Under the pieces are notes generated by a model. That model was not told the origin of the DNA, did no database searches, and worked only from the letters and a program-made list of their open reading frames with translations. 64,000 nt of DNA, taken from positions 520,001-584,000 of the forward strand of contig RPFO01000299.1 in the NCBI GenBank assembly GCA_009746045.1. Reading direction: 5' to 3'. This document shows, in pieces, positions 1 through 64,000 of this stretch. A program made the position numbers and the translations under genes. Source of the DNA: Mesostigma viride (Eukaryota; Streptophyta; Mesostigmatophyceae; Mesostigmatales; Mesostigmataceae). Position 1 is the stretch's first letter. The number at the start of each line of letters is the position of its first letter.

Positions 1-1521
1 CGAATGCCAGTAGACATTTCCGCGATATTTTTAGGTCTGCTGCTAGAGCTAGATGTGCTCTACGCCCTGATACCGGACATCACTATGTTTCGACCAAGAC
101 TACAGGGACTAATTAACGGTTACAGTACAGGGGGTACCCAGGTCCACCGGGACGAAAGTGAATGTAAAATAATTACGAACATGCATATTCGAGGCTATGG
201 CGGTGCAGAAAACTGATTGGTGTAGGAGCATCGATGCATGGATTCGTTCCAAATTTTGTAGGCATTATTTGTGCGTTGTAAAGATGCTGTAGCCGCAGTC
301 GCGCAACATTTACTGAGGTGCGCAATCATCTCGGTCTGGGTTTTACTGCGTCAACGCGTGTTTATTGTGACGGGAGTGACAATGAAGCTAGCACTTGTTA
401 TCGGCGGCTTTATAATTGAATATTTCGCATCGAGTAAATTTGTTACGATGTATTTCGAATATTTCATTAGTGTCGTGGGCCAGGAAAGTCTTGACGCATC
501 GGCCCTGTCGTCAGCTTGCTAGCTGTCCTTGAGCCTTTTTTTTTGCGGTTTCGACCTGGCGTAGTTTAGTGTCCCTGCGGTTACCGTCGACAAGATAAAG
601 TCGTCGTATCACTCGGTAAGTAATCTCGGACTCATTGTTGAAGGTTTGGGATGTCAAATTTGCTTCGTTACTACTTTTCTGTAATTGTTTGTGGTGGTGG
701 TTGCGCACAGCCATTACGGTCAGATTTTCATCAGTTTTGTGCATGATTGGCTGCGTCTGCACCAAATATACTAGAATAATGATTGATGTTACATGTAAAT
801 AAGTTCTATATGGTATCATGATGGTTTCTATAGCCTAAATCCTTAAGAATAGATGGTATCCTGGCCTGTTTTTGGTTAGCCTTTTAGCTTTGTTAGTATG
901 GCTGTTGTGCAGTCACCCCATCTGTCTTCATGTAACACCTGTGGAGGTCCCAGTGCCCTGCTTGCATTCAAAAGAAGGTCCATGAGTTGTCTCTGTGTCA
1001 TTTCATCTCAGGCAAGCATATGGAGGTCATTTTTTATGTTGTGGATGCATGGGCTACGTAGCCCCTTGCACACGTGCATTTGGGCCTTGGCACAGTGGTA
1101 TACCTGCTAGTAGAGCTTGGTAGCCACCACATGGTGACGTTTTCTTTAGAACAACATGAAGCATAGTTTAAGCTGTGTGTTAGTGATCATTTTGAGCATT
1201 ACCCGGCCATTCAAAAGCACCATTGTGCACGCCTCATACCATTGTAATGCCACTTAGTGCCGCATGTCGCCCCGTAGCCAGCTAACAGCTGAAATGATGA
1301 AGCCCAGCATATAAGGAGCTCCAGTTAGCATTTCCAATGATCTAGGCTTACTTTTACTTATTTAGTCTAGCACTGACATGTGAGAAAAACTGTGCATGGC
1401 TACCTATGTTTAATCGCTGTTATGGATGTTCTGTATGCTGGAATTGATGAAATAATGCATGTTTGATCATTTATGATGTTTTATGATGCTACGGACTGAG
1501 GCGCCTGCCTTGTAATGCCAT
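1..1521. other. No recognisable gene
   Basis: Short open frames occur on both strands, but none shows a known domain, repeated motif or plausible splice structure. Base composition is mixed. Nothing can be assigned here apart from its position next to the satellite that begins at about 1522. Confidence 0.6.
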
Positions 1522-1682
1522 TCATGTACGTAGACGGGCCATGATGACACCATGGGAGCCTGAATCCTCATCATTTTGTTTATGAGACATCCATGTACGT
1601 AGGCCAGCCATGATGACACCAATGGAGCCTGAATCCTCATCATTAATTACATACATGCCATCCATGTACGTAGGCCAGCCAT
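1522..1682 (+). repeat. Satellite fragment left of element A
   Basis: Slightly more than two units of the roughly 70-bp satellite that fills 12.3-16.2 kb, in the same orientation as 12.3-14.55 kb. The unit carries GTACGTAG, then ATGATGACACCATGG, then GCCTGAATCCTCATCATT. It stops abruptly at GCCAT (1678-1682), the 5-bp target copy of element A, and resumes in register at GCCAT 12304-12308. It is therefore the left part of one array that A split. Confidence 0.9.
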
Positions 1683-2061
1683 AGTTATGCAACACAAAGC
1701 TTGGAATGCTTGGGCACTGCCAAATGGCGTGTGTGTGCTTGAACGACGAGACACCTTGGCATTAGGATAATGTGGCACATATACTGCTGGCCAGCCGTCA
1801 ACGATGGCTGGCCAGACTTTGCGTAAGTTAAACTAACTTACTGATCCTGGACGGACTAACCTATCAGTTACAACCTGATCTAGTCAGTCCTAACATGACA
1901 ACTACAGTCCCGGTACTGAGGTACCGGCTCATCACATACTGAGTACAGCCACGTGTCCATGCCACGACTGTTCTAGCCCAGCACCGTCCCAGTACCCAAT
2001 TGGGCGCCGGCGGTGCTGGCACGTGTCCACTTAGGCTACAGGCGGGAGACTTAGACTAACT
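1683..2061 (-). repeat. Element A 3' LTR
   Basis: This 379-bp copy matches 11925-12303. Its ends form a 5-bp inverted repeat, AGTTA...TAACT, rather than TG...CA. As A lies on the minus strand, this is its 3' LTR. The flank is satellite DNA. Confidence 0.92.
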
Positions 2062-2069
2062 CCCACTTT
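2062..2069 (-). promoter_or_regulatory. Polypurine tract of element A
   Basis: Read on the minus strand, AAAGTGGG directly abuts the 3' LTR. This is the position where a polypurine tract primes plus-strand synthesis. Bases 2070-2444 are 3' untranslated sequence of the element, with no further feature seen. Confidence 0.55.
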
Positions 2070-2444
2070 AAGTTTTCTTTGGGTTTCAACAGAAACACAC
2101 ATAGCCATCAAATGGACGCAGCCATTCCCAATGCCTTAAAAAACTGTCAGATAACCTACTAGGACCCAAAGGTCACCTCACACATGTACAAGAGATGCAT
2201 TAAAAAGGCCCCATGTCTCAAGCATGGTTTCTTAACTGAGTGAGATGGGTGCTCCAGGCCCCAGCATGTCATGGTCATCCAAACAAGTGTCTCACAAAAT
2301 TTTATTCAATAAATAACACATTCATCATGTCCCAACTTTCTAGACCAGTGCTTCTCACTGTCAGAAAACTACCCAGCTGCCACTGCAGCCTTTCAGCTGC
2401 AGTATTAGGCAGGGGGTCATGGGCTAACATGTACAATGTGCCAG

Positions 2445-3836
2445 TCACTTCAGACTGTAACCAGGGTTCATCAACCCATACAAGACCTGGTATTGTGGTC
2501 CTGCTGCTTGTGGCACCTTGGTCAGTGCATCTGCAGCATTGTCTTTGTCCCTGACGTGGGCTTTAGACTCCAGGTACTTGCATTCCTGTTTTAGCACAAT
2601 CCAATCCAGGTCCGAGTGTACAGCCAAAGGATTGGCAAGGAAAGAGATGATAGATTGAGAGTCAGTCAGCAAATGTGCTTTCACTCCTGCAGAGCTACCA
2701 GCCTGGTGTTGAAGCCAGACCAGCAAGTGATTGAGATACCTTGCATGCAAGACAGAAGATACCACAGCCCTGCATTCAGCTACATTGCTACTCACAGCTT
2801 TCCTCTTGTGCAATCTACTGAACCAGGAGACTAGTGACTTCTTCCCACCTTGGTTATGCAGGAAAAACAATCCAGCCTCTCTGGCTTGAACCTTGGTAAC
2901 TACCCTGGACTCCATTGAACTATCCATCATGCACGTGATGTGAATGGGAGTAAACAGGTCCAGTGAGTGAAGCATCAAAGGTGGACCATCATGCAACAAC
3001 TGCTTGATTGCCCGTGCTCCTACCTCCTGTAGTACCTCATCATCTACCCTGCTCACAAAAGCCAGGTGGGGTGCACATGTAGCACATAGCCAACCAAGCT
3101 TGCCTCTAATGGTAGGGCACATGTCAGGGGTGATGTGAACAGGCAGGACATCCAGACAAGACTTAATGTATTCAGCAGAGGCCTGCATGGAACAAACCCA
3201 GCTGCCCTGCTGCTGCAGCAACTCAAGCATCATGCCACAGAACTTGACTGGCTCCTTGCCCAGCTCTAGCTGCTTGCCAATCTCAAAACTGGCAGACACC
3301 TGAGCTATGAAAGCATCCACTGCAGCTCTAGGACCTGAGATTAACTGATCATCCCCATGCCAGACAAACATCATCATTCCATCAGGGTGTGGGATGACAA
3401 ACAGGCAAGGGTCAATGTCATCATAGGTGGCCCCTAGCTTCATGAATACCTCCTGTGCAGACAGCCTAAAAATTTTTGGAGCTGACTGCAACCCTTCAAC
3501 CCCCAGGTTTGGCCTCAACAAGGGTTGAACAATATCCCTGTGCCACACCTTAGGAGTATTCACCACGTATACCTGACCTCTCCAGACCTGCTGTGCTATG
3601 GCAGGGTCCCCCTTTAGAAAGGCTCTTTTGATATCTGTGGCTTTACACACATAATCCTTCCCTGTATTAAGCTGATGCAAAAACAAGGAAAGCAACACCT
3701 TGAGAGACGTTTGCTGAATACCAGGAGTATAAAGCTCAGCCTCTGTCAGCTCTGTAGAGCCCCTGAACTCAGTAACACATGGCCTAGCATGGAAAATGGG
3801 TGGTCCCCCATCAGCCTGAGGTTTATGCTTGCACAC
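2445..3836 (-). CDS. Element A reverse transcriptase and RNase H
   Basis: A 463-residue frame covering the RT and RNase H part of pol. The first RT aspartate lies in TDIKRAFLKGD (Asp68), matching the copia D-x-K-x-AFL-x-GD box. GVEGLQSAPKIF occupies the place of the copia SLYGLKQ-x-PR-x-W box. The catalytic box is FVWHGDDQLI (His160-Asp163), so Gly stands where YVDD has Val. KLGWL, then the RNase H features MMDSS, AECRAV, LTDSQSII and NAADALTK, follow in copia order, and the frame ends near the element end. The frame is open upstream of the Met to about 3859 (KLRLKFVCK), one frame off from the preceding protease frame. The product would copy element RNA into cDNA inside virus-like particles. 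Whether this copy is active is unknown. Confidence 0.88.
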   Translation of the reverse strand: MCKHKPQADGGPPIFHARPCVTEFRGSTELTEAELYTPGIQQTSLKVLLSLFLHQLNTGKDYVCKATDIKRAFLKGDPAIAQQVWRGQVYVVNTPKVWHRDIVQPLLRPNLGVEGLQSAPKIFRLSAQEVFMKLGATYDDIDPCLFVIPHPDGMMMFVWHGDDQLISGPRAAVDAFIAQVSASFEIGKQLELGKEPVKFCGMMLELLQQQGSWVCSMQASAEYIKSCLDVLPVHITPDMCPTIRGKLGWLCATCAPHLAFVSRVDDEVLQEVGARAIKQLLHDGPPLMLHSLDLFTPIHITCMMDSSMESRVVTKVQAREAGLFFLHNQGGKKSLVSWFSRLHKRKAVSSNVAECRAVVSSVLHARYLNHLLVWLQHQAGSSAGVKAHLLTDSQSIISFLANPLAVHSDLDWIVLKQECKYLESKAHVRDKDNAADALTKVPQAAGPQYQVLYGLMNPGYSLK

Positions 3837-3847
3837 AAACTTTAACC

Positions 3848-4570
3848 TTAGCTTCTTGGCCCAGCTGGCATAGCATCAAGAGGAGTCACAGGTGGTGTGT
3901 GTGTGGGACTACGTGCATCTGGAACAACCCACTCCTCCCTGGCTTTGGTAAAAGCCTCCAGCCACTTAAGAAACCCAATCTGCGTCTGGCAGTCCCGTAC
4001 AATATCATCATAGGACAGGGGAGACATGGATGCAACATCCCATCTACCAAGCCCAAACGCTGAAGGGTGTAGCTTTTGAGAGTGTATGAGGTCCTCCACA
4101 CACGGTTCCTGACCTGGGAGGTACTTGGGCTTAACTGCATTGATGGCAGCATCCAACCCAGTGCTAATCTGGCTCAAAGGGATTTTAAAATGATCTAGAG
4201 GCACCTGTCCTACCCCTGCCACACTCAACCTCCCAGCTGAGATGACAACACCAGGGTAAGATACAAAAGGTTCCCCTAACAGGGCATTCCCTGAGTAACC
4301 CTCAACCACCTGAAATGGAGTGGGCATACCCAAGATTTGAATGCTCACCTGACCTTTGACCTGCATTTTGGTTTTGCCTGAAAAATCTGACACTCTAGCC
4401 CATGGTGAGGCCTTCATTTTCAGACCAGATACAGCTTCTGCACTGATGATACTCACCTGTGCTTGGGTGTCTACAGCCAAAATACTAGGATCTTGACCTG
4501 CATCCCCTACAGCATTGACCTGTGCTGTACCTGTTGCCACAACTGCTTTAGTGTTGTGTGCCTTGTGCAA
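3848..4570 (-). CDS. Element A retropepsin-like domain between IN and RT
   Basis: A 240-residue frame whose first half reads like a retropepsin: LAVDTQAQVSIIS (Asp34), then about 55 residues on NALLGEPFV..PGVVI, the usual second conserved patch (hydrophobic-LG-x-x-F). The catalytic DTG has Gln in place of Gly. The second half (LSYDDI..DCQTQ..FLKWLEA..A..EW) matches the linker before RT in element B. The Met is probably not a true start: the frame overlaps the integrase frame by 64 bases and joins it by a shift near 4580, and it ends at 3848 just before a shift into RT. In known copia elements protease precedes integrase, so this position is unexpected. Confidence 0.75.
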   Translation of the reverse strand: MHKAHNTKAVVATGTAQVNAVGDAGQDPSILAVDTQAQVSIISAEAVSGLKMKASPWARVSDFSGKTKMQVKGQVSIQILGMPTPFQVVEGYSGNALLGEPFVSYPGVVISAGRLSVAGVGQVPLDHFKIPLSQISTGLDAAINAVKPKYLPGQEPCVEDLIHSQKLHPSAFGLGRWDVASMSPLSYDDIVRDCQTQIGFLKWLEAFTKAREEWVVPDARSPTHTPPVTPLDAMPAGPRS

Positions 4571-5742
4571 GGCCTTAAGAATCTCAGCAAATGACTTCCT
4601 GGGAACGACAGGATCTGCTCTTTTTGTGACTCCTCCAGGTGTGAGGGAGGTGCTACCTGCTGCTCACCCTGTGCACCGTCCTCCTGCCCAGGTGGACTAT
4701 TGGGTTGTAGTGGGGCTGCACTACTGAGGAACACAGGAGCTTCTACTGTGGTGCTAGTGCTTGCATCAATGACGTCCTTAGCCAATTCATTGGGTGAGAT
4801 CAATCCACCAGACTCCTGCTCTGAATCCATGTCCAAGAATTCTACCCCTGACACGTCTGCCAGTGGTGGGTAATAAAGCTTGAGTCTATGCTTGCTGACC
4901 ACACGCTCTCTGTCATGTTGTATAGTGACTGCAGTCCCTTCTTCATGAATTTTGGTGACTACAGCTGGACCGTGCCATCTGGCAGAGTGTGCTCTTCCTC
5001 TGTCACCCTCTCTGAAAAATAACACATGGTCCCCCACTTCAAACACAGGCCTGGCATTGTTTTTGTCTTTCTTTGCCAGCAACTTGGCTAAGTGCTGCCT
5101 TTGTGTGTTGTAGTGAGTGTGTACCTCTGAAGCATAGCTGCCTGACTGAAGGCCAGTTGGGGTGATTTCCCCAAAAGGTGAGGACATTATTGGTTTGGCG
5201 TTTAGCTGGGTAGTCACCCCTGCTGCCCAAGATGCCCTGTCAGCATAGCTACCAGAGTCAGCCAACCTGGATGGCATTTTTCTTATCACATCCCTGATGG
5301 CTCTCATGGTACGTTCTACCAACCCCTGACGTTCATGATCTTGAGCCCCAGACACTTCTATCTTGGGCAGGTCATTCCTGTCCTGGATGCAGAGAAACTG
5401 CTGATCCAGCATTACTTTTTCAATGGGGTGAAAACGTGCCAAGGCTATCTGTAAAGCTCTGTGCAGCTGCTCTTTATCCATCCCAGGCAGGGGCTCCACT
5501 ACCACAAACCTTGACCAGGCATCCTTTATGACTAGGTAGTATACCGTGTCCTTCACCACGTGTATAACATCCCCAACCAGTTTGCCTCTAGCCAGTGGTG
5601 GTGTGGCCACATGCCATTTTCTGGGCTTAGGAGCATATAGCTGACATTGCTCACAGTGCTTACGTACGTGCCTGCACATCTGTTCCAGATCATGGCCTTG
5701 TATTTTATTGGCTAGCCTTTCAGCCACAGCCTCATGGCCCAT
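4507..5742 (-). CDS. Element A integrase
   Basis: A 411-residue frame, open upstream to about 5816. The N-terminal zinc module is LHKVMGHEAV...RKHCEQC, the HHCC pattern of the copia pre-integrase region. The catalytic core has Asp58 (GDVIHV), Asp113 (MLDQQF) and Glu143 (GLVERTM). The last two are 29 residues apart rather than the usual 35. A beta-rich C-terminal part (VGDHVLFFREGD...ARWHGPAVVTKI) resembles the integrase C-terminal SH3-like fold and is shared with element B. A low-complexity acidic and proline-rich stretch follows and then a shift into the protease frame. Known role of the family: inserting element cDNA into chromosomes. Confidence 0.85.
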   Translation of the reverse strand: MGHEAVAERLANKIQGHDLEQMCRHVRKHCEQCQLYAPKPRKWHVATPPLARGKLVGDVIHVVKDTVYYLVIKDAWSRFVVVEPLPGMDKEQLHRALQIALARFHPIEKVMLDQQFLCIQDRNDLPKIEVSGAQDHERQGLVERTMRAIRDVIRKMPSRLADSGSYADRASWAAGVTTQLNAKPIMSSPFGEITPTGLQSGSYASEVHTHYNTQRQHLAKLLAKKDKNNARPVFEVGDHVLFFREGDRGRAHSARWHGPAVVTKIHEEGTAVTIQHDRERVVSKHRLKLYYPPLADVSGVEFLDMDSEQESGGLISPNELAKDVIDASTSTTVEAPVFLSSAAPLQPNSPPGQEDGAQGEQQVAPPSHLEESQKEQILSFPGSHLLRFLRPCTRHTTLKQLWQQVQHRSML

Positions 5743-5810
5743 AACCTTGTGCAGTTGCTCTGCTAGAGCACCATACGTGATTACCTTTTCTGCTGCTGCA
5801 CTAAGGGAAG

Positions 5811-6176
5811 CTATGGTGGGTCACGCATCATGTGTGACAGTGTCATGTCATATGCCACTTCCCAATCCACATCATCACACTCAGGCAACACTTGGCAGAC
5901 AGAAGGTAACAGGAAACCATTTGTGAAAAATGGTGAGGGTAGCTTACAGGTGTCACCCTGGTCTGCCGCCCCCGCGCGGTTGTAGCGCCCTGGCGTGGTC
6001 TTGTTGTGCCTGGGTGCCGTGCAGCGCGCTCCTGCTGCAATGGGGTGACGTGTTTTCCAGCATCCAGGACAAACATCAACGTCAGAACCATAGTCGGGTT
6101 TGCCTTTCCAGCAGTCATCTTTTAGGTGCCCCTTACAAAGGCACCTAGTGCAATGCTTGGTGGGGTCATGAGGCAA
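5811..6176 (-). CDS. Element A gag tail with zinc knuckle-like module
   Basis: The frame contains CTRCLCKGHLKDDC, a CCHC-like knuckle, then CPGCWKTRHP. It is open upstream of the Met to about 6262, where a run of eight G (minus strand) separates it from the gag core frame. Dropping one G would join the two. At its 3' end (stop at 5811) the integrase frame lies in the -1 frame and begins to be open at about 5816, so a -1 shift would be needed for a gag-pol fusion. Likely the nucleocapsid-like RNA-binding end of gag. Confidence 0.7.
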   Translation of the reverse strand: MPHDPTKHCTRCLCKGHLKDDCWKGKPDYGSDVDVCPGCWKTRHPIAAGARCTAPRHNKTTPGRYNRAGAADQGDTCKLPSPFFTNGFLLPSVCQVLPECDDVDWEVAYDMTLSHMMRDPP

Positions 6177-6249
6177 CCTCTTGTCCCCCCCTGCTGGCTT
6201 AGCACCCCCTGGCTTGCTAGCTCCCCCACTTTGTTTTCTGTTTTTATTG

Positions 6250-7011
6250 TTATTGTTCTTTCCCCCCCCTTGTTTCCACCTCCCCCACTTTTGTTGTTTT
6301 TGTTTTTATCCCCCCCATTACCGCCTTTACCTGGGCTACCAGCGACTGCATCTGCTTCTTGGAGAGCCCCGTACCTGAGGCTTCCTCCCCCTTTACCTGC
6401 TTCACCTTTCCCTCCTTGGCTGCAGCAGCAAACGGCTCTAGGCATTGCTGCACATAGGCCATTGCCTTCCTGAAGTCCTCCCACTTATCCTTCAGACCTG
6501 CCAGGATTACTGACAGGGTGGTGGGGTCCAGTTCTGCCTTTTGTAGCCATAGGTGTACTAGGTACTTGGCATTGAGCTTCTTCAGCTCCTCATCTCCCTC
6601 TATGTACATGACATATTTTTTGTTGTCACTCACATAGTCACGCTTATTGACCTTATAGGCCTCTATCCACTGGAAGCCCTTAAGCACTTCTAAGTGCTCC
6701 CCCGTGGTAACAAGTGCCCTAAGATCAACCATGAACTGCGCCCACAACACATTTTCTGCCACGTCTACCCCGCTGCTGGCACGCTTTTGGTACAATTGTA
6801 CCAACTGCTGGATAGGCTTGGCAGATTGATGGATGGGTGTGGACGCACGTAGAGAGGCAAACCAATCACGGACATTGTCGCTAGCATATGCATGTGACAA
6901 CTTAAACAACCACTCCCTAGCTTCGTCCTGGGTATGGCCCTCTGGCAAACCCGGAAACACTAGCTTGTCCTCTTTCTTTTTTGGATCAAACCTGGGCCTA
7001 GTCAAGGCCAT
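6250..7011 (-). CDS. Element A gag core
   Basis: A 253-residue, lysine-rich helical protein frame beginning MALTRPRFDPKKKEDKLVF. It has a pattern seen in retrotransposon gag (EAREWLFKLSHAY, DNVRDWFASL, VLWAQFMVDL, ILAGLKDKWEDFRKAM) but no strong named domain. Its ATG overlaps the stop of the preceding ORF in ATGGCCTTGA, so the two frames are linked by overlap (-1). The stop at 6250 follows a run of eight G at 6262-6269 and is probably the result of a one-base length change or of programmed slippage, because the knuckle lies in the next frame. Confidence 0.65.
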   Translation of the reverse strand: MALTRPRFDPKKKEDKLVFPGLPEGHTQDEAREWLFKLSHAYASDNVRDWFASLRASTPIHQSAKPIQQLVQLYQKRASSGVDVAENVLWAQFMVDLRALVTTGEHLEVLKGFQWIEAYKVNKRDYVSDNKKYVMYIEGDEELKKLNAKYLVHLWLQKAELDPTTLSVILAGLKDKWEDFRKAMAYVQQCLEPFAAAAKEGKVKQVKGEEASGTGLSKKQMQSLVAQVKAVMGGIKTKTTKVGEVETRGGKEQ

Positions 7012-8428
7012 GTTGGAGGTTGTTGTCGTTCCTGCAGTTGGCGGTTGCTGCTGCTGCTGCTGTTGCTGTCGCTGCTGCTGCTGCTGCCGCTCCCCGCCCT
7101 CGTGCCGTGTTGGTGCAGACTCCTGCGTGCCGTGTCCTGCCCCGCCCTGGTTCCCCCCCTCTCCCCGTCATCCGCCCCCTCGTCCCTCCTCCGCTTTGGC
7201 TGGGGTGCGCATGCCTCTGCCTGCGCCCTTCGCTTGGCCGGCTTCAGCGATGCCACTAGCCTGGCCACCGTGTCGGCCAACGTCGCCTGCTCGCCTGGAG
7301 ACAGCGGGGTATCTGCTTCCAGCATGGCTTGCGCCAGCTGAAGCTGATCAATGAGGTCCTCCCTGTTGGACAGGTTAGACGGTCCGGCTTCACCAGGCTG
7401 CCTGTAAACACGCGTGCGTGCGGCAGTGCCATCACGGTTGGTGATGGTCTTCTTAGGCTGCGACAAATAATAAAACATTTGGCTTGCAGAAACATCCTCA
7501 TCCGGCCCAAGGCCAAACTCGACTCTCACCGCTTCACCAAGCGGTCCCCTCACCGCTGTCTTACGTGCATGCTTGAGCATGCGTCGTCGCTGCTTCAGGA
7601 TGCGCTGCTCCATCCTTCCCACATTGGCTTCCCACCGTGCCAGCGAGCGTCTGTAACGTTCCTGCGCCTCCGGCCTGCCAGGCGCCTCCATCTCAGCCAT
7701 GTGCTGCAGCTTCATCGCCTGCGCCTTTTTCCACACCCTGAGTTCGCGGACCATCCGGTCCCGGCGCACCTGGGTGATCGACATTTTGAGCTTGATGCGC
7801 TCCGTCAGCGCGATTTGCCTCACCCGCTCCGCATGCTCGCGCTCCTTCTTGGCCTCTGCCGCGGCCCTCCGCGCCTGCCGACGCTGCTTGTCGGCGTTGA
7901 ACGTCTCCATGCGCTTCTGCGCTTCACGCTCCCGCGCCGTCATTGCCGGGGTCATGAGGATCTCGTCCTCAGCAGATGCCCCCGACGGACCTGTCAAAGA
8001 GAACTCCGACTCCTGATGCACACCTAGGTGTACCTTCGGCTCACGAGACCGACGCAAGCTTTTAAAACATGCAAGGTCCCCCCGACGCTTCACCTCAAAC
8101 TGCTCCTCGCCAGAAGCCAGCTCACTGCTGTGAAACAACGCCCGGCGCACGTTCTCAGCATCCGCCCTCTGCTGGGCGCGAGCACGTGCGTGCGTGTCCG
8201 CGCGCCGAAGCTCCCGCTCCTCGTGCTCAGCCATCGCCCTAGCGAGGCCCTCATCCGCGGCCACCTGCCGCGAGCGTGCGTCGTCCTGCTCCTCGGCTGA
8301 GGAACCAGGCTGGAGCCCATACAGCTCCATGGACTCCTCCTCTGCAGGAGGTGCCGAAGGTCCAACCCCCGCCGCTGCAGCTGTCGGGGCGTAAGGAGGA
8401 CCCCTCGGCCTGTTGACCACAGGCGTGG

Positions 8429-9158
8429 TGTCAGAAAATCTGGCACTGTTTGCCACGTGTGACAACTTTTTTTACTTCTGGACTACAATACTTTTTCATC
8501 CGTTGGTAGCGGGTGGCATTTATTTGTCACTTTAGCAATTAGGATGACATTTGACGTACTTTTGGTCAAGAACCTGATCGTTGGTAGCCAGGGAACCGAG
8601 TGTTACCCTTTGCAATTAGATCAGCTAACTCTTCACCGGAATTGTTTCTAAATATTTGCAATGTTTTGACGATGCTATGTAGAATTTGTGACGAATTTGT
8701 TTAGTCGACAGTTATCATATAAAAAGGTTGTGCCGAACGACAGTACAGCTCGAACATGTAGACACTCATCAGGGTGTCGGCACCTTTATCGAATATTCCT
8801 GAACCTTATCTTCTCGATGATGCTCTAGAACATTCGAGACACCTTATCGGCATCTAGTTCACCTTATCGGCATCTTATCGACATCTTTTCAGCATCAATG
8901 CCTTGGTCGACACAAGATATAAAAACGTAATCTATTTTCTAATGAAATTTACCTTGTTGGTCCAACTCACACCCTTGTTGGGAATTCCTTGTTGGAAAGA
9001 CCTTGTTGGTCGGAGTCGTCACCCTTGTTGGGTCGATTCCCTTGTTGGGAAGGCCTTGTTGGCCATGTCTTTTGTCACTACGCAATTTAATCATTAATAC
9101 AATATATATTGAGGTCGAAACGGCTCAAAGATCTTTCCTCCTCCTCCGTAATTTAACA
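8429..9158 (+). repeat. Element E 5' LTR
   Basis: 730 bp, TG...CA ends. A TATA-like TATAAAAA lies at about 8720 and several CTTATCGGCATC and CCTTGTTGG short direct repeats lie in the second half. It matches 10826-11555. Confidence 0.92.
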
Positions 9159-9171
9159 TGGTATCGAAAGC
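9159..9171 (+). promoter_or_regulatory. Primer binding site of element E
   Basis: TGGTATCGAAAGC begins directly after the 5' LTR and resembles the initiator-methionine tRNA primer site (TGGTATCAGAGC) common in copia elements. Confidence 0.7.
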
Positions 9172-9247
9172 GAGGGGCCACGGCCGACTCCAATATTAAT
9201 TACGCGTACAACATTTCGTCGTTGAAGTCCTGCAGCAGCCGACCAGC

Positions 9248-9359
9248 ACCTGGCCTGCGCACCTAGCCTGCGCACCTGGCCTGCGCACCTAGCCTGCGCA
9301 CCTGGCCTGCGCACCTGGCCTGCGCACCTGGCCTGCGCACCTGGCCTGCGCACCTGGCC
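9248..9359 (+). repeat. 14-bp minisatellite in element E leader
   Basis: About eight copies of CTGCGCACCTGGCC, some with CTAGCC in place of CTGGCC, lie between the primer site and the gag frames. The antisense open frame here is only a translation of this repeat. Confidence 0.85.
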
Positions 9360-9451
9360 AGAAAGCTTTTTCTGGTTAAATATTTGGTAAACGGCAAGAT
9401 TTCATAACTTGTATTTGCCTGACGAAGCCCGGACGCCGCTGGTCGACAGTC

Positions 9452-9874
9452 GTGAGCCTGCGTTTCAAGACGTCCCCATCCAGAGCCCTGCCTGCACCAA
9501 GATTTTTTATGAATCCGTGGTTTCCGCGTGAATCTCGGCGTCTATTCTCGGCAGTACAGCTTTCCCGGCTGCAGGGCGAATCTTTCGGCGAATATTGGGA
9601 GAGAGCTAAAGTCGTTTTCACAGACATTTCCAGAATCTTTCCAGATTTTTTCGAGGAGCACACCTACATCAAGTGGCTTTTGCAAGGCCTACGCGCGGAA
9701 TTTTTCCATTGTCGGTGGTTCAACCACCCTTTTTTCTCTATCAGTCGTCTGCAAAATCTGGTAAACACACGAGCAATATCTTTGAGGGACCTTGCACACC
9801 ATTTTTTGGAACTTTCCAAGCTCCAGCGACACCCGAATCATCATGGCTGCGCCAGCTGCCGCCCGAGAAATTAA
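9452..9874 (+). CDS. Gag-like ORF in element E leader
   Basis: A 140-residue frame containing LQGESFGEYWERAKVVF, FFEEHTYIKWLLQGL and RAEFF. This pattern (GESF-x-E-x-WER ... GL) resembles the retrotransposon gag core of plant gypsy-type elements rather than the copia gag that follows. It overlaps the start of that gag in another frame. Whether it is translated is unclear. It may be a captured gag fragment. Confidence 0.4.
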   Translation: MSLRFKTSPSRALPAPRFFMNPWFPRESRRLFSAVQLSRLQGESFGEYWERAKVVFTDISRIFPDFFEEHTYIKWLLQGLRAEFFHCRWFNHPFFSISRLQNLVNTRAISLRDLAHHFLELSKLQRHPNHHGCASCRPRN

Positions 9875-10750
9875 GGAAAACACTGTATTGACTGCGCTGC
9901 GAGGTCTATCATTCAATGGCTCAGATCCAAAGCAGTTCCCCTTTTTTTTAAAATCAAAGTTGAGGGCCTTTACGACGCCATCGGCTATGATGCAGCCCTG
10001 AGAGGGGAGGCACCTCTGGTCGAAAAGCAGCAAAAGCTCGGCTATGCAAGTCTGGTCGCGGCTTTGGATGGCACAGCCTTGCTCCACGCCGCTCAAGCTC
10101 CCCACAAGTATTTCCACGAGGCCTGGAAAATCTTGTGTGACGTCTATGGACACACGGAAACAACAGCGGCCTACCAAGCCACCACTTTGGATAAACTCCT
10201 GTCTACTGCGTCGATTCCTGGCGACCAAGTCGTGGCTAACATCAACACCACGGAACGCAAGTTCAAGGAATACAACCTGCTGTCCGCTAACCGTCTGCAT
10301 GAGTCGATCCTCGTGACCACCCACCGACGTCGTCTGCCTGCGCAATACGGTCCGGTACTGTCTGCTTACAACCTGCCCGCCGACCTTCCTTGGGCAGATT
10401 ACAAGGCGGCTGTCCTCCGAGCAGAAGACCATCTGCGCATCCACCGTGCTCATCCTGGAGATCGGTCCTCAGGGGCCACCACTGGTGTCTACAACACGGA
10501 AAGCACTCCCATGCCAACGTCATGTCCCCATTGCTCAGGACCTCTGGACGAAACGGTCTTTGCCACTAAGGTGGTGAAGGGGCCCCCCTGCCCACACTGC
10601 AAGAGGCTGGGCCACACCAAGGACAAGTGTTGGGATCTTCATCCTGAGCTGCGCCGGGGTCAGAAGGGTACTGCCAACCTTTCTGAGGACTTGGCCAATC
10701 TCACTCTCAACCAGGAGGCGACGGAACTCCCACCGGGGTTTGCGTTTTGA
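9843..10750 (+). CDS. Element E gag with zinc knuckle (one frame break)
   Basis: Starts MAAPAAAREIKENTVLTALR. After the eight-T run at 9942-9949 the frame must change (-1) to continue as KVEGLYDAIGYDAAL and on through the 10064-10750 frame. The protein has the helical copia gag core (FHEAWKILCDVYGH, TERKFKEYNLL, LPADLPWADYKAAVL) and ends with CPHCKRLGHTKDKCW, a CCHC-type knuckle. About 300 residues in total. The break falls in a homopolymer while the LTRs look identical, so a sequencing error is as likely as a mutation. It would form the particle shell and package element RNA. Confidence 0.75.
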
Positions 10751-10809
10751 TGTAACGGGTGCGTTGGTCCTGGGCCAACCCAGGCCACCCTGACTTTGGA
10801 AACGTGGCT

Positions 10810-10825
10810 GCACTAGTGAGGGGCC
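10810..10825 (+). promoter_or_regulatory. Polypurine tract of element E
   Basis: AGTGAGGGG lies immediately 5' of the right LTR, the expected plus-strand primer position. Confidence 0.55.
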
Positions 10826-11555
10826 TGTCAGAAAATCTGGCACTGTTTGCCACGTGTGACAACTTTTTTTACTTCTGGACTACAATACTTTTTCATCCGT
10901 TGGTAGCGGGTGGCATTTATTTGTCACTTTAGCAATTAGGATGACATTTGACGTACTTTTGGTCAAGAACCTGATCGTTGGTAGCCAGGGAACCGAGTGT
11001 TACCCTTTGCAATTAGATCAGCTAACTCTTCACCGGAATTGTTTCTAAATATTTGCAATGTTTTGACGATGCTATGTAGAATTTGTGACGAATTTGTTTA
11101 GTCGACAGTTATCATATAAAAAGGTTGTGCCGAACGACAGTACAGCTCGAACATGTAGACACTCATCAGGGTGTCGGCACCTTTATCGAATATTCCTGAA
11201 CCTTATCTTCTCGATGATGCTCTAGAACATTCGAGACACCTTATCGGCATCTAGTTCACCTTATCGGCATCTTATCGACATCTTTTCAGCATCAATGCCT
11301 TGGTCGACACAAGATATAAAAACGTAATCTATTTTCTAATGAAATTTACCTTGTTGGTCCAACTCACACCCTTGTTGGGAATTCCTTGTTGGAAAGACCT
11401 TGTTGGTCGGAGTCGTCACCCTTGTTGGGTCGATTCCCTTGTTGGGAAGGCCTTGTTGGCCATGTCTTTTGTCACTACGCAATTTAATCATTAATACAAT
11501 ATATATTGAGGTCGAAACGGCTCAAAGATCTTTCCTCCTCCTCCGTAATTTAACA
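10826..11555 (+). repeat. Element E 3' LTR
   Basis: 730 bp, matching 8429-9158 in length and, by eye, in sequence. Followed by the CGTGG target copy. Confidence 0.92.
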
Positions 11556-11924
11556 CGTGGATCCCCTCCCCTGCGGATACAGGGGCACTCGCAGCACCAC
11601 GCTGCTGTACGAACCATCGGACAAGTGGCCCGATGAAGAGGTGTCCGACGACGTCGGGTCAGCCTCCATAGACTGATTGAAGCTCCTCGCCGCCCGCTCA
11701 ATCTCTGCCTGGGCGGCAAGCTCCGAGTCGGACGTTCCCGACGATGAAGACGTCGGAGTGCTGGACCGGCTCCTTGGTCGCATTGGAGCCTTACCCTTGT
11801 TCGCATTTGGGTTAGACATTTTTCAAAAAAAAACTGGAGGTAGAAAAATGGAATGGGTTGTTTTTGTTCGCGAAATGAACGCTCGTCGTTCTGTTGTGTG
11901 TATGTTTTTGGAGTTTTTAATGCA

Positions 11925-12303
11925 AGTTATGCAACACAAAGCTTGGAATGCTTGGGCACTGCCAAATGGCGTGTGTGTGCTTGAACGACGAGACACCTTG
12001 GCATTAGGATAATGTGGCACATATACTGCTGGCCAGCCGTCAACGATGGCTGGCCAGACTTTGCGTAAGTTAAACTAACTTACTGATCCTGGACGGACTA
12101 ACCTATCAGTTACAACCTGATCTAGTCAGTCCTAACATGACAACTACAGTCCCGGTACTGAGGTACCGGCTCATCACATACTGAGTACAGCCACGTGTCC
12201 ATGCCACGACTGTTCTAGCCCAGCACCGTCCCAGTACCCAATTGGGCGCCGGCGGTGCTGGCACGTGTCCACTTAGGCTACAGGCGGGAGACTTAGACTA
12301 ACT
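11925..12303 (-). repeat. Element A 5' LTR
   Basis: 379 bp, AGTTA...TAACT, matching 1683-2061. On the minus strand it is the upstream LTR. The sequence just inside (minus strand TGCATTAAAAACTCC, 11924 downward) is the primer-site position, but it does not resemble the usual methionine-tRNA primer. Bases 11820-11924 form the short untranslated leader of ORF1. Confidence 0.92.
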
Positions 12304-14555
12304 GCCATGATGACACCATGGGAGCCTGAATCCTCATCATTTACTATTCCTTGACATCCATGTACGTAGGCCAGCCATGATGACCCCAATAGAGCCTGAA
12401 TCCTCATCATTTACTATTCCTTGACATCAATGTACGTAGGCCAGCCATGATGACCCCAATGGAGCCTGAATCCTCATCATTAATTACATACATGCCATCC
12501 ATGTACGTAGGCCAGCCATGATGACACCATGGTAGCCTGAATCCTCATCATTAATTACATAAATGCCATTCATGTACGTAGACGGGCCATGATGACACCA
12601 TGGGAGCCTGAATCCTCATCATTTTGTTTATGAGACATCCATGTACGTAGGCCAGCCATGATGACACCAATGGAGCCTGAATCCTCATCATTAATTACAT
12701 ACATGCCATCCATGTACGTAGACGGGCCATGATGACACCATGGGAGCCTGAATCCTCATCATTAATTACATAAATGCCATTCATGTACGTACACGGGCAA
12801 TGATGACACCAATGGAGCCTGAATCCTCATCATTATATACATAAATGCCATCCATGTACGTACACGGGCAATGATGACACCATGGGAGCCTGAATCCTCA
12901 TCATTAATTACATAAATGCCATTCATGTACGTAGACGGGCCATGATGACACCATGGGAGCCTGAATCCTCATCATTTTGTTTATGAGACATCCATGCACG
13001 TAGGCCAGCCATGATGACACCAATGGAGCCTGAATCCTCATCATTAATTACATACATGCCATCCATGTACGTAGGCCAGCCATGATGACACCATGGGAGC
13101 CTGAATCCTCATCATTAATTACATAAATGCCATTCATGTACGTAGACGGGCCATGATGACACCATGGGAGCCTGAATCCTCATCATTTTGTTTATGAGAC
13201 ATCCATGTACGTAGGCCAGCCATGATGACACCAATGGAGCCTGAATCCTCATCATTAATTACATACATGCCATCCATGTACGTAGACGGGCCATGATGAC
13301 ACCAATGGAGCCTGAATCCTCATCATTAATTACATACATGCCATCCATGTACGTAGACAAGCCATGATGACACCATGGGAGCCTGAATCCTCATCATTTT
13401 TTTTTCTTTGACATCCATGTACATACGTAGGCCAGCCATGATGACACCAATGGAGCCTGAATCCTCATCATTAATTACATAAATGCCAACCATGTACGTA
13501 GGCCAGCCATGATGACACCATGGGAGCCTGAATCCTGATCATTTTGTTTATGAGACATCCATGTACGTAGGCCAGCCATGATGACACCAATGGAGCCTGA
13601 ATCCTCATCATTAATTACATACATGCCATCCATGTACGTAGGCCAGCCATGATGACACCATGGGAGCCTGAATCCTCATCATTAATTACATAAATGCCAT
13701 TCATGTACGTAGACGGGCCATGATGACACCATGGGAGCCTGAATCCTCATCATTTTGTTTATGAGACATCCATGTACGTAGGCCAGCCATGATGACACCA
13801 ATGGAGCCTGAATCCTCATCATTAATTACATACATGCCATCCATGTACGTAGACGGGCCATGATGACACCAATGGAGCCTGAATCCTCATCATTAATTAC
13901 ATACATGCCATCCATGTACGTAGACAAGCCATGATGACACCATGGGAGCCTGAATCCTCATCATTAATTACATAAATGCCAACCATGTAGGTAGGCCAGC
14001 CATGATGACACCATGGGAGCCTGAATCCTCATCATTTTTTTTTCTTTGACATCCATGTACATACGTAGGCCAGCCATGATGACACCAATGGAGCCTGAAT
14101 CCTCATCATTAATTACATAAATGCCAACCATGTACGTAGGCCAGCCATGATGACACCATGGGAGCCTGAATCCTGATCATTTTTTTTTCTTTGACATCCA
14201 TGTACGTAGGCCAGCCATGATGACACCATGGGAGCCTGAATCCTCATCATTAATTTCATACATGCCAACAACACGTAGACGGGCCATAATGACACCACGG
14301 GAGCCTGAATCCTGATCATTTTTTTTTCTTTGACATCCATGTACGTAGGCCAGCCATGATGACACCATGGGAGCCTGAATCCTCATCATTTTTTTTCTGA
14401 GACATCCATGTACGTAGACAGGCCATGATGACACCATGGGAGCCTGAATCCTCATCATTAATTACATAAATGCCATCCATGTACGTAGACGGGCCATGAT
14501 GACACCATGGGAGCCTGATTCCTCATCATTATGTAATTACATACATGCCATCCAT
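12304..14555 (+). repeat. 70-bp satellite array, forward orientation
   Basis: Over 30 units of 69-74 bp. Each contains GTACGTAG, a G/C-rich GGCCAGCC or GACGGGCC, ATGATGACACCATGG and GCCTGAATCCTCATCATT, and ends in a variable AT-rich linker (TAATTACATAAATGCC, TTTGTTTATGAGACATCC or T-run TTCTTTGACATCC). Linker types recur in a set order, for example at about 12556, 12906, 13120 and 13686, which is a higher-order repeat. ATGATGA and TCATCAT within the unit are inverted partners. Short open frames here are artefacts. Confidence 0.93.
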
Positions 14556-16235
14556 TTATGTAACTAATGATGAGGATTCAGGCTCCCATTTGGTCATCAT
14601 GGCTTGTCTACGTACATGGATGGCATGTATGTAATTAATGATGAGGATTCAGGCTCCCATGGTGTCATCATGGCTTGTCTACGTACATGGATGGCGATTT
14701 TGTAATTAATGATGAGGATTTAGGCTCCTGGCATGGGGTCATCATGGCCCGTCTACGTACATGGATGGCATTTATGTAATTAATGATGAGGATTTAGGCT
14801 CCTGGCATGGGGTCATCATGGCCCGTCTACGTACATGGATGGCATTTATGTAATTAATGATGAGGATTCAGGCTCCCATGGTGTCATCATGGCTTGTCTA
14901 CCTACATGGTTGGCATTTATGTAACCTGAATCCTCTCATAAAAAAAATGATGAGGATTCAGGCTGAGTCCATTGGTGTCATCATGGCTGGCCTACGTACA
15001 TGGATGTCAAGGAATAGTAAATGATGAGGATTCAGGCTCCCATGGTGTCATCATGGCTGGCCTACGTACATGGATGGCATGTATGTAATTAATGATGAGG
15101 ATTCAGGCTCCATTGGTGTCATCATGGCTGGCCTACGTATGTACATGGATGTCAAAGAAAAAAAAAACGATGAGGATTCAGGCTCCCATGGTGTCATCAT
15201 TGCCCGTGTATGTACATGGTTGGCATTTATGTAATTAATGATGAGGATTCAGGCTCCATTGGTGTCATCATGGCCCGTCTACGTACATGGATGGCATGTA
15301 TGTAATTAATGATGAGGATTCAGGCTCCATTGGTGTCATCATGGCTGGCCTACGTATGTACATGGATGTCAAAGAAAAATAAATGATGAGGATTCAGGCT
15401 CCCATGGTGTCATCATGGCCCGTGTACGTACATGGATGTCAAGGAATAGTAAATGATGAGGATTCAGGCTCCCATGGTGTCATCATGGCCCGTCTACGTA
15501 CATGGATGGCGATTTTGTAATTAATGATGAGGATTTAGGCTCCCAGGGTGTCATCATGGCCCGTCTACGTACATGGATGGCATTTATGTATTTAATGATG
15601 AGGATTCAGGCTCCCATGGTGTCATCATGGCCCGTCCACGTACATGGATGTCAAGGAATAGTAAATGATGAGGATTCAGGCTCCCATGGGGTCATCATGG
15701 CTTGTCTACGTACATGGTTGGCATTTATGTAATTAATGAGGAGGATTCAGGCTCCCATGGTGTCTCCATGGCTGCCAGGCCTAAGTACATGGATGGCCTT
15801 TATGTAAGTAATGATGAGGATTCAGGCTCCCATGGTGTCATCATGGCCCGTCTACGTACATGGTTGGCATTTATGTAATTAATGAGGAGGATTCAGGCTC
15901 CCATGGTGTCATCATGGCCCGTCTACGTACATGGATGTCAAGGAATAGTAAATGATGAGGATTCAGGCTCCCATGGTGTCATCATGGCCCGTCTACGTAC
16001 ATGGATGTCAAGGAATAGTAAATGATGAGGATTCAGGCTCCCATGGTGTCTCCATGGCCCGTCTACGTACATGAATGGCAAGTATGTAATTAATGATGAG
16101 GATTCAGGCTCCCATGGTGTCATCATGGCTGGCCTACGTACATGAATGGCATTTATGTAATTAATGATGAGGATTCAGGCTCCCATGGGGTCATCATGGC
16201 CCGTCTACGTACATGGATGGCATTTTTGTATATAA
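14556..16235 (-). repeat. 70-bp satellite array, inverted orientation
   Basis: The same units as upstream, reversed (ATGATGAGGATTCAGG...CTACGTACATGG). The switch lies near 14540-14575, where a TAATTACATACATGCCATCC linker runs into ATTTATGTAACTAATGATGAGG. About 24 units. The array is cut at TATAA (16231-16235) by element B and resumes at 22691. Confidence 0.92.
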
Positions 16236-16717
16236 AGTTGGTTGGAGACCCATCTAGGGTCCACATGGGTCCTCAGAGATAGAGGATCTTGTACAGATTA
16301 CTACAATATACTTTATTGTAGTATTGGGCCAATGGCTGTACTTCACTAGTACTCGCCAATGGGATAACGCCACGTAGAATATGTGGGCGTCTCCCAGGCC
16401 TCCACGTCACCGGCTGGTCAAGGGCCGGTGTAGTACTGTCAATAGGACTGAGCCGACTATCGGCCTATTATGTATGCGCATCTGCCTTGGTACCTCCTAG
16501 AGGATTCTAGAAGTATCTAACACGCGGCATGCACTGAACTACACGGAATGCATGTCCACGTAGGATATTCAGCAAGACTGATGAAGGTGCCAAGCGCAAT
16601 AGAATATATGCGCAACGAAGACGAATTATGCAGCAACGACAATAACGTATGAGAACAATAAACACAACGTTCATTTCATGCTTTCTGATTTACATCGCAT
16701 TCCATTTATTTGCAACT
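16236..16717 (+). repeat. Element B 5' LTR
   Basis: 482 bp, AGTTG...CAACT ends. Near the 3' end is AATAAA (about 16657), a possible polyadenylation signal. The sequence just inside, TGTATTCATTGCAATG, is the primer-site position and does not match the usual methionine-tRNA primer. Confidence 0.93.
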
Positions 16718-16730
16718 TGTATTCATTGCA

Positions 16731-17972
16731 ATGTCTTCGGACGACAATCTTTCAGAGCAGAGGTCTGGCCCTGGTGAGCACGGACCGGCTCAATTTTCTG
16801 TCGACCCTGGCCCAGGCGAGCACAGGGATGACAATAAGAATATGTCCGACCAGCCCCGGGAGGAGGGCTGCGGGCAGGGAAGTACTAGTAGTGACAACCA
16901 GCGTGCGCGTGATAAAGTGCTTCGGCGGGAGACCTTGCTTCAAGAGGCGAAGCTGCTGTCGGCAATCAAGAAATGGGTTCCAGCCCCGCTGGTGCCTGGT
17001 GCTATTCAAGCAGACCGGGATCGCTTTGTAAGCTCTCTTGGGCCGTTTTTCCGCAGGCTCGCGGGCAACCGAGACATCATTCCGGACTGGCTGGAGTTTC
17101 TTCGTGGAACCCCGCTGGGAGACCGCGAGAAAAACCACCCAGAGTGGATTTCGCTGCTGGATAGAGCACAGCGTCTGCGGTGGTCGCCGTTCGAGTTTCT
17201 GCGCCGAGCGAGGGAGACTTTTCTTCGTTCTATCACTGCCAAAACCTGCGACGAGATCGAGGAATTTGTAGATGCAAAGCCGAAGCCCGGGCAGACCATC
17301 ATCGAGCACCTCAACTCTTACTACGACATGCTGGAGAAGCAGGGGCTCCGGTGGCCTGACGAGGCGGTGAATCTCCGATGGATCCAAAACTGTGCTCTGT
17401 CCGAATCCGAGAAGCGGAATTTGGTCGCCAACTGCCGCGGTTACCTGTGCGACACTCACCGATGCAGAGCTCACCTCAAGGAGCTCCTGACGAATCAAAC
17501 CCGTGTTTCCAGAGAAGGAGGTGCCGCGGAGGTGCCTCGTGTCGCCATGGTGATGGAGCAGCAACGGGAAATCTTCTGCTACAACTGCGGGCAGCCCGGG
17601 CACACACGCCGCGCATGTAAGGGTAAGGTTGTCGCTAATTCTGAGTCCTTCCCTCCCTGCACTTTCTGTAATAGGACTAACCATCTGGCTAAGGATTGCT
17701 ACTTTCGCAAGTGCAAGTCTTGTGGCAATTCTGGACATGATGCGTCTGCCTGCAGGAGCAAGGCGGGCGCTGGACCCAAGGATACCCAGATGGAGGTCCT
17801 CAAGCTGCTGCAGCAGATCTCCCAAGCCGTCAAGAGCGGTGCCCTTCGTGGTGGCGACGCTTCTCAGCCGCGTGGTGGTGACGCTTCCCAGCCGCGTGGT
17901 GGTGATGCTTCTCAGCCGCGGGGTGGCAATACCTCTCGTGGCCGCAAGAGGAAGCAGCAGCAGAAAAACTAG
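16731..17972 (+). CDS. Element B gag with three zinc knuckles
   Basis: The start MSSDDNLSEQRSGPG at 16731 is preferred over an ATG at 16710, which lies inside the LTR. About 413 residues. The middle has a classic retrotransposon gag core (RRARETFLRSI, CDEIEEFVDAK, IIEHLNSYYDMLEKQGL, LRWIQNCALSESEKRNLV). Three CCHC knuckles follow: CYNCGQPGHTRRAC, CTFCNRTNHLAKDC and CKSCGNSGHDASAC. The C-terminus holds four RGGDASQP-type repeats and a basic tail. It ends CAG AAA AAC TAG. The pol frame lies one base back and is open across this stop, so a -1 shift on the A-rich stretch, or reinitiation at 18011, would give pol. Role: particle formation and RNA packaging. Confidence 0.88.
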   Translation: MSSDDNLSEQRSGPGEHGPAQFSVDPGPGEHRDDNKNMSDQPREEGCGQGSTSSDNQRARDKVLRRETLLQEAKLLSAIKKWVPAPLVPGAIQADRDRFVSSLGPFFRRLAGNRDIIPDWLEFLRGTPLGDREKNHPEWISLLDRAQRLRWSPFEFLRRARETFLRSITAKTCDEIEEFVDAKPKPGQTIIEHLNSYYDMLEKQGLRWPDEAVNLRWIQNCALSESEKRNLVANCRGYLCDTHRCRAHLKELLTNQTRVSREGGAAEVPRVAMVMEQQREIFCYNCGQPGHTRRACKGKVVANSESFPPCTFCNRTNHLAKDCYFRKCKSCGNSGHDASACRSKAGAGPKDTQMEVLKLLQQISQAVKSGALRGGDASQPRGGDASQPRGGDASQPRGGNTSRGRKRKQQQKN

Positions 17973-18010
17973 ATGATCCTCTCTGTTTATATAACCCCTA
18001 CAGCGTCCTT

Positions 18011-21000
18011 ATGGATGCTGATGAGAGTGGACTCATGGCAGATGAGGCCTGCCAGGTGGTAGGGGCTCCAGCAGTAACCCCTACTGACCGTAAAGCTGCC
18101 CCAGTGAGCAGCAGTAAAAGTGCCCCTGTTTGTGGCATTCCTATCCATGCCTGGAATAAAAAGAGTACCCCAGAGGGAACTCTTCCTGTAAATAATACAT
18201 GTGGATCTGCTCCTGGTTGTAGACAGATGCCACATGGTGTTGCCCAGGTGAGCAACGTATCTGTGAACAATACATGTGGTGCAGCTCCTGTTTGTAGCCA
18301 AGCACCCATTGATATTGTTAACAGTCAAGCTCCTCAGAGCAATAATCCTTGTTATATTGATAATAAAAACTTGGACTCTTGCTCTGCCAGGAACGTGGAT
18401 GCCCGTCCATGTCCTGAAGAGCCTGAGCCTAATGATTGTATTAATCTTAGGACTCTGGCTAAGAGTTTGCATGATGCCTGTGGCCATGGAAACAATGCCA
18501 TTAGGCTTGTTCAAGCCATTAATAACAAGGCTCTCTGGCAGGCTTATCAAGATGTCAGAGAACATTGTGTGTGCCAATTGTGTGCTAACAAGCCTTCCAA
18601 ACGTCATGCAAAGCATCCTGCAGATGGTAGGGGTAATCTACAAGCTGATATCCTCTACTTCACCAATTACAGGCAATTGCCTTACTTGGTGGCTGTGGAT
18701 GAATGGTCAGGCTACATTGGAATTGAACCTATGGCAGCAGGGGATGAGAATACTCTCCATGCCGCAGTTCTTGTTATTCTGCAGAAGTTTGCAGTTATTC
18801 ATAAGCTGCAGATGGACTTGCAGTTTAACTGCCTGACCAAATACTCTGATCTGCCTTTCCTAAGGATTGTGGGTCGTGAAGATCACCAAGCCCAAGGCAA
18901 GGTTGACAGATATATACAGGAGCTTAAGAAGTTGGTAATATCCGGGGACTATCCTGAGATGTTTAAACCAACTTTTGCTGTCAGGTGTTTGGGTGCTGCA
19001 AAAGTGGAAAACACCATGAACAACCGTTTTCATACTATCAAGGTGCGTGGTGTTCCACGGCTGGTCTCACCTCGTGGACTAGCAGGTGGCCTCTACCCTG
19101 ATGACATCATGCAGGCATGGAGTAAGCAGAGGTGGGCACAGTATGCTCATCTCTGTGAAAAGGATAAACAGAGAGGAGAATCATTAAAATTTGAGGTGGG
19201 AGACCAGGTGATCTTCCACAAAGAAAATGCTCCTGGTAAACGTGGTTATTGGCAGGGTCCAGGGACCATAACCTCAGTTGACCTGGAGATGAAAACTGCT
19301 GATGTGGTCTGGAATGGGACCACTTATCATCTGGCTTGGAATAGATTGAAGAGAGATCCAATGAACGTTCAAGAAAATCCCCTGGAAATTATGGCCCCTG
19401 AAGAGGCACTTGGATCTCCCAATCTTTCCTGTCCACCTTTGGCCAGTGAACAGGCTGGACTCCAACTACCAGAAAGGGCGGCCTCCCATCAACTGGAGCC
19501 TACTACTCAGCAAGCTCAGCCTAAGACATTGACTGGGATATCACAGGATGATATGGATGAAGCTGACTTGTTGGATAATAGGGTGTCTGATCAGCACCGG
19601 AAGCTCCGGCCGTTGGAACATGGGCTTGAGACCCCTGGGCAGGTGGATAACATATTTCAGTCTGAACAGCCAAAGCTTGGATCCAATTACCCTGGTAATA
19701 AGCCATTGCCCTTGGAGACTGATGGGATTCCAGCCCAAGGAAGACAAGCTGAGGAGGGGTTGTCCAGGTTGAACACTCAGCTCGGCAAGAGAGGCAATCC
19801 TCAAGAGCTTCGGGATATTGTAAAGAAGCTCAAGCCCTCACTAAAGATTGCCAAAATAACTTCTCTTCTAGAGAAGGGCATGGACCTTGATGGCTTTGAT
19901 GTGGATACCAAAGCAGAGGTCTCTGTCACCTCGCCCTTTAATGCTTTGCTGGATAAGTATTCCCTTGAACCCAGTCCATGGACTATTGTCCAAGACTTTG
20001 CGGGTAACACTGATCATCAAGTTCTTGGGAATATCACTATCCCATTCTTGGGTGAGTCTTTGACACTTTGTGTTGTTGATGGCTATAAGGGACCCACTCT
20101 CATTGGCCAGCCATTCTTGGTGACTCCCGGTGTTACCATTGTTGATGGCCCCAATAACACAAAGAGTCTCCTAAAAACCCATTGTGACCCAATTCCTCTG
20201 GAATCATTCAGATGTCTCTTGCCTCTTGAAATGTTCCAGAAGGCAAATTGGAAGACCGCCTGTGTCGGTTCAATAAAAGGAGCAGAATGGGGAAGGGATA
20301 TACCCCCAGCTTCTGAGCTGGTAGAACCCGCCCAGCTCAGTGTGACTTCTCTTGGTCTCACAAAAAGGTCATTTGCTGCTCATAGCCCCATGTCCTTTGA
20401 TGATGTAGACCTGGATTGTCACACTTTCGCTGGCCTTGAGGCCTGGCGAGTAGCATTGGCGCGTGCGCTCCAGGAGTGGCAAACGCTGGATGTTTTTGAA
20501 GGCATTTCAGAACCTCCACCCAATGCTCAAATGCTTCAGTTGCGTTTTGTATGCAAGATGAAGAGCAAGCTTGGTGAGCCTCCCATACCAAACGCACGTC
20601 CAGTCGTGACCCAGTTCCATGGTACTACAGACTTTGATAAGGAGGAGCTGTACACTCCTGGCCTGTCACATCCTGTTCTCAGGCTTATTCTTAGTCTGTA
20701 CCTTGGTGCTTTGGACTATGGCTTGGATTATGGAGCAGAAATTGATGACTTCACCAGGGCCTTTTTGCATGGTGATCCTCAGGTGGCCAGAGCCACTTGG
20801 CAAGCTCAAAGACCCTGTTGTGTTAAGACCCCAGCATGCTGGATAGCTGAAGTAGGTCATCCCTACATGCAGCCTAAAGTGGGCTGGGAAGGACTGGTCA
20901 GCAGTCCAGTCATCTGGTATGAAACCATTGCTCCTGCCATCCAGGAGAGATGTCAGATGCAACAATCTCATCTTGCTTATTGTCTCTTTGTGGGGCAATC

Positions 21001-21940
21001 CAAAGGACAACCCACCTGGGCTACCTTACATGGAGATGATATGCAACGCATTGGTCCCAAGGGATGGTTGAATGAGACCTATAAAAGGCTCAATGACAAG
21101 TCCCCTATTGGTACCAGAGCATGGTTTAGTAAAAACAGCCAGGTACCTTACTGTGGCATTGGCTGTACCCTTTTCCAGGATGACAAAGGATGGCATCTTA
21201 AGCTGCAATCGGCGAAGGGGTATAAAGAAAAAGTAATAACTCAGTTGCCCAAGAGAGTAACTGAGGAGAATGCCCCTACGGTTAAAGGTCAACTGGGTTG
21301 GCTGGCTGCCACAACTAACCCTGACCTGGCAGTACAGAGTAGGATGCCAGACTCTGTTGTTGTAGGAGAAGGAAGGAGGCGCCTGGAGAGCTGCCTCAAT
21401 GAATCTCCTGACTTGGTGTTGTCCGGTGTAGACTGGCATGGGCGCATCATCATAGACGCCTACACAGATGCTAGCCAAGAGTCTAGATCTGCCAACAAGA
21501 TTGGTGCCAGAGCCGGATGCCTGATCACCATCAGGAATGAAGGCAAACAGCCCTCGTTGGTATACTGGTCCAGTAACCTTCAGAGGAGGCGGTTTGCTGG
21601 CATTGACACCGCTGAGTGCAGGGCATACGCCATGTGCATTCGCGATGCCATATACATAAGAGAGCTACTCTTATGGTGTCTGAGTCAGATAAGACCTCAA
21701 CCCGTGATTGATGTCAGGGTTTATTGTGATAATAAGCCCGTGGTCTCTTTTATCAAGAATGAGAGGGCCACTACTACTGACTTGGACTACCTTGTGGCAA
21801 AGGAGTTGTCCAGCCACTGTATAACCATACATCTGCCAGGACACTCAAATCCTGCTGATGCTATGACCAAGCTTCCACGACTGGCCCTTAATGGGTACCA
21901 GTTGCTGCGGTCCATGATGGCTGGGAAACCCTTGTCATGA
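18011..21940 (+). CDS. Element B pol: integrase, retropepsin-like, RT, RNase H
   Basis: 1309 residues, uninterrupted. Residues 1-150 are a Cys/Ser/Pro-rich leader without a domain. Integrase: zinc module LHDACGHG...REHCVCQLC, then Asp213 (QADILYF), Asp269 (QMDLQF) and Asp299 (GKVDRYI), where Glu is expected. The last two are 29 residues apart. A C-terminal module follows (VGDQVIFHKEN...YWQGPGTITSV). Retropepsin-like: DVDTKAEVSVTS (Asp632), then TLIGQPFL..PGVTI. RT: EIDDFTRAFLHGD (Asp912/913), EGLVSSP, and LHGDDMQRIG (His1007-Asp1010). RNase H: DAYTDASQES (Asp1153), AECRAYAM, VYCDNKPVVSF, GHSNPADAMTK. RT and RNase H are copia-like. No other protease is seen between gag and integrase. The frame extends upstream of the Met through the gag stop. 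Confidence 0.9.
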   Translation: MDADESGLMADEACQVVGAPAVTPTDRKAAPVSSSKSAPVCGIPIHAWNKKSTPEGTLPVNNTCGSAPGCRQMPHGVAQVSNVSVNNTCGAAPVCSQAPIDIVNSQAPQSNNPCYIDNKNLDSCSARNVDARPCPEEPEPNDCINLRTLAKSLHDACGHGNNAIRLVQAINNKALWQAYQDVREHCVCQLCANKPSKRHAKHPADGRGNLQADILYFTNYRQLPYLVAVDEWSGYIGIEPMAAGDENTLHAAVLVILQKFAVIHKLQMDLQFNCLTKYSDLPFLRIVGREDHQAQGKVDRYIQELKKLVISGDYPEMFKPTFAVRCLGAAKVENTMNNRFHTIKVRGVPRLVSPRGLAGGLYPDDIMQAWSKQRWAQYAHLCEKDKQRGESLKFEVGDQVIFHKENAPGKRGYWQGPGTITSVDLEMKTADVVWNGTTYHLAWNRLKRDPMNVQENPLEIMAPEEALGSPNLSCPPLASEQAGLQLPERAASHQLEPTTQQAQPKTLTGISQDDMDEADLLDNRVSDQHRKLRPLEHGLETPGQVDNIFQSEQPKLGSNYPGNKPLPLETDGIPAQGRQAEEGLSRLNTQLGKRGNPQELRDIVKKLKPSLKIAKITSLLEKGMDLDGFDVDTKAEVSVTSPFNALLDKYSLEPSPWTIVQDFAGNTDHQVLGNITIPFLGESLTLCVVDGYKGPTLIGQPFLVTPGVTIVDGPNNTKSLLKTHCDPIPLESFRCLLPLEMFQKANWKTACVGSIKGAEWGRDIPPASELVEPAQLSVTSLGLTKRSFAAHSPMSFDDVDLDCHTFAGLEAWRVALARALQEWQTLDVFEGISEPPPNAQMLQLRFVCKMKSKLGEPPIPNARPVVTQFHGTTDFDKEELYTPGLSHPVLRLILSLYLGALDYGLDYGAEIDDFTRAFLHGDPQVARATWQAQRPCCVKTPACWIAEVGHPYMQPKVGWEGLVSSPVIWYETIAPAIQERCQMQQSHLAYCLFVGQSKGQPTWATLHGDDMQRIGPKGWLNETYKRLNDKSPIGTRAWFSKNSQVPYCGIGCTLFQDDKGWHLKLQSAKGYKEKVITQLPKRVTEENAPTVKGQLGWLAATTNPDLAVQSRMPDSVVVGEGRRRLESCLNESPDLVLSGVDWHGRIIIDAYTDASQESRSANKIGARAGCLITIRNEGKQPSLVYWSSNLQRRRFAGIDTAECRAYAMCIRDAIYIRELLLWCLSQIRPQPVIDVRVYCDNKPVVSFIKNERATTTDLDYLVAKELSSHCITIHLPGHSNPADAMTKLPRLALNGYQLLRSMMAGKPLS

Positions 21941-22190
21941 GGAGTAATCTGGGAGCCTGAGCCTAATGCTCCTCCTGTAGGTTTTTATCCCCCTGGAGGT
22001 TTTGTCCTCTCTGGAGAAGAGGTTTTCCTTCAGATTTGGGTTTTCCCTACAGCAGGTTACACCAACCATGCAATGATGAGATGCAAACTCCATAAGACCC
22101 AAGTGAGTCCCCATTGCCCACATATGTGAAAGTGAACTGGCCAGGTGCGGCCGAACATCAATGAATACATCTAAGCCTTATCACTTTCAC

Positions 22191-22208
22191 AAGGGAAAGA
22201 ATGGCTGG
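22191..22208 (+). promoter_or_regulatory. Polypurine tract of element B
   Basis: AAGGGAAAGAATGGCTGG directly precedes the 3' LTR at 22209. The 250 bases between the pol stop and this tract hold no further feature. Confidence 0.6.
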
Positions 22209-22690
22209 AGTTGGTTGGAGACCCATCTAGGGTCCACATGGGTCCTCAGAGATAGAGGATCTTGTACAGATTACTACAATATACTTTATTGTAGTATTGG
22301 GCCAATGGCTGTACTTCACTAGTACTCGCCAATGGGATAACGCCACGTAGAATATGTGGGCGTCTCCCAGGCCTCCACGTCACCGGCTGGTCAAGGGCCG
22401 GTGTAGTACTGTCAATAGGACTGAGCCGACTATCGGCCTATTATGTATGCGCATCTGCCTTGGTACCTCCTAGAGGATTCTAGAAGTATCTAACACGCGG
22501 CATGCACTGAACTACACGGAATGCATGTCCACGTAGGATATTCAGCAAGACTGATGAAGGTGCCAAGCGCAATAGAATATATGCGCAACGAAGACGAATT
22601 ATGCAGCAACGACAATAACGTATGAGAACAATAAACACAACGTTCATTTCATGCTTTCTGATTTACATCGCATTCCATTTATTTGCAACT
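22209..22690 (+). repeat. Element B 3' LTR
   Basis: 482 bp, matching 16236-16717 by eye. Followed by the TATAA target copy and the satellite. Confidence 0.93.
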
Positions 22691-24610
22691 TATAATGATG
22701 AGGATTCAGGCTCCCATGGTGTCATCATGGCTTGTCTACGTACATGGATGGCATTTATGTAATTAATGATGAGGATTCAGGCTCCCATGGTGTCTCCATG
22801 GCCCGTCTACGTACATGAATGGCAAGTATGTAATTAATGAGGAGGATTCAGGCTCCCATGGTGTCATCATGGCCCGTGTACGTACATGGATGGCATGTAT
22901 GTAGTTAATGATGAGGATTCAGGCTCCCATGGTGTCATCATGGCCCGTCTACGTACATGGATGGCATTTTTGTATATAATGATGAAGATTCAGGCTCCCA
23001 TGGTGTCATCATGGCTTGTCTACGTACATGGATGGCATTTATGTAACCTGAATCCTCTCATAAAAAAATGAAGAGGATTCAGGCTCCATTGGTGTCATCA
23101 TGGCCCGTCTACGTACATGAATGGCAAGTATGTAATTAATGAGGAGGATTCAGGCTCCCATGGTGTCATCATGGCCCGTGTACGTACATGGATGGCATGT
23201 ATGTAGTTAATGATGAGGATTCAGGCTCCCATGGTGTCATCATGGCTTGTCTACGTACATGGATGGCATGTATGTAATTAATGAGGAGGATTCAGGCTCC
23301 CATGGTGTCTCCATGGCTGGCCTACGTACATGGATGTCAAGGAATAGTAAATCATGAGGATTCAGGCTCCCATGGTGTCATCATGGCCCGTCCACGTACA
23401 TGGATGTCAAGGAATAGTAAATGATGAGTATTCAGGCTCCCATGGTGTCATCATGGCCTGTCTACATACATGGATGTCAAGGAATAGTAAATGATGAGGA
23501 TTCAGGCTCCCATGGTGTCTCCATGGCCCGTCTACGTACATGAATGGCAAGTATGTAATTAATGATGAGGATTCAGGCTCCCATGGTGTCATCATGGCCT
23601 GTCTACGTACATGGATGTCATTTATGTAATTAATGATGAGGATTCAGGCTCCCATGGTGTCATCATGGCCCGTCTACGTACATGGATGTCAAAGAAAAAA
23701 AAATGATGAGGATTCAGGCTCCCATGGGTCATCATGGCTTGTCTACGTACATGGATGGCATGTATGTAATTAATGAGGAGGATTCAGGCTCCCATGGTGT
23801 CTCCATGGCTGGCCTACGTACATGGATGTCAAGGAATAGTAAATCATGAGGATTCAGGCTCCCATGGTGTCATCATGGCCCGTCCACGTACATGGATGTC
23901 AAGGAATAGTAAATGATGAGTATTCAGGCTCCCATGGTGTCATCATGGCCTGTCTACGTACATGGATGGCATGTATGTAATTAATGATGAGGATTCAGGC
24001 TCCATTGGTGTCATCATGGCTGGCCTACGTATGTACATGGATGTCAAAGAAAACAAAATGATGAGGATTCAGGCTCCCATGGTGTCATCATGGCCCGTCT
24101 ACGTACATGGATGTCAAGGAATAGTAAATGATGAGGATTCAGGCTCCCATGGTGTCATCATGGCCCGTCTACGTACATGGATGTCAAGGAATAGTAAATG
24201 ATGAGGATTCAGGCTCCCATGGTGTCATCATGGCCTGTCTACGTACATGGATGTCATTTATGTATTTAATGATGAGGATTCAGGCTCCCATGGTGTCATC
24301 ATGGCCCGTCTACGTACATGGATGTCAAGGAATAGTAAATGATGAGGATTCAGGCTCCCATGGTGTCATCATGGCCTGTCTACGTACATGGATGGCATGT
24401 ATGTAATTAATGATGAGTATTCAGGCTCCCATTGGTGTCATCATGGCTGGCCTACGTATGTACATGGATGTCAAAGAAAACAAAATGATGAGGATTCAGG
24501 CTCCATTGGTGTCATCATGGCCCGTCTACGTACATGGGTGGCATTTATGTATTTAATGATGAGGATTTAGGCTCCCATGGGGTCATCATGGCTTGTCTAC
24601 GTACATGGAG
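22691..24610 (-). repeat. 70-bp satellite array right of element B
   Basis: Continuation of the inverted-orientation array interrupted by B. About 27 units with linkers of the AAGGAATAGTAAATG, AAAGAAAA and TATGTAATTAATG types. The first few hundred bases are unique to this copy. From about 23435 the array is part of the 3.17-kb duplication. It ends at CTACGTACATGGAGTCATATTG (about 24610), where unique AT-rich sequence begins. Confidence 0.92.
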
Positions 24611-24875
24611 TCATATTGATTCATGGAACAATGAGATACCATTCTTAATTGAAAATTGTTCTTGATACTTTCACATGCATGCCCGGAATCGTGAATTTGT
24701 GCGGGTTTCCATGATGACAATCCTCATTGAATTCTTGAGCACACAATATTGAGCAATTTAGGGGCACTTCGGCAATGTTGACCATTTTCATTCATGATAA
24801 AATTAACATTTAATGCAATAAATACATATTCCACTCATTTTAATAAACCATGCAAAAACTTTACAAGCACGCTCA

Positions 24876-25316
24876 AGCTAGGGGTGGGCTGGCATGCACG
24901 CGTGGGTGTGGGGGTGGGCTGGCATGCATGCGTGGGTGTGGGGGTGGGCTAGCCTGCATGCGTGGGTGTGTGGGGGGGCTGGCATGCATGCGTGGGTGTG
25001 TGTGGGGGGCTAGCATGCATGCGTAAGTGTGGGGGGGGGCTGGCATGCATGCGTGGGTGTGTATGGGGGCTGGCATGCATGCGTGGGTGTGTGTGTGGGG
25101 CTAGCATGCATGCGTGGGTGTGGGGGGGGCTGTCATGCATGCGTGGGTGTGGGGGGGGGCTGGCATGCATGCGTGGGTGTGTGGGGGGGCTAGCATGCAT
25201 GCGTGGGTGTGGGGGTGGGCTAGCATGCATGCGTGGGTGTGAGTGTGGGCTAGCATGCATGCGTGGGTGTGGGGGTGGGCTAGCATGCATGCGTGGGTGT
25301 GGGGGGGGCTGGGCTA
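24876..25316 (+). repeat. G-rich 30-bp minisatellite, copy 1
   Basis: About 15 units of roughly 30 bp built on GCATGCATGCGTGGGTGTG followed by a G-rich stretch and GGCTAGC or GGCTGGC. GCATGC is self-complementary, the G runs are four to nine long, and the array is strongly strand-asymmetric. Long open frames across it (Cys/Gly-rich on plus, His/Pro-rich on minus) are repeat translations, not genes. Confidence 0.93.
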
Positions 25317-25534
25317 GCACGCCCCACCCCTCCATCGGCACAGCCAGCCTTGTGAGTCTACCCTTAACAACAAGGCTGGTAGGACGACACGCCTGAGCAG
25401 CATATGTCATGCCTATCTCAGGCTAATAATGTGTGATTTTGTGCCAACAACCAAGTTGTTCCACCCAACAACACATTATAAACCCTCTTCCAAAATGCCC
25501 AACAAGCCGGACACGTGGAGGACCACACACGCAG

Positions 25535-25543
25535 TATATAAAG
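25535..25543 (+). promoter_or_regulatory. Candidate TATA box
   Basis: TATATAAAG in otherwise mixed sequence upstream of the 381-bp repeats, present again in the second copy near 28705. No credible coding frame follows, so a promoter for a non-coding or non-autonomous element is only a possibility. Confidence 0.25.
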
Positions 25544-25739
25544 AGAAAATAAGCTGACTTTTTATCCAGCCAACCTGTGGCTAGCTGCTCTGGTTAGCAT
25601 GACAAATGCTAACATTTACTCAGTGGGAAAGGTGAAGAGACCATTGGAACAGCCTACCTGACGCATGTGCCACCAAAGCATTGTGTCCCGCAAAATGCAC
25701 ACTGCCTCCTTTCTAACAAGCACGAGCCGCTCTCTTTAG

Positions 25740-26497
25740 GAGACAGGTGCCAGCTCGTCAGTGTCTGGGGAAAATGATGCCGCTGCTTAGGAAGACCGCG
25801 TGAATTTCCTCGAACACAACTGTCTATAAAGCACAAGAAATTTCAGAGAAGCATGGAAATAAAAGCATTACACCTTCCCGACAGGTTGCGGGCCACGCGC
25901 TGCAGAAAGCCAGCCACGTCACAGACGATTAACTAGCTAAAAGACACCCAGGAATCCAGCGATGCAGCGCCAGGACCCGCAACTTTCTGGCTGCATCTGG
26001 CCGGAAAGAAGGCAAAAAGCTTACGCTCAACGAGCTAAGAAAGCAGGAAAACGCTAGCTTAAGACGTTTAACACAAGAACGTACCATAACGGGCATTTAT
26101 TCGTGCCCAGGCGCACTGTCGAGACAGGTGCCAGCTCGTCAGTGTCTGGGGAAAATGATGCCGCTGCTTAGGAAGACCGCGTGAATTTCCTCGAACACAA
26201 CTGTCTATAAAGCACAAGAAATTTCAGAGAAGCATGGAAATAAAAGCATTACACCTTCCCGACAGGTTGCGGGCCACGCGCTGCAGAAAGCCAGCCACGT
26301 CACAGACGATTAACTAGCTAAAAGACACCCAGGAATCCAGCGATGCAGCGCCAGGACCCGCAACTTTCTGGCTGCATCTGGCCGGAAAGAAGGCAAAAAG
26401 CTTACGCTCAACGAGCTAAGAAAGCAGGAAAACGCTAGCTTAAGACGTTTAACACAAGAACGTACCATAACGGGCATTTATTCGTGCCCAGGCGCAC
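25740..26497 (+). repeat. Two 381-bp direct repeats (in copy 1)
   Basis: GAGACAGGTGCCAGCTCGTC starts at 25740 and again at 26121. Both units run to GCCCAGGCGCAC. They look identical and carry no coding frame of note. They recur at 28911-29669. Confidence 0.9.
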
Positions 26498-28047
26498 AAG
26501 AAAGTCCACCCTTTCATGGAGTGGTTGGGCAGTACGCATCGCGCAGGGCTAATGTTATCTTACCGCAAAATGACGGGAAAGGTAAAGATAGCAGCGGGAA
26601 TTTTTAGGCTCCCATGGTGTCATCATGGCCTGTCTACATACATGGATGTCAAGGAATAGTAAATGATGAGGATTCAGGCTCCCATGGTGTCTCCATGGCC
26701 CGTCTACGTACATGAATGGCAAGTATGTAATTAATGATGAGGATTCAGGCTCCCATGGTGTCATCATGGCCCGTCTACGTACATGGATGTCATTTATGTA
26801 ATTAATGATGAGGATTCAGGCTCCCATGGTGTCATCATGGCCCGTCTACGTACATGGATGTCAAAGAAAAAAAAATGATGAGGATTCAGGCTCCCATGGG
26901 GTCATCATGGCTTGTCTACGTACATGGATGGCATGTATGTAATTAATGAGGAGGATTCAGGCTCCCATGGTGTCTCCATGGCTGGCCTACGTACATGGAT
27001 GTCAAGGAATAGTAAATCATGAGGATTCAGGCTCCCATGGTGTCATCATGGCCCGTCCACGTACATGGATGTCAAGGAATAGTAAATGATGAGTATTCAG
27101 GCTCCCATGGTGTCATCATGGCCTGTCTACGTACATGGATGGCATGTATGTAATTAATGATGAGGATTCAGGCTCCATTGGTGTCATCATGGCTGGCCTA
27201 CGTATGTACATGGATGTCAAAGAAAACAAAATGATGAGGATTCAGGCTCCCATGGTGTCATCATGGCCCGTCTACGTACATGGATGTCAAGGAATAGTAA
27301 ATGATGAGGATTCAGGCTCCCATGGTGTCATCATGGCCCGTCTACGTACATGGATGTCAAGGAATAGTAAATGATGAGGATTCAGGCTCCCATGGTGTCA
27401 TCATGGCCTGTCTACGTACATGGATGTCATTTATGTATTTAATGATGAGGATTCAGGCTCCCATGGTGTCATCATGGCCCGTCTACGTACATGGATGTCA
27501 AGGAATAGTAAATGATGAGGATTCAGGCTCCCATGGTGTCATCATGGCCTGTCTACGTACATGGATGGCATGTATGTAATTAATGATGAGTATTCAGGCT
27601 CCCATTGGTGTCATCATGGCTGGCCTACGTATGTACATGGATGTCAAAGAAAACAAAATGATGAGGATTCAGGCTCCATTGGTGTCATCATGGCCCGTCT
27701 ACGTACATGGGTGGCATTTATGTATTTAATGATGAGGATTTAGGCTCCCATGGGGTCATCATGGCTTGTCTACGTACATGGAGTCATATTGATTCATGGA
27801 ACAATGAGATACCATTCTTAATTGAAAATTGTTCTTGATACTTTCACATGCATGCCCGGAATCGTGAATTTGTGCGGGTTTCCATGATGACAATCCTCAT
27901 TGAATTCTTGAGCACACAATATTGAGCAATTTAGGGGCACTTCGGCAATGTTGACCATTTTCATTCATGATAAAATTAACATTTAATGCAATAAATACAT
28001 ATTCCACTCATTTTAATAAACCATGCAAAAACTTTACAAGCACGCTC

Positions 28048-28490
28048 AAGCTAGGGGTGGGCTGGCATGCACGCGTGGGTGTGGGGGTGGGCTGGCATGC
28101 ATGCGTGGGTGTGGGGGTGGGCTAGCCTGCATGCGTGGGTGTGTGGGGGGGCTGGCATGCATGCGTGGGTGTGTGTGGGGGGCTAGCATGCATGCGTAAG
28201 TGTGGGGGGGGCTGGCATGCATGCGTGGGTGTGTATGGGGGCTGGCATGCATGCGTGGGTGTGTGTGTGGGGCTAGCATGCATGCGTGGGTGTGGGGGGG
28301 GCTGTCATGCATGCGTGGGTGTGGGGGGGGCTGGCATGCATGCGTGGGTGTGTGGGGGGCTAGCATGCATGCGTGGGTGTGGGGGTGGGCTAGCATGCAT
28401 GCGTGGGTGTGAGTGTGGGCTAGCATGCATGCGTGGGTGTGGGGGTGGGCTAGCATGCATGCGTGGGTGTGGGGGGGGGCTGGGCTAGCA
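28048..28490 (+). repeat. G-rich 30-bp minisatellite, copy 2
   Basis: Counterpart of 24876-25316. Several units differ from the first copy only in the number of G residues in the runs. Confidence 0.92.
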
Positions 28491-28910
28491 CGCCCCACCC
28501 CTCCATCGGCACAGCCAGCCTTGTGAGTCTACCCTTAACAACAAGGCTGGTAGGACGACACGCCTGAGCAGCATATGTCATGCCTATCTCAGGCTAATAA
28601 TGTGTGATTTTGTGCCAACAACCAAGTTGTTCCACCCAACAACACATTATAAACCCTCTTCCAAAATGCCCAACAAGCCGGACACGTGGAGGACCACACA
28701 CGCAGTATATAAAGAGAAAATAAGCTGACTTTTTATCCAGCCAACCTGTGGCTAGCTGCTCTGGTTAGCATGACAAATGCTAACATTTACTCAGTGGGAA
28801 AGGTGAAGAGACCATTGGAACAGCCTACCTGACGCATGTGCCACCAAAGCATTGTGTCCCGCAAAATGCACACTGCCTCCTTTCTAACAAGCACGAGCCG
28901 CTCTCTTTAG

Positions 28911-29669
28911 GAGACAGGTGCCAGCTCGTCAGTGTCTGGGGAAAATGATGCCGCTGCTTAGGAAGACCGCGTGAATTTCCTCGAACACAACTGTCTATAA
29001 AGCACAAGAAATTTCAGAGAAGCATGGAAATAAAAGCATTACACCTTCCCGACAGGTTGCGGGCCACGCGCTGCAGAAAGCCAGCCACGTCACAGACGAT
29101 TAACTAGCTAAAAGACACCCAGGAATCCAGCGATGCAGCGCCAGGACCCGCAACTTTCTGGCTGCATCTGGCCGGAAAGAAGGCAAAAAGCTTACGCTCA
29201 ACGAGCTAAGAAAGCAGGAAAACGCTAGCTTAAGACGTTTAACACAAGAACGTACCATAACGGGCATTTATTCGTGCCCAGGCGCACTGTCGAGACAGGT
29301 GCCAGCTCGTCAGTGTCTGGGGAAAATGATGCCGCTGCTTAGGAAGACCGCGTGAATTTCCTCGAACACAACTGTCTATAAAGCACAAGAAATTTCAGAG
29401 AAGCATGGAAATAAAAGCATTACACCTTCCCGACAGGTTGCGGGCCACGCGCTGCAGAAAGCCAGCCACGTCACAGACGATTAACTAGCTAAAAGACACC
29501 CAGGAATCCAGCGATGCAGCGCCAGGACCCGCAACTTTCTGGCTGCATCTGGCCGGAAAGAAGGCAAAAAGCTTACGCTCAACGAGCTAAGAAAGCAGGA
29601 AAACGCTAGCTTAAGACGTTTAACACAAGAACGTACCATAACGGGCATTTATTCGTGCCCAGGCGCACA
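28911..29669 (+). repeat. Two 381-bp direct repeats (in copy 2)
   Basis: Units start at 28911 and 29292 and match those at 25740 and 26121. Confidence 0.9.
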
Positions 29670-29777
29670 AGAAAGTCCACCCTTTCATGGAGTGGTTGGG
29701 CAGTACGCATCGCGCAGGGCTAATGTTATCTTACCGCAAAATGACGGGAAAGGTAAAGATAGCAGCGGGAATTTTTA

Positions 29778-31186
29778 CGGCTTTAGAAACATCATTAAAC
29801 TAGCTTTCCTTACGACCATCAAAACTGGCAACAATCGACAATCAACCCGGCAGGCATCCATTATACTTTATTCATCCCGACAGAAATTCAGGCCGGACCC
29901 CCCCTGCCGATGGCAAAGAAAAAAAGCCCGCGACATTATAGATCGCAACCATCCCGCCATAAATTAGAATCAGTAACTAATTTTCTCCAACAATCGAGCA
30001 TTTTTTCTGCTTTCCGCGTGCCAGATTTGTCACGTTTCGTCTAAAGGCAGTCGCCATGGCCACTACCGCAAGGGGTGCGCGCACCGTGCCGACATAGCTT
30101 TTGGGCCTCAATTTGCACCGAAATTTGGTCCGTACCGTCCAGCTCAGTCGGATTATGTATGTGGATCGGCCGTGTTGGTTGCATACGCAGGTATATTAAT
30201 TCTTGCATTCGCCCCGGACCTTCCCCAGGACAGGTCAGGATATAACAATAATTCTTGCATTCGCCCCCGCCCTTTCCTATGGCCTGGTCAGGTTTGGGCG
30301 CGACGCCACTAGCGCGGCGCCCGCGACAGAGTGGCCAGGCTCGAGCACGTTTTCTGGATCCCAAGCACCGGATTGGACACTGTCCGAGGACTGGACAGGA
30401 ATTGGCTGACCAATCGGATGCTTGCTCGTCGTCTCCAAAAACATATATAAAGAGCCAAATCGCGCGAACTACGCAATGATCCTTTAAGCAGCGTTACTCT
30501 GCCGAAATGTCAACCTAGGCCGGTCAAGTGACGCCGAGGTGTTCACCTTTAGTTCAGGTCAGCCACAGCGCGCCTTCGAATGTAGGCACGGTCGCATTTT
30601 TTTTTAGGAAATGTAGAATTGTTGTCGACCAGCTACCAACGCCCGACCGGACCCATACAACGGAAACATCAAGGCGAAGGCGATGTGATGTAGGTGTGTC
30701 TGATATCTCATTAATACACAGAGCATCGTGAATATAATATATAATATAAATTATATAATATACTATAATTAATATATAATTTTAATTTTATGTTAATTTT
30801 AATGTTATTTCATATAACATAATATAGCATAATATAATTAATATAATATAATATTATATAAACTAGTATATAAAAAATTAAAATGTAAAAGAAAAATATC
30901 TACCTTATTGGGGTTTATTGTTCCTTTCCAGTTCAGCATAAGTACACTCTTGAGTGTGTGCAATGTTTGGTTATACGCCATTGTCTTAAAATAGCAACCA
31001 ATGTAAACCTCCGTCCTAACCACATTTGGATACAATAAAGACATTGATGCCTGACACATAGCATTCATTGCTTGAAATACCATGCCGGCATATTTTGTGT
31101 CAATGTTCTGCAGACCACAGCTTTAAGTGGGCATACTTCGCTTTCCTCAATATAATGGCGACATGGCATTTGGTGAAAGTGGTGAG
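29778..31186 (+). other. Unique region, no gene; AT-rich block
   Basis: No coding frame with a recognised domain. Bases 30202-30275 hold a short direct repeat (ATTCTTGCATTCGCCCC twice). Bases 30727-30895 are almost pure A/T (TATAATATA-type). Near 31154, ATGGCGACATGGCATTTGG leads into GTGAG, the left target copy of element C. This could be a first exon of the downstream transposase-like gene, but that is inference. Confidence 0.55.
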
Positions 31187-31853
31187 TGTTACGTCCCGGC
31201 CCTTTTGGACGGACGTAACAATGGAATAAATTATGTAGTTTGACTTGTTGTCATGGTCCGTAGGACTTTGGGACTCATTTCGGGACTTAATTTGGGAATT
31301 GTCCCTTGGTCAGGACTTTTGTATGGAACTATGACAGTTTGTGTGATTCGGACCAGTTATTTTGGGCCTAGGTTGTTGTATGCGTGTATCTTCTAGGGGC
31401 CGGTGCAGTCGCGCCGCGCTGCGTACTTTATAGCTAGTTGAGATATTGTACTCATGCGTGGATTCTGTAGGCGAGGGTCGATGTCGACCCGAGGATCTTG
31501 TGTGGACTGCATGCTTTGGAAGGTCGGCGCCATGTCGGCGCCCCTTGCCAGCGTAGTGGCAGACCTAGGTGAAATTGGTCCGAGGACGAGAGTCTCGTCC
31601 TCTTGGTTTAATGAATGATAAGTGCGAATACGCCTACACATTGAGCCCGGGGCATTATCCATTTGTGATTGGTATTGCTAGCCATTATAAGTGTGAACTA
31701 ATTAGCTTGGCATTAAGCCGTGATGCCAGATATCTCACGACTCACGTCGTGAAGCGCAATCTGCATTAGGCCACCTTGAATCTTCCTAATTCCGGCATGG
31801 TAGATCTTTCGCTACGTAGCTCAGGCTAGGGGTGTCTGGGCTGGGACGTAACA
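31187..31853 (+). repeat. Element C 5' LTR
   Basis: 667 bp, TG...CA ends with a 16-bp near-perfect terminal inverted repeat. Matches 39450-40116. The leader 31854-32596 follows. It holds repeats of TTCAACGACA and GGCGGCCAG but no gene. Confidence 0.92.
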
Positions 31854-32596
31854 CTGGTTATCGGAGGAAATGTGCCGGCAAGGTTAGCTAACTCTCGCGG
31901 AGAGAGCTAGTGTAGCCAGTTAGGAAACCAGGGCGGTGCTTGGCGTAGATAGAGGTTCCGGAATTCAACGATTGCTGACAGGTCGGCGGCCAGCCCGTAA
32001 AGGGATTCAACGACGACCTAGGCAGCAAGCGGCCAGTCCGGGATACTCGGCGGGGCTAGCAATAGTCCTGTGGTGAGGTGCTGTCAACGATAGCGCTCAT
32101 CTCTCCTGTTTTCAACGACATCCAGTGGCGGCCAGGGCTTGCCTTCAACGACACCGGGTGGCGGCCAGCTCAGGAGGGATTTACGTCATCGACGATGGTA
32201 CGTCCCCTAGTTAGGATTCTTTCTTTGCAAGCGATGCCTGTGGAAGGCTAGCTGGCGTGCTCGCTTCCTCTCCGGGTTCGCACGCGTAGGGGTTCTCGTT
32301 ATACGTTGTGCCTCTATAGGGTGTGAATGTCGTTGGTGCGAATGGAAGTTGCGGACGACGACCATTCGTTGTTTTACCTGTTGTGGGGGTGAATACCGTC
32401 TGGCTGTTGCCGACTGTGTTGACGGTGTTTACCTCCGTGTAATCGTTGTATAGCCCCTTTGCCGCGGAAGGCTGGGGGCGTGTGCTGTGCTACACTCCGT
32501 GCTCTCTCCTCGTTTGTTTAAGGTCACTGCATTAGAGGTAGCCTGGGTTTCCCCTTTCTCTCCTGCTTGCAAGCCGCTGCCAGACTATGATGTAAC

Positions 32597-32935
32597 ATGC
32601 CTCGACGTACAATAAACAAGGGTGGACAGTCTGGATTTCCTTACTATGCAGTAGCTCATGACGGGGATAAGGGTAGACCTGCTATATTCTACAGCTGGAA
32701 GACTTGTGAGGAGCACATTAAAGATAAGATATTGTCCCAAGGCTCTATTGCCAGGTGGAAGGGGTTTGATAACATTACAGATGCAGATAGGTTTGTTAGG
32801 GAACACATGCCATTGCCTGAGGGGATGCACACCACTTGTGAATGCTCCAAGCCACCCACGATCAGCAGTCAGGGGGAGGGGACAGCAGTTACAGTTACCT
32901 TCTCTCAAGTGACCATTGGCCCTAGCAGACAGTAG
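32597..32935 (+). CDS. Viroplasmin / RNase H1 N-terminal-like small ORF
   Basis: 112 residues. The core reads YYAVAHDGDKGRPAIFYSW, KTCEEHI, then GSIARWKGFDNITDADRFV. This follows the layout of the RNase H1 hybrid-binding domain, also found in caulimovirus viroplasmin: Y-x-V-x-x-G-x-x-PGIY-x-SW-x-EC-x-x-x-V...G...KGF-x-x-x-x-EA-x-x-F. No RNase H catalytic domain is attached. It is the first ORF after the element C leader, 148 bases before the gag start, separated by a CATATATAAG motif (about 32970) and a CT-rich tract. In other proteins the domain binds RNA:DNA hybrid or double-stranded RNA, so a role with reverse-transcription intermediates is plausible but unproven. Confidence 0.65.
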   Translation: MPRRTINKGGQSGFPYYAVAHDGDKGRPAIFYSWKTCEEHIKDKILSQGSIARWKGFDNITDADRFVREHMPLPEGMHTTCECSKPPTISSQGEGTAVTVTFSQVTIGPSRQ

Positions 32936-33000
32936 AGGAGACTATTACCAGGGAGTAGTACTAGGACCTACATATATAAGATCTATAGTACGTGGTTGCT

Positions 33001-33043
33001 CTCTTTCTCTCTCTCTCTCTCCCTCTCTCTCTTTCTTTCTGGG
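33001..33043 (+). repeat. CT microsatellite
   Basis: Run of TCTCTC and CTTTCTTTCT between the small ORF and gag of element C. Antisense frames over it are artefacts. Confidence 0.85.
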
Positions 33044-33082
33044 GAGGTGTTGCCTGCAGTGTAAGGTATCGGTACGAGCACC

Positions 33083-33434
33083 ATGCCACGAAAACGGAGA
33101 GAACCTGTCAACAGAGAGATAGAACAGGCAGACAACCACGAGCAAGGTATAGAGGTGGTAGAGGTAACACCGCACGTCCAAGTAGGGACAGGTACAGGTG
33201 AGGTTCTGGAGAGACCTGCGGAAGGCTCCCCACGATCCAGAGACCAGGGCCGCAGAGATTCATCAGATGAAGACAGTCCAGACTCCAGGTTGGAACAAGG
33301 GGGGGACGGGCGCAGCCAGGAGATGCTCCAGGGGGGTTTCCAGCAGCAGCAACGGCAGCAGCAGCAGCAGGGTTCCCAGCAGCAGCAGGGTTTCCAGCAG
33401 CAGCAGCAGCAGGGTTCTCAGCAGCAGCAGGGTT

Positions 33435-33476
<42 letters not shown>

Positions 33477-34294
33477 CGCAGCAGCAGCAGCAACGACCAC
33501 AGTGGCCGCCGCGGTATCCTGAGCAGACAGGGCACGAGAATGAAAACACGCAGTACTACCGTTATCATGCTCAGCTAGCCACGGAGCGACCATCGCAGCC
33601 CTGGGCTGGGCGCGGCCGCGCCATGGGACCTCCGCCGGCCACAACACACCGGGGCAGGCGTCGAGTGTCCTTTGGCCGTACTTCCCTACTACCCATGGTG
33701 TTGTGGAACTCTGAGGATGACGGGGAGGACACCGGGGCAGATGGCGAATTCGGCGATTTGGAGGGGGCCGTGGAGGAAGGCGAGGAACCAGGGGCACAGG
33801 ACCCTCCCTTTGGAGCTCATAGGCCACGGGCCCGGCTAGGGGGTGACAGAAGCAGCGCCACCGCACACGACGAGGGGACTCAGACACCCGTCCAGCGACA
33901 CGTCCCCCAACCGCAGCGACCTCGGGCGCAGGACAGCAGCATGGTCCACTCGCCTGCGGTCGTCAGCAACCTGAATTTCAGCAGGGTGGCATTGGATGAC
34001 CCGGGGTATGAACACCCCTCATCGGTACAGGTGCGGCGGACGCACGGTACGCCGACCAGATCCGGATCTCTCCCCCGGTCGCAGCCCCCAGCCTTCGGCT
34101 CCATCGCCTACCGGGAGGTCGGTGGGCCCAAGCCTAATACGGTGAAGGCCCCACCGATGCCCACGTTCAAGAATGTTCCCAAGCTGCACGCGGACATGAA
34201 ACCGCGGGAGATTGACGAATGGGGGCGCATGTGGCAACAGCAGTATACCGTCTGGCCAACCACCACAGTTGGGAACTTGCCACCTGCGATCTGA
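33083..34294 (+). CDS. Element C gag, N-terminal part with polyglutamine
   Basis: 403 residues from MPRKRREPVNREIEQ. Residues about 85-135 are dominated by glutamine (runs of CAG interrupted by GGTTTCCAG and GGTTCCCAG). An acidic stretch and a long Pro/Arg/Ser-rich region follow, ending VPKLHADMKPREIDEWGRMW just before a stop. The downstream gag core continues in other frames, so the stop at 34294 is probably caused by indels. Polyglutamine is coded by nearly pure CAG, which may vary in length between copies. Confidence 0.65.
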
Positions 34295-35092
34295 TCCCGC
34301 ATGTTGTCAACACCTGCATGGATCCTTCGGTGGTGAGCATCTGAACTGTGAGAGCATCGCATCCCAGTCGTACCCGCAAACCGTGGAGGAGCTGATGGAC
34401 CGGGTGCGCCGCAAGTTGTACCCCCAGACGCGGAGCTCCACGAGCGACTCGCCTTCGGCAAGCTGCGCCAGGGGACCACTCCATATCGCGAGTTTCTGTC
34501 CAAGTTTGAGTCCAGCGCCGCCTATCTGACCGACATGACCTGGTATGAGTACAAGATCAGGTTCATCGAGGCACTCTGTCCCGAGCTGCAGGACGAGGTA
34601 TTCAAGCACTACGCTGAGGTCCCTTGGGAGGAGTGGGACATCTTGAATATCCAGAGGTATCTTCTGCAGGTGGCCGACGTCGTGGCTCGCGGGCGCGCAC
34701 CATCGGTGCGTCGTTTCTTCCGATCAGGTCCCCCGCACGACGGCGAGGGGAACGAGGACTCCCCCGATGACCTGGAGGACGGGAACGCTGACCATGGCCT
34801 CAACGCCATCGACGCGAGTAAAGCCCGTTGCTTCATGTGCTTTGAGGTGGGTCACCTCAGGCGCGACTGCCCCAAACTCCGTAGCAGGCACGCTGGACGT
34901 GGCACGGGGGAGACCGAGCCCAGGTTTTCAGGCCCGGCGTTCGGCAGTCGCCCGGACTCCTCCGGCCCAAGGGACAAGCCCCGCAACGCGGACGAGCGGG
35001 CGCCAGCAGGCCCGGCAGTTCACGACTCAGCACCAGCAGCCGCGGCCGCCAGCGATGAGTTCTACCAAGGGCGTGCTGCGCGCGGTCAATGA
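34295..35092 (+). pseudogene. Element C gag core and zinc knuckle (frame-broken)
   Basis: Fragments lie in different frames: EELMDRVRRKLYPQT (about 34386-34431), then from about 34437 LHERLAFGKLRQGTTPYREF through MTWYEYKIRFIEALCPELQD, ending with CFMCFEVGHLRRDC, a CCHC knuckle, and a Ser/Pro/Ala-rich tail. This is a gypsy-type gag core plus nucleocapsid. At least two indels separate it from the N-terminal frame. Confidence 0.7.
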
Positions 35093-35643
35093 GATCGAGG
35101 CTCACGACTAGCCTCCGGACAGCGTGCGACCTTTGAGTCACCAGCAGTGGCCGGTTACGAGTTTGCCGCTGGGAGTATACTATAATATATATATATTAGT
35201 ATATTTAACTAATAATTATATTTTTATAATATGTTCATTCCGGTGCGCTTTTCCAGTCCTAGTGGCTGGCCACCTTAGCCATTCTGAGAATGCCCACCTG
35301 TGTAGGGCAAGGGGGGGGTGTCTGTTTTGCCCCACATCTGTACCAAATACCAAGGGTGCATTGGTCCTGCACAGTAGCAGGTCACCCTGTTATCATGATG
35401 TCAGTAGTACGAAGGGTGCATTGGTCCTGCCCAGTAGCAGGTCACCCTGTTATCATGCTATCAGCAGTAAGGGGGGTGTTTGGAATCATACACTGACCCC
35501 ATGCATAGACGCCGTTGGCGGTAATGGGAAATTACTATTAGGCGTCTAGCACTAGTGGTTTTATATAGGGTACCGTTGGCGGTAATGGGATATTTTATAT
35601 ATGAGAATGTAATAATATATTCAGACACGGCCAACCAACCGTC

Positions 35644-36027
35644 ATGGATGTCAAGTTTTTGGTCGACACAGGCGCTTCCATGTCCTTCATCAACGCGGCA
35701 CTGGTGCGCCGGCTGGGACTGACGCACAGCCCCCACACCGGACGGCCGTGCATCTGCCCCACTCGGATGGTCGCCAACACCAATCGCCCGGTCTGGCAGA
35801 TATCAAAGGTGTGCTGCAAGGCACCCCGTTCGACCTGGCTGCGACCATCGCACCGCTGGGCGCAGCGGACATCATCATTGGGCTCGACTTTGGATGCGCA
35901 GGATGTGGACATTCGCGTGCGCCGGCGAGTGGGTTGGTTTCCTGATGGTTCCTTTTGGTGCCCTGACAGCGAGTATAGGGCACATAGCATTACACACGAG
36001 CGCCCGGCGGTCCAGCATCCTTCTTGA
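35644..36027 (+). pseudogene. Element C retropepsin fragment (frame-broken)
   Basis: MDVKFLVDTGASMSFINAAL at 35644 is a canonical retropepsin active site, with DTG intact, followed by LVRRLGL. The second patch, ADIIIGLDFG, lies at about 35857 in another frame, so one or more indels break the domain. No RT follows. Confidence 0.75.
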
Positions 36028-39000
36028 CTCCTTGGCAGTAATTGGACGATCGCGTGGACGCGTCGTCCCCGGGGGAAGGGGAGGGGTCGCAGAGCGTATG
36101 AAACCAGATGGCTACTAATAATACCATATACTTCTTTACTATACCTACCTTTTATATACTAAGTACTTGTACTGGTCCACTACACTTCTTTATGATACCA
36201 TACTCTTCTTAATTATATCTAGCTCCTGTATGATCGGCACGGTTCGGCTTTGGATCGAGCCGGCCATCTATGTAGGAATCCACCGCAGCCGCGCGTGGAT
36301 CCGACGACCCTTCTACTGCCATGCCAGGGATCGATGCGCAGCCGCGCGTGGATCCGACGACCCTTCTACTGCCATGCCAGGGATCGATGCGCCAGTGTGC
36401 GGATATTATATATTTTCGATATTCTCTATTTTCTATATAATATATTTTCTCCATGATATATTCTCTATGGGATAATCTGCAGTTGGCGGTGGGCTTGAAC
36501 GGGTCGTCCCGAAGAGGACCACGTCAGGCACTCAGCACCGCATGTGCACATGGTCCTGGCCTTTTGGACATGGGCTCACCGGATGCTTGATGATTCTACT
36601 ACTAAGGCGTCCGTACCGAGGCATCTCCGCGCGGGATGCCGGATTCGGCAGCGAGTGCCAGCGACCCCAGGCTACGGCCTGACTGCACGTCGCGTCCCGC
36701 GTGACCAACGGACGCGGAGTCCCATGGCATGCGGCCAAGTATTATTATAGGGAGCCTTCCGGCTGGCGGCTATGAGTCACGGCTCCCTGACTTCCTAGCG
36801 CGTGAGGGACGTGCTTGGCTTCTCGTGCACCTGCACGTGATTAATTTCACTAGTGCGGCACGGTGCATGGAGACGACACGGTGCATGGAGGCTGTTGCAA
36901 CCCCGATGCGACTGGGCGATCAGGCAGGGCGGAGCCTGTACTGAATCGTGGTCGGCCGGCAAACAGATGTACAGCACCTTGTTGAATTGTCGGTAGCCAA
37001 CCAATTGGCTACCCCGGCATTGAGTCGACGCCTAGCTGGGTCAGGGCACTCCTGGGCTCGAGTAACCGTGCATGCAGGGCGCGCCCGCGTCCGCCGCGAC
37101 TGTCGGGAGTAAGGGCCCCCGAGCTGCAAGCATATGCGGGCACGGTGCAGTTGCATGGCGACAGCACGCACTGCCGGCAGTAGTGGTGGATGACCCAGCC
37201 GGTCGTGGTTGCACTGGTTGCGCTGGTGCCGGTCGTGGTTGCATCAGAAGCAGGTGGCGGTGTCCGGTCATTGTCTCACCGCCTCAACAGTGCGCGTGCA
37301 TGGTGCCGATGCCACATGATGTGGCGCTGTCGCTCCGCAGACTGCCGGTGTCCGAGTAACACCCGGTATCACTGCATAGGGCCGGTACATCCGCTCTGAG
37401 CGGACCCGGCGCTGACGCGCGCTGAGCCATGGCAGAGCACTGAGGTACATGGGACGTGCGGGATCTGGCCGTCGAGGGCGAGTCACGGGGACTGTAGTAA
37501 CGGCGACCCGAGACTGAGAGGCAGGCAGGATCGAGCTGCTGGAGTCTGAGCACCTAGTCACTGCCCGCGACCCTGTGCATGGCTACCATCGCGCAGTGTT
37601 CGCGTCCCTCCTGTGGGCTGAGCCCGGTAGGGAGTTGTTCCTTGCACCACTGGTGGAGGCCGATCGAGCGTGATTTGCAAGTGGCTCGTGTCCGCGCGCC
37701 TACGAGGTTGCATGGATGAGGGACTCAGAGCAGGGCGTTCCATGTGCATGGCGGGCGGGCTGTGTGGGCTTCAAAACGTACTCTACCCCATGGCCATGCA
37801 CTGGTACAGGGGTGGTGAGAGGCCTTCAAGCTTCGAGTGGGGGATGTGGCGATGCGCGGTGGGGACTGCATACATAGGGGCGTGTTTCTGTTGCGGGAAT
37901 GGGGATCCTGGGCAAGACAGTCAAGCGGGGTGGACAGGCGGTGATCGGTCGTGCGCGGCATTGACCCCGGTCCACGATCGCTGTATGTGCTTGAGCACCT
38001 GTGGGCTGGGCGCGATCGAGCCCGAGGAGCTCTTGTTGGGGACTGCGGGGTTGCTTCGGCCCTACTCATGAGCAGCACGGTGTCTCGCAGGGGCAACGTT
38101 ACTGATACGGCAGTTCCTGCAAGGCGTGTCACTCCCCGACCTGCCCATTGCATTATATAAGTGCGGGCATTGCGGGCGCTATGCAGTCCACGTCGGCGGC
38201 CTCGAGCATCACATGCTTATGGGCCTACGCAAACATCAACCGTGCTCTTGCTGTGCAAGTGTCACGGAGGGTGTGACTGCGAGCTGAGGAGTTTTCCCCC
38301 GCTTGCGGTGGAGTTCAGGCACATTGGCAGTAAGGAATGCGGGGACCGGCGACTGCTCCGGTCTATGCACGTCGGCCGGAGTGGTGTTGTGCCTAAACTA
38401 CTGCAGCTCCGTGGAGGAGTTGGCAGGGCGCACTCCAGTGGACACGCTGGGGCCCTGCTAGTTTTGGCCATATTATCCAAGTTTCCGGTGTTGATCGACT
38501 TTGACTGTTTCCTGTGCTGGATAGAGACGGCGGGGCGCACTCTAGTGGACACACTAGGGCCTTGAGGGCACCTGCATGCGTTCGCAGGTGCAGGGGAGGC
38601 GCACTCTAGCGGCCACGCTAGGGCTTCCCCCGCTATACAGCCACTCCAGCGGCGGCCAGGAACGGCCACGTTGCATGGTCGGTTAATTGGCTCACGGCGC
38701 GCCTGTATTTGAGAGGACGCGTACAACTGTCGGTAGTGAGGCGATGGATCACATTCTTCTGGTGCATGCCCTCGCTTCTGAGCATGGGGCCTGCACTGCA
38801 TGCTGTGCCTCACCGTCGTCGACGCTAGTAGTACTTCTTAATCGTCATGTGATTACGCGCATCAGTCGCGCTGTAAGGCTGGGTTTCGGCTGGACGGGAT
38901 ACATGACTGGCCACCTCGTCGGCCGGATCATCAAGTTGTATGCAGGAAAAATATTCCCTCTTGCTGACAGGCCCGATTGGCTATATAAAGAGTTGCCCTT

Positions 39001-39449
39001 GCGTGGCAAGTCTGGGGGGACCTGGTTTCACTGGCCCGTTGGTGCACAAGGGCTGGGACATAGTACCCCTATGGTCAACATTTCATCAAGTTTGAGGCTG
39101 CTCAGGACCTCAGGACTGGTTGCGCGGGATTACATGGACTGTGCATTATTATGTGGATGGGATAGGGCACGCGGTGGCGCCCCCTAAGATGGTTCCAGTG
39201 GATCGGCGCGTCAACAACGGCGGTCGCTGAGATGGTTGTGAGAGTTTTATGACGGATAGTGGAATTATCCTGTCATCCTGTTTCATGCTACTACGTCAGG
39301 GTTGGTCCTGTGTATCAACCTCTAGAGGAATTGGTATTACTAACCCGCGGGTGAACCGGGGTTGGGACATAGTACTCTTATAGTAGCTTACTTGTTTCCT
39401 TTCTATCTCTTGTACGGTAGGGACTACCGACCCCCGTGGGGGGGAGGAG
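36028..39449 (+). other. Non-coding interior of element C
   Basis: 3.4 kb with no RT, RNase H or integrase motif found in any listed frame. It is GC-rich in its central part. Visible structure: a 48-bp direct repeat of GCGCGTGGATCCGACGACCC-type sequence (36290-36390), and three variants of GGCGCACTC...GGACACGCTAGGGC (about 38428, 38535, 38598). The final bases before the LTR are G-rich. Confidence 0.6.
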
Positions 39450-40116
39450 TGTTACGTCCCGGCCCTTTTGGACGGACGTAACAATGGAATAAATTATGTA
39501 GTTTGACTTGTTGTCATGGTCCGTAGGACTTTGGGACTCATTTCGGGACTTAATTTGGGAATTGTCCCTTGGTCAGGACTTTTGTATGGAACTATGACAG
39601 TTTGTGTGATTCGGACCAGTTATTTTGGGCCTAGGTTGTTGTATGCGTGTATCTTCTAGGGGCCGGTGCAGTCGCGCCGCGCTGCGTACTTTATAGCTAG
39701 TTGAGATATTGTACTCATGCGTGGATTCTGTAGGCGAGGGTCGATGTCGACCCGAGGATCTTGTGTGGACTGCATGCTTTGGAAGGTCGGCGCCATGTCG
39801 GCGCCCCTTGCCAGCGTAGTGGCAGACCTAGGTGAAATTGGTCCGAGGACGAGAGTCTCGTCCTCTTGGTTTAATGAATGATAAGTGCGAATACGCCTAC
39901 ACATTGAGCCCGGGGCATTATCCATTTGTGATTGGTATTGCTAGCCATTATAAGTGTGAACTAATTAGCTTGGCATTAAGCCGTGATGCCAGATATCTCA
40001 CGACTCACGTCGTGAAGCGCAATCTGCATTAGGCCACCTTGAATCTTCCTAATTCCGGCATGGTAGATCTTTCGCTACGTAGCTCAGGCTAGGGGTGTCT
40101 GGGCTGGGACGTAACA
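39450..40116 (+). repeat. Element C 3' LTR
   Basis: 667 bp copy of 31187-31853. Followed by the GTGAG target copy that continues as GTGAGTGCC, which has the form of a 5' splice site. Confidence 0.92.
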
Positions 40117-40768
40117 GTGAGTGCCATGAAGTTGCGCCGGCCGTCGTTATCCATGACGAACTGAATGGGTTTCGTGCAAATCAAGTTTTTTGTTTTGGTG
40201 TTCCAGTTGCGCCGGCCGGCGTTTCCAATGGTATCTTGCGCGCATTTGCAAAAGCTTGCACGCTTATCAACATTTTGTGTTGGTGAACATTTTATCACCT
40301 CTGGGATTTCCGCCTTCACTACCTGAGTTGCTTCTTTGTGGTTTTCAAATGCAACCGAGTTACGCCGGCCGTCGTTACTCATGACAAATTGTAGGGGTTT
40401 TGTGCAAATCACTTTTGTATGGTTTATGTACATGCATCCAGTTGCGCCGGCCGGCGTTTCCAATGGTATCTTGCAGTTGCGCAATCAGGCCCCATTACCA
40501 AAAGTGTGTTTGTACATCTTTTTTACACCTGAAGGATTTCTGCCTGCATATCCTGAGTTGCTTCTTAATGGTTTTTAATTGCGCCCGAGTTACGCCGGCC
40601 GTCGTTATTAATGACAAACTGTATGTGTTTCATAAAATCACTTTTGTATGGTTTACATGTATCCAGTTGCGCCGGCCGGCGTTATTAATGACGCTTGTCG
40701 TTCTTGTTTGATGCCCATCGTTTTCGTCGTGTCTTTAATGGTGATTATTTATCATTACTCATCCTCAG
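40117..40768 (+). repeat. 230-bp tandem repeat, probable intron of the transposase-like gene
   Basis: About 2.4 units of 228-230 bp starting at 40131, 40359 and 40589. Each begins GTTRCGCCGGCCGTCGTT and contains CAGTTGCGCCGGCCGGCGTT about 80-100 bases later. The latter includes the palindrome CGCCGGCCGGCG. The region starts GTGAGT and ends CTCATCCTCAG at 40768, the form of a complete intron. Confidence 0.65.
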
Positions 40769-43700
40769 GGCTTTCGGTGCCGCGGGATTAAGAGGCGAAA
40801 AAAATCAGCTGCCGTCTGACCAAAGTCTGATGGCGCAATCGGGGCGGGGGGCCGTTTCCGACGGTTCGCGTCCCTTGTCCAAGGACGACCGGGAGCCTGC
40901 ACTTCGCGGTCCCCGGAGCGACAAGTACATCGAGAACAAGGGGTACAAAATTGCCAATGACATCTTTCCTATCATGGCGGAACGCGTGAAAGCAAACAAC
41001 CACAGGACGCCAGAGATGAGCGCGGAGGTTCTGTCTTGCGCAGCTTCAAGACTAAATGCCATGGTGGCCGAGAGCAACGGCATTAAGAAGAGGAAGAACT
41101 GTGACGACGGGCTTCCTGAAAGTTGGGCGGAATCTCTTCGGGATACCATCAAGAAGGCTTTTGGCGACTTGGGAACATCTGAGAAGGATCGTGGGCTTAG
41201 GTGGGCCTTGTGTGGACTTGTTACGAAGGCAATGGAGGGCGTCCCGGACAGGATTGTGGAGCGCGCGTTCGGGATTGACAGGCGCTTTGTCGCAACTGTT
41301 CGGGGTCACAGGGATGGAATGGAAGAAGGGGAGGACGACCTTTTGATGAGTGCGCCAGAGAGGAGGAGGAGGAAAGACGAGCTTCCGACGGAAGTCATTG
41401 CCCTGATACAAGCGTGCTGGAGGGATGATAACTTGACGCGGGCGTCTCCGAACATGAAGGATGTTCATTGTGAATGGACAAGAGGCCGGGCCCACTTCAA
41501 ATGTTCCGAAAAGTGTGACACTTTTTGTCGTTTTTTTGACTTTTTCGACGATCGTCACTCTGCAGAGTGATTCGTCGTGCGAAATCGTGCGAAATTGTGC
41601 GAAATTTGCTGAAATCGTGTGAAATTAGCTGAAATCGTGCGAATTTGTGCGAAATTTGCTGAAATTGTGCAAAATTTCATGTGAAAAATGTCGACGGTAA
41701 AAAATTTTGATGTGCACAACGTGTGTGAATTCATGCGAAATTTTGTCAAACGTCACTCCCCAAAACGACCCTTGGTTGAAATCCATGCGAAATTGTGCGA
41801 AATCATGCAAAATTGTGCGAAATCGTGCGAAATCGTGCGAAATCGTGCGAAAATGTGTGAAAATTTTGCGAAAATCACGCGAAAATCACGCGAACTCGTG
41901 CGAAATTTTATTTTTTTTTTTGCGAAAATAGCGAAAAAGTGTCACACACTTGGCTTGGACGGCGGAACATTTGAAGTGGGCCCGGCCAAGAAAGGATTAC
42001 AAACATACACTAGCGTTTTCGGAGGGTGCGCGCTACTATACTGTCTCCAAGTCGAAGATTTACGAAGTGTTCATTTCCCGCCATCCGGAGTTGAAGCCAC
42101 CGCGGCGGATGGACACTAGGGAGGGGGGGGGGTGGAGGGAGAGGAGGGCGTGAGGGGGGAAATCAGGTGATTATGGAGACGGAGGAGGGGATGTCAATGC
42201 CTCGCACGAATCAGAAGAGCACAGTTCATGTGGGATACACTTCTTTTTGCAAGCATATGCCCGCATGCGTCAAGGGGCGGTGGAAAATGCGGAACTTGTG
42301 CGCATGCCAGCACCACACTACCATGCAGTCCATGGTTGGGGGGTTGGCCAAATTTCGTGCAACTTTTCATGCCAGATGCGAGTGCGGACCTGAATGCCAC
42401 GCGTGCGATCATGGTAGCCAGCTCGACGTGGGGTCCTCCGTGCCCACATGTTCCATTTTCAAAGCCACTCACACGACAGAGTGGGTGAACAAGTTTACTT
42501 GTGAGGTGGAGGGGATGAGGGAGGGGGGAGGTTCGAGGTCGTCTGTGGGGTCGTCGCGGCCGCAGGTTCAGCCTTTTCAGGGCGAACTTGAGGATCTGCC
42601 CATGCATGGGAGGGTGCTGGACGACGAGGAAGGGGTGCCCGATCATGACCTGGGCGAGGAGTTGGGGGTTTGCTCGATCCGGCGTAAGGCTTGTGTGTTG
42701 GGCACTTGCCGGGCTCCCAAGTGTGGAATTCGGAACTTCATGTTATGCGAACGGGAGGAGGCTTCCAACCACCTGATTTCATGGACCAGATACGAGATGC
42801 AGGATGTGCCGCCGGGTGCGGTTCTTGGGCCAGAGGTAATTTTTAGTGGAGTGGTTGCGCCCCAAGGCGTTTCTTTTGCAATGTTTCCTGAGGTTCTTGG
42901 GCCAGAGGTAATTTTTAGTGGAGTGGTTGCGCCCCAAGGCGTTTCTTAACCCCTAAATGGTCTTGCTGCCGATTTTCCGCCAAAAAGTGACTTACAGCCG
43001 ATTTGTCGGCACCTACTCGGGGGACCAGTTTGCGAGAATACTATTGGGAATTAGGAAACGTTTAGCTGAGAAGAATGAAAGTTTATAAGTTTCTCCAGAA
43101 CATGATACTAGGGTTTGCTATATTTTGACCAAGTTTAACAGGTGTTCCAGACCGTCAAAGTACAAGGGGTCAGGGTACTTTTTCACGTACAACGTGCATT
43201 CCGGAAAACGACGACCTGGCCATGGCGGCTTGCGCCCACGCATGGCATTTACGTTTGCGTTCGAATTTTCCGGCCAAACTTAGGATATTGATTTTATACG
43301 TCCTAAAGATCATACAGGCCAATTTTTGGTTCGCGGGAATGCCATTTGATAGGTGTCGGCAGCGTTCTTGCTGGAAAAAACTGCGATCAGGCCGGACGAT
43401 AGAAACGTTGACAGCAATACCTTTCCGGCGTATTTTAAAGGATATATCGGTTTCTTTTTACTTTTTATGATACATAGTAGTCGTAAACGTGCAAGGGTGG
43501 CCAGAAATCGCCGAATCCAGCGACCATGCTGCACAACTTTTGTGTGCCGAAATGCGCCATTTTGCGGCCACCGCCTGGGCCAAGGTAACGCCATCCATGC
43601 CTGGTAAAGCTTAAGCATCGTTTTCCTATCGATGTTTGACGTTTATATATACGTTCTAGCTTGTGTAGCACATTCTTTTTGCATTATTCATGCTCTTTCT

Positions 43701-46462
43701 TGACCCTGGCCTGGCCCCTTTCTAAAACACCCTTCTTAGATGCTTCCCTCAGTCAGTTGACCTGCCACAGGGTGATGGTGATAAGTTTTAGAGGCTGTAT
43801 GGGTTTGAATACCTCCATATATGTTTGTTATACATTTCCCACACACATATTGCATGAGTGTGAGGCAGTTGGCTGGTCTCTGTGGCATCATCAAGCATGT
43901 AACCGGTGAGTAGAAGCTTCCCATTGTCAGCATGTGCCACCAGGTGTGCTGGCCATCACCTGGCAAGCTATAGCAGCTTAGGCCTAGTTTATCCTTGCTA
44001 GGGCAGGCTGAAATAGGCTTAAAATCACTAGTTTGTTGGTGGCTGCCTCCTAGAATGCATGCCTTGCGTAGGGTATCCGTACCACGTTACCTACGTGCAT
44101 GGACAAGGTGGCACCTGCACATAGGTGCCATGTAAGGGCAGTGTGATGATGCAGTTATGTTTCCCCATCATTGTGGAAGGGAAATGTATTGTTTGGCATG
44201 GTTGGGGGCCATATTAGTAGGTATTAGTAGGTAGTATGCCCACTCCTACCCCCTTGGTTGCTTTTTACCAACGGTACCCCTATGGGCTGTACTGGGTGTA
44301 ACTGCTGGTATACCCACCCAAATGATGACCCCAATGGCTCAAACTGTTCAGCAACTAATTGTTTATCATCCCTGAAGTGGTAGGTGCCTAGCTCTTACAA
44401 CATAATTCAAAATGCACATTCTACCAAAAATGAAAACGCTCGTCTTGACCCCCCTGACTTTGACGGCAGTTATACATGGCCTACGATGAATATATGTGAG
44501 GTTGTGATATATCATGGCTTAGGGCAACTCATGGACATGCTTGCCCCCCAAGGACAGCCATTGGATATTGCTAGGTTGTACAGGGGCTGGTTTACAAAAT
44601 AGGTGAGTTACTGCCGATTTATCGGCAGCATTTCCGCCCATTTAGGGGTTAAGCAATGTTTCCTGAGGTTCTTGGGCCAGAGGTAATTTTTAGTGGAGTG
44701 GTTGCGCCCCAAGGCGTTTCTTTTTCAATTTTTCCTGAGGTCCTGTCTTTTTTCTTCCTACAGGTCATTGGTGGGTCGAAGTTGATGTCTTTTCTGTATG
44801 TGCACATTGCGCATATGCAGGACGACTGTGACGAGATCGCAAAGGCTGGTGGGCAGCGATTGACGCAAGTCGACGTCAAGTCCACACCAACGGAGCTAAA
44901 GGAGGCGATTGTGGACAAGTGGCCGGACTTCATCCAGCATTGCTTCAACGCGTGGTGGCAAGCGGACGCCTCCAAGGAATGTCTCTCAAGGATGCGGGTG
45001 GGGGACCTTGTATGCCACACAGATTACGCCGAGAACTACCAGTCTTACACCTATCACAATCTCCAAGCACAGTATTGGCATCCAGTCACATTCGTCCTTA
45101 TGCCCTGGATCGTGCGCTACTTGGATCCAGCGTCGGGAAAGGTCGTGAGAAGGGAGTTTCACTTCATCGGACAGGGCGGAATGAAAAGGGACGGGCGGGC
45201 CCTCCGTTTTGCTATCCTCAAAATCCTGGCGACACTACGGTCAGAAGGGGTAGAGGTGAAGCGCTTCATTGGGTGGTCGGACAATTGCTCCATGCAGTTC
45301 AAGTCAAGGAATGTGATCGCGGAAATGGCCCGGCTGCTGACGGAGGATCCGCACCTGGAGTCATTTGAGTGGAATTACTTTGGGGAGCAGCACGGAAAGG
45401 GGGAGGTGGATGGAGCTGGTGGGACTGTGAAGTGCATGTTGAGGAGGTGGCACATCAGGGAAGAGAACCAGGACAAACAGACGGCCGCCCAGTTGGTGGA
45501 GAATCTGGCGTCGGGGGCGGTGGGCGGGACCACAACGACCAGGCGTAACTTCTTCGAGTTCCCCGAGGTAATTAAGTGTACAGTCCTCGTTCAGGGAATA
45601 GTTACGCCGGCCGTCGTTTCTAGGGCGTTCTTGGAGTCCTGGCGATCAGGAGTGCTTAATAAAACACAACTAGCTCGATGGTCTCGTAACTTCAACTTTC
45701 CCTTGTGCAAATCTTGTCTTCGACGCGCAGGTGCTTCCTTACAGCCCAGGGCGCGGCGAAATCAAAGGAGTGAAGAAGGCGCACTGGTGGCGCATGGACA
45801 AGTCGAATGTGACGCGCTTAATGCTGCGCCAGTATTCCTGCTATTGTGGCGGTGCGTGCGCCGAGGAAAGGTGGTGGGATTGTCGAAAGGAGTGGACCGA
45901 CATGGACGGCTGGAATGTGGGAGGTGCTCGGATGAAGCTCCACAAACTGGGGGAGCCAGTGCAAAGGAACCCAAACGGACAAGGGGGGCACGCAGGGACG
46001 CGACTGAACAGACTACAGGCAGAGAGGACGATGATGGGAAGGAGACTGAAGCTGCGAGACATTTTTGCCGTCGAGTCCTACTCTGGTGATGGGTCCCACG
46101 ATCCAGATCATCCATATTGGCTAGCGGAAGTCTTGCAGGAGCCTTATCAGGTGGCCGCTACTTTCGTGAGGCGAGTGGCCGACAGAAACGGCAAGGTCGA
46201 TAGGGAGTTGTTCCGTAAGGGACAATGGGTGGTGGGGGTGCGCTACTGGGACAGATTTCCGGGTATGGCGACGATGTTCAAAATGGACGCCGATGCCCAA
46301 CCTGAACAGCCAAACTTGGTCAATTGCTACCTGTGCATGGACGCGGGGTTCGAACACACCATTGTTGTCAACCCAGCTAACAATCGCCAGGCCATCTTGA
46401 CCATTCCGACAGACGTCGAGAAACGGCTCACGAACTTGGCCAAGAAGAGACCTGTTCAGTAG
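40769..46462 (+). CDS. DDE transposase-like multi-exon gene (interrupted)
   Basis: Proposed exons: 40769-42835 (interrupted at 41484-41987 by an inverted-repeat element and by a one-base shift at the G run 42123-42132), 44764-45567 and 45731-46462. Both mapped introns are phase 0 with GT-AG ends. A candidate Met lies at 40830 (MAQSGRGAVSDG). Domains seen: N-terminal helical region; LTRASPNMKDV and LAFSEGARYYTVSKSKIYEV; a Cys cluster (NLCACQHHTTMQSMV, CECGPECHAC); the catalytic-like core CHTDYAENYQ, WSDNCSMQFKSR and FGEQHGKGEVDGAGGTVK; and a C-terminal module (PYWLAEVLQEPYQV). The last three motifs match a widespread eukaryotic transposase-like family with D...SDxCxxQFKS...HGKxxxDGxGG. I cannot name its superfamily. 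No terminal repeats were found, so it may be a relic or a host gene. Confidence 0.65.
41484..41987. mobile_element. 504-bp inverted-repeat element in the transposase-like exon
   Basis: Ends form a 25-bp perfect inverted repeat starting GGCCGGGCCCACTTCAAATG (41484-41508 and 41963-41987). Both arms continue with GTGTGACACTTTTT after a short gap. Flanking AAGA (41480-41483, 41988-41991) is a 4-bp target copy. The interior is a degenerate tandem array of GTGCGAAAT-type octamers and nonamers. There is no coding capacity. Removing the element and one AAGA rejoins CEWTR to KDYKHT in frame. Confidence 0.8.
42821..42949 (+). repeat. 72-bp repeat duplicating a 5' splice site
   Basis: A 72-bp unit beginning GTTCTTGGGCCAGAG|GTAAT (exon end|intron start) occurs at 42821 and 42893, with a third copy at 44668 after the TTAA element. 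Each copy also contains GGTTGCGCCCCAAGGCGTTT. The exon-intron boundary is thus present three times. The first is used in my gene model because the coding frame fits it. Confidence 0.8.
42950..44648. mobile_element. TTAA-flanked non-autonomous element 1
   Basis: 1699 bp with ends CCCCTAAATGG...CCATTTAGGGG and TTAA on both sides (42946-42949, 44649-44652). TTAA targets with C-rich ends are typical of piggyBac-type transposons. GCCGATTTRTCGGC motifs lie near both ends. There is no transposase frame. The interior matches the element at 48151-49870 in several blocks, for example CATGGCGGC, CTTGCTGGAAAAAACTGCGA and GCCACCGCCTGGGCCAAGGT. It lies in an intron, inside the 72-bp repeat. Confidence 0.82.
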
Positions 46463-47229
46463 GCCAGCTCGCCCGGGCTTGGTTGGACGAGGTGGACAGC
46501 CTTGAGAGCACGTGCTTCGTTGTGAGCACTTGCCTTTCAGCCGTGATTTGCAAACGAGTTCCTTGTCCTGAATTGTAAAGCTCGATTCATGCTCTTTTAA
46601 GGAAGTGTATAATATTATCCAGATCATGTATATATTTAGATCTAGACCTGAGTTCAAATAACATTTCTTAGAGGGCTGAGATGCGCGAGGTCCAGCATAC
46701 ATGTATATATCCATGGAGACATGTTACAAACTCAAATGTTTCATTGTACGTACCACTAGCTCGTCGACGGGGGTATCCCATGTAATGTATGATTTATGAA
46801 TTAATTAATCGCTTAATTGTACAATTTAAATGGATCATGAACTTGTCAAGTGGCCTAATTTGGTTTATTTGGTTCATCATTTATTGATCTCAATCATTCT
46901 TAATTGAATCTCGAGCAATGGCAATCGTGAAGCAGATCCTAATCATGTGATTCGCATAACATTTGAGAATAGGCAACAAGTGCTACTTTGAGGAATGCGG
47001 GGTTGGTCAGGTTATTATAGAGCTAGAGCTACAAACGGCACATATATTGCAAACTTTGCGCTCCAGGCATGGAATTTCAAAAGTACCAAAATTGGAGCAG
47101 TAGATGTTGGGGACGCCCAACATGCCTCCGTGGGGAGGTCATGTACGGCACATATTTCATGATGGATGGGGTGGAGGAAGCCGCGTGATCGAACTATCCT
47201 AACTCTATCTAGAAAATTCTAACTGCACT
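46463..47229. other. No gene recognised
   Basis: AT-rich sequence between the transposase-like gene and the LINE fragments. Short frames on both strands carry no domain. From about 47100 on, a CATGCCTCCGTGGGGAGGTCATG sequence shared with 50122 marks the 3' untranslated end of the LINE family. Confidence 0.5.
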
Positions 47230-50015
47230 ACTCATCAAAACGCCTCCTCCGCTTGGGGGGAGGTGGCTTGCCCACAGGGTCGGGCGTGTGTGCCTTGACA
47301 ATCTTCTTCCACCGCGTCTTGTCCTGCATGGCAGTCCAAAGACGGGAGAGAGAGTGGATGCGGTGCTCAAACTGGGCTGGGACCACGAGGTCGTCCAGCA
47401 GCATCTGAACGTAGTTGGTGACAGGTTTCCCTACCCTTTTGGGAATGTCCTTGGGGCCAGGCCAGGTCAGAATGTGCCGCCCTGGCTGTCCAAGCCGCTG
47501 GGGCCGGCCAGACCAAGGGTGGTGTCGACCTGGCTGGTGCGTGCAAGGTGTCCTACAAATGCTATCCTACGCTGTCTAATCTCGTCCGAAACACGAGGCA
47601 TGCCATGATACAGAGACTCTGATGACGGACGCTCGGAAAAACCTACATTAAGGACCTGCCGGAGCATCCTGTAAACTGTGCCGTCGAGCCGAGCTGCCAG
47701 CTTGGGGGGGAGGGTCCACGCCTCGGCGCCATACGTGAGCACCGTGAGGACGAGGACCTTGAAGAGCATGCGCTTGCGGTGCCCGTTAAGGCCCTTCGAG
47801 CGCCAGTAGGGTGTGAGCGAACGGAGCTTGGCCCAGGCAAGGCCGATGCGGGTGTCCACATCGTCGGCGGTGTCAGGAAGCCAGCTCCCCAGCAGCTTGA
47901 AGCGGTCGCGGAACGGGACCTCGATCCGTCCCGTCGAGCAGGCGCGGCAGCGGTGGTTTACTGGATGCGCCTATCACCATCGCCTCAGTTTTGACACTAA
48001 TCTCCAGCCCCACCGCCCGCGCCTCCAGGCCCAGGCAGTCCAGCCAGGTCTGAATGTGCTCGGGGCGCTCGATGAGGGTGGTATCATCCGCATAAATCAG
48101 GTCGGCAAGGCGGTAACCAGGTCTAACCCCGCCGTGCTCTTTCACGTTAACTCGTCGTCTGTCCCACTACCTCTGGAGAGGACTGAGTTTTTCTCAGTCC
48201 TCTCCTGAGGACCGAGTTTTGAGGTTCTGTACAAAATTCGCCCCGGTCAGAATGTTTGACAAAAAAATTCTCTCAAAATTTATTCAAATACTACGTGAAA
48301 AGATCTTTCTTGGACATATTTTTGGGATTTTTTTGGATTTGGTATGAGCGGCTAAATGTACGGTCAAAGTACAGGTGGTAAGGGTACTTTTCCACGTGAA
48401 ACGCGAGTTCCGGAAATGCACGACCTAGCCATGGCGGCTCGCGCCCATGCATGCAGTTTACGTTTGCGGAAGAGTTAGCTGTCCAAACTCAGGAAATAGA
48501 TTTTATATGTCCTATAGATGATAAATCCTAATTTTTAGCTCGCAGGGAAGCGATTTACCCGGTGTCGGCACTGTTCTTGCTGGAAAAAACTGCGATAAGG
48601 CAGGTCGACGGAATTGATGACTGCGCTTGCTTTCCGGCGCGATTTCAATGGCTGATAGGTTTCTTTCTACATTGTAACATGTATTGTATTAGAATAAATT
48701 GAGTGGCAGTATAGATTTGATGATTTCGACCACTCTGTCACGTCATGGTCTATGTGCCGCAAAGTGCCACTTTTGCGGGCACCGCCTGGGCCAAGGTAAC
48801 GCCAGCCGTGCCAGGTAAAGTCGGATTATCGTTGCCTCTTCGTTTCTTGATGTTCTCACATGAGTTTAAGCTTGCCAGGCGTTGTCAGGTTCAAGTCTTG
48901 ATGCTCTTTCTTGACCGTTGCCTGCCCCTCTCTAAAACCCCCTTTTCAGATGATGTTAGCAGGCATTTGCCTTAACCCAGTGTAGTTGTGCAGGGTTTTA
49001 GGAGCTGTGCAGGTTTAAACACCTTCATAGATGTTAGTTATTCTTTTGCTACGTTCATACTGCATGATTGTGTGGCCACAGCCTGCGTCAAGGGTGCTTT
49101 CAAGCTTATACGGGTGAGTGAAAAGTCTTGGTGACAAACCACTGCCATCATGTGCCAGCAACTATGTTGGCCACATCATGGCAAGGAAAAACAGTTATAG
49201 CCATATCTATTGTTGTTAGAAACAATGGAAAGATGCTTAACCTACCCATTATATTGGTGGTTGACACTTATAACATAACCCTTTGTTGGTAGGTATCCAA
49301 GCCCATTCCCTACGTGCATGCATAGGCTCTCACTACATGATAAGGTATGATACAACTGCAGCATGATGATGCAAGTGTGTTGTCCTGTTACGCTTGAAGG
49401 GAAATGAGGTGATTGGGATGGTTGGTGGCCACGGTGGTGTGTAGTATGACCGCACTTACATGCTAGCAAAGTTAGCAAAAGCCCCATTCCTCTCCTGAGG
49501 ACTGAGAGTTTTTTAATTGTTTCAGGCAGTGGCAGTGGCCAAATTGAGCCCAGTTTTTTGCCACGTTTCAAGAACTATATTGTTTACATGCCTATATTTT
49601 TCTAACGTGCACCATGATTTGATTAAATTTTCCCCACGCGCTCTTATCCCGAAAAATGCAAATTCGCCGAGGGTGTCATATGTCCGAGTAATTTCCAGGT
49701 GTTTGGGTCAAGTTTTAACTAACGCAGCATTTTTTCCAGCAAATTGACATCAAATACACCCTCGATCCACATCAAAACATTTGGGATGGACCCCCCACCT
49801 AGTCGCTACACCCGGTTGAAAAAGGTCAACTCAGTCCTCTTTTGAGGACTGAGTTGGGACAGACGACGAGTTAAGGATGTCCAAGCCTGGCTCGAACCCC
49901 TTAAGAGCAGTAAAGCGCGCACGTGCCCGGCGCATGACGTGATCCACGACAATAATGAACAGGTATGGGGACAGGACACAACCTTGCCACACCCCGTGGT
50001 GAAGGGGGAATGATT
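47230..50015 (-). pseudogene. Truncated LINE reverse transcriptase, interrupted
   Basis: Minus-strand fragments in order: QGCVLSPYLFIIVVDHVM and FTALKGFEPGLDI (about 50000-49875), interruption by a TTAA element, then KEHGGVRPGYRLADLIYADD, with the RT catalytic YADD (48145-47873), and from 47859 the typical post-RT region VLVLTVLTYGAEAWTLP...LDGTVYRMLRQVL...RRIAFVGHLART, ending at about 47230. Only the C-terminal half of RT is present, the 5' side being truncated near 50015, as is usual for LINEs. Frames change at least once near 47865. Removing the TTAA insert joins LDI to LNVKEHGG in frame. Confidence 0.8.
48151..49870. mobile_element. TTAA-flanked non-autonomous element 2
   Basis: 1720 bp, with TTAA at 48147-48150 and 49871-49874 and a 16-bp terminal inverted repeat CTCGTCGTCTGTCCCA. 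Subterminal hairpins are built from CTCAGTCCTCTCCTGAGGAC (48192-48215, 49490s, 49830s). No coding frame with a domain. Interior blocks align with element 1 at 42950-44648, although the outer ends differ. Inserted in the LINE RT frame. Confidence 0.82.
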
Positions 50016-50109
50016 AATCATGGACAGTAAGAAATCGATTAATACATTAAGAGAGACAAATATGTCATCTCCCCAGATATCCGGCATGCGCTCTGGCTAC
50101 TAAATTATA

Positions 50110-50604
50110 AATTAAACTATAACATGCCTCCGTGGGGAGATCATGTTGCACATATTCCTTGATGGGGGTGGAGGTGGAGGAAGCCGCGTAATGGAACTAA
50201 CATAATTCTAAGCTATCTAGTCTAGAAAAATCCGAACTACACTACTCAGCAAAACGCCCCTTCCTCTTGGGGGGGGGTGGCTTGCCCACAGGGGCTGGCG
50301 TGTGAGCCTGGACAATCTTCTGCCACCTCTTCTTGTTCTGCATGGCAGTCCAAAGAAGGGAGAGGGAGTGGATGTGGTGTTCAAACTGAGCTGGGACCAC
50401 TAGGTCGGCCAGCAACATCTGGGTGTGGTTCATGGCAGGTTTACCTAGCTTCCTGGGAATGTCCTTGGGGCCAGGCCAGGTCAAAATATGCCGCCCTGGT
50501 TGGCCAAGCCGCTGGGGGCCGGCCAGACCAAGGGCGATGTCGACCTGGCTGGTGCGAGCAAGATATCCCACAAATGCTACCCTAGCTAGGGTAGAAGGCA
50601 CCAA
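50110..50604 (-). pseudogene. Second LINE 3'-end fragment
   Basis: Minus-strand frame 50604-50242 reads VAFVGYLARTSQVDIALGLA, then WPGPKDIPRKLGKP, ending in KPPPPKRKGRFAE. It parallels the end of the copy at 47230-47600 (RIAFVGHLARTSQVDTTLGL), and the 3' untranslated ends also match. Severely 5'-truncated. It lies head-to-tail with the larger copy. Confidence 0.75.
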
Positions 50605-51910
50605 GATAGTTACTTACCTAAAGCCTAACCAGCCGTAGCCAACAGACATCCTGAAGCCAGCGCTATATAGCTATGCGCTTCGCATAGCACTACTTGTTTG
50701 CTCACGTCTCCATGCAATGCAATACTCACACGGGACATATTGCGCATGCACCCACAGGGGATGCCCCGGATCGTTTACTTAGTCGATGGGTCCGATTGAG
50801 CACGTCCTGTGGCCTGCCTGTGGCTTGAGGGAAGGGGGGCGTCTCTGCCCCCGGCCCTACCCGTTGTGCACACTCAGGGATCAAAAGCACATAGGTGCTC
50901 CGTGATCGACTCCCCAACGGTAGCACGAGTTTAACTAATAAAATTATTTATTGTTATTGTTATTATTATTATTTACAGTTTCTTTTCTTTCTTTCTTTCT
51001 TTTTTCCTTTGTCCCTTTTAATTTCTACTTTCATACTTTTTCTTTTAACCCCTTCGTGTTTGGGTGTATGAGTTCTCTTTTTCCATCTTAGTTTTGGTTG
51101 GTTGTTATTTTATTTTTATTTTTTCTACAAACCTTCTGATTTGGCACGCCGCAAAGGTGAAAACCATTTGCGTTCAGTGCCGGTCCGCGGAAAACGCGGA
51201 AAACGCGATCTGCAAATGAATCCGACGGGAATCGAACTGGGGACCTCTCGCACCAACTTTCGCTGACTATAGGACGGACGTCTCCGGATCCTAGGGCATC
51301 GCCAACTTACACCTACAGTCATCTGCAAAAGTTCTCCTTTCCGGGGAGTGATGCAAGCCTTTCGGATTTGGTACTAGATAAATCATTCGAGATCTGTGTG
51401 TGTAGGAGTACACCTTGTTTGTTTGTCACCATCTGTCTCCCTCCATGCAGGTCTTCTTACAGATAGCCAAGCGGCTCCCGCGGTCTTTTGCGAGTTTTCT
51501 CTCCGACAACTACTGACGGCTACTTCTTCCACGGCGTTGGATCGCCACACGTCCGGGGAACAGTTGTCTCACTAGATAGTAAGTGAGCCGGTCCTGCATG
51601 CTCATCAACTGGCCGGCGGCCCATGTGCATGTACCATCACGACTTGTCGTTACAACTTCGATCTTGACCATGCAACACCAGTGCTGTATAACATGTTCAA
51701 ACGTTCCCTGCTGCTTCTCAAGTAGCGAATTAGTGTCATGAACCTGCTGGCCAGGGGGATACGGAGCGCCTACTCTGGCTTCTCTTCACAAGCTCACCGA
51801 TTGAAGTCCTTGGCAGTGGTAACTGACCTGACCACATGTGAATACCTGCCCACATGGCTGTAAACTCCTAGCTTCTAGTCCAGAATGCCAACAGCCCAGC
51901 ATGCTGCCAG
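50605..51910. other. Intergenic, low-complexity tracts, no gene
   Basis: Holds a TTATTGTTATTATTATT tract (50937-50978), TTTCTTTCTTTC tracts (about 50984-51010) and T-rich sequence to 51125. A small palindrome, GCTATGCGCTTCGCATAGC, lies at about 50669-50687. No convincing coding frame. This is the region downstream of the DNA ligase gene. Confidence 0.55.
51215..51300 (-). other. tRNA-like, possible SINE or tRNA relic
   Basis: The minus strand carries GGTGCGAGAGGTCCCCAGTTCGATTCCCG split here as GGTGCGAGAGGTC and AGTTCGATTCCCG, which matches the variable and T-loop (B box) part of a tRNA. The stem pairing is imperfect, the anticodon arm seems absent and the A box is poor. Probably a degenerate tRNA-derived sequence, not a functional tRNA. 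Confidence 0.3.
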
Positions 51911-54900
51911 CTAGCAATAGTCGTCGTCATTGTCATCCGCGCCGCCCGCCTCCTTGGCTTTGTCCTTCTTGTGCAGGTTCTGCGCCTTGTACATGTCGAC
52001 CACCTGGCTCGCGTTCGTCGCGTCCTCCGGCTTCTTGTCCTCGCGGACGCGCAGGAACCGGGGAAAGCGCAGCGCAATGCCCTTGCCCGACTCCACCTGG
52101 CCCATCGCCGCGTGGTGGACCGGGCTGATCGACAGATCCGCCGCCTTGACCTCCCACACCTGGCGTGTGTCGAAAAACACGTCCGGGCGCAGGTTATCGT
52201 CAAAGTGGTAGTACCCCCTGGGCGCCTCGATGATGCTTTCCTCCAGCCCCTTGAGCAGGGAGTCCAGGTCCTCCTCCTTGAACCCCGTCCCCACCTTGCA
52301 GATGCTCTGCCACGCCTCGCTCTCCTCGTCGTAGCACGCGAGCAGGAACGCGCCGTAGCGGCCCGTGCGCTTGCCCTTGCCGTAGTACGCGCCGATCGGG
52401 ACCAGGTCGAGCGAGTCGCCCAGCTCATCCATGTAATCCTTCTTGAGCTTGAGCCAGTTGAGTGAGCGCCGCGACGGCTCGTAGCTGGCGTCCGTGTCGA
52501 GCGTCTTGATGATAAGCCCCTCGCAGTTGCCCGCGATGGACTCGGTGAGGAACTTTTGGATGTCGTCCAGCTCGCTGCTTGTCATCTGGATCGCCAATAG
52601 GAACTCGCCAGGGACCTCCCGGAACGACGCTTTAAGCTTCTCGCGGCGCTGGCGCAGCGGTATCTGGAGTAGCGACTCCCCGTTCAGATATAAGATGTCG
52701 AACGCAAACAGGCACACGGCCACCTTGATGTCCTCCTCCTTGACGTCCTTGCGCGCGCGCTTGCTCAGCTCCTGGAACGGTAGGATCTTGCCCGCGCCGC
52801 GGTCAAACCCGACCGCCTCCGCATCGATTACCACCGACGTCACGCCGGGCTGCAAGTACGTGCTCATGCTGCGCACGATGTCCGGGAACTTCTCCGTGTT
52901 GTCCTCTGCGTTGCGGCTGTAGATGTGCACCGCCCCGCCCTCCAGCACGTGCACCTGCGCGCGCTCACCGTCGTACTTGTACTCGCACGTGAACTCGCCC
53001 TGGTCCGCGAACCGCGTCAATATCTCCTGCACGCCCGTCGTGGGCTTGGCGAGCATGGGCCGGATCGGCACCCCCGGCGTGAAGTGGCAGTGGGCCGGCA
53101 GGGCGTCCACCCCGTGCTGGATGAGCGCGGGAACCACGCAGCCATAGTCCGGCAGCTCGGAATACACCTGCTTGATAACCCTCACGGCCTCCTCCATCCT
53201 GGCCTCCAGCTCCACCAGTGACACCTTGGCCTTCTTCTTCCTTCCCTGGTCACCACCTCCCTCCACGCCATCCCCCCCCCCCTTTCCCTTGCCTGCCGGC
53301 TCCCCGTTGTTCCCCTTACCCCCCTCCTCTAACTGCTGGCACCGCAGCTCATGCATCACGGCGGCCTCCGCCAGCGCCGCGAGCACGGTCTGCTCGGCGA
53401 GGCCGATGCGCATCTTGCCCTGCAGGTGACGCACCAGGTACTTTGCCTCACTCTCCCTCGCGGCCGAGAGCAGCGCGGTGATCTTCCCGATCTTCTTCTC
53501 CATGCTGTCCTTCCCCGCGGACGCAGCAATCGCACGGAACTCCTCCAGCACCTTGGCCGCGGTGAGCGGCTTAGGCGTGCTGAACGTCAGGCGAGTCTGC
53601 TTCCCCCTGGACTGCTGCGCGACCAGGCCCAGGTCACCCACCTCCCGTACATCAGCAGAGAGAGCCTTGACGTCCCGCGCGGTGGCCTTGGCGAGGGCCT
53701 TGAGAAGCGAGGCCTCTCCGATGCCTAGCTCGATGCCCGCGTGCGGCGCCGCCACGCGGTTGACCGAGAGCCACACGATGGGCGAGAGGTCGCCAGGTGT
53801 TGTCGCCAGGACGGTCCGGAACATGTTGCAGAGCAGCTCAGTCATGCCCAGCCGACCGCTGGTACCTTCGATCGCATCAAACGTGCGCGCGACAAACAAA
53901 TAGGGGACCGGCTCGCCGGGCTTCCAGTCCAGGGGGGCTGATGCCGGGTCAAACTGCGCCAGACGGGCCACATGATCAGACATCCCGTTGGGCTTCCCCT
54001 TGGTGGCGGCAGGTGCCTTCTTGGTGGCAGCTGCCACCCTCTTTTTCGTGGCGCCCCCAGGGGCTGCGGCCGCACCCGTGTCACCATCAATCTCTGCGAC
54101 ATCCTCCTTGTCCTCCTCGTCGGATGCCAGCTCATCCTCCAGCGCGGCAGGGGACGGGAATGAGGCCTCCTTCTCCTTTTGTATGGAAGTCGCCAGGGCC
54201 AGCAACTCGTCCTTCTTTGTCAGCCCCTTGGAAGTGCCGCTCTTTGAAGACTTGGCCGCCTTGGGGCTGCCTTCCCCCTTGGAAGCCATGGACTTCTTAG
54301 GGCTGCCCGATCCTTTTGCCATGGACCTCTTCTTGGGAGAAGGGGGCGAGCTTGCGGCTGGTTCCGTGGGCAGGTCATCCATCGGCACATCTCCCTTGGT
54401 GGGGCTGGCAGCATCTTGGTCGCAAAGCGAGTCATCGGGCACAACCGCGGCGCTGGTTGCGAGCTTGCTGTCCCCAGTTTTGCGCAGCCGCTTCGGTTGC
54501 TTCGTGGCAACTCCGTCCTTCGCTGCCTCGCCTGCGGTGGCGTCGGCAGCGCTCGCATCATGGGTCGACGGGGATGCAGCGGCAGCAGCGCGAGCATCGG
54601 CGCTGTCAACAAGCGTGGCAGGCTGGACCTTTCGCTTCGCGGGAGGTCCGTTACTGGCTGAAGCCGGCGGGTTCTTCTCCGTTAGCGGCTCCTTCGGTAA
54701 CGCCGCGGTTTCCGTGGGAAGGACCGCTGCCTCCTGAACAATGTCTTCCTTGCCTACCGGGTTCGCCACGCCCGCGTCGGAAGCCGGCTCTGCGGTGGCC
54801 TCTACATCTGTTGCCTTCTTCCCGAAAAAGGACTTGATTGACCTCTGCAGACCCTGCGCGTGTGAAGGGTCTTTTCCTCCGAAAAACTTGTGAATAGAAG

Positions 54901-55135
54901 CCTGCTTCATCTCGTTGGCCCCAAGAGTCCTGTTGGCTCCGGATGCAGCCCGGGGGCGCCAAGCAAACGACCTACCACTGGTGACGACCTCGCGATGAAT
55001 AACCCTTTTAAAGCTTATCGGATGCCTGGTGCTGGAACAGATGGGGAGCTGCTCAGAAGCCCAGCTGGCGGAATTGACTCGCAACGCTAACATGCGCACT
55101 ATGGCAACGGCCCTCCCAACAGTTCGCATGCACAA
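51911..55135 (-). CDS. LIG1: DNA ligase I, ATP-dependent
   Basis: An intronless 1074-residue frame. The N-terminus (MCMRTVGRAVAIVRMLALRV) is Arg-rich and lacks acidic residues, like a mitochondrial presequence. An internal Met76 (54908-54910) immediately precedes QASIHKFF, a PCNA-interacting PIP box, and a second PIP-like QRSIKSFF lies at 97-104. Residues about 105-400 are low-complexity Lys/Ser/Ala/Pro/Glu. The DNA-binding domain follows, then the adenylation domain with KYDGER (nucleotidyl Lys720), VIDAEAVGFD, LIIKTLD and LNWLKLKKDY. The OB-fold domain has GAYYGKGKRTGRYGAFLLAC and CKVGTGF, ending in RFPRFLRVREDK and an acidic tail. It seals nicks after replication and repair. Alternative starts for mitochondrial and nuclear forms are known for plant LIG1 and would fit here. 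Confidence 0.95.
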   Translation of the reverse strand: MCMRTVGRAVAIVRMLALRVNSASWASEQLPICSSTRHPISFKRVIHREVVTSGRSFAWRPRAASGANRTLGANEMKQASIHKFFGGKDPSHAQGLQRSIKSFFGKKATDVEATAEPASDAGVANPVGKEDIVQEAAVLPTETAALPKEPLTEKNPPASASNGPPAKRKVQPATLVDSADARAAAAASPSTHDASAADATAGEAAKDGVATKQPKRLRKTGDSKLATSAAVVPDDSLCDQDAASPTKGDVPMDDLPTEPAASSPPSPKKRSMAKGSGSPKKSMASKGEGSPKAAKSSKSGTSKGLTKKDELLALATSIQKEKEASFPSPAALEDELASDEEDKEDVAEIDGDTGAAAAPGGATKKRVAAATKKAPAATKGKPNGMSDHVARLAQFDPASAPLDWKPGEPVPYLFVARTFDAIEGTSGRLGMTELLCNMFRTVLATTPGDLSPIVWLSVNRVAAPHAGIELGIGEASLLKALAKATARDVKALSADVREVGDLGLVAQQSRGKQTRLTFSTPKPLTAAKVLEEFRAIAASAGKDSMEKKIGKITALLSAARESEAKYLVRHLQGKMRIGLAEQTVLAALAEAAVMHELRCQQLEEGGKGNNGEPAGKGKGGGDGVEGGGDQGRKKKAKVSLVELEARMEEAVRVIKQVYSELPDYGCVVPALIQHGVDALPAHCHFTPGVPIRPMLAKPTTGVQEILTRFADQGEFTCEYKYDGERAQVHVLEGGAVHIYSRNAEDNTEKFPDIVRSMSTYLQPGVTSVVIDAEAVGFDRGAGKILPFQELSKRARKDVKEEDIKVAVCLFAFDILYLNGESLLQIPLRQRREKLKASFREVPGEFLLAIQMTSSELDDIQKFLTESIAGNCEGLIIKTLDTDASYEPSRRSLNWLKLKKDYMDELGDSLDLVPIGAYYGKGKRTGRYGAFLLACYDEESEAWQSICKVGTGFKEEDLDSLLKGLEESIIEAPRGYYHFDDNLRPDVFFDTRQVWEVKAADLSISPVHHAAMGQVESGKGIALRFPRFLRVREDKKPEDATNASQVVDMYKAQNLHKKDKAKEAGGADDNDDDYC

Positions 55136-56289
55136 GGCCTAGAACAAGACGGAGGCGGCCGCTATTGCTCACGCCTTGTTGCATTTGGCCAAAAGAGCGG
55201 CCCAAAACGAGCATATCTTGAGTAATTGACGCCCTATTTCAGTCTTAATCCGCAACTTGCCGCCTGAGATGCATCGCAGGCGAAAATTGGACATGCCGCG
55301 GACTGAGGCTTTTTGTAAACAGCCAGGTGCGCGGGAAATTGATGTGGCGGTTTCCCGGGCACTTGGGACTCGGGTTGTTGACGTCTTGTTGTTGCCCAGT
55401 GCCCACGCCGCACATGGGCAGCAGGGATGGGAGAACAAGTACGTACTGTACCATCTGCTGCCCATGTGCGGCGTGGGACACAACAACAACAACATCAACA
55501 ACAACAACTGTACCATCTAGAAGCTCTGTACAAGCACACTGCGCTCTGAACAAGTGGAAACGGACAACCGGTTCCAACTTCCAACCTGTTACAACGCTAC
55601 AAGCTCAAGTCGTATCCGTTGTCATCAGAACCCCAGTTGCATCTGGGATGCAACGCAGGGATGCAACGTAAATTAAGTAAGTAAGTAACATGTGGATTGG
55701 CCGGTGCTCCACAAACACCTTATGGATTGGCTGATACGACTTTCCCATTTTACACTCATGAAAAAAATTTGGATAATGGAAATACCCACTAATTGCCGGC
55801 TCTTGCAGGCGTAGGAAACAAATTCAACTTTTAGGAAAAGTATGTAAAATACATATATGTAAAAACTAAAAAGCCCATCCATCCTTGATCCATCAGCTGA
55901 TTCTTTGTGGTAAAGTGGACTCAACGGTCATTATGCTGGCATATCAGTCTGGCGCTGCGCTGGGAACGAACGTAAAAATAACTGGTTTCCACCATTTCGG
56001 TCACTGGTGTCCCAGAAATCATATAAGTCACAGCTATGGATTCCACCATGCGAATTCTCCGATAGGGAGAGATCTCCTCGCAAGTCGGAGAGGGGACGAT
56101 CGATGAAATCTGGAAATTTTTCAATGTATTGATGTCATGAATTTGGTAGCGTGGCCGGCTCAATGTGTTTTCTGTCTGCATGCAGACAGAAGCGCCTACC
56201 ACCAAATAGAAGTGGTGGTGGTTAGCGGGAGCCTGAGGGAGGTTTAGGATGGAAGCGGTCGGTATTTTACATTATCTTATTAGCGATTA
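55136..56289. promoter_or_regulatory. Divergent intergenic region, ligase and dynein
   Basis: 1.15 kb between two divergently transcribed genes, so it should hold both promoters. No clear TATA box can be tied to either start. A strong inverted repeat lies at 55402-55477. AAGTAAGTAAGTAAC repeats (55674 on) and an AT-rich stretch (55840-55875) are present. Short open frames on both strands look spurious. Confidence 0.5.
55402..55477. other. 23-bp inverted repeat (hairpin)
   Basis: Arms 55402-55424 (starting CCCACGCCGCACATGGGCAG) and 55455-55477 are exact reverse complements, separated by 30 bases. Outside the arms, TTGTTGTTG on the left faces CAACAACAAC on the right, extending the imperfect pairing. 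Could form a long cruciform or RNA hairpin. Confidence 0.85.
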
Positions 56290-59200
56290 ATGAGCCCTTT
56301 GCCTACCTCTGGGATGGACGACCCGCCTCGAGCGGCAAGTCCCCGGGGTACGAAGCATACCTTGGAGCCATTGTCTCACTCGCAAGGCGGGCGCGGGGAC
56401 GAATATAATGGAGTGCAAGGCATTCGCTATGAACAGGAACGGGCGCGGTCAACGGGAGGGCATCGATCACCTCTCGCAGGAAAACTATATCTCAAAGTCG
56501 GAGGCTCTCCACCGGTGTCTCCGCAAGGTCCCAGGAAAAGCAGCGGTATGGCCAATTCAGCCGCTGGCGTGGTGCCAGGCAGCCCGTTGTCTCCCCCGGG
56601 CACGTTCAACCGGTCTAGCGCTCTCTCCCCACCAGCGAAGAAGGCGTACACCGTCAAGAAGTTGCCTCCCCTAGAGAAGAGCGCCTGTGGGAGGATAGTA
56701 TCCCAATATCAATCCGATGACCCCACCGCGAGTGCTGTGGAGGAACAGCTCCGCATCCACCGCGGGGAGAAGCCAGGGAAGCTGCCCCCGCTGGGCGGCG
56801 GAGATGCCGGCGACGCCACCATGGTCGACGCGCAGCACTCACATCGCTCTGCGCGTCCCGGCACTCCCAACAAGGGCGTCGACGTGAGCGCGGACAAGGC
56901 GCGCCCCGGCGACGGCGTGGGCACCGCGTACATCTCCCTAATGTACGCGCTCAAGCAGTACCCCTCCAGCATGGAGTTCGTGTACCTGCGGCGCGCGTAC
57001 ATCGACCGCACGAGCTACAACCCCTACGCACTCGAGGTGGTCCCCTTCCACATGCTGGACCCGAACGACTTCTACACGATGAGCTCGCGCGGGATCACAC
57101 ACTATGTGGACGGCGGCAACGCCGACTTCACCTCCCTGGAGCAGTACGAGCGCGAGTACGAGCTGTTCCACGCGATGACCCAGCTCAAGGTCTTCCGGAA
57201 GTTCCGCTCCTGGAAGGGCTTCTCCCTGTGGCGCCGCGCGGTCCGCCGCACCAAGCTCGCGCGCGCACGCACGCAGCTGGAGAAGAACCTCTTCTCTCTC
57301 AACCCGATCTTCCAGGTGTCCATGGGCCGCGTGCGCCAGCTCTGCTTCGGCCTAAGCTGTGTGCGGCTGCACCAGCTGGTCACGGGGCTCATGTACTCGC
57401 TGCGTGACTTTCTGGCCGCGCAGCACGAGCAGCAGGACAACGTCTCGCAGCAGCTTGCTAGCTTTGCCGCTGACACGCTCGCCGCGGTCAAGTCGGCGTG
57501 CCTCTCCGCGCTCGACCAGCTCGAGCAGCGGCTCAACGACTTCTACAACAAGGGAGACGAGGGGGCCGACCTGATCGGGGGCGGGACAGGGACCCTGGCA
57601 GGCAGCGGCGGTGGCGTAGGCCGCGCGACGGCCCGCCCGAGCATTCTGGCGGCCGCGGTCAAGAAGGCGAACGACGAGGACAACTACGCGTTCACAATCG
57701 CTGCAGCCAGCCGCAGCGAGCAGCGCAAGCTGCTCTGCTACGTGAAGATGTGCGACTACATGATCTGTGACACGCTGCACGGGCTGCTGGTGCGCTCCGC
57801 GGCGGACCTGCTCGCCGCCACCGCGCAGGCCAAGGTGCTGGAGGAGCACCTGGCCAAGGCCAAGGCATCAGGGTGGCGGCCGGAGAGCACATGGAAGATG
57901 GGGGGGAGCGCGCCGGCCGGGGAGGCCAAGGAGCAAGCCAAGGGGGGGGACGACAACATGGAGGTGGATGGGGGGAAGGGTGCTGCGGCGGTGGGGGCCA
58001 GCCCTGCGGATGCCAGCAAGCATGGTGCCGGCGACCAGAGCCATCGCAGCGGGGCCGAGACGGACCGCAGCAAGGGAGCAGGCGGGTCCAGTCCGGGGGT
58101 CTCGTCCAATGGTGTCAAGCCCGCGGTGAACCCGTACACCGAGGTGGACATCGCGCCTCTGTTTGTGGTGGAGGTTCTGTTTGAGGGCGGGTCGCTCCAG
58201 TTCAGCCCCAGCGAGGGCGAGTTCCAGGACGCTCTCAACCACGTGCTGCGTGGGTTCATCGACACGCTGTCGACCGTCACTCGCCTGCTCCACCAGCAGG
58301 AGCTGATGCATCACGTGTCGGAGGCAGGTCTGGTGGACATGGAGAGCGCAGCCAGCCTGGCGGAGCTGATCGAGGATGACAAGTACGAGGAGCTGGTGGA
58401 TGAGGTCAAGGGGTCGCTCACGGCTGCTTTCCACACTGCCGAGGAGTTCAAGGCAGTGTACGCGCCCTACTGCAAGATGGTCATGGAGAACGAGGTGGTG
58501 GATTTCGATGCCATGAAGGCGGACTACGAGGCAGGCCGGCGCACGCTCGCGGATTTCCGGACGGACATGCAGAAGTTCCTGGATCAGGAGCGCGATATCC
58601 GGGAGATTGCCGAGGAGTCGCGCGTGGGCATCCTCAAGATCGACAGCCGGCAGCTCAAGCAGACGTTCCTGCCCAGCCCGCAACGGTGCCTGGCGGCGCT
58701 GCACGCTCTGCTCCCTCGGCTGGCCCACGAGATGTTCTCGGCGTTCATGGAGGAGATCCATGACGCGACCGCCAAGCTGACCGCCACGCTGGACAGCGTG
58801 GAGGACTTTGTGGCGCAGATGGACTTTGTGGCTGAAGTGCAGGCGCGGCAGAAGGCGCTGGAGGAGCGGCTGGTGGAGATCACGCACCTCCACGAGATCA
58901 TGGAGGAGTTTGAGGTGCCGCTCCCGGACCTGCAGCACGCGGCGTACCAGACGCTGAACCCGGACTTCAATGCGTTCAAGGCCGCGCTGGAGGACGCGGA
59001 GACGCAGCGGGAGGACAACGTGATGCGCTTCTCGGGGGATCTGGACCGGCAGGCCGAGGTGCGGCGTGGCAGGGGGTGGCAGTGCTGCTTCCTGTGCACT
59101 TGGACACGCACGCATGCATGCACACATGAAATGCACATGCACATGCATGCACATGCACAAGACAGGTCCCCCTTCGGTTCTTTTGTGTTTTGCGTTATTA

Positions 59201-62200
59201 TCAATTGTTTTATTTCTCGTTTCCTTTTCCTTATCCCTGGTGTGAGCGCTTGTGTTCTGCAGGGGTTGGTGGTGTTGTGTGGGTAGAAGGTTTACCTGCT
59301 GTTTTGTCTCACTATGTGCCACTATTTGCCACACATTTCGTAATGCAAGGACCTCCCTGCACTCTACACGTGGCCATAAATACCGGCTCATGAGGCTGCA
59401 TGCTGCCCCCTTGCGTGTGCCCTGTCGAAACCCCTCTCCTTCCCCCCCCTCCCTTCTCCCCCCCCGCAGGAGATTGCTCGTGAGGGCAAGGTGATCCGCA
59501 ACGACGCGCAGCACGAGATGATCCTGGACGAGATGTCGGAGGTAGACATGGTGCTCGAGTACCTGACCAAGCTGGCCGAGCGCGTGCGCCAGCAGCAGGC
59601 GGCAGCCAAGAGCGTGATCAAGTACCAGCGCATGTTCGCGGTGTTGGAGAGCAAGTACGAGGAACTCGATGAGACAGCCGCCGAGGTGGAGCTCAAGCTG
59701 TCCATGTGGCAGGCGCTGGTGGACTGGGAGGGCCTGACCGCCGCGTGGGTGGGCCAGACGCTGCGCTCGATCGACACGGCCGCGATGGAGGAGAAGGTGG
59801 CTCGCTACCACAAGCTGTGCTACAAGCTGGAGCGGGGGCTCCCGCCCAACAAAGTCGTGCCCCAGCTCTCGCGCATGGTGACCGAGTTCAAGGAGACGCT
59901 CCCGGTCATCCAGGCGCTGCGCAACCCGGCGCTCAAGCCGCGACACTGGGACAAGATCGAGGGGATCATCGGGGAGCCCGGGATATCGGGCGAGGGCGTC
60001 ACGCTGGGCAAGCTGCTGGAGCTCAAGGTCATGCAGTTCAAGGACGCGCTACAGAACGTGTCCACGGAGGCCACGCAGGTGAGGGGGGGGAGGATGAAGA
60101 AGTTGGGGTGGGGGTGGGGGGGAGAGGAAGGGAAGATGTGGGGCATTTGACGGGGTTGTCTTGGCAGGCAACTTTTGGCTGCTTGTTTGCTTGTTTGCCT
60201 GTTTGCCTGCTTATTTTTGTTTGCTTTCCAGCCTGCCGACCTTGATGTATGCCGCATGCTTGTGTTTCTCTCAGTCGTGGAATTCGTTTCCCTGTGCTGC
60301 ACCGGTCAGTATACTTTGCCATGCGGCGCGCCATCCAAGGGCTTACACTTTGGATGGTCAGGACGTGCCCCCGTTGTTGCTGTGATCGCAGCCAGCATGT
60401 CAGCTGTGTCTCTCTCCTCGGTGTCCTCTGCCGGACCCCTCACACTAGCACCGCACATGCGACACACCCGTCATGCGTGGTGGTTGACCTTTTCATTTCC
60501 TTTCGTCCCTTTTCGTCTGCACCCGCAGGAGACGACACTGGAGGAGCTGCTACAGAAGGTGGCGCACAAGTGGCAGGACATCGACCTGGTCATCATGCCG
60601 TACAAGGACTACAAGGACACGTTCATCCTGGGAGGCATCGAGGACGTGATCGCGGCGCTCGAGGACAGCATGGTGACGATGACCACCATCACGTCCAGCC
60701 GCTACGTGGCCGGCATCCGGCACGAGGTCGAGAAGATGGAGAAGCAGCTTAAGACGTTCAGCGAGACGCTGGACGAGTGGCTCGCCTGCCAGAAGGCGTG
60801 GATGTACCTCGAGTCGATCTTCAGCGCGCCGGACATCCAGCGGCAGCTGCCCGCCGAGGCGAAAGCATTCTTCACGGTGGACAAGCAGCTTAAAGAGATC
60901 ATGTGGCGCACGCGCGACCGGTCCAACGCGCTGCAGGCGGGCACAACGCCCGGGTGGCACGAGATCTTCGTCAAGGCCAACGAGACGCTGGACCGTATCC
61001 AGAAGAACCTGGAGGATTACCTGGAGACCAAGCGCATGGCGTTCCCGCGATTCTACTTCCTGTCCAACGACGAGCTGCTGGAGATCCTGGCGCAGACGCG
61101 CAACGTGCAGGCAGTCCAGCCGCACATGTCCAAGTGCTTTGACGGCATGAAGAGCCTGGACTTTGGCGATGACCCGAAGAGCATCGACATCTTGGCGATG
61201 GTGTCCCCCGAGGGCGAGCGTGTGTCGCTGGGCAAGAACCTCAAGGCGCGCGGCAACGTGGAGGCCTGGCTGACCGCGGTGGAGCAGAGCATGGTGGCCT
61301 CGTTGCGGCGGCTCGCCAAGAAGGCGTTCCAGGAGTACCCGACCAAGGCGCGCCGCGAGTGGGTGCTGCACCAGCCCGCCCAGCTCGTGCTCATGATTTC
61401 GCAGGTCTACTGGGTGCGGGACCTGGTCGAGATGCTGACGTCTGCGGAGCCAACGCGCGGCCTCCAGCGGTACTTGTCCGTGTGCATCGCGCAGCTGTCG
61501 GACCTGTCGGCGCTCGTGCGAGGACAGCTGTCGTCGCTGCAGCGCAAGATCCTCGCCGCGCTCATCACGATCGATGTGCACGCGCGTGACATTGTGGACA
61601 ACCTCATCAAGGACAAGGTCACCTCGCCCAACGACTTTGGGTGGCAGATGCAGCTGCGCTACTCGTGGGAGGTGAGTGTGGATGACCTGGTCGTTGCCGG
61701 TTCGTCTGGGGAATCGCCTATAGAACGGCTGATAAAGTCGTCTCTGGGAAAAGCGTGCATGCATAGTTTTTCATGTGGACTTAGATTTCTATATTTCAAA
61801 CTGTCAATCGATGGGAGTGTTGCAATTAAGTACCTCCAATTTCAGCGAGATCTGCGCGTTAGACAGAAATGTTGGCGGTGGTGATCGGTGCTATTCACCC
61901 CCCCCAACCCCAAGCCCCCAACACACCTGATCGTGATGTGTCTTATGATGATGTGAGGTCTGATGTGGCCATGGTCCTGCGGCACTGCTCGTTCTTCTGT
62001 CACCTCTGCTGCCCCTGCGCAGGAGGCGACGGACGAGGCTTGCGTGCAGCAGGTGAGCGCGCGCTTCCTGTACGCGTACGAGTACCTGGGCGCGCAGTCC
62101 CGCCTCGTCGTCACCCCCATGACCGACCGCTGCTACATGACGCTCACCGGGGCGCTCCACCTCAAGCTGGGTGGCGCGCCCGCCGGGCCCGCGGGGACCG

Positions 62201-64000
62201 GAAAGACGGAGACCACCAAGGACCTGGGCAAGGCGCTGGGTGTGAACTGCGTCGTGTTCAACTGCGGGGATAACCTGGACTCCAAGTTCATGGGCAAGTT
62301 CTTCTCCGGGCTGGCGCAGTGCGGCGCGTGGGCATGCTTTGATGAGTTCAACCGCATCGACATTGAGGTGCTATCGGTCGTGGCGCAGCAGCTGCTGACC
62401 ATCCAGAACGCTCTGAAGGCGCAGGTGACCAAGTTCAACTTTGAGGGCCGCGAAATCAAGCTCGTGCCGACGTGTGGCGTGTTCATCACGATGAACCCTG
62501 GGTACGCGGGTCGCACGGAGCTCCCGGACAACCTCAAGGCACTGTTCCGGCCGATGTCCATGATGGTGCCGGACTATGCGCTGGTGGCCGAGGTCATGCT
62601 GTTCTCTGAAGGGTTTGAGAACGCCAAGACGCTGTCGAGCAAGATGGTCAAGCTGTACAAGCTGTCGAGCGAGCAGCTGTCGCAGCAGGACCACTACGAC
62701 TTCGGCATGCGCGCGCTCAAGTCGGTGCTGGTCATGGCGGGCAGCCTGAAGCGCTCCAACCCGACACTCAACGAGGACATTGTGCTGATTCGTGCGATGA
62801 AGGACTCCAACCTGCCAAAGTTCCTGTCGGAGGACGCGGTCCTATTTGAGGCAATCGTGACGGACCTGTTCCCGGACGCAGAGATCCCGACGCAGGACTA
62901 TGGCGAGCTGGACAAGAGCATCCGGCGCTGCATCGCGACCGCGCAGCTGCAGATCGTGCCCAAGTTTGTGACCAAGATCATCCAGCTGTACGAGACGCTC
63001 AACGTGCGCTTTGGCGTCATGCTCGTCGGGCCCACAGGCGGCGGTAAGACGACGTGCTACCGCATGCTGCAGGCGGCCATGACCGACCTGCGCGCGCAGG
63101 GGAGCGCCAACGACAACTTCCAGGCGACGCGCACGTACGTGCTCAACCCCAAGTGCATCAAAATGGGGGAGCTATACGGCGAGTACAGCGAGCTGACCAA
63201 CGAGTGGACCGACGGGTTGGCCAGCACCATCATCCGCGAGTGCGTCGCTGACACGGAGCTGGACCGCAAGTGGGTCGTCTTCGATGGCCCGGTAGATGCC
63301 ATCTGGATCGAGAACATGAACACGGTGAGTGGCGGGATAGGGACTGGCTGATGGGGGCTAACTGTTGGTTTGACCACGTGAGCACTGCGGATTGAGAAAC
63401 ATGGATATTGTAAGGGGTGGGAATAGGGACTGGCTGATGGGCGCTAATTGCTGGTTTTACCAGCTGAGCACTGTGGATTGAGAAACATGGTTATGGTAAG
63501 GGGCGGTGGTGTCGCCTGATTAGCATGGCCTAACGATAGGGTGGGCTCCATGGCCTGTTTCCAGTGATAGACTACCAGTGATGATCGAGAACAAACACAC
63601 CGTGGGGGCATGGAGGTATGGAGGCTTGTGGAGCGGGAACAGGTACAGGAGGACGTATGGCTGACTGATTGCAAGCAATGGGAGCACTAGAAAGACTTCA
63701 TCATATTCTTTCTTACTCTTTTCCCATCCACCCAGTGCAGATGCTGGGTGACAACCGCACAGTTTGCCCTTGTTGGTCACTCTGCTGATCCCCTTCCCCA
63801 CGACGTCTGTATGCCTCGTTGGCCCCCTTTTGTTGCGCAGGTGCTGGACGACAACCGCACGCTGTGCCTGCCCAACGGCGAGCGCATCAAGCTCAACGGG
63901 CTCACCATGCGCATGCTGTTCGAGGTGGAGGACCTGGCGGTCGCGTCCCCCGCCACCGTGTCGCGCTGCGGGATGGTCTACGTGCCCCCCGAGGAGGTCG
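56290..64000 (+). CDS. Axonemal dynein heavy chain, 5' part
   Basis: Exons 56290-59058, 59470-60078, 60529-61671, 62023-63324 and 63841 to beyond the window. All four introns are GT-AG and phase 0. Seen so far: about 1990 residues. The first 200 are Pro/Ser/Gly-rich and variable. From about 215, the axonemal tail with YNPYALEVVPFHMLDPNDFY and FRSWKGFSLWRRAVR. Linker region with VIMPYKDYKDTFILGG, RFYFLSNDELLEILAQT and MVSPEGERV. AAA1 begins RLVVTPMTDRCYMTL, with Walker A GPAGTGKT (Lys about 1568) and Walker B CFDEFNRI. AAA2 has GPTGGGKTTC (about 1843). Family role: ATP-driven microtubule motor of cilia and flagella. The tail resembles single-headed inner-arm types, but I cannot fix the class. 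AAA3 onward, stalk and C-terminus lie outside the window. Confidence 0.94.
59059..59469 (+). other. Dynein intron 1
   Basis: GTGCGG...CCGCAG, 411 bases, phase 0. Contains CACATGCATG-type repeats (59107-59160) and a C-rich tract before the 3' splice site. The reading frame continues through the intron start, but the joined protein fits only after splicing. Confidence 0.85.
63325..63840 (+). other. Dynein intron 4 with 86-bp repeat and pseudo-exon
   Basis: GTGAGT...TTGCGCAG, 516 bases, phase 0. An approximate 86-bp tandem repeat (TAGGGACTGGCTGATGGG at 63338 and 63424) fills the first third. At 63731-63774, CAG|ATGCTGGGTGACAACCGCAC mimics the true junction and start of exon 5 (CAG|GTGCTGGACGACAACCGCAC at 63838). 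It is a decayed local duplicate. Confidence 0.8.

Follow-up and report, generated by a model that had tools for sequence, protein, structure and literature searches.

Pol domain order serves to define superfamilies of LTR retrotransposons: copia elements carry protease, integrase, reverse transcriptase and RNase H in that order (PR-IN-RT-RH), and gypsy elements carry PR-RT-RH-IN. The LTRs of Ty1/copia elements usually, though not universally, end in TG...CA. Retropepsins act as dimers, and to our knowledge their active-site glycine is generally held to be invariant. A precedent for a swapped pol order is reported in the Gmr1-like Ty3/gypsy elements, in which integrase lies ahead of a gypsy RT (Goodwin and Poulter 2002, as cited in PMC3587641). 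Troyka and the Kuafuorterviruses are presented as new LTR superfamilies of animals (PMC12440569, PMC11673190).

We analysed a window of 64,000 nt from Mesostigma viride (GenBank GCA_009746045.1, contig RPFO01000299.1, forward strand 520,001-584,000), and all element data given below come from this one genome. Two elements in the window, A and B, probably belong to a separate LTR-retrotransposon lineage whose RT and RNase H are copia-type and whose retropepsin sits between integrase and RT, in the order gag, IN, PR, RT, RH. Their features, in window positions, are as follows.

16236-22690, + strand: element B, an intact LTR retrotransposon with the target-site duplication (TSD) TATAA at 16231-16235 and 22691-22695
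16236-16717, + strand: B 5' LTR, AGTT...AACT, 482 bp, from LTR comparison
16689-17972, + strand: B gag frame, its three zinc-knuckle stretches matched by Pfam zf-CCHC (E=7.8e-10)
17906-21940, + strand: B pol, a single open reading frame of 1,344 aa from stop to stop
17963-17969, + strand: candidate -1 frameshift site GAAAAAC, just upstream of the gag stop
18440-19369, + strand: B integrase, pol residues 179-488, 31-32% identical to the A integrase
19823-20185, + strand: B retropepsin-like domain, with VDTKAEVS at 19901 and LIGQPF at 20099, from alignment with A and a six-row profile
20498-21937, + strand: B reverse transcriptase (LHGDD) and RNase H, from alignment with A and with L051, an intact A copy
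22209-22690, + strand: B 3' LTR, preceded by ...AAGGGAAAGAATGGCTGG
1683-12303, - strand: element A, an LTR retrotransposon with identical 379-bp LTRs and the TSD GCCAT at 1678-1682 and 12304-12308
11925-12303, - strand: A 5' LTR, AGTT...AACT, 379 bp
8429-11555: unrelated element nested inside A, with TG..CA ends
6250-7167, - strand: A gag-like open reading frame of 305 aa; another frame, 7002-8471, lies upstream of it
5811-6305, - strand: CCHC-like zinc-knuckle stretch opening the A pol, recognized from the sequence and in frame with IN-PR-RT-RH in L051
4507-5820, - strand: A integrase, with an HHCC finger, a D,D,E core and a C-terminal VGD..W.GP module (motifs by eye)
3848-4663, - strand: A retropepsin-like domain between integrase and RT, with the motif VDTQAQVS ... 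LLGEPF
2445-3875, - strand: A reverse transcriptase (WHGDD) and RNase H, 34% identical to B (Pfam RVT_2, E=2.1e-6, under the curated cut-off)
1683-2061, - strand: A 3' LTR, AGTT...AACT, 379 bp

The LTRs of B are identical, with 483 bases matching without a mismatch; their length is given as 482 bp because the 5-bp TSD sets the boundary. B pol lies in the -1 frame relative to gag and overlaps it by 67 nt, and the RNA fold after the gag stop is unremarkable (z=-1.2). All 35 scored B pols are identical and keep the intact 1,344-aa frame, 28 of the 30 that were fetched (the window's own copy counted) are without a nucleotide difference, and a 5-bp TSD flanks each of the 20 insertions examined, one of them by eye. 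Site-specific insertion of B into a satellite was considered and rejected: among 30 loci, including the window's own, inspection by eye of 45 bases on the 3' side found the satellite in the flank of five and none in 25. Small indels divide the A pol of the window among several frames, and intact copies are present elsewhere in the genome. We scored 142 A-family protease copies, ten of them within one 1,287-aa frame, and found a 5-bp TSD in nine of ten A copies. Along the single open frame of L051, Pfam reports rve at 241-302, Peptidase_A2_2 at 612-675 (whole-frame E=0.051) and RVT_2 at 813-1012. The gag-like frame of A has no significant match to B gag, its CCHC-like stretch has no Pfam match of its own, and no tRNA genes were found in the 64-kb window.

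The pols of B and L051 align colinearly for 1,184 aa, with 30% identity. In BLASTP comparisons of A and B, the integrases (31%, E=2e-41), the protease segments (31%, E=7e-30) and the RT-RNase H regions (34%, E=1e-85) all align colinearly. Global alignment gives 35% (38/108) for the protease core, 32% (97/307) for integrase and 34% (165/480) for RT-RNase H, so that between A and B the protease is conserved to the same degree as its neighbors. The protease segment is a conserved island, because the stretches around it are less alike than its core (16% before integrase, 18% between integrase and protease, 27% between protease and RT). The A integrase is 31% identical to that of B and matches Pfam rve (E=1.1e-5, under the curated cut-off); in Pfam, the B integrase alone matches no integrase model, and the integrases of B and of two further families, D and F, are named through the rve match of A and alignment. 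Likewise, the RT and RNase H of B have no Pfam match of their own. A motif scan found no D-[ST]-G upstream of integrase in the gag and pol frames of A or B; the sole D-S-G in the scanned frames, at residue 350 of A, falls within integrase, and a D-T-Q occurs once in B gag, in a different context. The original prediction had proposed the order integrase, retropepsin-like domain, RT, RNase H for both elements, protease-like domains aligning at the same place and no protease between gag and integrase, and these results bear out all three; the intact frame of 1309 residues that it gave for B pol is likewise correct, counted from the first Met.

The same genome carries many more copies of A and B as well as families D and F, and more than 200 copies of the protease domain were scored across the lineage. 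The order IN-PR-RT is found in all four families, which share 29-47% identity in RT, and RNase H is counted for A, B and D, since the F frame as read stops within RT. D is represented by one copy with IN-PR-RT-RH in an intact single frame and F by one copy with IN-PR-RT; the copies examined by eye have the TSDs TTAAA (D) and GCCCA (F). Locus E (L078), tried as a separate family, was rejected by eye as a truncated relative of D. The four families have in common LTRs ending in AGTT...AACT (for D and F, read by eye in a single copy of either family) and the protease signature D-[ST]-[QK]-A-x-V-S ... [IL]-[IL]-G-[QE]-P-F; what is new here is D-[ST]-[QK]-A in place of the retropepsin D-[ST]-G, together with the AGTT...AACT LTRs, in all four. 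The lineage is recently active. The earlier view that these elements form a lineage of their own, with pol rearranged, is upheld by four diverged families, dispersed near-identical copies with target duplications, and common LTR ends. We did not find the order IN-PR-RT-RH described in the open-access papers searched; scans of IMG/VR confirmed no relatives of the lineage, and an NCBIfam scan gave no useful match.

Three conventional copias of the same genome (L052, L053 and L054) were scanned with Pfam as controls; L055, a fourth one fetched, is by eye a near copy of L054. The controls show the order Pol_BBD (the copia protease region), gag_pre-integrs, rve, SH3_retrovirus and RVT_2, so that the copia order PR-IN-RT-RH is present in all three and not in the lineage. 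RVT_2 matches the RTs of L051 (E=9.9e-7), D (4.3e-6) and F (0.036), all under the curated cut-off, and RVT_1 is not reported; the RT-RNase H of B aligns with that of conventional copias with a best E of 3.9e-6. Judged by these matches, the RT is copia-type, and the protease, perhaps also the integrase, does not appear evidently so. Unrooted trees place the lineage apart from the three conventional copias with a support of 100, the inner RT branches being weak (43-44).

The original reading of the internal domain as a retropepsin stands as to sequence relationship and fails at the triad, which is D-T-K in B and D-T-Q in A instead of D-[ST]-G. Across families the triads are D-T-Q, D-T-K and D-S-Q, the glycine is missing in all six aligned sequences from the four families, and the hydrophobic-hydrophobic-G motif near the C-terminus is present (LLGEPF, LIGQPF, IIGQPF, LLGQPF). 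In Pfam, the A protease (4200-4591) matches Peptidase_A2_2 (E=0.0018), gag-asp_proteas (0.0029) and Asp_protease_2 (0.044), with E-values of 0.0015-0.048 overall, all under curated cut-offs; the segments of B, D and F alone (a set that leaves out E and B2) have no match. A six-sequence profile of the domain has five matches in the PDB, all of them proteases, which we take to be retroviral. The best (E=4.2e-4) is an engineered tethered dimer that counts one match twice, its single domains having E=0.72 and 6.2, and against single-domain chains the profile reaches E=1.3. The match spans profile positions 33-103 and protease residues 28-99, with the catalytic Asp outside the aligned part. PDB searches with single protease sequences or a two-row alignment returned no protease. 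Nine shuffles of the A protease gave no retropepsin match, nor did PDB searches with profiles of the lineage integrase and of the three conventional copia proteases; the lineage integrase profile found no integrase there either. AlphaFold2 models of the B and A domains from two-sequence alignments have a mean pLDDT of 34, and Foldseek with the A model, too poor at this pLDDT to inform, listed no retropepsin among 50 matches. Where profile searches give matches for the domain, all indicate aspartic proteases, with modest significance, and the domain is probably a retropepsin by sequence relationship.

Instead of being a relocated copia protease, the domain may have replaced one. It is a real possibility, if somewhat short of an even one, that these elements lost their copia protease and captured, between integrase and RT, an unrelated retropepsin of gypsy- or retrovirus-like type. 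The A protease matches the three aspartic protease models named above and not the Pol_BBD of the three conventional copias, the lineage profile finds only proteases in the PDB whereas the copia protease profile finds none, and hhalign shows no likeness between the two sets, which hold few sequences. However, rapid protease divergence can wipe out a common origin, and the alignments have little depth and give weak matches.

The domain might instead be a pseudoprotease, its fold kept and its catalysis lost, acting as a structural or dimerisation module while a host protease cuts the polyprotein or it stays uncut. Gln or Lys in the place of the glycine throughout the six sequences fits this, but the catalytic Asp, the following Thr or Ser, the Ala and [IL][IL]G are retained despite the divergence of the RTs, no D-[ST]-G occurs in a protease-like context within the scanned frames, and two of the three conventional copias (L052, L053) have D-S-A at the same place, and we regard catalytic loss as unlikely. 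A working, unusual retropepsin appears rather more likely than a dead structural one.

A chimera at the superfamily level, with a non-copia IN-PR block ahead of a copia RT-RNase H and a protease still active with Gln or Lys for glycine, seems doubtful. That block would comprise an integrase with the VGD..W.GP tail and a gypsy/retrovirus-like retropepsin, and the pol would resemble a gypsy pol whose integrase has been turned to the front. The A and B integrases have no BLASTP match at E<=10 to the three conventional copia integrases, whereas RT-RNase H does match, which is in line with such a chimera.

It is improbable that the segment is some unrelated beta domain in which D-T-x-A and LLG occur by chance: Pfam scores under cut-offs, single-domain PDB E-values near 1 and the pLDDT of 34 would suit it, but all three Pfam families for the A protease and all five PDB profile matches are proteases, and neither the shuffles nor the two other-domain profiles give a retropepsin. 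The split A copy of the window might suggest that the order is false, produced by an assembly accident (which the original prediction had already dismissed), by a chimera or by a decayed remnant; the probability of this is practically negligible, given the identical open B pols and the intact single frames in many dispersed A and B copies and a D copy, with differing flanks and TSDs.

For the lineage with a working internal retropepsin, we propose that the first frame would yield Gag and frameshifting Gag-Pol, and that polyprotein and RNA would be packed into particles. Pol would then dimerise, and the internal protease would release integrase by a cut on its N side and RT-RNase H by one on its C side. 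The copia-type RT would make cDNA, and integrase would insert it through cuts staggered by 5 bp. Absence of the active-site glycine is a hallmark of the lineage.

A lineage with this many scored protease copies shows that order-based filters can hide genuine elements, and it opens two testable questions, domain shuffling within pol and retropepsin function without the active-site glycine. According to a 2019 plant survey, elements with an unexpected order were always removed as likely mispredicted (PMC6317226).

Among known systems, Ty1/copia elements (Pseudoviridae, including L052-L054) share with the lineage an RT of the RVT_2 type ahead of a copia-type RNase H (the two regions alignable at 20-29% identity), an integrase before RT and a 5-bp TSD. 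Unlike them, the lineage has its protease after integrase, with the D-[ST]-[QK] motif; unlike the conventional copias, it has no Pfam match to Pol_BBD, gag_pre-integrs or SH3_retrovirus; and its LTRs run AGTT...AACT, whereas element C of the window has the usual TG...CA. Ty3/gypsy elements and retroviruses resemble the lineage in having RT-RNase H directly after the protease and in proteases that the protease profile matches, and the VGD..W.GP integrase C-terminus may resemble the GPY/F module. Their integrase comes last, whereas that of the lineage comes first and its RT matches RVT_2, with RVT_1 not reported; the Ty3/gypsy (Metaviridae) combination of PR-RT-RH-IN with an RVT_1-type RT is thus not found. 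Troyka and the Kuafuorterviruses were, like this lineage, recognized through non-TG...CA ends or odd RT motifs, but both are animal elements; the LTR ends of Troyka are CG...CG and its TSDs measure 3 bp, and the Kuafuorterviruses are listed with the order protease, RT, RNase H, integrase (PMC12440569, PMC11673190). The Gmr1-like elements are likewise an entire lineage with a changed pol order, but there a gypsy RT goes with a relocated integrase, whereas here a copia-type RT goes with an internal protease.

The window carries two LTR retrotransposons, A and B, both hosted by arrays of a satellite with a 70-71-bp unit, and a third element, C, nested in A:

16236-22690, plus strand: element B, an intact LTR retrotransposon.
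1683-12303, minus strand: element A, with identical LTRs, a pol broken over frames and an unrelated third element nested inside.
8429-11555, nested in A: element C, with identical 730-bp LTRs (TGTCAG...TTAACA) and the target site duplication CGTGG.
12304-16230, 22693-24613, 26606-27786 and 1519-1682: arrays of the 70-71-bp satellite, whose orientation switches near 14.5 kb.

The interior of C is short, with a zinc-knuckle gag-like frame at 9875-10750 (by eye) and too little space for pol; C is a non-autonomous, conventional-looking LTR element. Two identical direct repeats of 1,306 bp (25301-26606 and 28472-29777, starts 3,171 bp apart, a 381-bp unit twice within) are probably a recent tandem duplication, and frames near 57-63 kb presumably resemble axonemal dynein (by eye), which would point to a flagellated eukaryote as host.

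The original prediction placed a retropepsin-like domain (PR) between integrase (IN) and reverse transcriptase-RNase H (RT-RH) in both A and B, and this order is borne out. In BLASTP comparisons, separate frames of A match the B pol over IN (31% identity, 2e-41), PR (31%, 7e-30) and RT-RH (34%, 1e-85), all colinear, and the gag proteins give no significant match. An intact A copy from elsewhere in the genome (L051) encodes zinc knuckle, IN, PR, RT and RNase H, in that order, in a single 1,287-aa frame, which B matches from residue 179 to 1338; Pfam reports rve at 241-302 (3.9e-5), Peptidase_A2_2 at 612-675 (0.051) and RVT_2 at 813-1012 (9.9e-7) in this frame, every one under its curated cut-off. 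Conservation of the PR core between A and B (35%) is on a par with that of IN (32%) and RT-RH (34%), with 16% identity before IN, 18% from IN to PR and 27% from PR to RT. The claim that no protease lies upstream of IN also stands, as D-[ST]-G is missing before IN in the gag and pol frames of A and B; one D-S-G within the A integrase and one D-T-Q in the B gag have no protease-like context.

Profile searches address the nature of PR. The A segment alone matches three models among 24,736 in Pfam, all of them aspartic proteases (0.0018, 0.0029 and 0.044; 0.0015, 0.0044 and 0.048 with other segment ends), none reaching its curated cut-off, and the segments of B and of two further families, D and F, alone match none of these models. 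Nine shuffled versions of A PR gave five scattered matches, the best at 0.013, with no aspartic protease among them. Built from six PR sequences (A, B, D, F, the B relative B2 and a fragment, E), a profile searched against 177,635 PDB sequences retrieved five matches with E<=10, each of them named as a protease and, we take it, of HIV type. The match begins just past the catalytic triad and covers the tryptophan, flap and IIGRNLL regions as far as the C-terminus. The best E value, 4.2e-4, has to be discounted because its chain is a tethered dimer in which the match is counted twice (0.72 and 6.2 per domain; 1.3 for single-domain chains). Against the PDB, the lineage IN profile retrieved no retropepsin, nor did a PR profile of three conventional copia elements, so a true copia PR profile of such depth can miss them. 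AlphaFold2 gave no usable model of B PR or A PR in two runs. Judging from sequence comparison, PR is very likely a retropepsin, an assessment kept lower by the discounted tethered-dimer value.

All six PR sequences share the motif V-D-[TS]-[QK]-A-[QE]-V-S, the triad reading DTQ in A and F, DSQ in D and E, and DTK in B and B2. Retropepsins have G at the third position. Conventional copia elements of this genome read D-S-A in two of three cases and D-T-G in the third, so this position is loose here; Q or K is, however, a stronger change, common to every lineage member examined.

The genome (439.9 Mb, 2,243 contigs; the window is C1679:520001-584000) contains many further copies. For B pol, 35 of the 9,437 candidates from the first look were scored, and all 35, the window's own among them, are 100% identical in an open frame of 1,344 aa. 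Among 30 fetched B loci, the window's included, 28 have a pol without any nucleotide difference (L010 has three, L018 one), 26 have a 3' LTR ending AACT at the exact expected place, and five have the satellite on their 3' side. The 5' flank was fetched for 20 loci, which are mostly tidier copies, since seven of the ten left out (L001, L002, L004, L008, L011, L014 and L026; the others are L021, in the window, L025 and L028) lack a base-for-base match to B in the region upstream of pol. An exact 5-bp duplication was found by script in 19 of the 20 pairs; the twentieth (L009 with L035), whose LTR end is variant, shows GAATG at either side when read by eye. Of 5,210 candidates for A PR, 142 were scored; each is 96-100% identical within the matched part, and 140 have no internal stop. 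Ten belong to frames of exactly 1,287 aa; nine of these show a 5-bp duplication together with AGTT...AACT ends, and the LTR ends of the tenth (C1624) were not found at the expected positions. Two A-family PR copies lie in open frames far longer than pol (G000:C1646:2046258, 4,325 aa; G000:C1435:2376508, 3,019 aa). The identical B pols, the duplications and the A copies in a 1,287-aa frame confirm that the arrangement is no assembly accident.

With the 121-aa core of B PR as query, 150 of 4,242 candidates were scored, and the counts are therefore lower bounds: at least 73 places identical over the full length, with further B-like copies and fragments, and, counted by eye, at least three of B2 (84%), 12 of D (40-41%) and 12 of F (46%). 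A single copy was fetched for each of B2, D and F, along with fragment E, which resembles D. The D copy has one 1,301-aa frame in the order IN-PR-RT-RH, 38% identical to B over 1,264 aa; the F copy has IN-PR-RT, its frame stopping within RT (29% identical to B over 1,036 aa). Their LTRs start AGTT and finish AACT, with target site duplications TTAAA (D) and GCCCA (F), by eye, and the LTR pairs are identical in D and 98.4% identical in F. GCTGG lies immediately upstream of the 3' LTR in B, D and F. The F copy region (L077, L082) holds a second LTR-like pair of 332 bp, which starts AGTTGAG and has GTATTCAT after it; this may be another element of the lineage nested there.

At the third acidic residue of the IN core, QGxxE (B 18893-18910; L051, L076, L077), A and F have E, B has D and family D has N; GREDH in the B and D integrases carries an E where A and F have Q. 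As B is plainly mobile, its IN may use another residue. Directly 3' of the 5' LTR stand TGTATTCATT in B (16718-16740), TGCATTAAAA in A (11902-11924) and TGTATTGAGA in D (L080), with no TGG-type primer site directly after the 5' LTR in these three.

The designation of the lineage as copia-type holds in part. Of 1,981 candidates from an RVT_2 search of this genome, 150 were scored, every one above cut-off (148-178 bits); four loci were fetched and three scanned with Pfam (L052-L054), giving the order Pol_BBD, gag_pre-integrs (under cut-off in all three), rve, SH3_retrovirus, RVT_2. RT-RH of these elements, whole or in part, aligns with A and B (BLASTP E 1e-3 to 2e-7; 20-24% identity), but A and B IN have no BLASTP match to conventional copia IN at E<=10, and Pfam reports none of the three copia-specific modules (Pol_BBD, gag_pre-integrs, SH3_retrovirus) for the lineage. 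By this alignment RT and RNase H are copia-type; PR probably is not, and IN may be of either kind. Unrooted trees of RT and of IN, with seven sequences and with F RT represented in part, both set A, B, D and F apart from the conventional copia elements with support of 100.

The IN-PR-RT order was not found described in the open-access literature searched, including the parts covered of PMC3587641, PMC6317226, PMC3248453, PMC2806351, PMC11673190 and PMC12440569; an earlier description is possible in Repbase or in subscription journals, few of which this literature includes. PMC2806351 reports the usual pol order for diatom copia elements, with 3 of 26 families lacking TG/CA ends.

The original observation is thus real and was understated: this is a recently mobile lineage whose four families have a rearranged or chimeric pol and share a non-canonical retropepsin motif as well as LTR ends of non-canonical sequence. 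The observations establish that the coding capacity is intact and the spread recent, and they include the target duplications and the LTR ends. The B pol lies in the -1 frame relative to gag, with a 67-nt overlap and GAAAAAC directly before the gag stop, and would be made through -1 frameshifting; the internal PR would then release IN to one side and RT-RH to the other. The three conventional copia elements scanned have Pol_BBD before integrase, whereas A, B, D and F have PR after it. The lineage works like an LTR retrotransposon with a copia RT, yet fails copia's defining pol order, and is best filed beside the copia superfamily, not within it, until a rooted tree exists. Its placement of PR directly before RT is like that of gypsy elements, in which PR so placed releases itself, and is at least compatible with self-release here.
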